NCBI GenBank assembly: GCA_947311535.1
Contig: CAMZLP010000112.1
Coordinates: 1-45,819, forward strand
Reading direction: 5' to 3'
From: an uncultured Deinococcota bacterium
Lineage (GTDB): Bacteria > Deinococcota > Deinococci > Deinococcales > Trueperaceae
DNA: 45,819 bases
A program made the translations under genes and the position numbers. This document shows positions 1-45,819 of this stretch, one piece after another. The notes beneath the pieces are model-generated. The model did not search any database, was not told the origin of the DNA, and saw only the letters and a program-made list of their open reading frames with translations. The number at the start of each line of letters is the position of its first letter. Within the stretch, counting starts at the first letter, position 1.

Positions 1-567
1 TGCAGCCCAAGCACAAAAACTGGCACGCTTGGCAATGAAACAAGTGCAGCAGCGAACCAAAACTATGAAAAAATAAAAGTAAGCCCAGAAGCTGCTGCCA
101 GAGCCATAGCTGCCCGCGAGCGTTTTAACCAAGAGCTACCAAGCCAGCCTTTTGAAGTTAGTATTGGCGGTATGACCTTTAAGATAGTACCAGGGCCAGA
201 CCCAGACCGCCCTAATAATCCTTTCCGATTAATGGAAGATAACTATACATTTTATGCTGACTACAGCCGAGTACCTATGAATAGACTGTATGAAGCAGTA
301 GCAAAAAGTATAATTAGGGCTTCTTCGACAATCAAGTGGCGAGATATTATTGATAAAGAGGAGGATGTGAATAATTCATTTAAAATAATATCGATGCCAA
401 ACAGTAAATGGCTACGCGAGATTGCTAAGGAGTGTGACTTTCCTTGGGAAGCTTTGCTTGGTCTGGCTGGTGTCAAAGGTTTTGAAGATGTCAAGTGGGA
501 AGACTACTGCCACCCCGGTGTTCCAAAAACACCCATTTATCGGCCAGTAAATGGTACTGATTATTAA
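1..567 (+). CDS. C-terminal part of an unrecognised protein, cut by the left edge
   Basis: The reading frame is open from base 1 to the TAA at 565-567 (188 residues visible), with no ATG, GTG or TTG before the ATG at 172. The gene therefore most likely begins outside the window. The first 55 residues are Ala/Arg/Gln-rich. The rest is a compact acidic segment with 'PGPDPDRPNNPF' and a 'KWEDYCHPG' region. I recognise no family. The ATG at 172 follows GGCGG and could be a real start of a 131-residue protein. In frame 2 there is also a basic Gln/Lys-rich tail ending at 74-76, so two genes may overlap here or there may be a frameshift. The function is not assigned. Being the tail of a large modular (for example toxin-like) protein is only a guess. 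Confidence 0.5.
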   Translation, partial: CSPSTKTGTLGNETSAAANQNYEKIKVSPEAAARAIAARERFNQELPSQPFEVSIGGMTFKIVPGPDPDRPNNPFRLMEDNYTFYADYSRVPMNRLYEAVAKSIIRASSTIKWRDIIDKEEDVNNSFKIISMPNSKWLREIAKECDFPWEALLGLAGVKGFEDVKWEDYCHPGVPKTPIYRPVNGTDY

Positions 568-595
568 ACCAAAGACCTAATAAAATAAAAATTGT

Positions 596-880
596 ATGTT
601 ATTTAAAAATCTATTTGCCTTAATAAGAAAAACCCCCTTGCTTTTAACTTTTTTTAGTTTGTTGTTGTTTTCCTTGATAAACCCAGCCACGGCTATGGCT
701 AGTACATATACCTATTGCAACCAAAGTGGTGATGTAATGAATTTTAACGGAGATGAGGTGCCAGGTAATCAGATATCACTTATTGAAGAGTGTCAGTGTG
801 GTTGTATTCCGCCCTCAATTTATGGTGCAGCTGCTTGTAAAACTTGCTCTGGCGGTGGCCGACGGTACTTGCTCACCTAG
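596..880 (+). CDS. Small secreted Cys-rich protein, possibly frameshifted at its 3' end
   Basis: This is a 94-residue ORF starting 28 bases after the previous gene. Residues 1-34 form a clear signal peptide: basic N-end, a Leu/Phe-rich core, then 'PATAMA' as a plausible signal peptidase site. The mature part holds the cysteine pairs 'CQCGC' and 'CKTC'. The frame ends abruptly in a Gly/Arg run. A second frame, starting at about 858 and open to the TAA at 918-920, encodes 'ADGTCSPRCGTNPAASIQGV', which continues the same Cys-rich style. The original protein was therefore probably about 107 residues, and a one-base slip in the G-rich stretch 851-858 broke it, in the cell or in the assembly. I do not recognise the family. 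Confidence 0.45.
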   Translation: MLFKNLFALIRKTPLLLTFFSLLLFSLINPATAMASTYTYCNQSGDVMNFNGDEVPGNQISLIEECQCGCIPPSIYGAAACKTCSGGGRRYLLT

Positions 881-907
881 ATGCGGTACTAATCCGGCTG
901 CTTCTAT

Positions 908-929
908 CCAAGGGGTTTAAACCCCTTGG
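908..929. repeat. Perfect 22-bp palindrome, possible terminator or protein-binding site
   Basis: The 11-bp arm CCAAGGGGTTT is followed directly by its exact complement. The centre is the TTTAAA step, and it includes the TAA that would end the shifted frame of the preceding Cys-rich gene. There is no T-run after it on either strand, so a classical intrinsic terminator is only weakly supported. A dimeric protein site or a cruciform are alternatives. Confidence 0.5.
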
Positions 930-959
930 AGGGTTGATAAGATTACTGAGCACAAAGAT

Positions 960-1103
960 TGTCATTTCGAACGTAGTTGAGAAATCTCCCGTTGGCTAAA
1001 ATGCACAGGCATAAAGTAAGCTGTAAATTAAGCATTTTTAGAATTTATTGGCAGCACCCAACACTGGAGATGCCTCGACTCCTTGCAGTCGCTCGGCATG
1101 ACA
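960..1103. repeat. MITE-like intergenic repeat with imperfect ~40-bp terminal inverted repeats
   Basis: The left arm begins TGTCATTTCGAACGTAGTTG and runs to GAGAAATCTCCC and GTTGG. The right arm (about 1056-1103), read on the minus strand, begins TGTCATGCCGAGCGACTGCA and runs to GTCGAGGCATCTCC and GTTGG. The arms match over most of their length with a few substitutions and a small length difference. Only about 60 bp of AT-rich filler separates them and there is no ORF. Elements opening with a TGTCATTTCGA-like end are scattered in many bacterial genomes as non-autonomous repeats; that is recollection, not a search. It fills the gap between the small secreted ORF and the convergent SanA-like gene. 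Confidence 0.55.
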
Positions 1104-1109
1104 AATTAA

Positions 1110-1733
1110 TTAGCGTAAAAAACCTAAATGATAAGCCATCAATTTAATCATTTCGGTTGTGAAAAGCTTGAGCTTATTATGACCACTATTAGAAAAAACA
1201 GGGGCAATTTCTACTTTATAGCCCAAACCTCTGGCCAAAAAACTACTCCTATAGCTGTGATAATCGTCGGTGACTAGGGTTATTTCTTTTTTAGGGACTA
1301 AGGCTCGAGCATAGTCCAAGTTCTCATAGCTGGTTCTACTGTGCTCTTCATAGCTAATATTAGTTTTATCAATCCCTTTTTGATTTAAATACCTTGCTCC
1401 CGAAAAGCCCTCGGAGTAGTTGTCACCCCGGAGCTTGCCACCTGTTAAAACAACTCTGCTAACACAGCCAGAATTAAAAAGCTCCAGAGCTCTGTCCAAA
1501 CGGTGCTTAAAAGCTGGTGAGGGCAAACCGTTGTATTGGGCTGCACCCATTACCAAAGCGGTATCTGCTCGGCAGCTTAGGCCAGCGGCTTTGGGGTAAT
1601 AAAGAATCCCAAAAGCGTCAATTAAAGCCAGCAGGCTATAAATTAGTACAAATATTAAAAATAAGTTGCGCCAAATTTGTATTCTAGAAGTAGTTTTAGT
1701 CGTCGGATAAGCGCGATTCAATCGCTCGAGCAT
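1110..1733 (-). CDS. SanA/YdcF-like DUF218 membrane-anchored protein
   Basis: This 207-residue protein has one N-terminal membrane segment (about 24-48) followed by a DUF218 domain. Family blocks visible are 'ALVMGAAQYNGLPSP', 'HRLDRALELFNSG', 'VVLTGGK', the acidic 'SYEEHSRTSYEN' and 'ITLVTDDYHSYRS'. Relatives (SanA, YdcF, ElyC) act at the envelope, with links to barrier function and peptidoglycan precursor metabolism, but their biochemistry is poorly defined. The start lies inside the end of hisD, giving a 38-base overlap, so the two are probably translated together from one transcript. The first codons (ATG CTC GAG) sit in a GCTCGAGC palindrome shared with the hisD tail. Confidence 0.8.
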   Translation of the reverse strand: MLERLNRAYPTTKTTSRIQIWRNLFLIFVLIYSLLALIDAFGILYYPKAAGLSCRADTALVMGAAQYNGLPSPAFKHRLDRALELFNSGCVSRVVLTGGKLRGDNYSEGFSGARYLNQKGIDKTNISYEEHSRTSYENLDYARALVPKKEITLVTDDYHSYRSSFLARGLGYKVEIAPVFSNSGHNKLKLFTTEMIKLMAYHLGFLR

Positions 1734-2982
1734 GTGCCTCTAATCCTTCTCTGCGTGCCATTCTAATAGCTGCAGGGGCTAGTTCGTCAAAGACTTCTTT
1801 GTTCATATTGACCAAAGGAATAATTTTTTGAAAGTCACGGACATTAATCGAGCTAGAGAACCTAGCTGTGCCAGAAGTTGGCATTACGTGGCTGGGGCCA
1901 GCTATATAATCACCAATGGCCTCTAATGAATGATCGCCCAAGAAAATACCACCAGCATTTTTGACTTTTGGCAGCAATTCCCAAGGTTCTTTACAAAGCA
2001 AGCACAAGTGCTCGGGGGCATAGATGTTAGCTAGGTCTATGGCCTCGTCAAGGTCATGCACTAAAACAATATAACCGTTTTTAAGTGAAGTCTTGGCAGA
2101 TTCGGCATTATTGTTTTTGCCATCGGCATCTTTTAAATGTTGCAGTTGGTAATGAATAACTTCTTTTACATCATCAATTAACGCTTTGCTAGTAGTCACT
2201 AAAACCGGTTGAGCGCCTTCGTGCTCGGCTTGGGCCAAGAGGTCAGCGACAACGTGCTGAAAGTCTGCCCAATCATCAGCGATGATTAAGGTCTCGGTTG
2301 GCCCTGGTAAAGACTCTATACCAACATCACCATAGACAAGCTTTTTGGCTGCCATAGTGTATTTATTGCCAGGGCCGACAATTTTATCAACTCTGGGGAT
2401 AGTTTCGGTACCATAAGCCAAAGCAGCTATGCCAACCGCTCCGCCAATTCTATAAATAGCATTTATGCCCAAAAGCTCGGCTGTGCGGATAATCTCGGGG
2501 GCGATTTTACCTTCAGAATTGGGTGGGGTTATCAAAACGATATTTTCTACCCCAGCAACTTGGGCTGGTATTACGGTCATTAAAATGCTAGAAAATAAAG
2601 GAGCTTGCCCCCCCGGAATATAAGCGGCCACTCGCTCTATGGGGCGCATTATCTGGCCTAAAATCTCGCCATTTTCAGCGGCGATAAAGCCTTCTTTGTT
2701 TTGGTGTTCAAAATATCTACGTATGCGGATAGCTGCTAGCTTAATAGCTACTACCAGCTCATCATCAACTTCGGCTCGAGCATCTTCGAACCACTGCGCA
2801 GGAACTAAGGTATCTTTTAAACCGATGCCATCAAACTGCTGGCTATACTCAAAAACAGCCTCATCTCCCCTAGTTTTTATATCTCTGAGTATTTTCCAAA
2901 CATCTTCAAAAGTTTGATCATCAATTTCTAAACCACGTTTTGCAAATATTTCTATGGCTTCTTTGGCATTTATTTCTTTCAT
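1696..2982 (-). CDS. hisD: Histidinol dehydrogenase
   Basis: HisD catalyses the last two steps of histidine synthesis, oxidising L-histidinol to L-histidine with two NAD+ and a catalytic zinc ion in the cytoplasm. The protein is about 428 residues, normal for the family. Signature blocks are visible: 'GGAVGIAALAYGTETIP', 'VDKIVGPGNKY', 'ESLPGPTETLI', 'AQAEH', and near the C-terminus 'YAPEHL' and 'YIAGPSHVMPTSGTARF'. I chose the ATG at 2980-2982 because GGAGAG precedes it by about four bases; a TTG four codons earlier would overlap that site. No other his gene lies nearby, so histidine genes appear dispersed. It shares a divergent intergenic region with the FAD oxidoreductase at 3092. Confidence 0.95.
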   Translation of the reverse strand: MKEINAKEAIEIFAKRGLEIDDQTFEDVWKILRDIKTRGDEAVFEYSQQFDGIGLKDTLVPAQWFEDARAEVDDELVVAIKLAAIRIRRYFEHQNKEGFIAAENGEILGQIMRPIERVAAYIPGGQAPLFSSILMTVIPAQVAGVENIVLITPPNSEGKIAPEIIRTAELLGINAIYRIGGAVGIAALAYGTETIPRVDKIVGPGNKYTMAAKKLVYGDVGIESLPGPTETLIIADDWADFQHVVADLLAQAEHEGAQPVLVTTSKALIDDVKEVIHYQLQHLKDADGKNNNAESAKTSLKNGYIVLVHDLDEAIDLANIYAPEHLCLLCKEPWELLPKVKNAGGIFLGDHSLEAIGDYIAGPSHVMPTSGTARFSSSINVRDFQKIIPLVNMNKEVFDELAPAAIRMARREGLEAHARAIESRLSDD

Positions 2983-3078
2983 AAAACTCTCCAAAACTCG
3001 TATCTAGCTACTATTCTAACCTGTTGCATAAAGATTATTTAAGACTTTTAGTTGCCAAACATTAATCCTTATAGCGAT

Positions 3079-3084
3079 TATAAT
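3079..3084 (+). promoter_or_regulatory. -10 box TATAAT for the FAD oxidoreductase, leaderless
   Basis: A perfect TATAAT lies 7 bp before the ATG at 3092. A transcript starting 6-8 nt after the box would begin at or next to the start codon. There is no Shine-Dalgarno. No clear -35 at 17 bp is seen. Confidence 0.6.
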
Positions 3085-3091
3085 TGTTTTT

Positions 3092-4225
3092 ATGAACGTA
3101 GTTATTATCGGGGCAGGTATTATTGGGGCAAGTATTGCTTACCACTTGAGCAAGCTAGGGTTAAATGTGACTCTGCTCGAGCGCAATCCTAACCCTGCTA
3201 TGGGCAGCACCGCCAAGTCAGCGGCTGGCATTAGACATCAGTTTAGCCATATCCAAAATATTAAGATGTCTCAATACAGCGCCAAGGAATATGCTAATTT
3301 TGAGCAATTAACAGGCAGAAGCGCCAATTACCGCAAGCATGGTTATTTGTTTTTGATTGATAAAAATTTAGAAAAAGACTGGCAAAAACAGATGAAATTG
3401 CAGCGTAGCTTAGGGGTAGAGCTTGAATATTTAAGTGCAAATGAAACTAAGAAGCGTTTTGCTTATATTAATACTGAGGGCTTAGTAGGCTCGAGCCTAG
3501 GCCATGATGACGGCATAGTAGAGCCTAACGCCATAACATTTGGCTATATTAAAGCTGCTAAGGCCTTGGGGGCAAGGCTATTTTTGGATACAGAAGTCTT
3601 GAGTTTAAATTACAAAAATAATCAATGGCAAATAAAAAGCAAAAAACAAGATTTTATTGCCGATGCAATAATAAATGCCGCTGGTCCAAATGCTGCCAAT
3701 ATTGCCAAAATGGCAAATTTAAACATTCCCGTTTTGCCGTATCGGCGTAATATCTATATAACTGGACCGATAAAAGATTTCAAACATCCTAGCCCTTTAA
3801 TAATTGATATGACTACGGGGGTATATTTGCGTAGTGAGGGTGAAAGGATAATATTTGGTTTATCTAATCATGATGAAATTGCAGCTTTTAATGAAACGGT
3901 AGATTGGGATTGGCTCGAGCATAACCTATCTTTAGCCCTCCCCCGTTTTCCTTTTTTAAATCATGCTGGGCTGGATTATAAATCATGCTGGGCTGGGCTT
4001 TATGCTATTACGCCCGACCACTTTCCAATTTTGGGTAAAATGCCAAATAGTAGTTTTTACAATGCCGTTGGCTTTTCTGGGCACGGTGTCCAACATGCTG
4101 CAGCCGTTGGTAAAATTTTAGCAGAAGAAGTTACTAAAAATACAGTCACAAGTTTTGATATTAATGATTTTAGATTTGAACGCTTTAGTAGAAAAAAGCA
4201 AATCTACGAACACAATATTGTCTAA
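3092..4225 (+). CDS. FAD-dependent oxidoreductase of the DAO family (sarcosine/glycine oxidase-like)
   Basis: The protein is 377 residues. The N-terminus is a textbook Rossmann FAD-binding site, 'VVIIGAGIIGASIAYHLSKLG', followed by the acidic ribose contact in 'LLERN' and the flexible 'STAKSAAGIRHQF' loop typical of sarcosine and glycine oxidases. A second FAD contact, 'AIINAAGPNA', is near residue 200. The C-terminal 'FYNAVGFSGHGVQHAAAVGKILAEE' is the usual isoalloxazine-side motif. The enzyme probably oxidises a secondary or primary amine of an amino acid in the cytoplasm; the substrate cannot be read from sequence. It is followed after 35 bp by a 2-hydroxyacid dehydrogenase, which may act on the related keto or hydroxy acid. 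Confidence 0.85.
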   Translation: MNVVIIGAGIIGASIAYHLSKLGLNVTLLERNPNPAMGSTAKSAAGIRHQFSHIQNIKMSQYSAKEYANFEQLTGRSANYRKHGYLFLIDKNLEKDWQKQMKLQRSLGVELEYLSANETKKRFAYINTEGLVGSSLGHDDGIVEPNAITFGYIKAAKALGARLFLDTEVLSLNYKNNQWQIKSKKQDFIADAIINAAGPNAANIAKMANLNIPVLPYRRNIYITGPIKDFKHPSPLIIDMTTGVYLRSEGERIIFGLSNHDEIAAFNETVDWDWLEHNLSLALPRFPFLNHAGLDYKSCWAGLYAITPDHFPILGKMPNSSFYNAVGFSGHGVQHAAAVGKILAEEVTKNTVTSFDINDFRFERFSRKKQIYEHNIV

Positions 4226-4244
4226 TTAAGAAATTTAAAAATGC

Positions 4245-4250
4245 TAAACT
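4245..4250 (+). promoter_or_regulatory. -10 box TAAACT before the 2-hydroxyacid dehydrogenase
   Basis: TAAACT ends 10 bp before the ATG at 4261, and no Shine-Dalgarno is present. This fits a leader of only a few nucleotides and independent transcription despite the close upstream gene. Confidence 0.45.
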
Positions 4251-4260
4251 AGCTTTTATT

Positions 4261-5232
4261 ATGAAATTAAATATCCTTTGGAATAATAAATATGGCTCTG
4301 ACATAGCCAAAAAAAATAAACATCTACTAGCCAAGGGCTTTAGCTTAGAAGTTGCTACCGAAACTAAGGAGGCAAAGCAATACTTGCCCAATATAGATGT
4401 ATTGGTTTCTGGCAATCCTGACGAAATACTCCTTGACTCGCCAAATTTAAAACATGTGATTGTGCCTTTTGTGGGTATAAACCCCAATTTACGTAAAAAT
4501 ATTTTGGCAAGACCACATTTAAAGCTCTATAACTCACACTTTAATGATGCTTTTGTGGCTCAGCACACTCTTGCACTGCTTTTAGCTTTGAGCAACAGAA
4601 TTATAAAAGCTAATCAGACCTTAAAACAAGGAAATTGGCTTTGGGGTGAAGAAAATAAGACTTTAAGTCTGCAAAATAAAAGCTGCTTACTTCTTGGTTA
4701 TGGTGCCATAGGCAAACAAATAGAAAAAACTATGCGTGCTTTAGGCATGAATATATCTATTGTAAAAAGAGACTTTAAAGAGATTGATAATGCGATTGTT
4801 TATCCAAAAGAAGATTTAAATACAGCTTTACAAAATGCTGACGTAATTATGCTTAGTTTACCTTTGACCACTGAAACAGAGAATTTGATAGATGAAAAAG
4901 CATTTGCAGCTATGAAGAAAGAAGCAATTATTATAAATGTAGGGCGGGGAAAGTTAATTGACCAGTTTGCACTATATCGGGCTTTAAAAAATAAGCAAAT
5001 TTTTGGGGCTGGTATTGATGTTTGGTGGAATTACCCAAAAGAAGGCCAAAGAGAAAATACCTTGCCTAGTGAAGCAAAGTTGCACAAACTAGACAATATT
5101 ATCATGAGCTCTCACCGAGCAAACAATGTAGCTAATTGGGAATATACAGCCTTTAAAGATGTTTTACAGACTCTTAAAGAAATTAGCCAAGGCAAAGAAA
5201 GAAATTTAGTGAATGTTAATAGAGGCTATTAG
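4261..5232 (+). CDS. D-isomer-specific 2-hydroxyacid dehydrogenase family protein
   Basis: The protein is 323 residues. It carries the NAD(P)-binding loop GYGAIG (146-151), the substrate-binding arginine in 'INVGRG' (R229), the block 'AGIDVWW' (about 250-256) and the catalytic histidine in 'SSHRAN' (H285). These define a dehydrogenase that interconverts a 2-keto acid and a D-2-hydroxyacid. Its N-terminal substrate domain is diverged and I cannot name the substrate. The acidic residue that usually pairs with the histidine is probably in the 'PKEGQRE' stretch. The stop overlaps the convergent tetR stop by four bases. It may form a functional pair with the FAD oxidoreductase upstream. Confidence 0.82.
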   Translation: MKLNILWNNKYGSDIAKKNKHLLAKGFSLEVATETKEAKQYLPNIDVLVSGNPDEILLDSPNLKHVIVPFVGINPNLRKNILARPHLKLYNSHFNDAFVAQHTLALLLALSNRIIKANQTLKQGNWLWGEENKTLSLQNKSCLLLGYGAIGKQIEKTMRALGMNISIVKRDFKEIDNAIVYPKEDLNTALQNADVIMLSLPLTTETENLIDEKAFAAMKKEAIIINVGRGKLIDQFALYRALKNKQIFGAGIDVWWNYPKEGQRENTLPSEAKLHKLDNIIMSSHRANNVANWEYTAFKDVLQTLKEISQGKERNLVNVNRGY

Positions 5233-5819
5233 TCGGTAACTAAGCCATTTAGACAAAGGTCAAGAGAGGTTTTTAGTTCTTTTTGTATACAGCGCTCAGG
5301 GTGATAATTTGCCCAGTACAAAGTACTTAAGAATATACTGTTAGCAACTGTTCTTGATAATCGTTCGCTAGAATAGTCTTGACGTATTTGGCCTTGGGCT
5401 CGAGCCGATTCAAGATTCTGCTTAATTAATGGAACAATTGCCAAAGATAAAAAAGCATGTTTAGACCTATCTGAATTTGGGTTTAATAGCTCAAAGCAAA
5501 TTGGCATTACCAAATGCTTATTTTCATAAGCAAATATTGCAAAACGCTCCGCAATGCAATAAATTATTTCTATGGGTGATTTATTAGCTAATTTTTTAGA
5601 AACTTCAAGTTCTAAAGAGTCAAAATACTGGGCCACATGAAAAATCAAAACTTCTTCCTTGTGCCTAAAGTAATTAAAGAAACTTCCCCGAGATACTCCC
5701 GCCATTGTCGCAATTTCTGATACGGTTGTATTATCAAAACCCTTTTCAGCAAAAAGTCGCATAGCATTAGCATAAATCTTAATCTTTACTTTTCTTTTCT
5801 TTTCTTCACGCACTTTCAT
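5229..5819 (-). CDS. TetR/AcrR-family transcriptional regulator
   Basis: This 196-residue protein has the TetR N-terminal helix-turn-helix: 'AMRLFAEKGFDNTTVSEIA' followed by 'AGVSRGSFFNYFRHKEEVL' (about residues 18-58). The C-terminal ligand domain is unrelated to any family I can name. TetR proteins normally repress neighbouring genes and are released by a small ligand. No clear Shine-Dalgarno precedes the ATG. A 38-bp inverted repeat lies 26-63 bp upstream (5845-5882) and is the obvious candidate operator. The only neighbours are the convergent dehydrogenase and rplT, so the regulated target may be itself or elsewhere. Confidence 0.88.
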   Translation of the reverse strand: MKVREEKKRKVKIKIYANAMRLFAEKGFDNTTVSEIATMAGVSRGSFFNYFRHKEEVLIFHVAQYFDSLELEVSKKLANKSPIEIIYCIAERFAIFAYENKHLVMPICFELLNPNSDRSKHAFLSLAIVPLIKQNLESARAQGQIRQDYSSERLSRTVANSIFLSTLYWANYHPERCIQKELKTSLDLCLNGLVTD

Positions 5820-5844
5820 AGCTTTAGACCCATCTAATTATTAG

Positions 5845-5882
5845 GAGCTGGTACAAAATCTAAAAAGATTTTATACCAGCTC
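5845..5882. repeat. 38-bp inverted repeat between rplT and tetR (terminator or TetR operator)
   Basis: Two 17-bp arms (GAGCTGGTACAAAATCT and AGATTTTATACCAGCTC) flank an AAAA loop, with one mismatch. It lies downstream of rplT and upstream of tetR, both on the minus strand. As RNA it would form a strong hairpin ending the infC operon, but no clean U-run follows. As DNA it could bind a TetR dimer. Confidence 0.6.
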
Positions 5883-5922
5883 TATTCTACCTTAAAAATA
5901 AGATAAAAGTATCTATTTGCTT

Positions 5923-6279
5923 CTAAGCTTGGGCAGATTTTGCCAAATCAACTAGCTTATTAAAAGCTGCTGGCTCTCTTACAGCCAAATCAGCTAATAT
6001 TTTACGGTTAATTTCCACATTAGACTTACGCAAACCATGAATAAATCTTGAATAGCTTAAACCCTCTAAACGAGTTGCCGCATTAATACGAGATATCCAC
6101 AAACGACGCATATCATTTTTCTTGTTTCTACGATCTCTATAAGCATAGTCACCAGCATTTAAAAGAGTTTGTTTGGCAGTACGTACACTTTTAGAACGTA
6201 AACCCCAAAAACCTTTTGCCCGCTTTAGAATCTTCTTATGCTTTTTACGACGTATAACACCTGTCTTTGATCTTGGCAT
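5923..6279 (-). CDS. rplT: Large ribosomal subunit protein bL20
   Basis: bL20 binds 23S rRNA early in 50S assembly. The protein is 118 residues, standard length. The basic N-terminal region '[25 protein letters not shown]', the block '[25 protein letters not shown]' and '[26 protein letters not shown]' are diagnostic. AGAGGT stands about five bases before the ATG. It is the last gene of infC-rpmI-rplT, nine bases after rpmI, the conserved order in most bacteria. In E. coli and Bacillus the L20 protein or transcript leader regulates this operon; I see no conserved leader of that type here. Confidence 0.98.
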
Positions 6280-6288
6280 TAAAAACCT

Positions 6289-6486
6289 CTAATCGTAAGG
6301 CAAGAGCTTTTTAATACGCTCCGCCTCTGGCTTAGCAATGATTAAACCATTGCGGCCCTGACGAGTCTGCTTTGCAGTGTTTTTGACTAGCAAGTGACGC
6401 TTCCCTGAGCGCTTTGCTTTTACCTTACCTCGCCCAGTGATTTTCACACGAGCTTTGGTGCCCTTATGGGTCTTTTGTTTAGGCAT
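6289..6486 (-). CDS. rpmI: Large ribosomal subunit protein bL35
   Basis: The protein is 65 residues, the usual length for bL35, and very basic. The N-terminal 'MPKQKTHKGTKARVKITGRGKVKAKRSGKRHL' pattern and the C-terminal 'PEAERIKKLLPYD' match the family. It is part of the 50S subunit. A strong AAGGAG lies seven bases before the ATG. It sits between infC (70 bp upstream in transcript order) and rplT (nine bases downstream). Confidence 0.97.
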   Translation of the reverse strand: MPKQKTHKGTKARVKITGRGKVKAKRSGKRHLLVKNTAKQTRQGRNGLIIAKPEAERIKKLLPYD

Positions 6487-6556
6487 TTTATTTCTCCTTA
6501 GAAATACTTACTGTTTTAAAGCTTTTTTAGCTTTGGTTAAAAACAAATAGCTAGTT

Positions 6557-7063
6557 TTAGGCTGGCCTAAGAACCATATTCATATCCATTCCTGCTAAAG
6601 TCGGTGCCATATCTACAATGGCTATTTCTTTTAGCTGTTCTGACACTCTTTCTAGCAGCTCTTTGCCAAGTTCAGGATGGGTTCTTTCTCGACCACGAAA
6701 CATAATTACAACTCTGACCTTATTACCGTTTTTCAAAAATCGCTTGATATGATTTACTTTAGTTTGGTAATCATGTTCTTCTATTTTGACCCTAAACTTA
6801 ATCGCTTTCATTTCTTGCTGCTTTGAGCGTTTACGGGCTTCTTTGGCTTGTTGCTTCATTTCATAGCGATACTTGCCATAATCCATGAGCTTTGCAACAG
6901 GTGGACTGCTAGCAGCACCTACCAATACTAGATCAAGATTTTCAGATTTTGCTCTCGAGAGAGCATCTTTGGTATCTACGATTCCTTGTTGTTGGCCGTC
7001 AGATCCTATTAGGCGTACCTGCCTTGAGCGGATCCTATCGTTGACCAGAAGTTCTTTAGCTAT
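6557..7063 (-). CDS. infC: Translation initiation factor IF-3, apparent ATA start codon
   Basis: IF-3 keeps ribosomal subunits apart and checks start codon pairing. The visible domains are the N-terminal 'LLVNDRIRSRQVRLIG' region, the linker 'KLMDYGKYRYEMKQQAKEARK' and the C-terminal domain 'KFRVKIEEHDYQTKVNHIKRFL' with 'VVIMFRGRERTHPELG'. Homology begins at 'IAKELLVND', as in Bacillus IF-3 'ISKDFIINE'. A strong GGAGGT (7073-7078, read on the minus strand) stands eight bases before the codon ATA at 7061-7063, and no ATG, GTG or TTG fits that site. Rare AUU/AUC/AUA starts are a known infC trait and let IF-3 control its own synthesis. The in-frame ATG at 7109-7111 lies next to the -10 box, probably upstream of the transcript start. 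Length from ATA is 168 residues. Confidence 0.95.
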   Translation of the reverse strand: MAKELLVNDRIRSRQVRLIGSDGQQQGIVDTKDALSRAKSENLDLVLVGAASSPPVAKLMDYGKYRYEMKQQAKEARKRSKQQEMKAIKFRVKIEEHDYQTKVNHIKRFLKNGNKVRVVIMFRGRERTHPELGKELLERVSEQLKEIAIVDMAPTLAGMDMNMVLRPA

Positions 7064-7112
7064 AAACTTTACCTCCAAAGTAAAATTGCTGTTAATATCA
7101 AACAGCCGCATA

Positions 7113-7141
7113 ATTTTAGCAGAAATAATACTTATTAGCAA
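7113..7141 (-). promoter_or_regulatory. Promoter of the infC-rpmI-rplT operon
   Basis: On the minus strand TTGCTA (7141-7136) and TAAAAT (7118-7113) are separated by exactly 17 bp. The predicted transcript start near 7106 leaves a leader of about 43 nt with the GGAGGT site, in contrast to the leaderless genes around it. Confidence 0.55.
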
Positions 7142-7181
7142 TCGCTAACAATCTTTACTGCATATAAAAACCGATATGTGA

Positions 7182-7187
7182 TATCTT
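7182..7187 (+). promoter_or_regulatory. -10 box TATCTT for the CoA-binding protein gene, leaderless
   Basis: TATCTT ends 5 bp before the ATG at 7193, with no Shine-Dalgarno. It is divergent from the infC promoter. Confidence 0.45.
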
Positions 7188-7192
7188 GAGCT

Positions 7193-7633
7193 ATGTTTAT
7201 TATAGCATCAAATCAAGAAATCCTCAAGCTTTTGCAAGAAAATACTAGTATTGCAGTACTAGGTTCACATGAGAATAAAGAAAAAGCAGCTTGCTATGTT
7301 CCAAGCTATTTAAAAGAAAATGATTATAAGATTTATCCAGTCAACCCTAAATATGTAGCTGATAAGTTAGAATTATTTGGGCAAAAAGTTGTTGCAAATT
7401 TAACTGATTTAGAACAAAAAATTGATATCGTAAATATTTTTCGTAAATCCGAAGATTTAGAAGCCCCTCTTGAAGATATTTTGGCAATGAAGCATCTGCC
7501 AAAACTAGTGTGGTTGCAATTAGGCATAAAAAATAATGAAATTGCCAAACGTTTATCTGAGCAAGGAATTGATGTCGTGCAAGATAAGTGCATGCTGGCC
7601 AAGCACAAACGTTTAATTGCTAAAACATCATGA
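7193..7633 (+). CDS. CoA-binding domain protein (YccU-like)
   Basis: The protein is 146 residues and consists of a single CoA_binding_2 Rossmann domain. It has 'SIAVLGSHENKEKAACYVPSYLKENDYKIYPVNP', a mid block 'KIDIVNIFRKSED', and 'PKLVWLQLGIKNNEIAKRLSEQGIDVVQDKCMLAKHKRL' at the end, the typical C-terminus of the YccU/YneT group. These proteins resemble the nucleotide-binding part of succinyl-CoA synthetase; their physiological role is not settled. Its stop overlaps the start of mqnD by four bases (ATGA), so the two are translationally coupled, though no direct link to menaquinone synthesis is known to me. Confidence 0.85.
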   Translation: MFIIASNQEILKLLQENTSIAVLGSHENKEKAACYVPSYLKENDYKIYPVNPKYVADKLELFGQKVVANLTDLEQKIDIVNIFRKSEDLEAPLEDILAMKHLPKLVWLQLGIKNNEIAKRLSEQGIDVVQDKCMLAKHKRLIAKTS

Positions 7634-8451
7634 ATCTTTCTTTAGGCTATTCACCATGTCCAAATGATAGTTTTATTTTTTATGCGCTTGCCAATCAAAA
7701 AATTGCAAAAAATATCAATTGGGATATTAGGCTTTTAGATGTTGAAGCTTTAAATCAGTTAGCTAAGATGAGTGTTTTAGACTTGAGTAAAATTAGCTAT
7801 CATGCCTATGGCCATTTTGCCAAAGAGTACATAATGCTTAGTGCTGGTGGTGCTCTTGGTAAAGGGGTTGGGCCTTTAATTGTTAGTAAAGATAATTTAA
7901 CAGATTTAAATAATAAAGTTATTGCCATACCTGGTGAACTAACTACTGCTAATTTGTTACTTAAATTATCACAAAATAAAAATATTAAAACTATAGAACT
8001 ACGCTATGACAAAATAATGCCAGCGGTAGCTGCTGGGCAAGTAGATGCAGGTTTAATTATCCATGAGTCTCGATTTACTTTTGCTAATTATGGCTTAAAA
8101 CAATACTTGGATTTAGGTGATTGGTGGGAAAAGGAAACTGGTCATCTGCTACCCCTAGGTGGCATAATGGCTAAGCGCAGTTTAGGAACTAAGGTTTTAA
8201 GAGAAATAAATACTGCCCTAAAAGATAGCATTGCTTATGCTTATCAAAATCGCCAAGAGGCCCAGCCTTATATAGCCAAACATGCTACCGAAATGAGCCA
8301 AGAGGTTATGCAAAAACATATTGATTTATATGTTAACGACTATTCTATTGACCTTGCCAAGGCAGGCAAGGCAGCGGTAATAGATATCTTTGCTCGAGCC
8401 CAATCACGTGGATTTATAGCTGAAATTAATGAACCATTGTTCTTAGACTAA
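7630..8451 (+). CDS. mqnD: 1,4-dihydroxy-6-naphthoate synthase (MqnD)
   Basis: MqnD converts cyclic dehypoxanthinylfutalosine to 1,4-dihydroxy-6-naphthoate in the futalosine pathway of menaquinone synthesis. The 273-residue protein opens with the hallmark 'LGYSPCPNDSFIFYAL'. It continues with 'ISYHAYGHFAKEYIMLSAGGALGKGVGPLIVSK', 'IAIPGELTTANLLLKL' and 'VDAGLIIHESRFTFANYGLKQYLDLGDWWEKETGHLLPLGGI', all family blocks of this periplasmic-binding-protein-like fold. The other mqn genes are not in the window. The route is used by Thermus, Deinococcus and several other phyla. Confidence 0.93.
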   Translation: MNLSLGYSPCPNDSFIFYALANQKIAKNINWDIRLLDVEALNQLAKMSVLDLSKISYHAYGHFAKEYIMLSAGGALGKGVGPLIVSKDNLTDLNNKVIAIPGELTTANLLLKLSQNKNIKTIELRYDKIMPAVAAGQVDAGLIIHESRFTFANYGLKQYLDLGDWWEKETGHLLPLGGIMAKRSLGTKVLREINTALKDSIAYAYQNRQEAQPYIAKHATEMSQEVMQKHIDLYVNDYSIDLAKAGKAAVIDIFARAQSRGFIAEINEPLFLD

Positions 8452-8477
8452 TTACACTTAAAGGCCTAAAAACAGGT

Positions 8478-8483
8478 TAAGCT
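8478..8483 (+). promoter_or_regulatory. -10 box TAAGCT for the Rrf2-cysteine desulfurase operon, leaderless
   Basis: TAAGCT ends 7 bp before the ATG at 8491; there is no Shine-Dalgarno. Confidence 0.5.
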
Positions 8484-8490
8484 AAAGCAA

Positions 8491-8934
8491 ATGTGGATAT
8501 CGACTCGAGCACAATATGGTATGAGAGCACTTGTAGAAATTGCCCGCAATGGCGACAAACCCCTTAGCCTAAAAGTTGTCTCAGAAAGACAGAAAATTAG
8601 CTATGACTATTTAGAGCAGTTAATTGCTGTTTTAAGGAAAAATGGCTATCTTATCTCTACCCGCGGTGCTTATGGTGGCTACCGAGTGAGCAAACCTTTA
8701 AATGAAATCACTTCTTTAGAAATTGTTGAATTATTAGAAGGCGGTCTCTCGCCTGTTGATTGCATAGAAAACGGGCAATCTTGCTATTTTAGCGGCAATT
8801 GCTCCACTGAACCACTTTGGCAAGAGATTGATATTGCTGTTAGGAAAGTTTTATCTTCTACCACTTTGGCAGATTTAGTTGCTAAAAAAGAACTAATTGA
8901 AATTGAACAATTACCCAAACAATTTACAAATTAA
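8491..8934 (+). CDS. Rrf2-family [Fe-S] cluster-sensing regulator (IscR-like)
   Basis: This 147-residue protein has a winged helix-turn-helix, 'TRAQYGMRALVEIARN' then 'ISYDYLEQLIAVLRKNGYLISTRGAYGGYRVSKP', followed by three cysteines at about 91, 98 and 104 ('CIENGQSCYFSGNC'). That spacing matches the [2Fe-2S] ligands of IscR. IscR-type proteins sense Fe-S status and control Fe-S assembly genes. The cysteine desulfurase ATG follows the stop codon directly, with no spacer, so the pair forms an operon in which the regulator probably controls its partner. A CTCGAG core lies in codons 5-7. Confidence 0.9.
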   Translation: MWISTRAQYGMRALVEIARNGDKPLSLKVVSERQKISYDYLEQLIAVLRKNGYLISTRGAYGGYRVSKPLNEITSLEIVELLEGGLSPVDCIENGQSCYFSGNCSTEPLWQEIDIAVRKVLSSTTLADLVAKKELIEIEQLPKQFTN

Positions 8935-10071
8935 ATGCCAATCTACTTAGACTACGCAGCTACTACCCCCATTGACCCAGATGTCTTTGAGGCTATGTTG
9001 CCATTTTTAAAAGATGATTTTGCTAACCCTGCCAGCTTGCACCAAATGGGTCAAAAAAGCCGTAAAGCTGTAGAGAACGCTCGGGAGCAAGTTGCTAATG
9101 CTATTGGGGCAAATAGTAAAGAGATTATTTTTAATGCTGGAGCTACTGAAAGTATTAATCATGTTTTACAATCTATCGCCCATAAATATCCTAATAAAAA
9201 GATTATTAGCAGTCAGCTCGAGCATGCCGCTACAATATCTACTCTAAATTCATTGGCAGCAAATGGTCATGAAGTTGTGTTTTTAAGCCCTGACCAAAAT
9301 GCTGCAATTAGCCCCGAGGCTCTGTTAAAAGAAATTGATAACAATACAGCCTTAGTTAGCCTAATGCTTGTTAATAATGAAACCGGAGCAATAACAGATA
9401 TTGCTAAAATTTCAGAAATTGCTAAAAGTTTTGGTGCTTTAGTATTTTCTGATGCAGTGCAAGCCTTTGGGCTGCAAGACTTAAATGTAAATAAGCTCGG
9501 AGTTGACTTTTTAGCACTATCGGGGCATAAGATTTATGGACCAAAGGGTGTTGGGGTTTTATATATTAGAGACGGCTTAGAAATTGACTCTTTTGTTAAA
9601 GGTGGCAAGCAAGAACGGGGTTTGCGTGCCGGAACCCTTAATACAGCTGCAATTGTGGCTATGGGTAAAGCTAGTGAATTAGCCACAAAAGATTTAGAAA
9701 TAAATTACAAGCATCTTAGTAAAATACAAAAACAATTTGAAAAAGAATTATTAGAAAATATTTTAGATATTGAAATTAATGCTCTTAATACTGAGCGCAG
9801 CCCCAAGCAAACTAATATTTGGGTTAAAGGTATTGATGGCGAGGCTTTATTATTTACGCTAGATTTATTAGGGGTTTATGCTAGTGCTGGCTCGGCTTGC
9901 TCGGCGGGTAGCCTCGAGCCCAGCCATGTTTTAACTGCTATGGGCTTGTCCAAAGACCAAGCTAAAGCTAGTATTAGGTTTTCTTTTGGAAAATATACTT
10001 TTGACAAAGAAACCCATAAAGCCGCATTATTATTTAAAGAAGCAGTTGAAAGATGTCGCAAATTTGCATAA
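8935..10071 (+). CDS. iscS: Cysteine desulfurase, class I (IscS/NifS type)
   Basis: The enzyme removes sulfur from cysteine with PLP to supply Fe-S clusters and tRNA thiolation. It is 378 residues long. It shows 'IYLDYAATTPID' at the start, 'NNETGAITDI', the PLP lysine in 'SGHKIYGPKG' (about K199), and the catalytic cysteine in 'SAGSACSAGS' (about C322) on a long class I loop followed by 'SHVLTAMGLS' and 'ASIRFSFG'. The final 55 residues are complete. The start is placed at the ATG immediately after the Rrf2 stop. I use the symbol in the family sense; nifS is an alternative. No iscU or iscA follows, unlike the standard isc operon. Confidence 0.93.
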   Translation: MPIYLDYAATTPIDPDVFEAMLPFLKDDFANPASLHQMGQKSRKAVENAREQVANAIGANSKEIIFNAGATESINHVLQSIAHKYPNKKIISSQLEHAATISTLNSLAANGHEVVFLSPDQNAAISPEALLKEIDNNTALVSLMLVNNETGAITDIAKISEIAKSFGALVFSDAVQAFGLQDLNVNKLGVDFLALSGHKIYGPKGVGVLYIRDGLEIDSFVKGGKQERGLRAGTLNTAAIVAMGKASELATKDLEINYKHLSKIQKQFEKELLENILDIEINALNTERSPKQTNIWVKGIDGEALLFTLDLLGVYASAGSACSAGSLEPSHVLTAMGLSKDQAKASIRFSFGKYTFDKETHKAALLFKEAVERCRKFA

Positions 10072-10138
10072 GATAAATAACTTAGTTTTAACTAAGAAAA
10101 GCCACCGTAATATCTTTAAGATATGTTATTCTAGAACA

Positions 10139-10171
10139 ATGATTGCGAAAGGTAATAAATGGAAACAGTAG
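10139..10171 (+). CDS. Possible 10-residue leader peptide overlapping the moxR start
   Basis: ATG at 10139 opens the peptide MIAKGNKWKQ, ending in TAG at 10169-10171, 10 bases inside moxR. A -10-like TATTCT (10127-10132) ends six bases before this ATG, the same geometry as the leaderless genes here. The moxR Shine-Dalgarno AAAGG lies inside the peptide frame, so its translation could affect moxR. It may be chance. Confidence 0.25.
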   Translation: MIAKGNKWKQ

Positions 10172-11106
10172 ATTTTAGTAGCTTTGCCATTAAATTTAAA
10201 AAACTCAAAGATACTATAAGGCAAGTAATTTTAGGACAAGATGAGGTTGTTGAGGACTTATTGATTGCAGCTTTGGCACAAGGCCATGTTTTGCTAGAGG
10301 GCGCTCCTGGATTGGGTAAAACTCGCTTAGTGCGGGCACTTTCAGAAAGCTGTGAACTAAGTTTTGGTAGAATTCAATTCACACCAGATTTAATGCCTGC
10401 TGATGTCACTGGTACGCAAGTCTTAGTAGAAGATAAGGGAAGTACTCGCTTTGAATTTCAAAAGGGGCCGATTTTTAATCAAATTGTATTAGCTGATGAA
10501 ATTAATAGAGCAACTCCAAAAACCCAATCTGCCCTTTTAGAAGCAATGCAAGAAAGATCGGTAACTGCTTCTGGCAAACACTATGATTTAGAGCAGCCTT
10601 TTATGGTTTTAGCAACTCAAAACCCAATTGAGATGGAAGGTACTTACCCTCTTCCTGAAGCTCAGTTAGATAGATTTTTATTCAAAATCAACATTAATAG
10701 GCCAGATAAAGAGACTTTAAAACGAATCTTATTAACTACAACAGGTAGTAAAGATACTGTTATAAGCCCGGTATTTAAGCGTGATGAGATGCTAGAATTA
10801 CAAAAAATGCTTAGAGCAGTACCTATTGCTGAACGTGGCGTTGATTATATTGTTAACGTTGTTGATGCTAGCCATGACCACCCAATGGTTCGTTTAGGAG
10901 CTAGCCCACGTGGAGCCCAGGCTATTGCGCTTGCTGCTAAAGGTTATGCCTTAGCTAATGGGCGACCTAATGTAGAGTTAGAAGATATAAAACGTGCAAC
11001 TTTACCAGCTCTTAGGCACAGAATATTACTAAGCTTTGAAGCTGAAGTAGAAGCAATTGACCCTGATCAAATCATCAACGAAATATTAAACGAATTAGAA
11101 CTCTAA
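10159..11106 (+). CDS. MoxR-family AAA+ ATPase
   Basis: The 315-residue ATPase has Walker A 'LLEGAPGLGKTRLVRAL' (about 45-61), Walker B with its neighbouring helix 'IVLADEINRATPKTQSALLEAMQE', sensor 1 'FMVLATQNPIEMEGTYPLPEAQLDRF', and the C-terminal lid with 'GASPRGAQAIALAAKGYAL'. MoxR proteins work as chaperone-like ATPases, usually together with a von Willebrand factor A protein. Here the next gene is a DUF58/vWA protein, the standard partner. AAAGG stands six bases before the ATG, and a possible 10-codon leader peptide overlaps the start. Confidence 0.95.
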   Translation: METVDFSSFAIKFKKLKDTIRQVILGQDEVVEDLLIAALAQGHVLLEGAPGLGKTRLVRALSESCELSFGRIQFTPDLMPADVTGTQVLVEDKGSTRFEFQKGPIFNQIVLADEINRATPKTQSALLEAMQERSVTASGKHYDLEQPFMVLATQNPIEMEGTYPLPEAQLDRFLFKININRPDKETLKRILLTTTGSKDTVISPVFKRDEMLELQKMLRAVPIAERGVDYIVNVVDASHDHPMVRLGASPRGAQAIALAAKGYALANGRPNVELEDIKRATLPALRHRILLSFEAEVEAIDPDQIINEILNELEL

Positions 11107-11236
11107 AAACTATGGGGAATTATAAAGAGAGGAACTTAGGGATTACAAATTGGGGAGAGTTTTACCTTTTGCCTTCAAATATTCTTGCCATAGGTCAAAA
11201 AGCACTTTCTTTAGTATTTCCTAGAGAGATAGTTAA

Positions 11237-12103
11237 ATGATTAGCCCAAGAATGCGATTAGTTTTGGATAGATATACTCTTGCTTCTAAAGCTTTAAGCC
11301 GCCATAGTGGCGAAAGAATGGCTACTGAAGCCGGCCAAAGTGTAGAATTTCATGATTTTAGGCCTTATCAGAAGGGTGACGAGCTTAGATATGTAGATTG
11401 GAAAGTCTATGCGAGAACTGGCAAAATCTATACTAGGCTTTACCAAGCAGAGCGTAATATTGCTCTTTATCTTGTTTTGGATACTAGCCCAAGTATGTCC
11501 ATAGGTCATAAGGCCAAATTTGCTACGATTGTCGCAAATATGATTAGCTATGTTGCCCAAAAAGATAGCTTATGCCAAGTCTTTTTATTTAATGGTGATT
11601 TTAGCCAAGCCGCCCACGGACGCAATAAAGTTTCTGATACTTGGTCATTTATTGATGCTGCCCCAGCTGTATCTGCGGAACCTAGCCCAGTAGCTGCCAT
11701 TAAAAATTTTGCTTTAAATTCCAAATTTGGCTCTGGTTCTGGCTTGGCTCTAATTATTTCTGACCTTTTTGACGAAGCATCATTGCGACCTGCCCTAAGC
11801 GCTTTACGAGCTAGGGGCTTAGATGCTAGTTTTTTACAAATAATGGCCGAAGAAGACATTCATCCTGAAGAGGATAGGCTCGAGCTTATAGACATAGAAA
11901 CAAATAATAGCTTGAGAGTTAGTGTTGACGAAGTCAGAGCTTATAAGCAAGCTGTTCATAAATTTTTAGCTAGAACACGTTCTAGTATTATGCAGGCAAA
12001 ATTTAAACATTTGCTACTTATCTCGGTTGATAGTGATGACAATCTGCTCGAGCAAAAAGCATTTTATGAATTGATAAAAGCATCTATATTAGTTAAACGC
12101 TAA
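11237..12103 (+). CDS. DUF58 / von Willebrand factor A domain protein, MoxR partner
   Basis: The protein is 288 residues with no membrane segment. It has the DUF58 signature 'FHDFRPYQKGDELRYVDWKVYARTGKIYTRLYQAERN', followed directly by a vWA metal site 'LYLVLDTSPSMS' (DxSxS form). The remainder follows the vWA fold: 'ALIISDLFDEASLRPALSALRARGLDASFLQIMAEEDI'. MoxR-DUF58 pairs are thought to mature or regulate protein complexes, often at the envelope; the target here is unknown. It is 130 bp after moxR with only a weak GAGAGA site. Two GCTCGAGC copies lie in the last third (11878, 12046). Confidence 0.9.
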   Translation: MISPRMRLVLDRYTLASKALSRHSGERMATEAGQSVEFHDFRPYQKGDELRYVDWKVYARTGKIYTRLYQAERNIALYLVLDTSPSMSIGHKAKFATIVANMISYVAQKDSLCQVFLFNGDFSQAAHGRNKVSDTWSFIDAAPAVSAEPSPVAAIKNFALNSKFGSGSGLALIISDLFDEASLRPALSALRARGLDASFLQIMAEEDIHPEEDRLELIDIETNNSLRVSVDEVRAYKQAVHKFLARTRSSIMQAKFKHLLLISVDSDDNLLEQKAFYELIKASILVKR

Positions 12104-12112
12104 ACTAGTTTT

Positions 12113-12565
12113 TTAAGTAGATTCTTCTTTACTTAGTTCCTCATTAGTAGCTGACACGCCCTCTTCGTTTACTTCATTATCTGCATCTTCAGCAAATAAA
12201 TCTGGCTCAGGTTCTTCGGTTTTTTGTTTTACCCCAATATACTCTAATAGAACTGGTTGAGACTCCACATTTTCCAAACGCTTGTGCAGCTCTTCTTCAC
12301 CAACAAGCTTATAAGCACCTTTTTCTAAATGGTCATAAACATTTTTATAACTACTAGTCAATTGATTCACCATTGCTGCAGTTTCTACAAAATGATCACT
12401 CACTTCAGTTCGATAATTTGCAAATTCTTCTTCTAAAGCGATTAATTTTTCTTGCTCTTCTTTATTATCTTTTTTAAACATTGCAGACACTAAAAAACCA
12501 ATCAAAACTCCAACAACTAGGCTAATCAACGCAGTAATAAATATCATCAACCAATTTACATCCAT
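12113..12565 (-). CDS. ZapG/YhcB-like DUF1043 inner-membrane protein
   Basis: This 150-residue protein has one N-terminal membrane helix (about 6-28, 'MIFITALISLVVGVLIGFLV'), then a charged coiled coil. The block 'EEEFANYRTEVSDHFVETAAMVNQLTSSYKNVYDHLEKGAYKLV' closely follows the DUF1043 signature of E. coli YhcB (ZapG), which links division, cell width and envelope synthesis. The C-terminal third is acidic and disordered, as in the family. The start is set at the ATG at 12563-12565 behind GAGGAGA; an upstream ATG extension to 12601 lacks this. It is convergent with DUF58 and divergent from the unknown gene at 12639. Confidence 0.7.
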   Translation of the reverse strand: MDVNWLMIFITALISLVVGVLIGFLVSAMFKKDNKEEQEKLIALEEEFANYRTEVSDHFVETAAMVNQLTSSYKNVYDHLEKGAYKLVGEEELHKRLENVESQPVLLEYIGVKQKTEEPEPDLFAEDADNEVNEEGVSATNEELSKEEST

Positions 12566-12622
12566 TTTGTCTCCTCTAGCCCCCAATAGGCAGCATATCA
12601 ATTATATATTAACAAAATGTCT

Positions 12623-12628
12623 TAAACT
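12623..12628 (+). promoter_or_regulatory. -10 box TAAACT before the unknown gene at 12639
   Basis: TAAACT ends 10 bp before ATG 12639, and no Shine-Dalgarno is present. It supports 12639 as the start over upstream ATG 12567. Confidence 0.4.
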
Positions 12629-12638
12629 GGACTTGTAT

Positions 12639-13259
12639 ATGCATATTTACAAAAGAGTTTTCTTACAAGAAATAGAAGCTAGCCTGATAGCTACTAGCTA
12701 TTCCAAGGGCTGCTTACGGCGAGCTAGCTCCATAGAAAGATTGCTAGCTAACAGTTTGGCTAGCTTAGATAAAGATTTTCAAACTAATGCCATAAATCTT
12801 TTGATACTTAGTAAAAATGACTGGCAAAAAATGTTTAGTTATCGTTATGGTTTAGCAACTCTAAAAACAAATAAGAATACCGTTTCTATATTGGCTCCTG
12901 TGCAATACCCCCATCAACTCTTACATAGTTTTGATGGCTTACTATTATTAGTCAGAGAATACGGCTTAAAGCCAAGTGCTGAGTTGCACGAATATTTGGA
13001 TTTATTAATTTTGTTAGAATTCATTAGAGCTGTGCTTATTACAAATAATCAAAAAGATAACTTAGAAATCCAAGCTAGTGGGCTATTTTGGCAACTGTCA
13101 TCTGATTTAGATTTATCTGAACTTGCCGATAGAATCTATAACTGGGTTAGAATATTTAATAGTATTTTTGAAAAAAAATTAATAAAGTGTAATCGCAACA
13201 AATTAGCAATCAAAAATAAATTGGCTTTGTATTCATTTTATCTATCTGAAGCAAAATAA
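12639..13259 (+). CDS. Unrecognised alpha-helical protein, faintly RecO-like
   Basis: The protein is about 206 residues from ATG 12639, rich in Leu, Lys and Asn, with no signal peptide or membrane helix. The N-terminal 'YKRVFLQEIEASLIATSYSKGCLRRASSIERLLA' could be a small beta domain. The middle 'YPHQLLHSFDGLLLLVREYGLKPSAELHEYLDLLILLEF' and the C-terminus are helical. The overall layout (small beta region, then helices counting cell-wide Leu repeats) faintly resembles RecO, but I see no zinc cysteines and would not name it. Codon use is like its neighbours. It is separated from the convergent cyclase gene by 93 bp. Confidence 0.55.
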   Translation: MHIYKRVFLQEIEASLIATSYSKGCLRRASSIERLLANSLASLDKDFQTNAINLLILSKNDWQKMFSYRYGLATLKTNKNTVSILAPVQYPHQLLHSFDGLLLLVREYGLKPSAELHEYLDLLILLEFIRAVLITNNQKDNLEIQASGLFWQLSSDLDLSELADRIYNWVRIFNSIFEKKLIKCNRNKLAIKNKLALYSFYLSEAK

Positions 13260-13328
13260 TACCAAAGTCAAGCAAGATTTTAATTTTTTATCAATATTAA
13301 TGAGTAAAAAGGAGATGCCAAAACATTA

Positions 13329-13354
13329 AAATCAGAACATTTTCACTCTGATTT
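13329..13354 (-). terminator. Possible intrinsic terminator of the cyclase gene
   Basis: On the minus strand AAATCAGA and TCTGATTT form an 8-bp stem with a 10-nt loop, followed by TTAATGTTTT. The stem overlaps the cyclase stop codon. Confidence 0.5.
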
Positions 13355-15449
13355 AACGAGGACTTGGGTTTTTCAAACTCTGGCTAATTTCTAGATATTG
13401 AAACCCTAGCTGTGTTTTAGTTTCACCTTCACAGCGATCTATCAATTCTTTAGCTTTAACTAAGATAGTCGTAGCGAGTTCAAATTCTGAGAATTCCATA
13501 GCGCTTTGAGCATATTTCAAACTAGCTAAGGCTAGTAGTCTTGGGGCAAGTTCGAGCCCAAGCACAATATCAAAATACTTACTTGAGTCTTCAATATTTT
13601 TGTTTTTGGCATTGGTTTCGGCGAGTCTTAACAAATGAGGATAAGCAGCCTCATGGAAATTGCCCTTGATAAAATGCTTGGCAATCTCCTTGGGCATTTG
13701 GCTGGCATATGTTTCTAACCAGCTAGCAATTTTTAAATGTATACGCGAGCGTTCACTGTTTGGAATTGTTTTTAATACAGCTTGATGAATTAATTTGCTT
13801 TGGAATTTGTATTGAGTTTCGTAAGCTATGCTCGAGCTTTCATCAACAATCAAAATTTTATCAGCTAAAATCTCGGTTAAAAATTTAACCTTAGTTTCAC
13901 CAACTAGCTCAGTTATCAGGCTTTTCCACGAAATAAAACCAATAAGAGCACAGTAGCCTAAAACCTGCTTGGCTATTGGAGATAATTTATCAAAACGTGC
14001 TTGTAACAGTGAGCCTAAAGAACTACTAAAATTACTATCTTGCAAGCTTAAACTTCTACCCAATTCAAGAATATTAGCAGGGACTCTACCCACCTGCGAA
14101 ACAAGGGCTTGACTAGCCACTTTGAGCTTAGGATCTGCGATTTGGTTTATTAATTCTAAGGCTTGGTTTTGCTCGAGCCTCTCCAAGTTTAATATATTAT
14201 CTGCTTCGGTATATCTTTTTCTATTAGTACGTATTATAAAAATTGAAGCGTCTAAATCATTTAAAAGTTCTAAAAATATACCTAGCCTCGAGCCTCTGGA
14301 ACTGTGCTCCACAATAATTACTAAGGTTTTTTGTTCTATAACTGTAATTGCATATAAAAGGTCACGCCATGCTAAAAAACTCCTCTCTATTTTCCTACGC
14401 TCGAGCCTTTGCCAATTAGGCTTGGTTTTAAATCCTAGACTCTCAAGAATATATTTTTGCCAGCGTTCTTCGTCTTGCAAACAAGTTCTTAAATATTTGC
14501 CAATTTTTACTTCAAAATCAGTATCATTATTAACTTTCTCAAGTAATATTTGCTTAGCAAATTGCCGCCATATTCCCTCAATATTTAAAAATAGTTCTTC
14601 AATCTTTACAATGGTTACATTCTTATCAATGATTCTCTTACAAAATTCATCAGCTAATCTAGTCTTACCTATGCCAGCTTCACCTGTTAGCCAAAGTGTT
14701 TCAGATTTACTATGTTTTTCTACCTTAGCAAAAATATTATCAAGAATTCCAAGCTCTAAATCTCGACCAATAAATTTTATATTTTGATATGGGTCCTTAG
14801 CTTCTGCAGATTTAAGAGAGATTAACTTATATAATTTATCTATATCTGGATAGCTTTTTAAAGATATATTCTCCAATTCTTCATAATATAATTTATGAGC
14901 AGTTTCAGCGTAGGTCACAGGCCCTACCCATACTTCACCTGGCAAAGCAGCTGCTTCTATTCTAGATGCCAAATTAACAGCACTACCCATAACTGTATAT
15001 TCTTGTACTCTACCAGAGCCAATAGAACCAGCTATCACCGTACCAGTGTTAACACCAGCCCGACCCTTAAGATCAATTTCCCTGCTATCTCCAATAGCTT
15101 CTATTTTACGCAGGCTTTTAAAACTAGCTTTCACAGCCCTGTAAGCATCATCAGGATGAGAATGCGGTGCTCCAAACAATGCTATTAGCCCGTCTCCGGT
15201 AAATGCATCAACATAGCCATCATAGTCTTCAATAATATTTGCGACAACAGTCAATACTTCATCGGCTAAGTCACGCAAATCTTCGGCTGCAAAGCCATGT
15301 GTGAGTGTGCTAAAACCACTTAAATCAATAAAAACAATGCTTACTTTACGTCTTTCACGCCTGAGCTCAGTAGCTTCTAAAGGTAGACCACAGTTTCCAC
15401 AAAAGTTCATGCCTTTTGGATTAATAGTAGAGCATTCTTTACAGCGCAT
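13353..15449 (-). CDS. Zinc-ribbon, class III nucleotide cyclase and AAA-type ATPase signalling protein
   Basis: The protein is 698 residues. An N-terminal zinc ribbon has C3, C6, C17 and C20. A class III adenylate/guanylate cyclase domain (about 36-200) has metal aspartates in 'VFIDLSGFSTL' (D42) and 'AFTGDGLIALFGAPH' (D86), and the transition-state pair in 'GSAVNLASRIEAA'. Next comes a STAND/AAA-like ATPase with Walker A 'LTGEAGIGKTRLADEF'. The Walker B position reads 'LVIIVEHSSRGSR', lacking the usual aspartate pair. The C-terminus has only about two helical repeats, while relatives often carry many TPRs, so the protein is short for its type. It probably makes cAMP under ATPase control. 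TATAAT lies 7 bp before the ATG. Confidence 0.88.
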   Translation of the reverse strand: MRCKECSTINPKGMNFCGNCGLPLEATELRRERRKVSIVFIDLSGFSTLTHGFAAEDLRDLADEVLTVVANIIEDYDGYVDAFTGDGLIALFGAPHSHPDDAYRAVKASFKSLRKIEAIGDSREIDLKGRAGVNTGTVIAGSIGSGRVQEYTVMGSAVNLASRIEAAALPGEVWVGPVTYAETAHKLYYEELENISLKSYPDIDKLYKLISLKSAEAKDPYQNIKFIGRDLELGILDNIFAKVEKHSKSETLWLTGEAGIGKTRLADEFCKRIIDKNVTIVKIEELFLNIEGIWRQFAKQILLEKVNNDTDFEVKIGKYLRTCLQDEERWQKYILESLGFKTKPNWQRLERRKIERSFLAWRDLLYAITVIEQKTLVIIVEHSSRGSRLGIFLELLNDLDASIFIIRTNRKRYTEADNILNLERLEQNQALELINQIADPKLKVASQALVSQVGRVPANILELGRSLSLQDSNFSSSLGSLLQARFDKLSPIAKQVLGYCALIGFISWKSLITELVGETKVKFLTEILADKILIVDESSSIAYETQYKFQSKLIHQAVLKTIPNSERSRIHLKIASWLETYASQMPKEIAKHFIKGNFHEAAYPHLLRLAETNAKNKNIEDSSKYFDIVLGLELAPRLLALASLKYAQSAMEFSEFELATTILVKAKELIDRCEGETKTQLGFQYLEISQSLKNPSPR

Positions 15450-15456
15450 TTTCTTG

Positions 15457-15462
15457 ATTATA
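15457..15462 (-). promoter_or_regulatory. -10 box TATAAT for the cyclase gene, leaderless
   Basis: On the minus strand TATAAT ends 7 bp before the ATG at 15447-15449, with no Shine-Dalgarno. It is one of the clearest leaderless promoters in the window. Confidence 0.6.
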
Positions 15463-15513
15463 ATATTTTAGTAAAAAATATGGAGTTAGTAATTACTCTT
15501 AATTATTTAAGCG

Positions 15514-16767
15514 TTAAAAACCTAATATTTTGGATGGGTCAACAGGGTTACCAGCATTATAAGTAAAAAATTTCAAAATATTAGATTTGGTCAGGCTGCC
15601 TCCACCCAAATAACCTAATAGTTGTTTTTGGCTTACAGTATTACCAATTTTAACTTGGGTTGGGTTTTGCAAATTCAAATAAGCAGTCGTAATACCATCA
15701 GCATGTAAAATAGTAACCATATAGCCATCATTTGCACCCATATTGATTACATCTTGAACTACCCCAGCCTGAGCAGCGTAAACAGGTGCACCACCTCGTA
15801 CAGCAGCTAAAGCCAAACCATAAAAGCCGTTGCTGCCATATTCACTTGTTAAAGCTGGGTTCTCTATCGGGTAAATATAGCTAGACTTAAGTTCTGGTAA
15901 TTCTTTTTGCCTAGCAGCAATCTGAGACTCGAGTTTGTTAATTGCTTGGGCATTTTCACGTTTATCTTTATCAGTTTGGGCTCGAGTTGCTTGTCGTTTT
16001 TTCTCTTCTAATTGTCTTTTTAACTCAGCGATATCAGTTTGGGCTCGAGCAATATTTTCTTCTATTCTAGCTTCATCTTTTAATTTGGCAGCTCGCAAGG
16101 CTAGCCTACCCTCTCGGCTAGACTCGAGCCCAGCAATTATATTATCTAGCTCCTCTTTCTTCTCGGCTAGTAATATTTGATTCTGAGCCAATTCATCACT
16201 TTTTTGCTTAGCCTCATTAAGATGAGCTCTTTGCAAGCTCTGAGTTTCTACCAAAGTATTAGTTTGTTCTTCAAGTCTATTTATCAAGTTTAAATCACGC
16301 TCTGACAAAAGCTTTAAATAGTAGTTTTTAACCTGAATATCATGTAATGAAAGCACTTCTGAAAAGGCTTGGCTAAATCTGTTGCCATTGGCTCTGTAAA
16401 GCTGTCTAAGCAAGTTTCTAACTTGCTCTCTGAGTTTCTCAAATTGACTTTCTAAAACGTTGATTTCCAAATCTCTATTATCAATAGAGGCTGTTAGCCG
16501 CTTTACCTCGGCCTCTAATATTTTTTGTTCTGCTTGCAGTTTTGCTAGCTCACTTGATAATTTATCTCTAGCAAGTATTTTTGCATCGAGCTCGAGTCTA
16601 TCTGTGCCTAAATCAATCTCAATCTGTTCAATTTCTGCTTTCCTTTTTAATAGTTCAATTTGTCTTTGATTAATTGCTTCTTGCAAATTATTTATTTGGC
16701 TTTGCTCTTGGGCTAAGACCAAAAAACAAAATAAGAATATGGTCATTATCTTTACTACTTTAGTCAT
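15514..16767 (-). CDS. EnvC-like murein hydrolase activator (coiled coil plus degenerate LytM/M23)
   Basis: This 417-residue exported protein has an N-terminal signal 'MTIFLFCFLVLAQ'. Long coiled coils (about 20-125 and 170-290, heavy in Glu/Lys/Gln/Leu) are followed by a C-terminal LytM domain (about 295-417: 'YIYPIENPALTSEYG', 'PVYAAQAGVVQDVINMG', 'YMVTILHADGITTAYLNL', 'KIGNTVSQKQLLGYLGG'). The zinc-binding His/Asp set of active M23 peptidases is missing: 'FYGLALAA' stands where HxxxD is expected and 'HADGITTAYLNL' replaces HxHG..YxHL. That matches EnvC, an activator rather than an enzyme. It overlaps ftsX by four bases (ATGA), fitting an FtsX-EnvC division module. Confidence 0.87.
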   Translation of the reverse strand: MTKVVKIMTIFLFCFLVLAQEQSQINNLQEAINQRQIELLKRKAEIEQIEIDLGTDRLELDAKILARDKLSSELAKLQAEQKILEAEVKRLTASIDNRDLEINVLESQFEKLREQVRNLLRQLYRANGNRFSQAFSEVLSLHDIQVKNYYLKLLSERDLNLINRLEEQTNTLVETQSLQRAHLNEAKQKSDELAQNQILLAEKKEELDNIIAGLESSREGRLALRAAKLKDEARIEENIARAQTDIAELKRQLEEKKRQATRAQTDKDKRENAQAINKLESQIAARQKELPELKSSYIYPIENPALTSEYGSNGFYGLALAAVRGGAPVYAAQAGVVQDVINMGANDGYMVTILHADGITTAYLNLQNPTQVKIGNTVSQKQLLGYLGGGSLTKSNILKFFTYNAGNPVDPSKILGF

Positions 16768-17627
16768 TCGTTTTTCTCACGTAGATATTGTGTTACAGAA
16801 AATGTTGCGCCTACTAAACCAACTAATAGTGACAATGAAAATAGTAAGACCGCAACCCTAATTAATGTTCCTAAATCACGTTGAAATGGAAAAAATGGGA
16901 ACTTTTCTGAAAGGCTTAAGATTATGTAGTAGTAGCTTGGTGCTACTAATAGCAAAGTTAGTACGGCACTCAATAAACCTAATAAAAACCCTTCTAACAA
17001 ATAAGGCCCACGTATAAATTCTTTGGTAGCACCTACTAAACGCATTACTTCGATTTCTTGCTGCCTTGCTGTTATGGCCGCTCTGATAGAGTTTATAATT
17101 GCAAATAAGCTACTAATTAGCAAAATCACAATCAAGCTTAGGCCAATAATACGTACTGCATTGCTAACTGCCAAATAAGTTTCAGCAGCACTGCTACCAT
17201 CAGTAACATGGCTTATTCCATTTAATTGTCTCAATCGATAGCTTATTTCTGGGGTTAGTGCAGGGTTTAAAACTCTAATATCAAATCGATTCTCAAGTGG
17301 GTTGCCAATTATATCAGCCAGAGATTTGGTTTCGGGGATATTTCCTTCAAGAATAGCAAGGCCTTGTTCTTTAGGAACAAAAGCTATTTTGTCAACTTCA
17401 GTCCATTTTTCAATTATTGATTTAATCTGTTGTGGGTTTGCAGCATCGCCTAAAAATACTGAAATCTCTAACTCATTACGAACAGAATCTAAGAATGAAT
17501 TTAGATTTAGTGTAAGCAGGCTAAAACCCGATAAAACCATTAAAGATAACGTCATTGTGGCAATAGTAGACACACTAGCAATCCAATTAGTTCTAATTGC
17601 CCTATGTGCCTGTTTTATAATGTACAT
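16764..17627 (-). CDS. ftsX: Cell division protein FtsX
   Basis: FtsX is the membrane half of FtsEX, which drives septal murein hydrolases through EnvC-type partners. The protein is 287 residues with four membrane helices: one near the N-terminus ('STIATMTLSLMVLSGFSLL') and three near the C-terminus. Between them is a periplasmic loop with 'LEISVFLGDAANPQQIKSIIEKW' and 'AFVPKEQGLAILEG'. The block 'AAITARQQEIEVMRLVGATKEFIRGPYLLEGFLLGLLSAVL' is diagnostic. I set the start at ATG 17625-17627, five bases after AAGGGG, rather than the GTG two codons upstream that abuts it. No ftsE is adjacent, which is unusual. Confidence 0.92.
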   Translation of the reverse strand: MYIIKQAHRAIRTNWIASVSTIATMTLSLMVLSGFSLLTLNLNSFLDSVRNELEISVFLGDAANPQQIKSIIEKWTEVDKIAFVPKEQGLAILEGNIPETKSLADIIGNPLENRFDIRVLNPALTPEISYRLRQLNGISHVTDGSSAAETYLAVSNAVRIIGLSLIVILLISSLFAIINSIRAAITARQQEIEVMRLVGATKEFIRGPYLLEGFLLGLLSAVLTLLLVAPSYYYIILSLSEKFPFFPFQRDLGTLIRVAVLLFSLSLLVGLVGATFSVTQYLREKNE

Positions 17628-17852
17628 AACCACCCCTTAAAAAAATCCACCAACCCAAACCTAATATATCTTATTATTTATAATAAAAGGTGAGAATCGG
17701 GTGTCGTTTTAGTTTTTAGACTTTAAATTAAAAATACATCTTAGCTTTCTTCCCTTTTATAGTTGCTCGTCTTGCCTAATCCTTGCTTATAGTCCTAAAT
17801 AATTTTCAATTTGGCAATTCATCTGGTTCTCAATATTAATAATTTAAAAAAG

Positions 17853-18845
17853 CTATTTTAGAGCATTTATTACAGCATCTGTAAACTCACTGGTACTTGC
17901 CTTACCGCCTAAATCAGGGGTTAATGGCCCTGTTTTTAATACTTTATTAATGACTTCGTCCAATCTTTTCGCCGCCTCAGATTCTCCAATATGCTCGAGC
18001 ATCATCGCAGCAGTAAGTATAGTAGCTGTTGGGTTTGATATACCTTTGCCATAAATATCAGGAGCAGAACCATGCACAGGCTCAAATATTGCATATTGTT
18101 CACCAATATTAGCACTAGGTGCCAAGCCCAAACCACCAACTAAGCCAGCCATCAAATCGCTTAAAATATCACCAAAAAGATTAGTAGTAACTAAAACATC
18201 AAAACTACTCGGATATTTAACTAATCTCATAGCAGCCGCATCAACAATTACATCATAAGTATTAACATCAGGATAGTCTTCAGCAGCTTCCATGGCTGTA
18301 TCTAAAAATAGACCTGTAGTAAGAGGTAAAACATTAGCCTTATGAATAATCGCCAGCTCTTTTTTACGCTTTTGAGCTTGGGCTAATGCAACTCTGGCAA
18401 TACGGTTACTTGCAGATTTAGTTACCACTGCATCAGCAATAGCCACATCATCATAGCGGCGTTCACGTTCAACATATAATCCCTGAGTGTTTTCACGAAC
18501 CATCAGCATATCCACATTTTCTAAGCAACCTGCCACTGGTCGGGTTTTTGCTGGTCTTAAGTTTGCAAATAAATTTAACTCTCTACGCATATAACGAATT
18601 GCGCCCTGAAAGCCTTCAACTTTTTTACTGGGGCTGGTAAATGCCCCAGCTAAGCAAGAATCACTTGACCTAATTTTATCTAAAGTTTCGTCAGGTACAC
18701 TTTTGCCGGTTTTTAAAAAAGTATCCCAGCCTGCTTCAGCGTAATCAAATTTTAAATCTAGATCTAATACTTTTAGTACCTTTATTGTACTCCCAATCAC
18801 TTCTTTGCCAATACCGTCCCCAGCAATCACAGATATTTTATACAT
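17853..18845 (-). CDS. Homoisocitrate dehydrogenase-type (isocitrate/isopropylmalate dehydrogenase family)
   Basis: The protein is 330 residues, in the range of the decarboxylating beta-hydroxyacid dehydrogenases. Blocks such as 'SPSKKVEGFQGAIRYMRRELNLFANLRPAKTRPV', 'VRENTQGLYVERERRYDDVAIADAVVTKSAS', 'HKANVLPLTTGLFLDT', 'VTTNLFGDILSDLMAGLVGGLGLAPSANIG' and 'FEPVHGSAPDIYGKGI' follow, almost word for word as I recall it, the Thermus homoisocitrate dehydrogenase of the alpha-aminoadipate lysine pathway. That enzyme oxidises homoisocitrate to 2-oxoadipate with NAD+ and also accepts isocitrate. I placed the start at ATG 18843-18845, nine bases after AAGGAG; an upstream TTG overlaps that site. No other lysine genes are near. 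Confidence 0.85.
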   Translation of the reverse strand: MYKISVIAGDGIGKEVIGSTIKVLKVLDLDLKFDYAEAGWDTFLKTGKSVPDETLDKIRSSDSCLAGAFTSPSKKVEGFQGAIRYMRRELNLFANLRPAKTRPVAGCLENVDMLMVRENTQGLYVERERRYDDVAIADAVVTKSASNRIARVALAQAQKRKKELAIIHKANVLPLTTGLFLDTAMEAAEDYPDVNTYDVIVDAAAMRLVKYPSSFDVLVTTNLFGDILSDLMAGLVGGLGLAPSANIGEQYAIFEPVHGSAPDIYGKGISNPTATILTAAMMLEHIGESEAAKRLDEVINKVLKTGPLTPDLGGKASTSEFTDAVINALK

Positions 18846-18977
18846 TTTTATTTGCTCCTTCAAATATCAATGGTCTTTATCAAATAAGCCACAGTTTATT
18901 AGATATTATGTCAAAGAATTAGATATGTGGGTAATTTGTTACTAAGCTTTTAGAAACTATGTTATAAATTTAGCTAA

Positions 18978-19021
18978 TTGACTAGTGAAGAACCACAATT
19001 TGACTAGTGGAGAACTACAAT
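18978..19021 (+). repeat. Two tandem 22-bp repeats ending in the start codon of the DUF4388 gene
   Basis: The unit begins TTGACTAGTG, then AGAAC and ACAAT. It occurs at 18978-18999 and 19000-19021 with 20 of 22 bases identical. The second copy supplies the GGAG site and the first bases of the ATG. Each holds an ACTAGT palindrome. It may be a recent duplication or a two-site operator. Confidence 0.65.
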
Positions 19022-19826
19022 GAGTGCTTTAAAAGGACAATTAGAAAGAGGCAAAACTGCCAACTTATTGCAATACTTACAAATGAATGAAGCAAGTGGT
19101 TGCTTAAGCCTGAGCCATCCACATGGAACTCGAGCCTATATCTTTTTAGAACATGGTGAGCCTATGCACATTAGTTTAGGTAAACCAGGCACCAAAGGTT
19201 TAAAAACTGATTCTGAGGCACTAGCTTTAATTTTCACTTGGAGCAAAGGTCAATACATTTTTCAAAATGATATTGCAAGCCCAATCAAAACTATCAACGC
19301 TAGCCTTAGCAGCTTGCTTATGTCAGCTAGTGTAAGGCTAGATGAACAAAAACGCAGTGGCAGCAAACTTCTCTTTGGTGGCAGTATTTTGGTAACTGAG
19401 CAAATCATAATAGATGGTTCCGAAAATCTGGAGCTCAGTATTTTGGCCACTCGGATATTATCTCAACTTGATGGCATCTCTAATTTAGAAGAAATTGCCG
19501 ATAATTTAGAAGAACCCCTAGAAGATGTTATAGAAGTTGCTGAAGATTTACAACTACAACTTCTAGCAACTGCAAAAGTAGCAACTATTAACAAAGAATT
19601 TTTGAATGAGCTCGAGCATATTGTAACTAATATAATGGGGCCAATTGGTGGCATTGTCGTTGACGATGTTCTCTATAGATTTGGGATTTTGGATAAAAAG
19701 GTACCAGTTCGTTCTTTAGAAGAAATAATACTTGAACTCTCAAACGAATTAAAAAACAAGGCTTGGCGTAATGATTTTGAGAACAAAAGCCATTTACTAC
19801 TCAACAAATATGGTTTAAAGCTATAA
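19020..19826 (+). CDS. DUF4388 (PATAN-type) domain protein
   Basis: The protein is 268 residues and soluble. The N-terminal ~100 residues form a DUF4388 domain: 'LKGQLERGKTANLLQYLQMNEASGCLSLSH' then 'AYIFLEHGEPMHISLG' and 'ALALIFTWSKGQYIFQ'. A helical middle section ('LSQLDGISNLEEIADNLEEPLEDVIEVAEDL') looks like a winged-helix-type adaptor. The C-terminal 'FLNELEHIVTNIMGPIGGIVVDDVLYRFG' resembles the small domain often found at the end of such proteins. DUF4388 proteins occur in signalling and motility regulation in cyanobacteria, Deinococcota and others, commonly with response regulators. No partner is adjacent here. GGAG stands about eight bases before the ATG. Confidence 0.8.
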   Translation: MSALKGQLERGKTANLLQYLQMNEASGCLSLSHPHGTRAYIFLEHGEPMHISLGKPGTKGLKTDSEALALIFTWSKGQYIFQNDIASPIKTINASLSSLLMSASVRLDEQKRSGSKLLFGGSILVTEQIIIDGSENLELSILATRILSQLDGISNLEEIADNLEEPLEDVIEVAEDLQLQLLATAKVATINKEFLNELEHIVTNIMGPIGGIVVDDVLYRFGILDKKVPVRSLEEIILELSNELKNKAWRNDFENKSHLLLNKYGLKL

Positions 19827-19874
19827 AAATAATTAAATTCTGCTAAAATATTTGGTAAATTTGGGGCTTTTAGG

Positions 19875-19880
19875 TATAGT
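19875..19880 (+). promoter_or_regulatory. -10 box TATAGT for the gene at 19888, leaderless
   Basis: TATAGT ends 7 bp before ATG 19888 and no Shine-Dalgarno is present. This favours 19888 over the in-frame upstream ATG at 19852. Confidence 0.5.
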
Positions 19881-19887
19881 AATTAAA

Positions 19888-20481
19888 ATGTCCGTTGAAT
19901 ACTACGTTGTTGAATTAAATAATAATTTTTCAGATGATGAAGCTGTTACAGCTAATGTTACAGCTAAAATCGCCGAAGTTTTTTCGATAGACCCCAGAAA
20001 AGCAAATCTATTGCTTAGCCGAGCTCCTGGAGCAATCACCAAACCAATTCCAAGAGCCGAAGCTGAGCTCATTGCAGCTCGATTTCGCAGAGCCGGTCTT
20101 AAAGTCATCTTAAAGAAACTTGACTCCAGCGATAACCCTGACTCTACTAACTCAGGAGCCAGGCATTCACAAGATATACCAAATAATATATCTTTGCCTA
20201 AAAGACAGACCTTAGAATCTACAATTAGCCAAAGCCCAGCCATTCTTAGTAAGAGCAAATCTTCATTAAAGTTACGTCTATTAGGAACAAGCCTAGTTGC
20301 TTGCTTAGCTATAGCTGCTTTATTTCTATTTTTCTTTTTAATTAGTTCAGCCAGTCCTGAGCAAACTGAAATAAAAAACTGGCAAAGCCACCTACCGCTG
20401 ATACTAGCATCAATTTTTGCATTAACCGTAGCTCTACCAATCTTTTACATTAGTTACAAGAGTTATCGCCAAATAAATTAA
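19888..20481 (+). CDS. Unrecognised two-helix membrane protein with a small N-terminal alpha/beta domain
   Basis: The protein is about 197 residues from ATG 19888. Residues 1-75 ('[73 protein letters not shown]') look like a small alpha/beta module reminiscent of ribosomal L7/L12-like C-terminal or ClpS-type folds. Then follows a Ser/Asn-rich linker (about 76-130), two membrane helices ('[22 protein letters not shown]' and '[22 protein letters not shown]'), and a short basic tail. The helix-loop-helix end resembles the membrane part of HAMP sensors but lacks a downstream domain. The function is unknown. Its stop overlaps the convergent glyA stop by four bases. Confidence 0.65.
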
Positions 20482-21695
20482 GGCATTGGGTGGGCTCGAG
20501 CCAATTCGATAACCTCGGCTTTAACGCTTAAAGCATCTTCGCCAGATAAACTACGATGAATTAATTCGGCAATTTTAGCCATATCTTTTAGCCCAAAACC
20601 ACGACTAGTTAAGGCAGCTGTACCAATTCTTATACCACTTGTTATCCAAGGTTTTTCTGGATCGTAGGGAATCATACTTTTACTTATAGTAATATGAGAT
20701 TTACCCAAAAGGCTATTGGCTTTTTTACCCGTTATATTTTTAGGACGCAAATCTAGCAAAAACATATGGTTATCAGTTCCACCAGATACCACTCTGTAAC
20801 CCAAATCTGATAGCTCTTGAGCCAAGGCTTTTGAATTATCAATTACCGCTTTGGCATAAGTTTTAAAATCTGGCTGCAAGGCCTCAAAAAAAGCTACTGC
20901 TTTGGCAGCGATTAGATGCTCTAATGGGCCGCCCTGAGCACCTGGAAAAATACTGCGGTCAATCTTTTTAGCAACCTCATCATCATTGGACATAATCAAA
21001 CCACCACGTGGGCCACGTAGGGTTTTATGAGTAGTTGTAGTAACAACATGAGCATGTGGAAACGGTGATGGATGATAGCCGGTAGCCACCAAACCAGCAA
21101 TATGAGCAATATCAGCCATCAGGTAAGCACCAACTGCATCTGCGGCTTCACGAAATTTAGCAAAATCAATAGTACGGCTATAAGCCGAGGCTCCTGCAAT
21201 AATCATTTTAGGTTTATGCTCTATTGCAATTTCTTTTAATAAATCATAGTCAATCATTTCTGTTTTTGCATCAACAGGATAGCTAACTATATTGTACTGT
21301 TTACCAGAAAAATTCACTGGTGAACCATGAGTCAAATGCCCCCCATGGGCCAAATCCATACCCAAAACAGTATCCCCAGGTTGCAATAAAGCAAAATATA
21401 CCGCTAGGTTTGCGCTCGAGCCTGAATGAGCTTGTACATTAGCCCAGCTACAACCAAAAAGTTCTTTTGCCCTATCAATTGCTATTTGCTCTACTTTATC
21501 AACAACTTCACAACCGCCATAATAACGCTTGCCCGGATAGCCTTCGGCATATTTATTGGTAAGAATACTACCAGTGGCCTCCATTACCGCTTGCGAAGTA
21601 AAATTCTCACTTGCAATAAGCTCGAGTCCATCGCGTTGTCTATTTGCCTCTTCTTGAATTAAATCAAATATTTCTGTATCTCTTTTTTCTTTCAT
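20478..21695 (-). CDS. glyA: Serine hydroxymethyltransferase
   Basis: GlyA interconverts serine and glycine with tetrahydrofolate and PLP, feeding one-carbon metabolism. It is 405 residues, near the bacterial norm of about 415. Visible blocks are '[44 protein letters not shown]', '[20 protein letters not shown]', '[12 protein letters not shown]', the PLP lysine in '[16 protein letters not shown]', and 'GSDxx-like' [14 protein letters not shown] near the end. TATTGT lies six bases before the ATG with no Shine-Dalgarno, a leaderless start. A diverged second homolog lies at 39336-40658. Confidence 0.97.
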
Positions 21696-21701
21696 AAAAA
21701 C

Positions 21702-21707
21702 ACAATA
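21702..21707 (-). promoter_or_regulatory. -10 box TATTGT for glyA, leaderless
   Basis: On the minus strand TATTGT ends 6 bp before the glyA ATG at 21693-21695. No Shine-Dalgarno is present. Confidence 0.45.
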
Positions 21708-21754
21708 ACAAGATATTAGAATGATTTTGGTCTTGTTCTTATAAAAACTATACA

Positions 21755-21800
21755 GCTTATATTCTTTAGCTTTTGATAAAAAAAGCTAAAGAATACAAGC
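21755..21800. terminator. Strong 20-bp-stem inverted repeat between fumC and glyA
   Basis: Arms 21755-21774 and 21781-21800 match at 19 of 20 positions (core ATTCTTTAGCTTTT) around a 6-nt loop. It lies about 140 bp after the fumC stop and 60 bp before glyA, both on the minus strand. No U-run follows, so it may end fumC transcripts by structure or serve as a DNA site. Confidence 0.5.
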
Positions 21801-21937
21801 AGATTCAAAAACACAGAAACTTTAATATCTAACAGATATATTTATTTACCTTCTGTTCACAAGATGAAGCAATTTCTTCAAAATGTTGAATACTAAAGCA
21901 AGCCTATATCTGGCATAAGCAAGTATAAAAATAAAAT

Positions 21938-23320
21938 TTAACCAATCATTTTTTCTGGCACAACAATTTTATCAAATTCTTCTTCTGTTAAATAGCCAAG
22001 CTTAATAGCAGTTTCTTTTAAACGCCAACCTTTTTCATGAGCTGTCTGAGCAATTTCGGCAGCTTTGTAGTAACCGATATGAGTGTTTAGGGCCGTAACA
22101 AGCATTAGCGAATTATCCAAATGCATTTTTATACGTTCATCATTGGCAACTAAACCTTGGACTAGCTTCTCATCAAACGAAGCACTGGCATCAGCTAACA
22201 GTTTTGCAGAGGTCAGAAGATTATAAATCATCACAGGCATAAATACATTCAACTGAAAATGTCCATGAGTACCAGAAATTGAAATTGCAGTATCATTACC
22301 AATTACTTGAGCACAAACCATGGTTAGTGCTTCAGCTTGGGTTGGGTTTACTTTTCCAGGCATAATTGAAGACCCAGGTTCATTGGCAGGCAGGCTTATT
22401 TCACCCAAAGAGCAACGAGGCCCCGAGGCTAACAAACGAATATTATTGGCAATATGCATTAGGCTAACTGCCAAGCGTTTTAAAGCTCCATGAGTTTCTA
22501 CAATGGCATCATGAGCGCTTAAAACTTCAAATTTATTATCAGCGGTTCTAAATGGATGGCCGGTTAACTCAGCAATTTTGGCAGCTACATTTTTGCTGTA
22601 CCCTTTTGGAGTATTTAAGCCTGTTCCTACAGCAGTACCGCCTAAAGCTAATTCTGATAAATGTTCTAAAGTAGCTTTTATTGCCTCTACTGATTTTTGT
22701 ATTTGAGTTGCATAACCAGACAGCTCTTGACCTAAACTAATAGGAGTTGCATCCATTAAATGGGTTCGACCAATTTTGACTAAGCCCATATATTCTATTG
22801 ATTTTTGCTCCAATGATTTTTGTAAGTTTTCTACTCTTGGTAGCATATATTCTACAATTGCCTCATAAGCCGCAATATGCATGGCTGTTGGAAAGGTGTC
22901 ATTTGATGATTGAGATTTATTGACATCATCATTTGGATGAATAGGAGTTTTTGAACCTAGTTCGCCACCTAATAGTTCAATTGCCCGATTGGCAATTACT
23001 TCGTTAACATTCATATTGCTCTGTGTACCTGAGCCAGTTTGCCAAACAACCAATGGAAAGTGCTCATCTAATTTACCAGCTAATATTTCATCTGTGACCT
23101 TAGAAATAATATCACTTTTATCTTTGGGGAAATCTGTGAGTTCTGCATTTGTTAGGGCCGCAGCTTTCTTCAAAACTGCAAAAGCCCTTATTATTTCGGT
23201 CGGCATTTTTTGCCCCCCGATTTTAAAGTTTTCAAAACTACGCTGTGTTTGGGCTCCCCAGTATTTATCACTCGGGACTTTTACTTCACCTAAGGTATCC
23301 TTCTCAATACGATAATCCAT
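21938..23320 (-). CDS. fumC: Class II fumarate hydratase
   Basis: FumC hydrates fumarate to malate in the TCA cycle; class II enzymes need no Fe-S cluster. The protein is 460 residues, standard length. It has '[14 protein letters not shown]', '[22 protein letters not shown]', '[24 protein letters not shown]', '[18 protein letters not shown]', and the signature '[16 protein letters not shown]' with the catalytic serine loop. GGAGGA stands six bases before the ATG, one of the stronger Shine-Dalgarno sites here. The gene is monocistronic, divergent from manA. Confidence 0.97.
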
Positions 23321-23466
23321 AATATTCCTCCAATAGCTATATGCTAGCTTAAATAAATACTAAATTATCTTTATTCTTTTCGACTTTATACAAAGCGTTC
23401 TAAAATTATTAGATATTTAGCTTGATTATCACTTATTTTGGAATTTTCAGAAGCGGTTATTTCTGC

Positions 23467-23472
23467 TAGACT
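23467..23472 (+). promoter_or_regulatory. -10 box TAGACT for manA, leaderless
   Basis: TAGACT ends 8 bp before the ATG at 23481; there is no Shine-Dalgarno. Confidence 0.45.
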
Positions 23473-23480
23473 GAAGTATT

Positions 23481-24530
23481 ATGAATTTTTACCCCTTAAA
23501 GCTGAGTTATCATATCCGCAATTATTATTTTGGCGAAGAGCTTATTCTTGATTACAAAAACAATTTACCAAAGGGTCGAATTGCTGAGACTTGGGAAATC
23601 AGCGATTATAAAGATACAACCGCAAAAATACTAAACGGTAAATTTGCGGGTAAAACATTACATGAATTAATAGAAAGCTACCCCAGTGAGATAGTTGCAA
23701 ATAGCTGGGCTGGTCCACATTTCCCAATTTTGGCTAAGTTTTTAGATGCCTCGCATATGTTGCCAGTGCATTTGCATGCTGACGACATAACCGCCAAAGA
23801 AAAATATAACGAGCCTAATGGCAAGACCGAAGCTTGGTATATTTTATGGGCAGCTGAGAATGCTAGTATTTTAGTAGGTATAAAAGATGGCTTTAGTCGT
23901 GATGAATTATTTAAGGCTTTTAAAAATCAAGATTACGATAAGCTTATGTACCGCTTTCCCATAAAAACTGGAGACACCGTTTATGTACCATCAGGAATAC
24001 TGCACAGTTTTGGGCCAGATACGCTAATTTATGAAGTACAGCAAACCAGTGATTTGGGTAGTGATGTAATGCCTACTGATATTTTTGGCAAAAAACGGAC
24101 TGAAGAAGAATGGGATAGACAAATAAACAAGACCTTAGACGAATTAAAAAGCAACTTTTTACCTAAGCCAAATACAGGTTTGATAATTAAAGAGGAAACA
24201 GGGCAAAAAAAGATTTGTTGTGCGTCTGAGTACTTTGCGCTCGAGCATTGGCAATTTACTAGCAATAAAACAATTACTGATTTCAATAAATTTATGAACA
24301 TAAGTAATTTGGGTAAACCTATAGAAATAAAATATCAAAAACAAACTGAAAGTCTTAACAAAGGTGAATCTTGTATTATTCCGGCTGCAATCTCAGAATT
24401 TACAATCAAGCCCCAAGGCAAAGCAGATTTATTAATTAGCTATTTACCTAATTTAGAGGCCGATATTATCACCCCATTAAAGAAAGCTGGCTTTACAAAA
24501 GACGAAATAGCAAGCCTAGGGGAGCTATAA
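23481..24530 (+). CDS. manA: Type I mannose-6-phosphate isomerase (cupin)
   Basis: ManA interconverts mannose-6-phosphate and fructose-6-phosphate with a zinc ion, supplying GDP-mannose or allowing mannose use. The 349-residue protein has 'FPILAKFLDASHMLPVHLHADD' with two metal histidines, 'EPNGKTEAWYIL' with the ligand glutamate, and 'VYVPSGILHSFGPDTLIYEVQQTSDLGSDVMP' with the third histidine. Length and layout resemble the shorter Bacillus-type enzymes rather than the long enterobacterial ManA. The C-terminus forms a second cupin half. It is a single gene, with the GH26-like and GH36-like glycosidases elsewhere in the window as possible suppliers of mannose units. Confidence 0.87.
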   Translation: MNFYPLKLSYHIRNYYFGEELILDYKNNLPKGRIAETWEISDYKDTTAKILNGKFAGKTLHELIESYPSEIVANSWAGPHFPILAKFLDASHMLPVHLHADDITAKEKYNEPNGKTEAWYILWAAENASILVGIKDGFSRDELFKAFKNQDYDKLMYRFPIKTGDTVYVPSGILHSFGPDTLIYEVQQTSDLGSDVMPTDIFGKKRTEEEWDRQINKTLDELKSNFLPKPNTGLIIKEETGQKKICCASEYFALEHWQFTSNKTITDFNKFMNISNLGKPIEIKYQKQTESLNKGESCIIPAAISEFTIKPQGKADLLISYLPNLEADIITPLKKAGFTKDEIASLGEL

Positions 24531-24603
24531 AGCATTTATTAAGCTAGTTTTATTAAGAAAAACTTAGTTATCTTAAAATCCATAAAAGACTATGCCATAA
24601 CGG

Positions 24604-24609
24604 TATAAT
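24604..24609 (+). promoter_or_regulatory. Putative mreB promoter -10 box TATAAT
   Basis: TATAAT lies about 75 bp before the mreB ATG, implying a leader of about 65-70 nt with a Shine-Dalgarno. The -35 region (CATAAA at 17 bp) is poor. Confidence 0.4.
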
Positions 24610-24684
24610 TAGCTCATTGTGCTTTTGATCAGGCATTTTATATAAATAAAAAATTAAAAGCTTAAAAGAGCTTATGGAGAAAAG

Positions 24685-25719
24685 ATGTTTGGATTAAGAC
24701 AAGAAATTGGAGTAGACTTAGGCACAGCAACTGTTTTGATATATAAAAAAGGCAAAGGCATAATGCTTCGTGAGCCTTCAGTGATTGCTATCGTTCGTGA
24801 TACTGGTGAGGTTAAAGCAGTTGGTGAAGAAGCATATCGCATGCTCGGTAGAACTCCTGGTAATATTGTAGCAGTAAGACCAATGCGCGACGGAGTAATT
24901 GCAGATTATGATATGACCGAGAAAATGCTACAGGCATTTATTAGAAAAGTAGTAACTGGTCCATCAAAAATATTTAAGCCAAATGTAATGGTCTGTGTAC
25001 CAGCCGGTGTAACCGAAGTAGAAAGACGTGCTGTTTTGCAAGCAACTCGTGAAGTTGGTGCTGGTAGAGCGTTTTTAATTGAAGAACCTCTCTCGGCAGC
25101 TATTGGTTCTGGGGTCAATATTGCTGAGCCAACTGGCTCTATGATTGTAGATATCGGCGGTGGTACTACTGATATTGCCGTAATTAGTTTGGGTGGAATT
25201 GTTGTTAGTGAATCTTTAAGAATTGCAGGTAACGAATTTGACGAGGCAATTATTCGCTATGTTCGCCATAAAGAAAACCTACTAATCGGTGATAGAACCG
25301 CCGAAGAAGTTAAAAAACGTATTGGTGCTGCTCTTATTATATCTGATGATGAAATAAAAGAGATGGAAGTCCGTGGTCGCGACTTAATTAATGGATTACC
25401 AAAAATGGTTACTATGAATAGCCAAGATATTGTCGAGGCCTTAAAAGAACCATTGCAAAAAATATCAGACGGTGTTAGAAGAGTTCTCGAGCTTTCTCCA
25501 CCAGAACTTGTTTCTGATATTATTGATCGTGGCATTATTATGACTGGTGGTGGCGCACTTTTACACAACTTTGATGAGTTATTAAGAGATGCCACAGGCA
25601 TACCGGTTGCCGTTGCTGAAAACTCAACAGATTGTGTAGCTCTTGGTACTGGTAAAGCACTTGATATGTTAAAGGTACTTAGCGACAATCTTATTTCTGA
25701 CAAATTCTTAAGGCGCTAA
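24685..25719 (+). CDS. mreB: Rod shape-determining protein MreB
   Basis: MreB is the bacterial actin that guides lateral wall synthesis at the inner membrane face. The protein is 344 residues with phosphate 1 '[29 protein letters not shown]', '[18 protein letters not shown]', '[14 protein letters not shown]', phosphate 2 '[21 protein letters not shown]', '[21 protein letters not shown]' and adenosine motif '[17 protein letters not shown]'. The N-terminal 'MFGLRQEIG' could be the membrane-binding part. A GGAGAAAAG site precedes the ATG. mreC and mreD do not follow; instead the lipid A genes start 22 bp downstream, linking wall and outer membrane genes on the chromosome. Confidence 0.96.
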
Positions 25720-25741
25720 AAGCTCACTAACTAAGTTTTAT

Positions 25742-26743
25742 ATGTCTATCGAATATAGCTCAGAACAATTAGCTGAAATTTTAGGCTCGAGCCTATCTGG
25801 CAGCTCACGCAAACTAAATAAGCTAGCGAATATTAGCAGTGCTGATATATATTCGGTAGTTGTCATTAATAATAAAAAGCAGCTCCTAGAAATTAGAGAC
25901 AAAGAAATTGGCTTAGTTGTATTAGCAAATGGCTTAGAGAGTAATTTAGATCATATTCATTGCCAAGACATTCGTTTTGCTTTTGCAAAATTAAGCCAAG
26001 TATTTGACAACAAGCCAGAAATTGCAGCGAGTATTCATGAATCTGCAATTATCCACCCGAGTGCAATTATTGCTCAAAATGTCAGCCTAGCTGAAAATGT
26101 AGTACTAAAAGCAGGCGTGCATATTCAAGAAAATAGCCAAATCGGTGCCAATACTGTTATTGGAGAAAACACAAGTATTGGCAAAGATTGCAAAATCTAT
26201 CCGTCTGTCAGTATTTACCCCAACTCTCAAATAAAAAATAGGGTAATTATCCATAGCGGAACTGTAATTGGCAGTGATGGTTTTGGCTACGCTCTTGGTC
26301 CAAAAGGTGCAGTAAAAATCCATCATTTAGGAAATGTAATTTTAGAAGATGATGTAGAAATTGGCTCTAATTGCTCCATTGACCGTGCCACCTTGGGTGC
26401 AACTATTATTGGTAGCCGTAGCAAAATTGATAATTTATGCCAAATTGCCCATAACGTGGTTTTAGGTAATGATTGCCTAATTGCTGCTTGTACAGTCATT
26501 GCTGGCAGTAGTACCGTGGGCAAGCGAGTGATTATGGGTGGTGGCGTAGGCGTGGTTGACCATGTAACAATTGGTGATGATGTAAAAATAAGAGGTTACT
26601 CCGGAGTAACCAAAAGTATACCTAGTGGGGAAACTTGGGCAGGTGAACCAGCAAGGCCATATAAAAAGTATAGCCGAAATATGTATTTACAAAATAGGCT
26701 CGAGCAAATCTGGCAGATAGTCAAAGAGCTAAAAAGTGATTAG
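25742..26743 (+). CDS. lpxD: UDP-3-O-acylglucosamine N-acyltransferase
   Basis: LpxD adds the N-linked acyl chain to UDP-3-O-acyl-glucosamine, the third step of lipid A synthesis. The 333-residue protein has an N-terminal uridine-binding domain (about 1-95). A left-handed beta helix of hexapeptide repeats follows (about 100-300), including '[28 protein letters not shown]' and the catalytic histidine region '[33 protein letters not shown]'. A C-terminal helix (about 305-333) is present. It starts 22 bp after mreB, with a weak TAAGTT close to the ATG. Its end overlaps the GTG of lpxC by eight bases. Confidence 0.95.
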
Positions 26744-27494
26744 TGGTTATGGTGTACATAGTGGTAGCTTTTCAAAAGTAATTTTCCATGCTGAAGACGG
26801 TCCTATACGTTTTTTTAAAAATAATACTTACATTCCAGCTAAAATCGATTCGGTAATAGCAACTCCTCGCTGCACTGTTTTGGGCAAAAATAACGAGCAT
26901 ATAGCAGTGGTAGAGCACCTATTAGCAGCCTTACATGCTTTAAATTATTGGTCAGGAATTGTTATAGAAGTTCAAGGTGACGAGCTACCAATTCTAGACG
27001 GCTCTGCCAAAGAATGGTGGCAAGTTCTTAAAGAAATAAAAATACCTAAAAACATTCCAAAAGCTTTAAAGCTTAAAAAAATAATAGAACTTAAAAATAA
27101 TGGCACAGTGATAAAAGCTAGCCCAGCAAAACAAAGTTTAGAAGTAAAAGTTGACTACGAGCACCCTGCAATTGGCAGCCAAATTTGGCAAGGCTTGCAA
27201 AAAGATTATAAAGACTTAATGCCAGCCCGTACCTTTGGTTTTTTAAAAGAAGCAGAAGCACTAAAAAAGGCTGGACTTGCTAGACGAGTAAGCTTAGAAA
27301 ATGTTATCGTTTTCAACGATATGGGGCCAATACAAAAACTTCGCTTTAAAAATGAAATAGCTAGACATAAAGCCTTAGATGCAATTGGGGATTTTTATTT
27401 ACTTGCTTCCCCCTTAGAAGCTAAGCTAGAAATATCGCGTGGTTCGCATGAATCTCATATAAAATTTTTAAAATTACTTAGGCAGGAACTATGA
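26736..27494 (+). CDS. lpxC: UDP-3-O-acyl-N-acetylglucosamine deacetylase
   Basis: LpxC is the zinc-dependent committed step of lipid A synthesis. The protein is 252 residues, short against the usual ~300, the difference being a trimmed N-terminus and loops. Essential parts remain: '[15 protein letters not shown]', '[34 protein letters not shown]' with zinc ligand H61, 'MPARTFGFL', and '[35 protein letters not shown]' with the other zinc residues (RHKxLDxxGD) and a later catalytic His. The start is GTG at 26736, inside the end of lpxD, so translation is probably coupled. The next gene overlaps by four bases (ATGA). Confidence 0.93.
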
Positions 27495-28465
27495 AAAAGA
27501 CTAGAGTAGCTGTTGTTGGTGTAGGAGTAATGGGGCATTATCACGCAAATATTTACGCCAGCTTGCCGCAAACTAAACTTGTCGCCATAGTTGACCCACG
27601 CTTAGAGCGAAGAATAGAATTAGAAACCGCTTATAACATTAACAGCTATCAAAACCACCATGATTTATTAAAAAATGAAAATATCGAAGCAGTTAGCCTA
27701 GCAACCCCTACCAGCCTACATTTTGAAATTGCAAAAGATATTTTACTGGCTGGCAAACATCTACTAATTGAAAAACCTATTGCCTCTACTGTAGCTCAGG
27801 CTCGAGAATTAATTAATATTAGCAATGAAAAAGATTTAATTTTGCAAGTTGGTCATATAACCCGCTTTTATAAAGCTATAAGATTACTAAAAGAAAAAAT
27901 CAACAAACCTTATTTAATAGAAGCAAGAAGGCTAAGCCCAAACGGTCGTATTGTCGATGTCGGTGTGATTTTGGATCTAATGATTCATGATATTGATATT
28001 ATAATGGGTCTTGTTGATTCTGAAATATCTGAGCTAAACGTTTCTGGTCAATTTTTAAAAGATACAGATTTAGAAGATGTTGCCACTGCCCATATCGAAT
28101 TTGAAAATGGCTGTATTGCTAACTTATTGGCAAGCCGAGCCGCATCTGATGTTCAAAGGGAATTAGACATTTTTGAAAAAGATCAGACATTGCATCTAAA
28201 CTTTTCTCAGGCACCATATACCGAACTAATTATACAAAGACCAATCACAGATAATTTTGGAGAAATCCACCTACAAACTGATTCACGAAAAATATTAGAA
28301 GAAAACCCATTAAAAGAAGAAATTAGTCATTTCTTAGGGCGGATTCGTGATAATACCGAACCAATTGGTACCACTGACGATGACCTGCGTTCATTAGAAT
28401 TAGCAAGAAGAATGATAGACATGCTCAAGCAAAAGCAAAATAAAAAAGATATCATTAAAAAATGA
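27491..28465 (+). CDS. Gfo/Idh/MocA-family oxidoreductase inside the lipid A operon
   Basis: The protein is 324 residues. It has an N-terminal NAD(P) Rossmann domain, 'VAVVGVGVMGHYHANIYASLP' (about 5-25), with the downstream 'KHLLIEKPIASTVAQARELI' holding the EKP motif of the family. A C-terminal alpha/beta domain follows with 'VGVILDLMIHDIDIIMGLVDSEI'. Members oxidise or reduce a sugar or cyclitol ring. ATGA overlaps join it to both lpxC and fabZ, so it is a true operon member and plausibly modifies a UDP-sugar or sugar substituent of lipid A or LPS. GnnA-type UDP-GlcNAc 3-dehydrogenases belong to this superfamily and sit near lpx genes; that is a hypothesis here, as no GnnB aminotransferase is adjacent. 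Confidence 0.88.
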   Translation: MKKTRVAVVGVGVMGHYHANIYASLPQTKLVAIVDPRLERRIELETAYNINSYQNHHDLLKNENIEAVSLATPTSLHFEIAKDILLAGKHLLIEKPIASTVAQARELINISNEKDLILQVGHITRFYKAIRLLKEKINKPYLIEARRLSPNGRIVDVGVILDLMIHDIDIIMGLVDSEISELNVSGQFLKDTDLEDVATAHIEFENGCIANLLASRAASDVQRELDIFEKDQTLHLNFSQAPYTELIIQRPITDNFGEIHLQTDSRKILEENPLKEEISHFLGRIRDNTEPIGTTDDDLRSLELARRMIDMLKQKQNKKDIIKK

Positions 28466-28875
28466 CAGATATAAAAAAATACCTTCCTCACCGCTTTCCC
28501 TTTTTACTAGTTGATAAATTTGTTTTCCAAAAGGGCGATAACTTTGAATGCTTGAAAAATGTTTCTAATAATGAATCGTTTTTTCAGGGGCATTTTCCGG
28601 GCGAGCCGGTAATGCCTGGAGTATTAATAATCGAGGCCTTGGCTCAGGCATCTGCAATTGGGCTTAGCCTACGTGAGGGTAAAGAAGATGTAGGCACTGG
28701 CTATTTTGTCGCCCTTGATAAAGTTAAATTCAAAAGAAAAGTAGTTCCTGGTGACCAATTACGCCTTACTGGTACAATTTTAATGTTTCGCCGAGGTCTT
28801 TGTAAGGTAGCTGCCAAGGCTTATGTTGAAGATGATCTTGCCGCAGAGGCTTTGATTAGCTTTATCTATAAATAA
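28462..28875 (+). CDS. fabZ: 3-hydroxyacyl-ACP dehydratase
   Basis: FabZ dehydrates 3-hydroxyacyl-ACP in fatty acid elongation and competes with LpxA for the same 3-hydroxyacyl-ACP, which explains its common place beside lpxA. The 137-residue hot-dog-fold protein has 'LPHRFPFLLVDK', the catalytic histidine in 'FFQGHFPGEPVMPGVLIIEALAQAS' and the catalytic glutamate in 'IEALAQ'. 'YFVALDKVKFKRKVVPGDQL' is also typical. It overlaps the upstream oxidoreductase (ATGA), and its TAA shares a base with the lpxA ATG. Confidence 0.96.
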   Translation: MTDIKKYLPHRFPFLLVDKFVFQKGDNFECLKNVSNNESFFQGHFPGEPVMPGVLIIEALAQASAIGLSLREGKEDVGTGYFVALDKVKFKRKVVPGDQLRLTGTILMFRRGLCKVAAKAYVEDDLAAEALISFIYK

Positions 28876-29630
28876 TGATTCATAATACTGCTATTGTCTC
28901 AAAAAAGGCTCAAATTGCTAAAAACGTAAAAATTGGTCCATTTGTAGTTATTGAAGATGATGTAGTAATTGATAGCAATACTAAAATATTAGCTGGTAGT
29001 ATTCTTCAAAATGGTAGCCGTATTGGCAAAAACTGCTATATCGGCCCATATGCAAGTATTGCAACTATCCCCATGGACAATCATTTTAACAATGAAACTA
29101 GCTTTGTGATTATAGAAGATAATGTGCAGATACGCAATTATGTAACTATTAGCAGAGCTAGCGGTAAAGACAAAAGCACAGTTATTGGCTCTAAGACTAT
29201 GATAATGTCATTTGTCCATGTTTCACATAATTGTAAAATAGGTCAAGAAGTTGTGATTGTATCAGGTGTTAGATTGGGTGGGCATATAGAACTTGGTGAT
29301 TATGCTTTTTTAAGTGCTAACAGCTTAGTTCATCAGTTTTGCCGAATTGGGCAATATGCAATCACGTCAGCCGGAAGTGGCATTAACCGTGATGTTTTAC
29401 CCTTTAGTATGGTATATGGGCATCAGGCAAAACATTATCGCTTAAATAAAATTGGCTTAGAGCGACGTGGCATAGTAGGAGAACGCTACAAATTAATTGA
29501 AAAAGCTATTAGAGCTTTTAGAAAAAAAGACTGGGATTTATTAAATGAACTTTCAAATCAAAGTGATGATGTAAAAGATATGCTCGAGTTTAAACAAAGC
29601 TCACAAAGAGGCTTATTATCTTTTGTTTAA
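28875..29630 (+). CDS. lpxA: UDP-N-acetylglucosamine O-acyltransferase
   Basis: LpxA starts lipid A synthesis by moving a 3-hydroxyacyl group from ACP to UDP-GlcNAc (or its 3-amino analogue). The 251-residue protein is a hexapeptide beta helix: 'MIHNTAIVSKKAQIAKNVKIGPFVVIEDDVVID' and 'GSRIGKNCYIGPYASI'. The catalytic histidine is in 'FVHVSHNCKIG', followed by 'HIELGDYAFLSANSLVHQFCRIGQYA' and 'SGINRDVLPFSMVYGHQA'. The C-terminal helical part is 'LERRGIVGERYKLIEKAIRAFRKKD'. The length is near the usual 260. It ends the tight lpxD-lpxC-oxidoreductase-fabZ-lpxA group. Confidence 0.95.
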   Translation: MIHNTAIVSKKAQIAKNVKIGPFVVIEDDVVIDSNTKILAGSILQNGSRIGKNCYIGPYASIATIPMDNHFNNETSFVIIEDNVQIRNYVTISRASGKDKSTVIGSKTMIMSFVHVSHNCKIGQEVVIVSGVRLGGHIELGDYAFLSANSLVHQFCRIGQYAITSAGSGINRDVLPFSMVYGHQAKHYRLNKIGLERRGIVGERYKLIEKAIRAFRKKDWDLLNELSNQSDDVKDMLEFKQSSQRGLLSFV

Positions 29631-29684
29631 AGATAATAGCAAATTTTAAAATCTTAGCCTACTAAATGCAGCGCAATAATCACG

Positions 29685-29690
29685 TAAAAT
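29685..29690 (+). promoter_or_regulatory. -10 box TAAAAT before the LpxB-like gene
   Basis: TAAAAT ends 10 bp before the ATG at 29701, and there is no Shine-Dalgarno. It could give a separate transcript for lpxB-like, exporter and methyltransferase. Confidence 0.4.
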
Positions 29691-29700
29691 TGGTTTATTA

Positions 29701-30900
29701 ATGGAAGCGATACTTGTTAGCAATGGCCCTGGAGAATTATATACTTGGGTAAAACCAATCCTTAAAGAATTAAAACAAAATTACCCAGAGATTGATATTT
29801 CTATTTGCTTAATTCCTTGTCAGTTTGCGAGTGGAGATGAGTACAAAATTGCTCAGGAGTTTTCTCCAAAAAATATTAGTTCTGTAAAAGAATTTATGAA
29901 ATTTTTGACCACTGGCAAACTACCTGAGGGCTTAGGAAAAAGTAAAGATGGTTTCGTAATAAGCCTTGGTGGCAATGCCAATTTTGCTATTAAGCTAGCT
30001 GAAAAATTGAATTACAAAAGCTATTACTATAGCTTTAACCCTTTTTGGAACAAAAAATTAACTAGAGCCTTTGCCCATGATGAAAAAAGATTAAAAAAAA
30101 TGAAGCGGCTTGCTGCAAAGAATAATCAGGTTTTGCTGGTTGGCAACTTAGTTGCCGATGCAGTTAGTTTAGAAGAGAATATCGAAATATCAGGGAACCC
30201 GAAAATTTTATTGTTTGCAGGCTCGAGGAATCTGCATTCGATATCTTTAATACCCCTGATAATCGGCGTTGCTGATATTTTAGGTCAAAACTACAAAAAT
30301 GCCAGCTTTATCTGGCCAGTTAGTGGCTTATTATCAAAAGAAACAATAGAGCAAGGTATTGCCGGGACTAGTAAAGATGTTTTAGGGGGGATGTCTGGCA
30401 TACAGCAAGATAATTATATAATTAGCCCAAACGGTATTAAAATAGAAATGCTTAATGAGCAAAAACGCTATGCTTATATGAAATCAGCTGACTTGGCAAT
30501 TACTATACCGGGTACTAACACCTTAGAATTAGGTATTTCTGGGCTTCCTGCTATTGTAATATTACCTGTAAATAAGCTCGAGCATATCCCCCTAGAAGGC
30601 TTAGGCCAATGGTTGGGTTATATACCGTTAGTTGGTAAATATCTAAAACGCTATAGCGTAAAATTATTTTTAGATGGCTTAAAAATCCCATTTTCTCTTC
30701 CTAATCGCTTTAGTGGGCAGGATTTAATGCTTGAGTTAAAAGGCAAAATCAGCCCCGAGCGAGTTGCTGAGCAAGCTATAAAATTATTAAACAATAAATC
30801 CGAAATGATACGCAGACGTGAAGGCTTAAAAGCCACTATGCCAAAAGCAGGCGCAGCTCACAAAATAGTAGAAAGTATTATGAGTGATTTTGATGCTTGA
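29701..30900 (+). CDS. LpxB-like lipid-A-disaccharide synthase related glycosyltransferase
   Basis: The protein is 399 residues with the GT-B look of the LpxB superfamily. The N-terminus 'ILVSNGPGELYTWVKPILKEL' differs from the classical 'AGEPSGDLHG' of LpxB and resembles the LpxB-related proteins of cyanobacteria and some other phyla. The C-terminal half keeps the typical 'KSADLAITIPGTNTLELGISGLPAIVILPVNKLEH' block that binds UDP-sugar. In LpxB the enzyme joins UDP-2,3-diacylglucosamine and lipid X with UDP as the leaving group. The position right after lpxA, before an MsbA-like exporter, supports that role, but the divergence leaves room for another acceptor. It ends eight bases inside the next gene. 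Confidence 0.75.
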   Translation: MEAILVSNGPGELYTWVKPILKELKQNYPEIDISICLIPCQFASGDEYKIAQEFSPKNISSVKEFMKFLTTGKLPEGLGKSKDGFVISLGGNANFAIKLAEKLNYKSYYYSFNPFWNKKLTRAFAHDEKRLKKMKRLAAKNNQVLLVGNLVADAVSLEENIEISGNPKILLFAGSRNLHSISLIPLIIGVADILGQNYKNASFIWPVSGLLSKETIEQGIAGTSKDVLGGMSGIQQDNYIISPNGIKIEMLNEQKRYAYMKSADLAITIPGTNTLELGISGLPAIVILPVNKLEHIPLEGLGQWLGYIPLVGKYLKRYSVKLFLDGLKIPFSLPNRFSGQDLMLELKGKISPERVAEQAIKLLNNKSEMIRRREGLKATMPKAGAAHKIVESIMSDFDA

Positions 30901-32506
30901 TTTACTCTTTCCTAAAGATAAATTATTATTAATTGGTGGCATAGCTGCGATTTTAAACGCTATTGTCAGAGTTGCCATAGTTCCAGTTTTACTCACTCCA
31001 TTAATAGACAGAGTATTTAAACAAGCTCAGCTCGAACAGCTCAATGAAATCTTAATTCTTGGTTTTCTCTTAATAATATTTGGAGCAATTATGCTCTTTA
31101 TTCAAGATGGCTCTTTGGCAAGCTTAGCTGCCAAAACCTCGTCAAAAGCAAAAGCAATAGTTTTTCAGAACTTATTAAAAAGGCAAGTTGGAGAACTAGG
31201 CTCGAGCAGTGGTGGTCTAACAAGCCGCATAATAAATGATTTAAAAGATATTGAAATCTATTTGCAATATGGCATAGGCAGCCTAATTGCGGAGTCCGTT
31301 ACGGTATTGGGCATTTTATTGCTATTATTCAAAACCGATTTTGGGGCAACATTAATCCTTTTTGCCTTAATAATACCGTTGGTTTTAGTTCTTAGGGCTA
31401 TTGGGGATAGGCTCGAGCAAAGCAGCCTTAAATCTCAGGCAAGTACCGAAGAGCTTGGTAATCATTTTCAAGAAGCTTTTAAGCACCACAGTAGTATAAG
31501 GGCGTTTTTTGCTGATAAATTTATCTTTGGACGTTTTAGTAAAGAAAATAAAAATTTAGAAAAACTTATGATAAAAAGAGGTATTCTTGCATCAGCCCAA
31601 ACGCCTATTACTCAAATACTAGCCTATATTGCCATAGCAATTTTGATATATATCCTTAGTCAAAAAGTAATCACTGACAGGCTCAGCTTAGGTGCAATGA
31701 TTGGCTATTTGACCTTAGTAACACTAACAACAACTCCAGCTCAATTGTTACCACGAGCGTTTGCACTCTATAAACAAGCCCTATCCGCTAACAAAAGGTT
31801 AAATGATTTAATCATTAAAGAAGATGCAGAAAAAACTTCTCAATTTGAAGTAGCTGGCTTAGAAATAGTTGGTCTAAGCCATTCTTATGAAAATAATATT
31901 GTCTTAGAAGATATAAATATTGATTTTGGATCAAAAGGTTTAGTAGCAATAGTTGGCGAAAGTGGAGCAGGTAAAAGCAGCCTATTAAAAATATTGTTGA
32001 GCTTTATTAAAACAAAAACAGGTTTAATACTAACAAATAATAAAGATATTAAAGATCTCAATGAAAAAAGCTTTCGAGAGCAAATTAGCTATGTTTCTCA
32101 ATCAACCGAGCTTTTGCAAGCAAGCATTAAAGATAATATATGTTTAGGGCGTGATTATACTGAGCATGAGATTAATCAAGTTTTAAAAGAATTACAGCTT
32201 GCTAAAAAAATCGACTCTTTAGAGCACGGGCTCGAGCATAAGCTCTTAGAAGATGGCGAGGGCATCTCGGGTGGTGAACGCCAAAGAATAGCTATAGCCA
32301 GAGCAGTAATTTCAAAACCAAAAATCTTATTATTAGATGAACCAACTGCAAACCTAGACCGTGAAAATTCAAAACTAATTATTAGTTTTTTACAAAAGCA
32401 AGCCAAAAAATGCCTGATAATTATAGTCTCACATCAGGCAGATTTGCTAGAATTTGCTGAGCAAATCTATGAGCTCAAAGATAGAAAGATGAGTAGGCTA
32501 AAATGA
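30893..32506 (+). CDS. MsbA-like ABC exporter (fused TM and ATPase domains)
   Basis: The protein is about 537 residues from ATG 30893; an upstream GTG at 30884 also fits. A six-helix transmembrane domain (about 1-295) is followed by a nucleotide-binding domain. That domain has Walker A 'IVGESGAGKSSLLKILL', the Q-loop region 'REQISYVSQSTEL', signature 'GEGISGGERQRIAIARA', Walker B 'KILLLDEPTANLD' and switch 'IIIVSHQADL'. The half-transporter layout matches MsbA, the lipid A flippase, and its place after the LpxB-like gene supports that substrate. Generic ABCB-type export cannot be excluded by sequence. The ATG of the following methyltransferase overlaps its stop (ATGA). Confidence 0.85.
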   Translation: MLDLLFPKDKLLLIGGIAAILNAIVRVAIVPVLLTPLIDRVFKQAQLEQLNEILILGFLLIIFGAIMLFIQDGSLASLAAKTSSKAKAIVFQNLLKRQVGELGSSSGGLTSRIINDLKDIEIYLQYGIGSLIAESVTVLGILLLLFKTDFGATLILFALIIPLVLVLRAIGDRLEQSSLKSQASTEELGNHFQEAFKHHSSIRAFFADKFIFGRFSKENKNLEKLMIKRGILASAQTPITQILAYIAIAILIYILSQKVITDRLSLGAMIGYLTLVTLTTTPAQLLPRAFALYKQALSANKRLNDLIIKEDAEKTSQFEVAGLEIVGLSHSYENNIVLEDINIDFGSKGLVAIVGESGAGKSSLLKILLSFIKTKTGLILTNNKDIKDLNEKSFREQISYVSQSTELLQASIKDNICLGRDYTEHEINQVLKELQLAKKIDSLEHGLEHKLLEDGEGISGGERQRIAIARAVISKPKILLLDEPTANLDRENSKLIISFLQKQAKKCLIIIVSHQADLLEFAEQIYELKDRKMSRLK

Positions 32507-33234
32507 TTTATAATTTCCCAGAATTTTATGAGCAGCAATATGCAAACTATTTTGATGATATTAACTTTTATGGCAGATTAGCCATAGATTATGGTGGACC
32601 AGTTTTGGAAATTGGTTCTGGCACAGCTAGGTTGTCAATTGCTTTAGCAAAACGAGGGCTCGAGCTTATTGGCATTGATAATTCAAAAAATATGCTCGAG
32701 TATGCCCAAAATAAAATCCAGCAAGAAAATCTAAGCGAGCTAGTTAAGCTATATAACTTAGACATGCAGAACTTTTCTTTTTCTAAAAAATTTCCACTTA
32801 TCCTAGCTCCATTTAATGTTTTAGCACATGCATATACGCTCGAAGCTCAAGACAAAGTTTTTACAAATATTAAAAACCATTTGGCTGACGGTGGAGTCTT
32901 TGCACTGGATATGTTCAACCCTAATTTTAGTCAATTAGACAGATTGAAAATAGTACCTGAATGGCAGCATATTAGCAACGATAAAAGCGAGCTTTTTGTT
33001 TACCAAAGCTTAGATGAAGACAGACAAATTATCAGCTCAAAATATTATTTGGATAATTTAAAAGATGGTGTTTTGCAAAGAAAAACGTCAATATTAAAGC
33101 AACGTTACTACCATCGCTATGAATTGGAGCGTGCCTTAGACAATGCTGGATTTAAAAATTTAAAATTCTATGGTGATTTTGATAAAACAATTTATAGCAG
33201 TGCAAAACCTCATTTAATTGTGATCGCAAAATGA
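32503..33234 (+). CDS. Class I SAM-dependent methyltransferase
   Basis: The protein is 243 residues. Motif I 'PVLEIGSGTARLSIALAKRGLELIGIDNSKNML' (about 31-63) and the following 'NLDMQNFSFSKKFPLILAPFNVLAHAYTLEAQDKVF' show a Methyltransf_25-type Rossmann methyltransferase using S-adenosylmethionine. The acceptor is unknown. It overlaps the exporter stop by four bases, so it is the last gene of the lipid A region and may act on an envelope molecule. Two CTCGAG palindrome sites (32658, 32695) occur within 40 bases inside it, encoding Leu-Glu both times. About 425 bp without genes follow. Confidence 0.85.
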   Translation: MIYNFPEFYEQQYANYFDDINFYGRLAIDYGGPVLEIGSGTARLSIALAKRGLELIGIDNSKNMLEYAQNKIQQENLSELVKLYNLDMQNFSFSKKFPLILAPFNVLAHAYTLEAQDKVFTNIKNHLADGGVFALDMFNPNFSQLDRLKIVPEWQHISNDKSELFVYQSLDEDRQIISSKYYLDNLKDGVLQRKTSILKQRYYHRYELERALDNAGFKNLKFYGDFDKTIYSSAKPHLIVIAK

Positions 33235-33352
33235 TATTTATTTGTATAGCTAGACCATTTTTCTTTTGGCATAAGGGTTGTTAATAGCAAATTCAGTTAA
33301 CTACCTCTTTTATAAACACTTTACCGAGTTATTTCCTGTGTTCATAATTCAG

Positions 33353-33388
33353 AATATAGTAGGAATTAAGAATATAGTAGGAATTAAG
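33353..33388. repeat. Two perfect tandem 18-bp repeats in a gene-free stretch
   Basis: The unit AATATAGTAGGAATTAAG is present at 33353-33370 and 33371-33388, followed by a decaying GAATTAGGAGTTAGGAA. It opens the repeat-rich part of the 425-bp gap 33235-33659. No ORF, RNA gene or promoter other than that of folE is visible in the gap. Confidence 0.85.
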
Positions 33389-33435
33389 AATTAGGAGTTA
33401 GGAAAAAAATATCCTTTACCCTTCATTCTTTATCC

Positions 33436-33477
33436 TTTTTACCCATCACTTTTTACCCATCACTTTTTACCCATCAC
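33436..33477. repeat. Three perfect tandem 14-bp repeats (TTTTTACCCATCAC)
   Basis: Contiguous units lie at 33436-33449, 33450-33463 and 33464-33477. They sit in a pyrimidine-rich top strand running about 33415-33575. There are no spacers, so this is not a CRISPR array. Confidence 0.9.
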
Positions 33478-33557
33478 TTTTCACTACCTTTTTCCCCTTT
33501 ATCCCTTCTCCTTTCCCCTCATCGCTTTTCATTTTTCACTTTTCACTACCTTTTTCC
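33475..33557. repeat. Pair of identical 21-bp direct repeats in a polypyrimidine tract
   Basis: A 21-bp sequence starting CACTTTTCACTACC and ending TTTTTCC occurs at 33475-33495 and 33537-33557. The top strand between and around the copies is almost only C and T. Strand-slippage growth or a DNA-structure role are possible. Confidence 0.8.
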
Positions 33558-33648
33558 GCTTTGTCCTTTGTCATAATTTGATAAGTAGGATCTTTCTTGA
33601 GTTTGGTATTAGATAAAACAAAAGACAATATCGCTTTTAGCTATTAGT

Positions 33649-33654
33649 TATAGT
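33649..33654 (+). promoter_or_regulatory. -10 box TATAGT for folE, leaderless
   Basis: TATAGT ends 5 bp before the ATG at 33660; there is no Shine-Dalgarno. Confidence 0.5.
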
Positions 33655-33659
33655 GGCTA

Positions 33660-34211
33660 ATGGACAAAAACAAGTTGGAAGATTTAATCTCGAATATGAT
33701 TGTAGAACTTGGTGAAGATATAAACCGTGAAGGAATCCTAAAAACACCTGAGCGGGTGGAAAAATCTATGCGCTTTTTGACAAATGGCTATCACAAAGAT
33801 TTTGATAGCATAATAAATAATGCCGTTTTCAAGGCAGAATGCTCTGAAATGGTAATTGTAAAAGATATTGAGTTTTACTCGCTTTGCGAGCACCACATGC
33901 TGCCATTTTTTGGTAAAGCCCATATAGCCTATATACCAAATGATAAAATCTTGGGCTTGAGCAAATTTGCTCGAGTCAGTGATTTCTTTGCCAGACGCTT
34001 GCAAGTTCAAGAACGCCTGACTAGGCAAATTGCCGACAGTTTAATGGAGCTATTAGAACCCAAAGGCCTAGCGGTAATAACTGATGCTCAGCATTTGTGC
34101 ATGATGATGCGTGGGGTAGAAAAACAAGGCTCGAGCACAAGGGTACAAGCAATGCGAGGGGTATTTAAAGACAATGCCAGTACCAGAGCTGAGTTTTTGG
34201 CCTCAATTTAA
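33660..34211 (+). CDS. folE: GTP cyclohydrolase I
   Basis: FolE converts GTP to 7,8-dihydroneopterin triphosphate, the first step of folate (and queuosine) synthesis. The protein is 183 residues, a normal bacterial length. It has '[25 protein letters not shown]', the zinc and catalytic block '[23 protein letters not shown]', '[29 protein letters not shown]', and the second zinc cysteine in '[28 protein letters not shown]'. Zinc ligands Cys-His and Cys are all present, so it is the zinc-dependent FolE1 type. It is a single gene with a leaderless promoter and a strong hairpin after its stop. Confidence 0.97.
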
Positions 34212-34216
34212 TAAAA

Positions 34217-34238
34217 AAGAGAGCTTATAAGCTCTCTT
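34217..34238. terminator. Bidirectional terminator between folE and the TPR gene
   Basis: A perfect 22-bp palindrome (AAGAGAGC arms, TTATAA centre, GCTCTCTT) is flanked by A-rich sequence on its left and TTAATATTTT on its right. It stands six bases after the folE stop and 23 bases from the convergent TPR gene stop, fitting use on both strands. Confidence 0.8.
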
Positions 34239-34261
34239 AATATTTTAAAATTAACTTTAAT

Positions 34262-35344
34262 TTATTGTATACGGCTTAAAGCAGTTAATGCTAACTGATT
34301 ACTAGGCTCGAGCTCGAGCGCACGAGCATAAGCTTTTTTGGCATTGGTGACATCATCACGTTTTTCGTAGACTTGACCTAGATAATAAAATGCATCGGCT
34401 CGAGCAGGTGGTAATAATACACCTTGTTGAGCTAGTTTTAAAGCCTCGTCATAACGGCCTTGCTCTGAATATGCTCTGGCCAAGTAAGTATATAGCGGCG
34501 CTATATTAATAGCACCAGGCAGAGCAATTGCATTTTCAAAGTACTTAACCGATTCTGAAACATTGCCACATTCAAAGGTCGATATAGCAAGATTAGAAGC
34601 AGCCTCAAGATAGCTAGGATTTATTTTAACAGCTTGGCGCAACTCATAAACTGCTTGATCGCAATTATTTAATTGACTATAAGTAAAACCAACATAGTTT
34701 CTAGCTTTAGCACTTAGTGGGTTAGTCATAACAGCCCGTCTAAAAGACTGCAATGCAAGCTGGTTTTCGGCCAAATCTCTATAAACTATTCCTAAATTTA
34801 CATACATCTGAGCTAAGTTAGTTGAAACTATTCCCGATGATTCAACCGCCGCAAGAGAAACAGCTTGCTCTAATTGAGATCTTGCACCATTTAAGTCACC
34901 ATTAGAAAAACTAATAATGCCAAGACCATTTAAAATCTTAGCGTTATTTGGCTCAATACTGGCCGCTCTTTGCAATAGACTTAAAGCCTCGGGTAAGCGA
35001 TTAGATAAACCAATCGGATCAGCGATATACTGCCGCCTATAAGCCTCTGATAGCTCTATTAAAGCCTCAATGTTATTTGCATCAATTGCTAATACCTTAT
35101 TAAATTCTTCTGCTGCTAAAGTAGAAAAACCCTGATATGACAAAGCCTTGCCCTTACCCAATAAGGCCTTAACATTATTAGGCTCTGATTTTAGAGCCTC
35201 TTGAAAATATATCTGCGCAAAACTAGGATCAAAATTCAGCTGCTCATTTCCACGTTGGATCTGAGTCTCTACAAAGGACGTACTCTCTTGAGCATATCCT
35301 AATGTAATGCTGAAAATTAATATAACTAATAATCTAAACTTCAC
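34262..35344 (-). CDS. Exported tetratricopeptide repeat protein
   Basis: The protein is 360 residues. The N-terminus 'VKFRLLVILIFSITLGYAQ' is a signal peptide, so the protein probably works in the periplasm. The rest is about nine TPR units, for example 'KALLGKGKALSYQGFSTLAAEEFNKVLAIDANN', 'AYVNLGIVYRDLAENQLALQSFRRAVMTNPLS' and 'DAFYYLGQVYEKRDDVTNAKKAYARALELEPSN'. TPRs bind other proteins; no enzyme domain is present. I chose GTG at 35342-35344, five bases after GGAGG, over a TTG five codons earlier. Near the C-terminus two GCTCGAGC copies overlap (34306 and 34312), encoding part of 'ARALELEPS', and a third lies at 34398. Confidence 0.85.
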   Translation of the reverse strand: MKFRLLVILIFSITLGYAQESTSFVETQIQRGNEQLNFDPSFAQIYFQEALKSEPNNVKALLGKGKALSYQGFSTLAAEEFNKVLAIDANNIEALIELSEAYRRQYIADPIGLSNRLPEALSLLQRAASIEPNNAKILNGLGIISFSNGDLNGARSQLEQAVSLAAVESSGIVSTNLAQMYVNLGIVYRDLAENQLALQSFRRAVMTNPLSAKARNYVGFTYSQLNNCDQAVYELRQAVKINPSYLEAASNLAISTFECGNVSESVKYFENAIALPGAINIAPLYTYLARAYSEQGRYDEALKLAQQGVLLPPARADAFYYLGQVYEKRDDVTNAKKAYARALELEPSNQLALTALSRIQ

Positions 35345-35482
35345 AATGTCCTCCAGCAAAACGGTAAAATACCGTATTATTTAAAAATCTGGCAAAGCGA
35401 TTGCCATCTACTTCCCTAATCATTACCAAATACTGTGAGAGACTGGTGTGTTTTTCTCTCAAAAATGCTAATTTTGGCATTA

Positions 35483-36715
35483 TTACAAAAAATCCCCAAA
35501 GAAATCTCTGGTTTTTTCTAATACATTAATAAAAATATCCACCTCGGCTTCAGTATTATAAAAATAGAAACTGGCTCGAGCTGTAGATTGCACGTTTAAG
35601 GCTTTCATAAGTGGTTGAGCACAATGATGGCCTGCCCTTATTGCAATACCCTCAGAATCCAAGGCAGTGGCTACGTCATGAGGGTGAACGCCGTCAATAT
35701 TAAAGGAAATTATCCCACCACGGTCATCGCCCTCTGGGCCGTATAAACTAATACCTTTTAAAGTTTTTAATTTGCTAAGTGCATAGTTTGTTAGTTTTAC
35801 ATCATGCTCGAGCACATTCTCCATACCTACATTATTAAGATAGTCCACCGCAGCCCCAAGACCAATAGCCTCTGCAATATTAGGAGTACCAGCTTCAAAA
35901 CACATTGGTATATCAGCATAAGTACTAGTTTCTATAGTAACTTTACGAATCATCTCTCCCCCACCCAAAAATGGTGGCATAGAACGCAATAGCTCTGCTT
36001 TGCCCCAAAATGCCCCAACTCCTGTTGGTGCTAACATCTTGTGGCCAGAGATTGCATAAAAATCTGCAGCTAAAGCTTGTACATCAACTTTTAGATGAGG
36101 TGCCGCTTGAGCACCATCAACTATCATTAATGCAGAATATTCATGAGCTTTATCTGCAAAATACTTTATCGGATTAATTGTACCTAATACATTAGACATA
36201 TGAGCAATTGAAACAATTTTAGTTTTGTCATTTAATAAAGATTCAAAATGCTCCAAATCAAGCCGATAATCATCTTTTAAACGAATTGCCCGTATTTTGA
36301 TACCTGTCTCTTGGGCAATTAAATGCCAAGGAACTACATTTGCATGATGCTCAGCATGGTTTATTATGACTTCATCACCAGCTTTTAAATATCTCTTGCC
36401 CCAGCTATAGGCAAATAAATTCATAGCTTCTGTGGTATTACGAGTAAATATTACTGATTCAGAACTAGGAGCATTTAAAAACCCAGCAACTTTTTCTCTA
36501 GCTTCTTCATACATCTGAGTTGCTTCTACAGACAGCGTATGCGCCCCACGGTGTACATTTGCATGATTATTATAGTAATAATTCATCATTGCTTCTACAA
36601 CCTGTTTCGGCTTTTGCGAAGAAGCTGCATTATCAAAATAAACAAGTGCCTTCCCATTAATCTTACGATTCAAAATAGGGAAATCCTGTCGCAATTTTTC
36701 AACATTTATTGGCAT
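35483..36715 (-). CDS. sufS: Cysteine desulfurase, class II (SufS type)
   Basis: SufS takes sulfur from cysteine for Fe-S assembly, normally passing it to SufE or SufU. The 410-residue protein has 'DFPILNRKINGKALVYFDNAASSQKP', 'NNHANVHRGAHTLS', 'EHHANVVPW', the PLP lysine in 'AISGHKMLAPTGVGAFWG', and the catalytic cysteine in 'IRAGHHCAQPLM' on the short class II loop. 'ARASFYFYNTEAEVD' closes the family pattern. No other suf genes are adjacent. A TAAGCT -10 box lies six bases before the ATG, with no Shine-Dalgarno. The window thus holds both a class I (8935) and a class II enzyme. Confidence 0.95.
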   Translation of the reverse strand: MPINVEKLRQDFPILNRKINGKALVYFDNAASSQKPKQVVEAMMNYYYNNHANVHRGAHTLSVEATQMYEEAREKVAGFLNAPSSESVIFTRNTTEAMNLFAYSWGKRYLKAGDEVIINHAEHHANVVPWHLIAQETGIKIRAIRLKDDYRLDLEHFESLLNDKTKIVSIAHMSNVLGTINPIKYFADKAHEYSALMIVDGAQAAPHLKVDVQALAADFYAISGHKMLAPTGVGAFWGKAELLRSMPPFLGGGEMIRKVTIETSTYADIPMCFEAGTPNIAEAIGLGAAVDYLNNVGMENVLEHDVKLTNYALSKLKTLKGISLYGPEGDDRGGIISFNIDGVHPHDVATALDSEGIAIRAGHHCAQPLMKALNVQSTARASFYFYNTEAEVDIFINVLEKTRDFFGDFL

Positions 36716-36721
36716 CTTATC

Positions 36722-36727
36722 AGCTTA
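36722..36727 (-). promoter_or_regulatory. -10 box TAAGCT for sufS, leaderless
   Basis: On the minus strand TAAGCT ends 6 bp before the ATG at 36713-36715. Confidence 0.45.
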
Positions 36728-36836
36728 TCATGATGCCATACTAATAACTATGTCAGCTGCTAACGATTTTCATTATTAGGAGAATCCAATAGCAAAATGA
36801 ATTAGCTATTTCCATCAATATTACCGAAGTAACTCT

Positions 36837-36902
36837 CACAAGATACTAGCCGATTCGCAGCTTCTGACTTTAGCCTGTTCTCTTGTGCGAATAAGCTAGT
36901 AT
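36837..36902. other. Interleaved inverted repeats in the gene-free stretch 36716-37029
   Basis: Two arms of 17 bp (36843-36859, ATACTAGCCGATTCGCA, and 36886-36902, TGCGAATAAGCTAGTAT) match at 15 of 17 positions. A second pair, CACAAGA (36837-36843) and TCTTGTG (36881-36887), interleaves with the first. As RNA this would be a pseudoknot or two exclusive folds. No known RNA family is recognised. Apart from this, the sufS promoter and a terminator, I see nothing else in the 314-bp gap. Confidence 0.4.
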
Positions 36903-36964
36903 TACGAAATATTAGCCTTTAATCAGGCTTGGTATAAAAACGATTTAAAAGCAGATAAATATAA

Positions 36965-37006
36965 TGAAGATGCCAAAATTCCATATCTTTCTTTCTGACA
37001 TCTTCA
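36965..37006 (-). terminator. Putative terminator of the secreted alpha/beta hydrolase gene
   Basis: On the minus strand TGAAGATGTCA and TGGCATCTTCA form an 11-bp stem with one G-T pair and a 20-nt loop, followed by TTATATTTAT. It lies just after the hydrolase stop. Confidence 0.5.
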
Positions 37007-37029
37007 ACATTTTTTATAAATAAAAGAGT

Positions 37030-37908
37030 TTAGTATAAAGTTTTTGCAAACCAGTCAGATGTTTTGCTAAGCACTGTTTCAACAAAGCCTTGGTTATCAC
37101 TAAAAACAGCATAAATATGATCTGCACCTTTAATAATCATTTTTTCCTTGGTACTAGTGCTTAGTCCTTCAAGAAAACCATCTACATATGCCGCTGAGAA
37201 GTCTTGATCACCAGCAATTGCTAAAAATGCTCCACTATAATTTTTTATTTCGTCTTTTAGATTATATGTTTTTAAACTTTTGAAAAAACTATTTTTCAAA
37301 CTTATACTACGCCAGCCTAAATCAATATTAACAATACCTTCTGATGAGGCTGTATCAAAATTATCTTGACCCAGAGATTCTAAAAAGTCAGTATAAAAGT
37401 CACCTACTGATGACCAAATTACCATTGATTGATACCAATTAGGATGTTGCGCCCCAGAAACAATTGCTATACCTCCACCTAAACTAAAACCAAGCACTCC
37501 TATTTGAGAAGCATCAAAATTATCTTGGCTTAGTAAGTATGCATAAGCGGACTCTGCATCATCAACCTGGCTTTGGATAGTACTATCAGCCATGTCACCT
37601 GCACTCTCACCCCAACCAAGGAAGTCTATACGCAAAGAGGCAATCCCCTTTTCGGTAGCTAACTTAGCTGCTAGGCGTTTATACATATCACCTACTTCAT
37701 CTTTTTGACTTGCAAAACCGTGCAGCATCAACACAACTGGGACTTTGCCATTAACTGAAGGTAGAGTAACTGTGCCAACAACACCACTATCAAGCTCAAT
37801 CATAGACTCTGAATAGGTATACAGCACTTGTGCAAGTACAAAACTTTGAACAGCTAGCGCTAGCAAAATAGTACTAGCAATACGGCTTATAGTCTTTCTG
37901 GATTTCAT
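37030..37908 (-). CDS. Secreted alpha/beta hydrolase
   Basis: The protein is 292 residues from ATG 37906-37908, which follows AAGGAGG by five bases; an upstream start ten codons earlier would overlap that site. The signal peptide is 'KTISRIASTILLALAVQSFVLAQ'. The hydrolase fold has 'VPVVLMLHGFASQKDE' (oxyanion loop), 'RIDFLGWGES', the nucleophile elbow 'GVLGFSLGGGIAI' (GxSxG serine), an acid in 'LAIAGDQDFSAAYVDG', and the histidine in 'IIKGADHIYAVF'. The layout resembles bacterial BD-FAE/dienelactone-hydrolase-like esterases such as feruloyl or cinnamoyl esterases, acting outside the inner membrane. The substrate is unknown. Confidence 0.85.
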   Translation of the reverse strand: MKSRKTISRIASTILLALAVQSFVLAQVLYTYSESMIELDSGVVGTVTLPSVNGKVPVVLMLHGFASQKDEVGDMYKRLAAKLATEKGIASLRIDFLGWGESAGDMADSTIQSQVDDAESAYAYLLSQDNFDASQIGVLGFSLGGGIAIVSGAQHPNWYQSMVIWSSVGDFYTDFLESLGQDNFDTASSEGIVNIDLGWRSISLKNSFFKSLKTYNLKDEIKNYSGAFLAIAGDQDFSAAYVDGFLEGLSTSTKEKMIIKGADHIYAVFSDNQGFVETVLSKTSDWFAKTLY

Positions 37909-37977
37909 TTTAGCCTCCTTGAATCTTACAAATATCATTATATTCGTATTTCATAAAAAGCCAAATGGATATTTGTC

Positions 37978-39222
37978 TTAAGCTTCAAACTTTCTTTGCC
38001 TTATCCAAGTTCTTATTTCAGTTGCTGACATTAATTCAGGATTACCTAAATCAGAGTTTTTGGCATTTTCTAGCTGTGCTGGCAAATGATTTATCAGCAA
38101 ATCCAAATCTTTAGAGCTTTGAATTTCTTCATCTAACACCTTAGCCATTTCTAAATTATGGGGGATATTATGTTTTCTTACTGCAAGCAAAAGGCCTTTT
38201 AGCAATGTTTCCCAAGTGGTCATAGGACCCTGCACAATAGAGGCGGATTCGGCAGCTGAATCTATAAAAGCGAATGGTACTTTGGCAAATTTTTGTTTAC
38301 TAGCCAAAACCGCCAAAATCCAATCGGTATCAAAAGAGAAATCAAAGACGGCTGGGTCAGCAATAATATCTGCTAGTAAATCTGCACCATATAGTTTAAA
38401 GGCAGCCTGTGTATCAGATATGCCTTGGCTAAAAATCTCCTGACCAATCATACGCTGTATATGTCTTAGTAAAACTATGCCTACACCCCAACGTGCTTCT
38501 TGTTTAACCAAAACAGCCCGTGGGTCTTTTCTATCACCCCAAACTGCTTCTATGCCCTCTTCTAGATAAGGTTTAAGTAGTAAGCCAATTTGACCTAAAT
38601 GCACAGAATTATCAGCATCGGTATAAATAACAAGATCATGCCCATCTTTGAGAGCCTCGTGAGCACCATAAATAATTGCACCGCCCTTACGTGAATCATC
38701 GGCAGATGCAAGCTTTTTTAGTGGTCCTTTATCTGTTGGAACTGCATCAGACAAAAATAATACTTTTAGATTTTTAGCTAGCGGATGCCCTTTGATAATT
38801 TCTAATGCCAGCTTGCCACTACCATGAGGGTCACCATCATCAACTGCATATAGAGTGTAATCAATAGGACTGGATTTTATAGCCCATTGTATTTGCTCGA
38901 GCCCAGTCCTAAGAGAATCCTCTCCATTCGGGTTGTTCTTAGTTTTGGGCATAAGCCTATTATGCTCACCCCACATCGCAAAAACAACGGCTATTTTAAG
39001 AGGCTTTCTAATGCTAGAAATATAGTTCTTGGATTCTACTAATTTAGCAGCAATACGAAACTCAAGTGGTGCACTAGAGTTAGCGAGCGCTTCAAGCTTA
39101 TCTTCTGCAATATTAAGATCTAGCAATTCCTCGGATAAAACATAAAGCGATTTCTGGTCTTCTTCTTTTGTAAGATCAAATTCTCGCTTAGCATTTACAA
39201 TTAAATCATCAATTCTTGTCAT
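37978..39222 (-). CDS. GT-A fold glycosyltransferase (family 2-like)
   Basis: The protein is 414 residues, cytosolic. After about 65 helical residues comes a GT2-type domain: 'KIAVVFAMWGEHNRL', 'PIDYTLYAVDDGDPHGSGKLALEI', and the metal-binding DxD in 'DLVIYTDADNSVHLGQIGLLLKPYL'. 'SDTQAAFKLYGADLLADIIADPAVFDFSFDTDWILAVLA' corresponds to the acceptor and catalytic region seen in dolichyl-phosphate-glucose synthase-like enzymes. It probably moves a sugar from a nucleotide donor; the acceptor is not evident. The C-terminal 100 residues are helical and charged. It has no close operon partner. Confidence 0.8.
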   Translation of the reverse strand: MTRIDDLIVNAKREFDLTKEEDQKSLYVLSEELLDLNIAEDKLEALANSSAPLEFRIAAKLVESKNYISSIRKPLKIAVVFAMWGEHNRLMPKTKNNPNGEDSLRTGLEQIQWAIKSSPIDYTLYAVDDGDPHGSGKLALEIIKGHPLAKNLKVLFLSDAVPTDKGPLKKLASADDSRKGGAIIYGAHEALKDGHDLVIYTDADNSVHLGQIGLLLKPYLEEGIEAVWGDRKDPRAVLVKQEARWGVGIVLLRHIQRMIGQEIFSQGISDTQAAFKLYGADLLADIIADPAVFDFSFDTDWILAVLASKQKFAKVPFAFIDSAAESASIVQGPMTTWETLLKGLLLAVRKHNIPHNLEMAKVLDEEIQSSKDLDLLINHLPAQLENAKNSDLGNPELMSATEIRTWIRQRKFEA

Positions 39223-39335
39223 TCTACTATTGTTGCAAATATTACTGTTCCTGCCAAGTGATATTTTATTTAAGCAGAATAAATAAAGCAGCTAAGTAAG
39301 TATTCTAGGGTTTTTTAAGGCATAAAGCAAAGGTC

Positions 39336-40658
39336 TTATTTTCTTATAAAATGAATTTTGTCAAATCTCTTTCTAAACTTACTTACATCTATTGCAACTT
39401 TTTCGGGTACCTCATTTTCTACTAATACTCTAGCCACATATTCGGCAATTTTAGGCATATCAGATATCTGCATACCCCAACGTACAATTTCTGGAGTTCC
39501 AAAACGCAAACCGTTTAGCCCATTATCAACTGCTTTGATAGGCAAAGCAATACCTGAGCTCAATATATTTGCCCGCCTTAAAAGCTTGGCAGCAGCTTGC
39601 CCGTCAACATATTTTTCTGCTTTAATTGCAAACTGATGTGAGCTTGTGGCAGCCCCTTGTTTATGAAAAACATCTACGCCTTTTTCTAACAATGAATTTG
39701 ACAAGGCTCGAGCCGAATCTAGCATTGCTCTTGCATAGTCCTTTCCGTAATCTTTCCAATCCAATAGGCAAATAGCTAAAGCAGCCGACTTTGCAACATC
39801 AAAATTAGCAGTCAAACCAGGATAAGCAATCTTGTCTATCCGCTCTGCTAAAATAGGATCATTAGTTAACAGCAAAGCAGAAGCAGGCCCCCCCAAACTT
39901 TTATAAGTACTAAAAGACATAAGGTGCGCACCTTGCTCTAATGGTTGTGGCCAAACTTTACCAGCAAATAAACCACTAAGATGGGCCGCATCAAAGTGAA
40001 CATAGACTCCAAATTCATCAGCAATTTTTCTTATTTCAGACACAGGGTGAGGAAATAAATTCAGGCTTCCGCCAATAGTTATTAGCTTTGGGCGCAATTT
40101 TTTAACTTGTTCATAAAGTGCATTTAAATCTATCGTATAGTTTACGGCATCAACTGCTGCATAATGGATTTCTAAACCATATAGCCCAGCCACTCCAGCC
40201 TGATGATGGCTAACATGCCCGGCTATTTCGGGTGCTGGCACAATTATTTTATCGCCTGGCTTAGTTGTAGCCATAAATGCATACAAATTAGCTAAGGAAC
40301 CAGAACCCAGCCTAATTTCTGCATATTGACAATTAAAAACCTCGCAAGCAAGTTGAGAGCTGATAATTTCAATTTTCTCTATGGCCTCGAGCCCCATCTC
40401 ATATTTATCATTGGGGTAACCTAAAGATGGCCTCGAGCCTAATCCACTAGCAAGCAACCTTTCGGCTTTTGGATTCATGATATTTGTGGCTGGGTTTAGA
40501 TTTATAGATTGCTCATTGTGGATATAATTGTTTTTGGCAATTAGTTTTAATATTTCTTGCTCTAAACCATCATTGCTTAGTTTACTATAACTTTGCTCAA
40601 GCCTGTTTATATAATTCTGAGACCAACTAGGCATCCAATCTCGTTTTATTATAGTCAT
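39336..40658 (-). CDS. Serine hydroxymethyltransferase-like PLP enzyme, diverged paralog
   Basis: The protein is 440 residues. It keeps the SHMT-like fold type I order: 'LNPATNIMNPKAERLLASGLGSRPSLGYPNDKYEMGLEAIE', 'AEIRLGSGSLANLYAFMATTKPGDKI', 'EIAGHVSHHQAGVAGLYGL', 'VHFDAAHLSGLFAGKVWPQPL', and a lysine in 'LMSFSTYKSLGGPASALLL'. The canonical SHMT PLP site reads [14 protein letters not shown], as in glyA at 20478, so His before Lys is Tyr here and the Arg-Gly-Pro loop is changed. The folate-binding end is also different. It may be a transaldolase or aldolase on another amino acid rather than a true GlyA. GGAGAAAT precedes the ATG. Confidence 0.8.
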   Translation of the reverse strand: MTIIKRDWMPSWSQNYINRLEQSYSKLSNDGLEQEILKLIAKNNYIHNEQSINLNPATNIMNPKAERLLASGLGSRPSLGYPNDKYEMGLEAIEKIEIISSQLACEVFNCQYAEIRLGSGSLANLYAFMATTKPGDKIIVPAPEIAGHVSHHQAGVAGLYGLEIHYAAVDAVNYTIDLNALYEQVKKLRPKLITIGGSLNLFPHPVSEIRKIADEFGVYVHFDAAHLSGLFAGKVWPQPLEQGAHLMSFSTYKSLGGPASALLLTNDPILAERIDKIAYPGLTANFDVAKSAALAICLLDWKDYGKDYARAMLDSARALSNSLLEKGVDVFHKQGAATSSHQFAIKAEKYVDGQAAAKLLRRANILSSGIALPIKAVDNGLNGLRFGTPEIVRWGMQISDMPKIAEYVARVLVENEVPEKVAIDVSKFRKRFDKIHFIRK

Positions 40659-40707
40659 ATTTCTCCAATCAAAAAATCTAAAATAGATTTAGCAAGTCTA
40701 TCATATT

Positions 40708-41049
40708 TTAGTCAGGCTCTATCCTCAAGGCAGCCTGCTTTTTAACAGCGGTTTCAAAAATATCTAAAAACCTATCAATCGCTTCAGATTTAAAAGCTGC
40801 TTCTTTTTGCATCTTTGTAATTTTAGGTTCAGCCTTTTTTAAGATAGAATTTAACTGCTTTAGTGATAAACAATAGCTCTCCAAAGCCAAAACCGCCCTT
40901 CCTTCAGCGTAAATAGCAGATTCAACAATAGAAAACTTATTTAAATATTTAATTTGCTCGAGCTCGAGCCTACCCAAATATATTAAAACGTCAGAATCAA
41001 CTACAAAATCCATCATATTGTTATCATTAGTCAAAAAGAAATCTAGCAT
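40708..41049 (-). CDS. Small orphan helical protein
   Basis: The protein is 113 residues, mostly helical and charged from residue 22 on: 'GRLELEQIKYLNKFSIVESAIYAEGRAVLALESY', then a Lys/Glu-rich stretch. There is no signal or membrane helix. The opening 'MLDFFLTNDNNMMDFVVDSDVLIYLG' offers a second start at the internal Met pair (41011-41016). I do not recognise a family; the 'VVDSDVLIYL' phrase is PIN-like by chance but the rest does not fit PIN. It has two overlapping GCTCGAGC copies (40956 and 40962). It sits 37 bases after the Imm51 gene on the same strand. Confidence 0.5.
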   Translation of the reverse strand: MLDFFLTNDNNMMDFVVDSDVLIYLGRLELEQIKYLNKFSIVESAIYAEGRAVLALESYCLSLKQLNSILKKAEPKITKMQKEAAFKSEAIDRFLDIFETAVKKQAALRIEPD

Positions 41050-41086
41050 TTCTACAATCCAAATAGCTTAGAATATTTAGAAATAA

Positions 41087-41842
41087 CTAATCCCATTCTA
41101 TTTCACTAGCATATTCTTTGACTAAGCTATACAATTTCTCTTCATTTTCAACTAGCTCTATCATGATCTTAGCTAGCATTTTAGCTTTTGTTTCATTAAC
41201 TGCTGAAGGCTCATAGTGAGCAACATACATACCGGCTTCTGGGTCCGAATCCATTTTTTCTAAAACTACAGGGTGGTACTTTGCCAAATAAAAATTTAGA
41301 AAAGCCTCCCAATTATAGCCATTCATATAAGCTTTTTGATTTATTTTTTCCATATTCTCAGCAATTTTAAGAACTTTTTCTTGCTCAATAAGGAACAATA
41401 CCGAAATAAAGTTTTCGGTTTTCAACAGCCTTATGTATTCGATATTAGGGTCAATTATCAATTCTTCAAATTCGAGATTGATATTATTTTCCGCCAATTC
41501 ATTTTGGCACCATTGGTATAACAAGCGGGTATTTTCTTCTTCATCGCCCAGTTCAAGGCAGCGCTCCAAAAATGGTAAGGCTTCTTGATAATCATTCTTA
41601 TAAAAATAAGAATAAGCCATCCTAAAATTCCATAAAGCATCATCTGAGCCCAAATTTGCAACGCTACTTAGCACTTCTAGAGCTAGATCATATTGCTCCA
41701 AATTATTGTAAGCACGCCCGAGTTGACCTATTAGATTATAGTTCAAATCTTCTTTTGGTAAAGCCTTAATAAGGTCAACAATTTCTTGATGCTCATCATT
41801 TTGAAACCATACTTCTAACTGATTCAAGATTTCTTTTTCCAT
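41087..41842 (-). CDS. TPR-Imm51 family immunity-like protein
   Basis: The protein is 251 residues from ATG 41840-41842, chosen because TAGGCT ends five bases before it; the frame extends upstream to 41941 without support. Residues 1-115 carry about three TPR-like repeats ('GQLGRAYNNLEQYDLALEVL', 'WNFRMAYSYFYKNDYQEALPFLERCLEL'). The C-terminal ~85 residues, 'YNWEAFLNFYLAKYHPVVLEKMDSDPEAGMYVAHYEPS...KLYSLVKEYASEIEWD', match the immunity protein 51 pattern (Imm51), known from polymorphic toxin systems. These proteins neutralise a partner toxin. No recognisable toxin is next to it, so it may be an orphan immunity gene. Confidence 0.75.
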   Translation of the reverse strand: MEKEILNQLEVWFQNDEHQEIVDLIKALPKEDLNYNLIGQLGRAYNNLEQYDLALEVLSSVANLGSDDALWNFRMAYSYFYKNDYQEALPFLERCLELGDEEENTRLLYQWCQNELAENNINLEFEELIIDPNIEYIRLLKTENFISVLFLIEQEKVLKIAENMEKINQKAYMNGYNWEAFLNFYLAKYHPVVLEKMDSDPEAGMYVAHYEPSAVNETKAKMLAKIMIELVENEEKLYSLVKEYASEIEWD

Positions 41843-41847
41843 GTTGT

Positions 41848-41853
41848 AGCCTA
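41848..41853 (-). promoter_or_regulatory. -10 box TAGGCT for the Imm51 gene, leaderless
   Basis: On the minus strand TAGGCT ends 5 bp before ATG 41840-41842, with no Shine-Dalgarno. Confidence 0.4.
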
Positions 41854-42078
41854 TCTTAAATAAAGTTTTATAATACTTCTTCATATAACTAATGCCCAAA
41901 TCAACAAAGATGTTCTTTTTGGTTTTCTTGTTCAATATCAAACAAGGATAAAGGGGTTTTTTCTAATTCCCACTATATTCTAAATAATGAACACAGAAAA
42001 CAACTTGGGAAAGTTTTCATAAGAGAAGTAATGCATTGAGTTTGGTATAGTTTCCATTTGTTTTTAAGAAGATTTATT

Positions 42079-42321
42079 TTACTCAGAATAAAAATACTCT
42101 ACAATTCTAAACTCGGCATCAAATTTAGAATAAGAATAAACAACATCAAAATATTCATTATGTCTACCCCTTAGAAAAATACGATAACCATCTTCACCCT
42201 GCCAATGACCATATGCTAGGCTTGACTTTTCCAAAACTTCTTCTAAGCTCATATCTAACTTAGACAGCATAAAAGCTAGTCGTTTTCGCTTGCGTTTTTG
42301 CTTAAAATTTCTAAAAAACAC
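42079..42321 (-). CDS. Small orphan protein with basic N-terminus
   Basis: The protein is 80 residues with a GTG start. Residues 1-15 are very basic ('FKQKRKRKR'), then 'LSLEEVLEKS'-like helix and a C-terminal beta-rich stretch 'YRIFLRGRHNEYFDVVYSYSKFDAEFRIVEYFY'. No known family is recognised; RNA or DNA binding is possible but unproven. TAAACT ends six bases before the GTG, so the gene has the local leaderless promoter style, which supports it as real. It is isolated, between the Imm51 gene and the GH26-like lipoprotein. Confidence 0.45.
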   Translation of the reverse strand: MFFRNFKQKRKRKRLAFMLSKLDMSLEEVLEKSSLAYGHWQGEDGYRIFLRGRHNEYFDVVYSYSKFDAEFRIVEYFYSE

Positions 42322-42327
42322 TTTAAT

Positions 42328-42333
42328 AGTTTA
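42328..42333 (-). promoter_or_regulatory. -10 box TAAACT for the 80-residue orphan gene, leaderless
   Basis: On the minus strand TAAACT ends 6 bp before the GTG at 42319-42321. Confidence 0.4.
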
Positions 42334-42496
42334 TATCAATCATAATCACAATTGTCTAGTACATCTAAATATTTACCTATTAATGGCAAAATCACGCCAA
42401 ATACTGCCTTAGTAACCATGCTGGACATTTAATCACTTATAATTTAATCGCTTCAGAGCTAAGGGTTCTGGCTAATTCGTATTTGAAAGGTTAAAA

Positions 42497-43579
42497 ATGA
42501 AAAAAATATTCTTTTTGCTCATAATCACAATCTTTAGTTTATCTGCTTGTCAACAAACAACAGCAAAAAATACTAAAACAATTAAGCTACAAAAACCTGC
42601 AGATAATCAGATATATTTTGGGGCATTTCCTGATTTTGGTGGACCCGAGGATGAAGTAAGCAAAAAACGAATTGAAGATTTTGAAGACCTAGTTGGCAAA
42701 AAAATTGCTTGGGCTTACTTTTCTCAAAATTGGTACGACGGTATTATTTATCCAAAACAAGCTATTGCAAGCATTAGCTCAGCCGGCACTGTGCCTTTTG
42801 TACGGCTAATGGCCAGAAGTGATGAAATACAAAACCATTCTGAACAAAAGTTTTCCTTGCAGCATATTATTGACGGCAACTTTGACAAAGAATTAATAGC
42901 TTGGGCTCGAGCCTGCAAAAAAGACGATATCCCAATACTAATAGACTTTGCCGTAGAAGCAAATGGTGATTGGTTCCCGTGGAGTGGGGTTTTTAATGGG
43001 GGCAGCAAATTAGACGGCTATGGTGACTCCCATTACCCCGACGGCCCCGAGAGATATCGAGACGCTTATCGCTACATAATTGATATTTTTAGAGCCGAAA
43101 ACGTAAACAACGTGACTTGGTTTTTTCATTTTAACCTTGCCCCATTTCCTGATAAGCCTTGGAATCAAGCTAAAAACTACTACCCCGGTGACGACTACAT
43201 AGATTGGATTGGTTTTAGCCTTTATGGTGCCCAAACTTTAAGTGAAGAATGGGATGGCTTGGATTTTTCTTATCAACTAAAGGAGCATTATAAATCGATA
43301 TTTGCGGTTACTAACAATAAACCTGTGGCTTTGCTCGAGTTTGGCGTTACCGACCATCACCCCGAAGGTAGTAAAGCTGATTGGCTAAATGACGCCTTTA
43401 AAACCATAGTCAATAATCCCTATGTCAAATTCAGCGCCATATCAGCTTGGCACGAAAGCTGGGAAAACGAAGACGGAACTATGACCACAATAAAACTTGA
43501 CTCTTCAAAACAGAGTTTGGATACTGTTCAAAAGTGGCTTAGCGAAAAACAATTTATAAGCACTTTGAAATTCAAATAA
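42497..43579 (+). CDS. Lipoprotein glycosidase, GH26-like
   Basis: The protein is 360 residues. A lipoprotein signal ends in LSAC (Cys 18), so it is lipid-anchored after export. The catalytic domain has 'FGAFPDFGG' at the start, 'PFVRLMARSD', a glutamate in 'AVEANGDWFPWSGVFNGG' (about E154) matching the GH26 acid/base site (E-x-N-G-x-W), 'YIDWIGFSLYGAQ', and a second glutamate in 'ALLEFGVTDHHPE' (about E281) as nucleophile. GH26 enzymes are mostly beta-mannanases or related beta-glycanases; the true substrate is not given by the sequence. AAAGG precedes the ATG. Confidence 0.8.
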   Translation: MKKIFFLLIITIFSLSACQQTTAKNTKTIKLQKPADNQIYFGAFPDFGGPEDEVSKKRIEDFEDLVGKKIAWAYFSQNWYDGIIYPKQAIASISSAGTVPFVRLMARSDEIQNHSEQKFSLQHIIDGNFDKELIAWARACKKDDIPILIDFAVEANGDWFPWSGVFNGGSKLDGYGDSHYPDGPERYRDAYRYIIDIFRAENVNNVTWFFHFNLAPFPDKPWNQAKNYYPGDDYIDWIGFSLYGAQTLSEEWDGLDFSYQLKEHYKSIFAVTNNKPVALLEFGVTDHHPEGSKADWLNDAFKTIVNNPYVKFSAISAWHESWENEDGTMTTIKLDSSKQSLDTVQKWLSEKQFISTLKFK

Positions 43580-43707
43580 TTCAAACTACTTGCTCAGGTA
43601 TAGGAGCTTTTTAAGGATTGGAGTCCAGCCTCAGGGCAACCGCATCAAAATATCTGCCATCTAATACTCGCTTTATTTTAACATTGACTTAAGCTCAATA
43701 ATCAATC

Positions 43708-45819
43708 CTATTGAGGTGTTACTTTAAGTAAAAGTGGGTTATTAGCGGGAATTGTAATATTAAAAACAGCTGTTTCCTTGCTTATTTCACCCCATACAAT
43801 GTCATTTTCATAATCTAAGACATCATAAATTTTTCCAGGCTCTAAACCACGTATTTCAATTTCTCCGCTGAAAGATTCGCCATAAGGAGGTACAAACAGA
43901 TAATAAATTGAACCATCTTTAGAAATTGCATGTGAACCCGGCTTGTCATAGGTCAAATCATATAAATTCAAATAATTTCCCTGACTCAATCTCAGCTCAT
44001 TATAAAGCCCAAACCAAGTTTTATAGAGCTCTAAGTCTCCAACTCCTAGCGGATCATTTTTACGCCATTGCGTCTCCCAATAATAGCTTTGATAAACATC
44101 TCCTAAGCCAAGAATAAGTGGAAACATATAATTCATATCAAGATTTAAATCCTCACCTGCTCCTTCAATATGGTCGCCGTTAACAGCCGCATCTGGGCCC
44201 AGCAATGCTTTATACAGCTTAGTGCGGACTTCGTGAGGGCGATAGGCTAATACGTCTGGATCAGAAGTTGATACCATAGAAAAATAAGGGGCGATCCAAA
44301 CTGTTATAACTCCACCACAGGGGCAAAATTCTAAAGGAAAATCTGGCACAATGGCTCGAGCAGCTATATAGCTAACACGATAAAAAGCATCACCCTCTCG
44401 TTCTGTATCATGCGGAGAATCATGACGATTAGAGTAATCGGGTGGTACAAGAAATGCTCCGTCTAAAAAGAAGCGATCAATTCCCCAACCGCCTTCAGCT
44501 TGAGGTTTAACAAGTTTAGTCACACAATCACTAACATAATCAAGAGCTTCTGAGACAGTTGGATCCATTATAAAGCGTTCCCAATCATCTTGAAAAAAGC
44601 TAGCATCTTTATTTTTAATAAACCAATCAGGATGTTTTGCCAATAGCTTTTCATCTCCAAATCCTGGGTCTAACCACAAGGAAATCTTAAAGCCTTGAGA
44701 GTGTAAATCGGCAATCCAATCAATAAATTCTTCTTCATTGGTATATATTTCAGAGTTTGGGCTACAAGAACCTGTGCCATTATCCCAACCAGAATCAATA
44801 GCAAGCCATTTGAGCCCTAAATCTTTGGCAATATACAAGCGTTCATCAACTTCTTCCCAATCTCCTGGATTTAGACCGCCTGCTCTTTCTTCCAGGCCAA
44901 AACTATCCCAATGAGCTTCATAGTCAACTGGGTTATATTGTCTTATAAGCAAGCCAAGATCCCGCAACATCCGACCATAAACCTCCACCCCATCATAAAA
45001 ATCACCATTGTGCAAACTAATGCTGCTTTGAACAGTAGTAAAACTTTGCCTAGGCTCGAGCCTAGGCAAGTCATTAGTTTCAAGAACACCAAGTCGAAGC
45101 AAGCCATTCTTTTGAGTTTCTACAGGCACAGCCAAAATTTGAATACTTGCTTCTACCACGGCTACCGTAAAAGCAGCTTCTGCACCCCAAACAGTAGTAA
45201 TTGGCGTACCACCCCCGCCCCAATGTCCATCAAATTCAGGGTTAGATACATCACCACCGTTATAATTAGTAAAATTACTATCAGCAGTTATATCCCAAAT
45301 TCGATCAGATAAACCATTTCCATAAACTCTACCCATAGAGAACATTTTAAAATCATAGGGATTAGAATTAGCAGAAATCAAGCTACGATCCAGCAATAAA
45401 TTAGCGGACCAAACTTTATCAACTTGCAGTTCTTTTTGACTAATATTAGTAAATTTGGCTCGAGCCAAGAAAGTGCTTGGATAATTATCGTATAAATCAA
45501 TATTAAGGCTAAGCTCAAGGCTATTAGCCTCTGCTAAAATTATTATTCGCTCTCCGTTTCCAAACTGTCCAACTATCGGCTCTTTATGATGCTCTTTTAG
45601 TTTAAATCTATTAATAAGTACACCATCTACCTCAATTTGAAAAGCTGCGGCATTGGCAGTAATTTGCTGGCCATTTTTATAAATAGCCAATTCTAATTGA
45701 TCGCTAAAACGAAACTGAAAAGGGCCATTATCAATCACAAAGCCATCTTGTGCTAAAACTTGAGTTTGAAAACCTAAAACAGCTAAAAGACCAATTACAA
45801 TGAACAAGTTTAATAGTAA
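43708..45819 (-). CDS. Exported GH36/melibiase-like alpha-galactosidase, cut by the right edge
   Basis: About 703 residues are visible. The frame is open to the window edge (Leu-Leu-Leu-Asn before the first TTG), so the true start is probably outside. The signal peptide is '...LFIVIGLLAVLGFQTQVLAQ'. An N-terminal beta-sandwich is followed by a (beta/alpha)8 domain: 'LKWLAIDSGWDNGTG', 'LHSQGFKISLWLDPGFGD', and 'GGWGIDRFFLDGAFLVPPDYSN' with the likely nucleophile aspartate, then 'FPLEFCPCGG' and 'VSTSDPDVL' with the likely acid/base. The C-terminal part is a small beta domain. These blocks fit GH36-type alpha-galactosidases. It is convergent with the GH26-like gene; together they could degrade galactomannan-like polymers, but this is inference. 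Confidence 0.85.
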   Translation of the reverse strand, partial: LLLNLFIVIGLLAVLGFQTQVLAQDGFVIDNGPFQFRFSDQLELAIYKNGQQITANAAAFQIEVDGVLINRFKLKEHHKEPIVGQFGNGERIIILAEANSLELSLNIDLYDNYPSTFLARAKFTNISQKELQVDKVWSANLLLDRSLISANSNPYDFKMFSMGRVYGNGLSDRIWDITADSNFTNYNGGDVSNPEFDGHWGGGGTPITTVWGAEAAFTVAVVEASIQILAVPVETQKNGLLRLGVLETNDLPRLEPRQSFTTVQSSISLHNGDFYDGVEVYGRMLRDLGLLIRQYNPVDYEAHWDSFGLEERAGGLNPGDWEEVDERLYIAKDLGLKWLAIDSGWDNGTGSCSPNSEIYTNEEEFIDWIADLHSQGFKISLWLDPGFGDEKLLAKHPDWFIKNKDASFFQDDWERFIMDPTVSEALDYVSDCVTKLVKPQAEGGWGIDRFFLDGAFLVPPDYSNRHDSPHDTEREGDAFYRVSYIAARAIVPDFPLEFCPCGGVITVWIAPYFSMVSTSDPDVLAYRPHEVRTKLYKALLGPDAAVNGDHIEGAGEDLNLDMNYMFPLILGLGDVYQSYYWETQWRKNDPLGVGDLELYKTWFGLYNELRLSQGNYLNLYDLTYDKPGSHAISKDGSIYYLFVPPYGESFSGEIEIRGLEPGKIYDVLDYENDIVWGEISKETAVFNITIPANNPLLLKVTPQ

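Follow-up and report, generated by a model that had tools for sequence, protein, structure and literature searches.

An iterated palindrome, GCTCGAGC, with an extended dyad-symmetric context in a low-GC Trueperaceae bacterium

Iteration of GCTCGAGC in the window and across the genome

The palindromic octamer GCTCGAGC is highly iterated in the genome of a low-GC Trueperaceae bacterium (Deinococcota), a relative of Truepera. The window, i.e. the whole stretch of 45,819 nucleotides that was analysed (GC 36.8%), contains 41 exact copies spanning positions 1303 to 45465 (Table 1). Dinucleotide-preserving shuffles of the window (n=100) gave a mean of 0.27 copies and a maximum of 3, and a masked-site model predicts 0.24-0.33 octamers and 2.5-2.8 CTCGAG hexamers. 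The hexameric core occurs 60 times, flanked by G..C in 41 cases and imperfectly in 19 (GT 7, CC 4, AC 3, others 5). These counts agree with the initial annotation, which had estimated about 41 octamers and about 19 near copies, about 60 cores with two thirds flanked by G..C, a GC content in the mid-30s and an expectation of about 0.2 octamers. It had also proposed counting palindromic octamers against a Markov model: by excess over an order-2 model, GCTCGAGC ranks first in the window among palindromic octamers and among all octamers.

The whole assembly (2,717,585 bases, 191 contigs) holds 1,592 copies of GCTCGAGC versus 41 of the reversed word, a density of 0.59 per kb that rises to 0.89 per kb in the window. 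In a 298-kb sample of the genome, 185 copies were counted versus about 2 expected under the masked model. A lack of genome-wide excess and a confinement to the window had been named beforehand as grounds for giving up the idea of an iterated palindrome; the excess is genome-wide and copies occur across the whole assembly. Where a genome avoids the reversed word, that word makes an unreliable control. The excess in G116, with 162 GAGCTC versus 18,912 CTCGAG, was therefore re-examined using masked Markov and codon models.

Enrichment of GCTCGAGC acts at the DNA level, since every reading phase far exceeds codon use and the excess of single-base deviations is limited to positions 1 and 8. The 171 coding copies of the 298-kb sample are distributed over the codon phases as 46/26/99, versus 1.8/0.3/0.2 under codon independence, and 14 further copies are non-coding or at edges. 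Variants at positions 1 and 8 number 35 and 44, versus about 4 expected at each; those over positions 2-7 total 40, versus 56 (order 2) or 44 (order 1) expected. That base composition, codon use or a mobile repeat accounts for the count can be given practically no credence. Phase 2 (CTC GAG) is indeed the most frequent, but the phase counts and the masked-model expectation rule out codon use and base composition, and the surroundings of the copies are graded rather than duplicates of a single element. Cytosine deamination at methylated CpG was also considered and rejected: TG and CA variants were observed 7 and 9 times, versus 8.9 and 8.1 expected, with no clear excess.

Among viral sequences, the 14-mer TAGGCTCGAGCCTA was present in 7 stretches, once in each, with no HIP-like density. 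No relative of M1, a methyltransferase family described below, was found in the phage collection.

Table 1. Exact and imperfect copies of the palindrome in the window
Feature	Position	Strand	Remark
GCTCGAGC	1303..1310	.	exact match
GCTCGAGC	1724..1731	.	exact match
GCTCGAGC	2774..2781	.	exact match
GCTCGAGC	3175..3182	.	exact match
GCTCGAGC	3489..3496	.	exact match; within extended form TAGGCTCGAGCCTA 3486-3499
GCTCGAGC	3913..3920	.	exact match
GCTCGAGC	5398..5405	.	exact match
GCTCGAGC	8392..8399	.	exact match
GCTCGAGC	9216..9223	.	exact match
GCTCGAGC	11878..11885	.	exact match
GCTCGAGC	12046..12053	.	exact match
GCTCGAGC	13830..13837	.	exact match
GCTCGAGC	14171..14178	.	exact match
GCTCGAGC	14399..14406	.	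exact match
GCTCGAGC	16043..16050	.	exact match
GCTCGAGC	17993..18000	.	exact match
GCTCGAGC	19610..19617	.	exact match
GCTCGAGC	20494..20501	.	exact match
GCTCGAGC	21414..21421	.	exact match
GCTCGAGC	24239..24246	.	exact match
GCTCGAGC	25785..25792	.	exact match; within extended form TAGGCTCGAGCCTA 25782-25795
GCTCGAGC	26698..26705	.	exact match
GCTCGAGC	30576..30583	.	exact match
GCTCGAGC	31200..31207	.	exact match
GCTCGAGC	31411..31418	.	exact match
GCTCGAGC	32230..32237	.	exact match
GCTCGAGC	32658..32665	.	exact match
GCTCGAGC	34129..34136	.	exact match
GCTCGAGC x2, overlapping (starts 34306, 34312)	34306..34319	.	exact matches
GCTCGAGC	34398..34405	.	exact match
GCTCGAGC	35574..35581	.	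exact match
GCTCGAGC	35806..35813	.	exact match
GCTCGAGC	38895..38902	.	exact match
GCTCGAGC	39706..39713	.	exact match
GCTCGAGC x2, overlapping (starts 40956, 40962)	40956..40969	.	exact matches
GCTCGAGC	42905..42912	.	exact match
GCTCGAGC	44354..44361	.	exact match
GCTCGAGC	45054..45061	.	exact match; within extended form TAGGCTCGAGCCTA 45051-45064
GCTCGAGC	45458..45465	.	exact match
19 imperfect copies	6954..43339	.	CTCGAG, at least one flank not G/C
Imperfect CTCGAG hexamer starts (1-10)	6954, 8504, 9913, 14287, 15928, 15981, 16123, 16591, 19129, 21621		
Imperfect CTCGAG hexamer starts (11-19)	25486, 27801, 29583, 30222, 32695, 33970, 40386, 40432, 43334		

Adenine methyltransferases and the CTCGAG core in relatives

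Octamer enrichment in the order tracks two families of adenine methyltransferases, M1 and M2. Among Trueperaceae, 8 of the 10 genomes with M1 or M2 are enriched versus 2 of the 29 without, and M1 and/or M2 is present in 8 of the 10 genomes with a twofold or greater octamer excess, a cut-off chosen after the counts were known. The association also holds at genus level across the order, the only level at which relatedness among the compared genomes was treated. Outside the order, one of four M1 genomes is enriched. The unit shared order-wide is the CTCGAG core and not the octamer, a point that the initial annotation had missed.

Both enzymes fall into adenine-type families, with NPPF/NPPY motifs; their nearest solved relatives are BseCI, adenine-specific enzymes and TaqI. 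M2 is of the PaeR7I type (CTCGAG) and shares 52% identity with a gene that bears the annotation paeR7IM. According to the passage on PaeR7I in PMC3031569, that enzyme turns base 5 of CTCGAG into 6-methyladenine. In G108, M2 lies directly before a PF04555 XhoI-type endonuclease split over two frames. No PF04555 match was found in the other 79 genomes searched, including the other eight M2 genomes, so M2 appears solitary outside G108. Unlike in PaeR7I/XhoI restriction-modification, CTCGAG sites are enriched and not avoided. In 18 Meiothermus genomes, M1 is present in 14 and M2 in 4, never together. This mutual exclusion suggests that M1 too recognises CTCGAG, and the Meiothermus enzymes look solitary and interchangeable. 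Judged from these gene patterns, DNA methylation probably targets this core across the wider group.

At the level of the hexamer, no link with the enzymes was visible among high-GC Trueperaceae, where the groups overlap in small samples: eight genomes without enzyme, each represented by one stretch of 10-13 kb, lie at 0.9-3.5 times the masked expectation, and those with enzyme at 1.6-3.3 times in six cases and 16.6 times in the seventh (G096). M1 is missing from the families in which CTCGAG is densest (f2, f3), and M2 occurs there only in a diverged form, in G008.

The window's genome, 92% complete as assembled, yielded neither M1 nor M2 at full length. Beside its V-ATPase G gene, which is the place of M1 in several relatives, stands a different gene. 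The methylation-signal role considered by the initial annotation is supported by the solitary CTCGAG-type enzymes of relatives but lacks a counterpart among the genes found in the genome itself. The search beyond M1 and M2 covered PF00145, PF01555, PF07669 and PF02384. A cytosine methyltransferase was rejected as the cause: PF00145 matched 8 of 22 genomes, and the strongly enriched G073, G095, G096 and G099 had no match. In the window's genome, PF00145 matched a single fragment, of 109 aa and located at the end of a contig; its likeness to the HaeIII methylase suggests that it is not a CTCGAG enzyme. PF01555 matched 11 of 22 genomes, none of them the window's. For PF07669 and PF02384, this genome gave proteins resembling type IIG enzymes (about 1,000 and 900 aa), a contig-end fragment and weak matches to two further proteins, 393 and 233 aa long.

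Neighbours of M1 relatives were compared on six plasmids out of 84 records matched. In five, the neighbour is a small protein without Pfam match, one of which weakly fits (E 0.0014) the PADLOC model matched by the XhoI remnant as well; in the sixth, it is a methylase-type protein. These matches were too weak, and the plasmid neighbours were dropped as evidence.

A long dyad around GCTCGAGC and its possible readers

Around 172 copies of GCTCGAGC in reading frames, synonymous sites show a preferred context that is graded, symmetric about the dyad and 24-32 bp long, with -1G at z 15.3 and -6G at z 13.4. It was computed with the halves folded; read apart, both halves still show it. The context is recovered in the window alone, in the remainder and, as far as -8, in further contigs, and copies with one wrong flank base retain intermediate surroundings. 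It is strong only in the window's genome, and no long dyad was found around the G099 octamer. Flank strength varies across hosts having the same enzyme family, in small samples that include a single Meiothermus genome for each enzyme, with little preference for G..C in Meiothermus. Of the unit first proposed, the iterated octamer stands, as part of a longer dyad that had escaped notice.

A context of 24-32 bp exceeds the length that a methyltransferase would read, and hints at a second, host-specific symmetric reader, which could be a DNA uptake or chromosome-organising protein. We propose an explanation in two layers. CTCGAG would be the target of the solitary N6-adenine methyltransferases M1 and PaeR7I-type M2 in the order, giving CTCGm6AG; this layer is based on association in relatives. 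A host-specific protein binding DNA with two-fold symmetry would then favour sites matching its own footprint, which would amount to G..C flanks in several Trueperaceae and extend over 24-32 bp in the window's genome. Sites would originate by point mutation in place, not by repeat insertion or codon use, and would be maintained or propagated by a bias acting on the DNA, such as site-steered repair, recombination or uptake. In the window's genome, the methyltransferase may lie in the missing 8%, have been lost or be of a third type. Taken as a whole, this account of a HIP-kind palindrome falls just short of an even call. It is possible, with doubt outweighing confidence, that most of the approximately 1,600 copies carry a chromosomal signal of 24-32 bp, mainly in synonymous positions, which is read by a putative symmetric DNA-binding protein and evolved atop an ancestral CTCGAG-methylation site in Deinococcota.

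Alternatively, GCTCGAGC with its extended flanks might be preferred by a competence machinery, copies accumulating by molecular drive as uptake and recombination are biased towards them. At 0.59 per kb, the copies are about as dense as the USS of Haemophilus and the DUS of Neisseria, which likewise have a graded extended context; the strong core with weaker flanks, the intermediate surroundings of one-wrong-flank copies and the failure to find either methyltransferase family in the genome itself fit such a signal. However, known uptake signals are to our knowledge directional and not palindromic, whereas the core of GCTCGAGC is palindromic and associated with methyltransferases in relatives. 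One-off variants of the core are not in excess, and the link to M1 and M2 would be left unexplained. Uptake seems unlikely. We find it quite unlikely that the dyad is occupied by an abundant dimeric nucleoid or segregation protein, selection maintaining about one site per 1-2 kb. Two-fold symmetry across 24-32 bp would suit it, as would the conservation of sites above matched hexamers in Trueperaceae loci, a comparison of orthologs that the initial annotation had suggested. Spacing is somewhat evener than random for the octamer in G000 (gap CV 0.87 versus 1.00, P 0.03) and G099 (0.80 versus 0.95, P 0.02) and for the hexamer in G006 (0.89 versus 1.01; 0/2,000 simulations), but not in G008 (P 0.75) or significantly in the window alone (P 0.21). 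The G099 octamer, moreover, has no long dyad.

Elhai's ratchet, by which mismatch repair directed by methylated G-meC accumulates a methylated core between G and C as a functionless by-product, would account for the HIP1-like layout, the one-offs at outer positions and a density near one per kb, as given for HIP1 in PMC4390886. M1 and M2 are of adenine type and PaeR7I methylates A (PMC3031569), so G-meC is not expected at the sites. The reach of the ratchet does not extend 6-12 bp out, and Meiothermus has little G..C preference with the same enzyme families. This origin appears very unlikely.

Relation to HIP1 and significance

HIP1 (GCGATCGC) and the alternate HIPs of cyanobacteria, as described in PMC4390886, are likewise palindromic octamers around a hexameric core. 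This core is the target of a solitary methyltransferase for HIP1, and may be so for GCTCGAGC. Both elements number in the hundreds per Mb, deviate by one base chiefly at positions 1 and 8, and have extensions that preserve the palindrome. The genome-wide excess, the presence of copies in non-coding DNA and, in every phase, in genes, and the bias of deviations to the ends place GCTCGAGC with elements of the HIP kind; number, density and deviation pattern bear out the original description as highly iterated and HIP1-like. Cyanobacterial HIP1 proper was rejected, the sequence being GCTCGAGC and the named relatives Trueperaceae and Meiothermus, outside the cyanobacterial phylum. The enzymes differ (PaeR7I-like and M_Eco57I_C-type in relatives, GATC and CGATCG enzymes for HIP1), as does the context, which spans 24-32 bp compared with the 1-2 bases per side of the HIP1 extensions tabulated in PMC4390886. 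Unlike for HIP1, no cognate enzyme was found in the window's genome. We found no prior report of GCTCGAGC as an iterated palindrome in one open-access library, and its role had been thought undescribed from the outset.

The main HIP1 study still terms the function of HIP1 a mystery (PMC4390886). A HIP lineage outside cyanobacteria, with another core and probably adenine instead of cytosine chemistry, puts current models to the test. Under the G-meC repair ratchet, the sites should carry methylated cytosine and lack distant flanks; the present comparison argues against each of these predictions. Because Meiothermus can be grown in culture and its methyltransferases seem to act alone and to be able to replace one another, removing the gene would allow cause to be told from effect. 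The extended dyad in the window's genome suggests a role that would be novel for elements of this kind, as sites bound by a genome-wide reader.

Abundance of the palindrome and its behaviour as a DNA signal

The palindromic octamer GCTCGAGC, in which the hexamer core CTCGAG is flanked by G and C, occurs 41 times in the window compared with 0.27 times in shuffled sequences, and 41 of the 60 CTCGAG cores found there carry both flanks. These counts agree with the initial annotation, which had put the octamers at about 41 and the cores at about 60, two thirds of them with G...C. The palindrome had also been proposed to be highly iterated in the genome as a whole, and the complete set of 191 contigs (2,717,585 bases) indeed contains 1,592 GCTCGAGC compared with 41 copies of the reversed word, used as a control. 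Site-masked models applied to 298 kb of this genome (the window and 22 other stretches) predicted about 2 octamers and about 18 CTCGAG hexamers, while 185 and 273 were seen; the runner-up palindromic octamer reached 7 for 0.8 expected. In the same sample CCCGAG/CTCGGG was seen 74 times for about 32 expected, and not in the octamer context.

The enrichment of GCTCGAGC is a DNA-level property. Within called frames, the octamer occupies the three reading phases 46, 26 and 99 times, whereas codon independence predicts 1.8, 0.3 and 0.2. Fourteen copies are non-coding or lie at gene edges; coding DNA carries 0.66 octamers per kb and the rest of the DNA 0.36. One-base deviations exceed expectation only at position 1 (35 vs 3.8) and position 8 (44 vs 4.1), those within CTCGAG being at or below it (40 vs 56 with an order 2 model or 44 with order 1). 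A similar tendency is described for HIP1, the highly iterated palindrome of cyanobacteria, in section 2.6 of its main study (Elhai 2015, PMC4390886). Gaps between octamers are a little more even than random in genomes G000 (P 0.03) and G099 (P 0.02), as are hexamer gaps in G006 (0 of 2,000 simulations); no such evenness was found in the window alone or in G008.

Candidate CTCGAG methyltransferases

A search for a solitary CTCGAG methyltransferase had been suggested as a check. Candidates were found in relatives, where they form two adenine-methyltransferase families, M1 and M2, but no full-length member of either was found in the genome of the window, an absence that is not proven since the assembly is 92% complete. 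M1 was traced from PF07669 matches in 22 genomes, followed by an all-against-all comparison of the proteins of the fetched loci, as a family of about 550 aa common to five genomes with octamer excess. All three members scanned contain the N6_Mtase, Eco57I and M_Eco57I_C domains. Among the 111 genomes searched (best E below 1e-80), M1 is present in 9 Trueperaceae and 14 of 18 Meiothermus, the match being in two pieces in G095, at a contig end in G098 and marked with one TAG in G028. In several Trueperaceae it adjoins the V-ATPase G-subunit gene, and in G083 also the dnaG primase gene; in the genome of the window a different gene occupies this spot. When 37 relatives of M1 were placed in a tree, the sequences from Meiothermus and those from Trueperaceae each grouped with one label change (support 89/88); not all forks are resolved, and sequences of other phyla are interspersed.

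M2 is about 52% identical to a gene annotated paeR7IM, and several relatives of its neighbouring endonuclease are annotated as PaeR7I family. PaeR7I recognises CTCGAG and converts the fifth base to 6-methyladenine (PMC3031569). In the complete genome G108, M2 directly precedes an XhoI-type endonuclease (PF04555) split over two overlapping frames, apparently a PaeR7I/XhoI-type system decaying to a solitary methyltransferase. PF04555 was found in this genome only among the 80 searched, and no restriction endonuclease family was found in 20 scanned genes beside M1 or M2, three of which lacked a Pfam match; an M1 neighbour in G034 has a weak staphylococcal nuclease match (21.5 bits, cut-off 21). 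Within the order, M2 is carried by G108, G073, G025 and G026, by G008 as a diverged copy, and by four Meiothermus (G027, G031, G040, G044), which are exactly the four without M1. Three of these four copies are 83-89% identical, so that the number of independent events may be small. Read most simply, M2 took the place of M1 and both enzymes recognise CTCGAG, from which we infer the specificity of M1.

Apart from M1 and M2, the genome of the window offers a HaeIII-like fragment and type IIG-like proteins as methyltransferase candidates, the latter accounting for both weak matches of the M2 search. Two window genes match the serine hydroxymethyltransferase family, one strongly and one below the curated cut-off.

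Coordinates and loci of features in the window, its genome and related genomes
Feature	Locus	Positions	Genome	Remark
M2 (frame open) and split XhoI-type endonuclease	L253	5854-8287	G108	
HaeIII-like cytosine methyltransferase, C-terminal fragment	L205	13357-13686	genome of the window	contig end
Serine hydroxymethyltransferase family gene	window	20478-21695	genome of the window	
Serine hydroxymethyltransferase family gene	window	39336-40658	genome of the window	
Distant M1 relative	L156		G145	
Distant M1 relative	L178		G154	

In aligned loci of relatives, where pairs are non-independent, CTCGAG is more often conserved than same-GC hexamers: it was kept in 38 of 96 cases around M1 and M2 of Trueperaceae (16% for same-GC hexamers; 12 of 41 for the reversed word) and in 100 of 140 around M2 of Meiothermus (45% for same-GC hexamers). 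Around Meiothermus M1, it was kept in only 190 of 574 cases (27% for same-GC hexamers, rank 97 of 482).

Distribution of octamer and hexamer in relation to the enzymes

The nearest named genomes to which a shared gene led, among the best 80 of 164 loci, are Trueperaceae bacteria and a Meiothermus; on this basis family f1 is assigned to Trueperaceae (Deinococcota) and genus g29 to Meiothermus. The octamer was counted in 111 genomes of the order, with the reversed word as control. Four genomes of family f3 contain 1,814-3,827 octamers for 0-3 controls, two of genus g19 (one 58% complete) 3,176 and 2,981 for 1 and 3, and Meiothermus shows a moderate excess. Opposite to most relatives, the 27 genomes of genus g30, at a guess Thermus, are depleted (2-33 vs 14-194). 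In stretches of the genomes sampled outside Trueperaceae, it is the hexamer CTCGAG that is enriched, its flanks showing little preference: 5.7-6.7 per kb in G006, G008 and G003 (families f2 and f3), about one per 150-175 bases, and 2.5-3.3 per kb in G023 (genus g27) and in two genomes of Meiothermus. In these three densest genomes M1 was not found, and M2 only as the diverged copy of G008. The octamer dominates among cores in several Trueperaceae, namely the genome of the window (185/273), G099 (118/156), G073 (17/18), G095 (36/69) and G097 (10/17); its share is weaker in G108 (18/47), G082 (6/22), G109 (4/17), G083 (4/18) and G096 (7/40).

With a cut-off chosen once counts were known, the octamer outnumbered the reversed word by a factor of two or more in 8 of 10 Trueperaceae with M1 or M2 vs 2 of 29 lacking both (Fisher P 2.9e-5; n=39), in 7 of 8 vs 2 of 9 Trueperaceae genera (P 0.012), and in 10 of 11 vs 7 of 20 genera over the order, diverged G008 M2 included (P 0.003). 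The genome of the window and G100 are the Trueperaceae enriched without enzyme; G108 and G098 carry an enzyme yet stay under twofold. Two findings speak against this link. First, when small stretches were evaluated with a masked hexamer model, CTCGAG reached 0.9-3.5 times expectation in eight enzyme-free Trueperaceae and 1.6-3.3 times in six enzyme-bearing ones, with G096 at 16.6; these ratios overlap, and the hexamer thus fails to separate the two groups among high-GC Trueperaceae. Second, outside the order, only one of four sampled genomes with M1 relatives (42-47% identity) is enriched, the Myxococcota G116: CTCGAG is 6.7 times expectation by the masked model, in all phases, with 18,912 copies vs 162 of the strikingly rare reversed word GAGCTC in 7 Mb. 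No CTCGAG enrichment was found in the other three (G114, G115, G119). Across the genomes behind 50 of the best 80 of 164 loci with the shared gene, GCTCGAGC exceeded the reversed word, besides Deinococcota and G116, in G145 (181 vs 15) and G154 (301 vs 57). Carrying the enzyme is not enough to produce the excess.

A longer dyad and its possible readers

The surroundings of the octamer are non-random in the genome of the window, as judged at synonymous third positions of 172 in-frame sites with the two halves folded together and positions counted outward. G was seen 62 times at -1 where the encoded residues predict 12.9 (z 15.3) and 69 times at -6 where they predict 18.7 (z 13.4), accompanied by A at -2 (z 7.3), T at -3 (z 7.9), G at -5 (z 4.0), T at -8 (z 5.9) and -9 (z 4.0), A at -10 (z 4.5) and T at -12 (z 5.5). 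In phase 0 (Ala-Arg-Ala), GCC is the second Ala codon in 44 of 46 cases for 9.7 expected. Written out, the extended dyad is roughly TnATTnGGnTAG-GCTCGAGC-CTAnCCnAATnA. All nine positions are positive in the window alone, some weakly, and the remaining stretches alone agree. Later-fetched contigs (19 sites) repeated the preferences at -1, -2, -3, -5, -6 and -8, and not those at -9, -10 and -12; 24 bp are thus well supported and 32 bp likely. Scores of a flank matrix, built from the very octamers it scored, are graded: 3.8 for octamers, 1.8 for CTCGAG with one correct flank (n=83), -2.1 for inner one-offs (n=41), -3.2 for CTCGAG without correct flank (n=9) and -3.9 for random positions.

Preferences are weaker in other genomes: the nearest three bases in G099 (z up to 4.9), G at -6 in G095 (z 3.4), and G at -1 (z 4.2) and -5 (z 3.0) in G073, which like G097 has too few sites to judge. 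Counted from the hexamer, G006 prefers A at -1 (z 7.1), G at -2, T at -3 and G at -6 (z 3.1-4.3), and Meiothermus G at -3 (z 3.3) and -6 (z 3.9). As flank strength varies among hosts that share an enzyme family, it is probably not the enzymes that determine the flanks. Recognition so far from the core is improbable for a methyltransferase, which points to a second symmetric reader.

An earlier paper by Elhai (PMC3497702) states, from unpublished work, that octamers reaching the frequency of HIP1 exist in very few bacterial genomes, so that other such octamers may have been seen and never printed. HIP1 serves as a marker only in the excerpted text of PMC3025956, and CTCGAG is not present in the main text of Elhai 2015. 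Among the matches listed for literature containing the string (titles and abstract openings), none deals with genome motifs; in further listings, none of the papers shown concerns GCTCGAGC in Meiothermus, Trueperaceae or outside cyanobacteria. We therefore rank GCTCGAGC as a new member of the HIP kind.

A G-meC signal, the model set out for HIP1 in section 3.4 of PMC4390886, is argued against by the adenine type of the enzymes. For the second layer, the main rivals are a DNA uptake signal and the site of a chromosome-organising protein. On the reading we prefer, the core is most likely a methylation site in this lineage, a two-fold-symmetric host factor most likely selects among cores, and the sites would be kept by a bias of repair, recombination or uptake.
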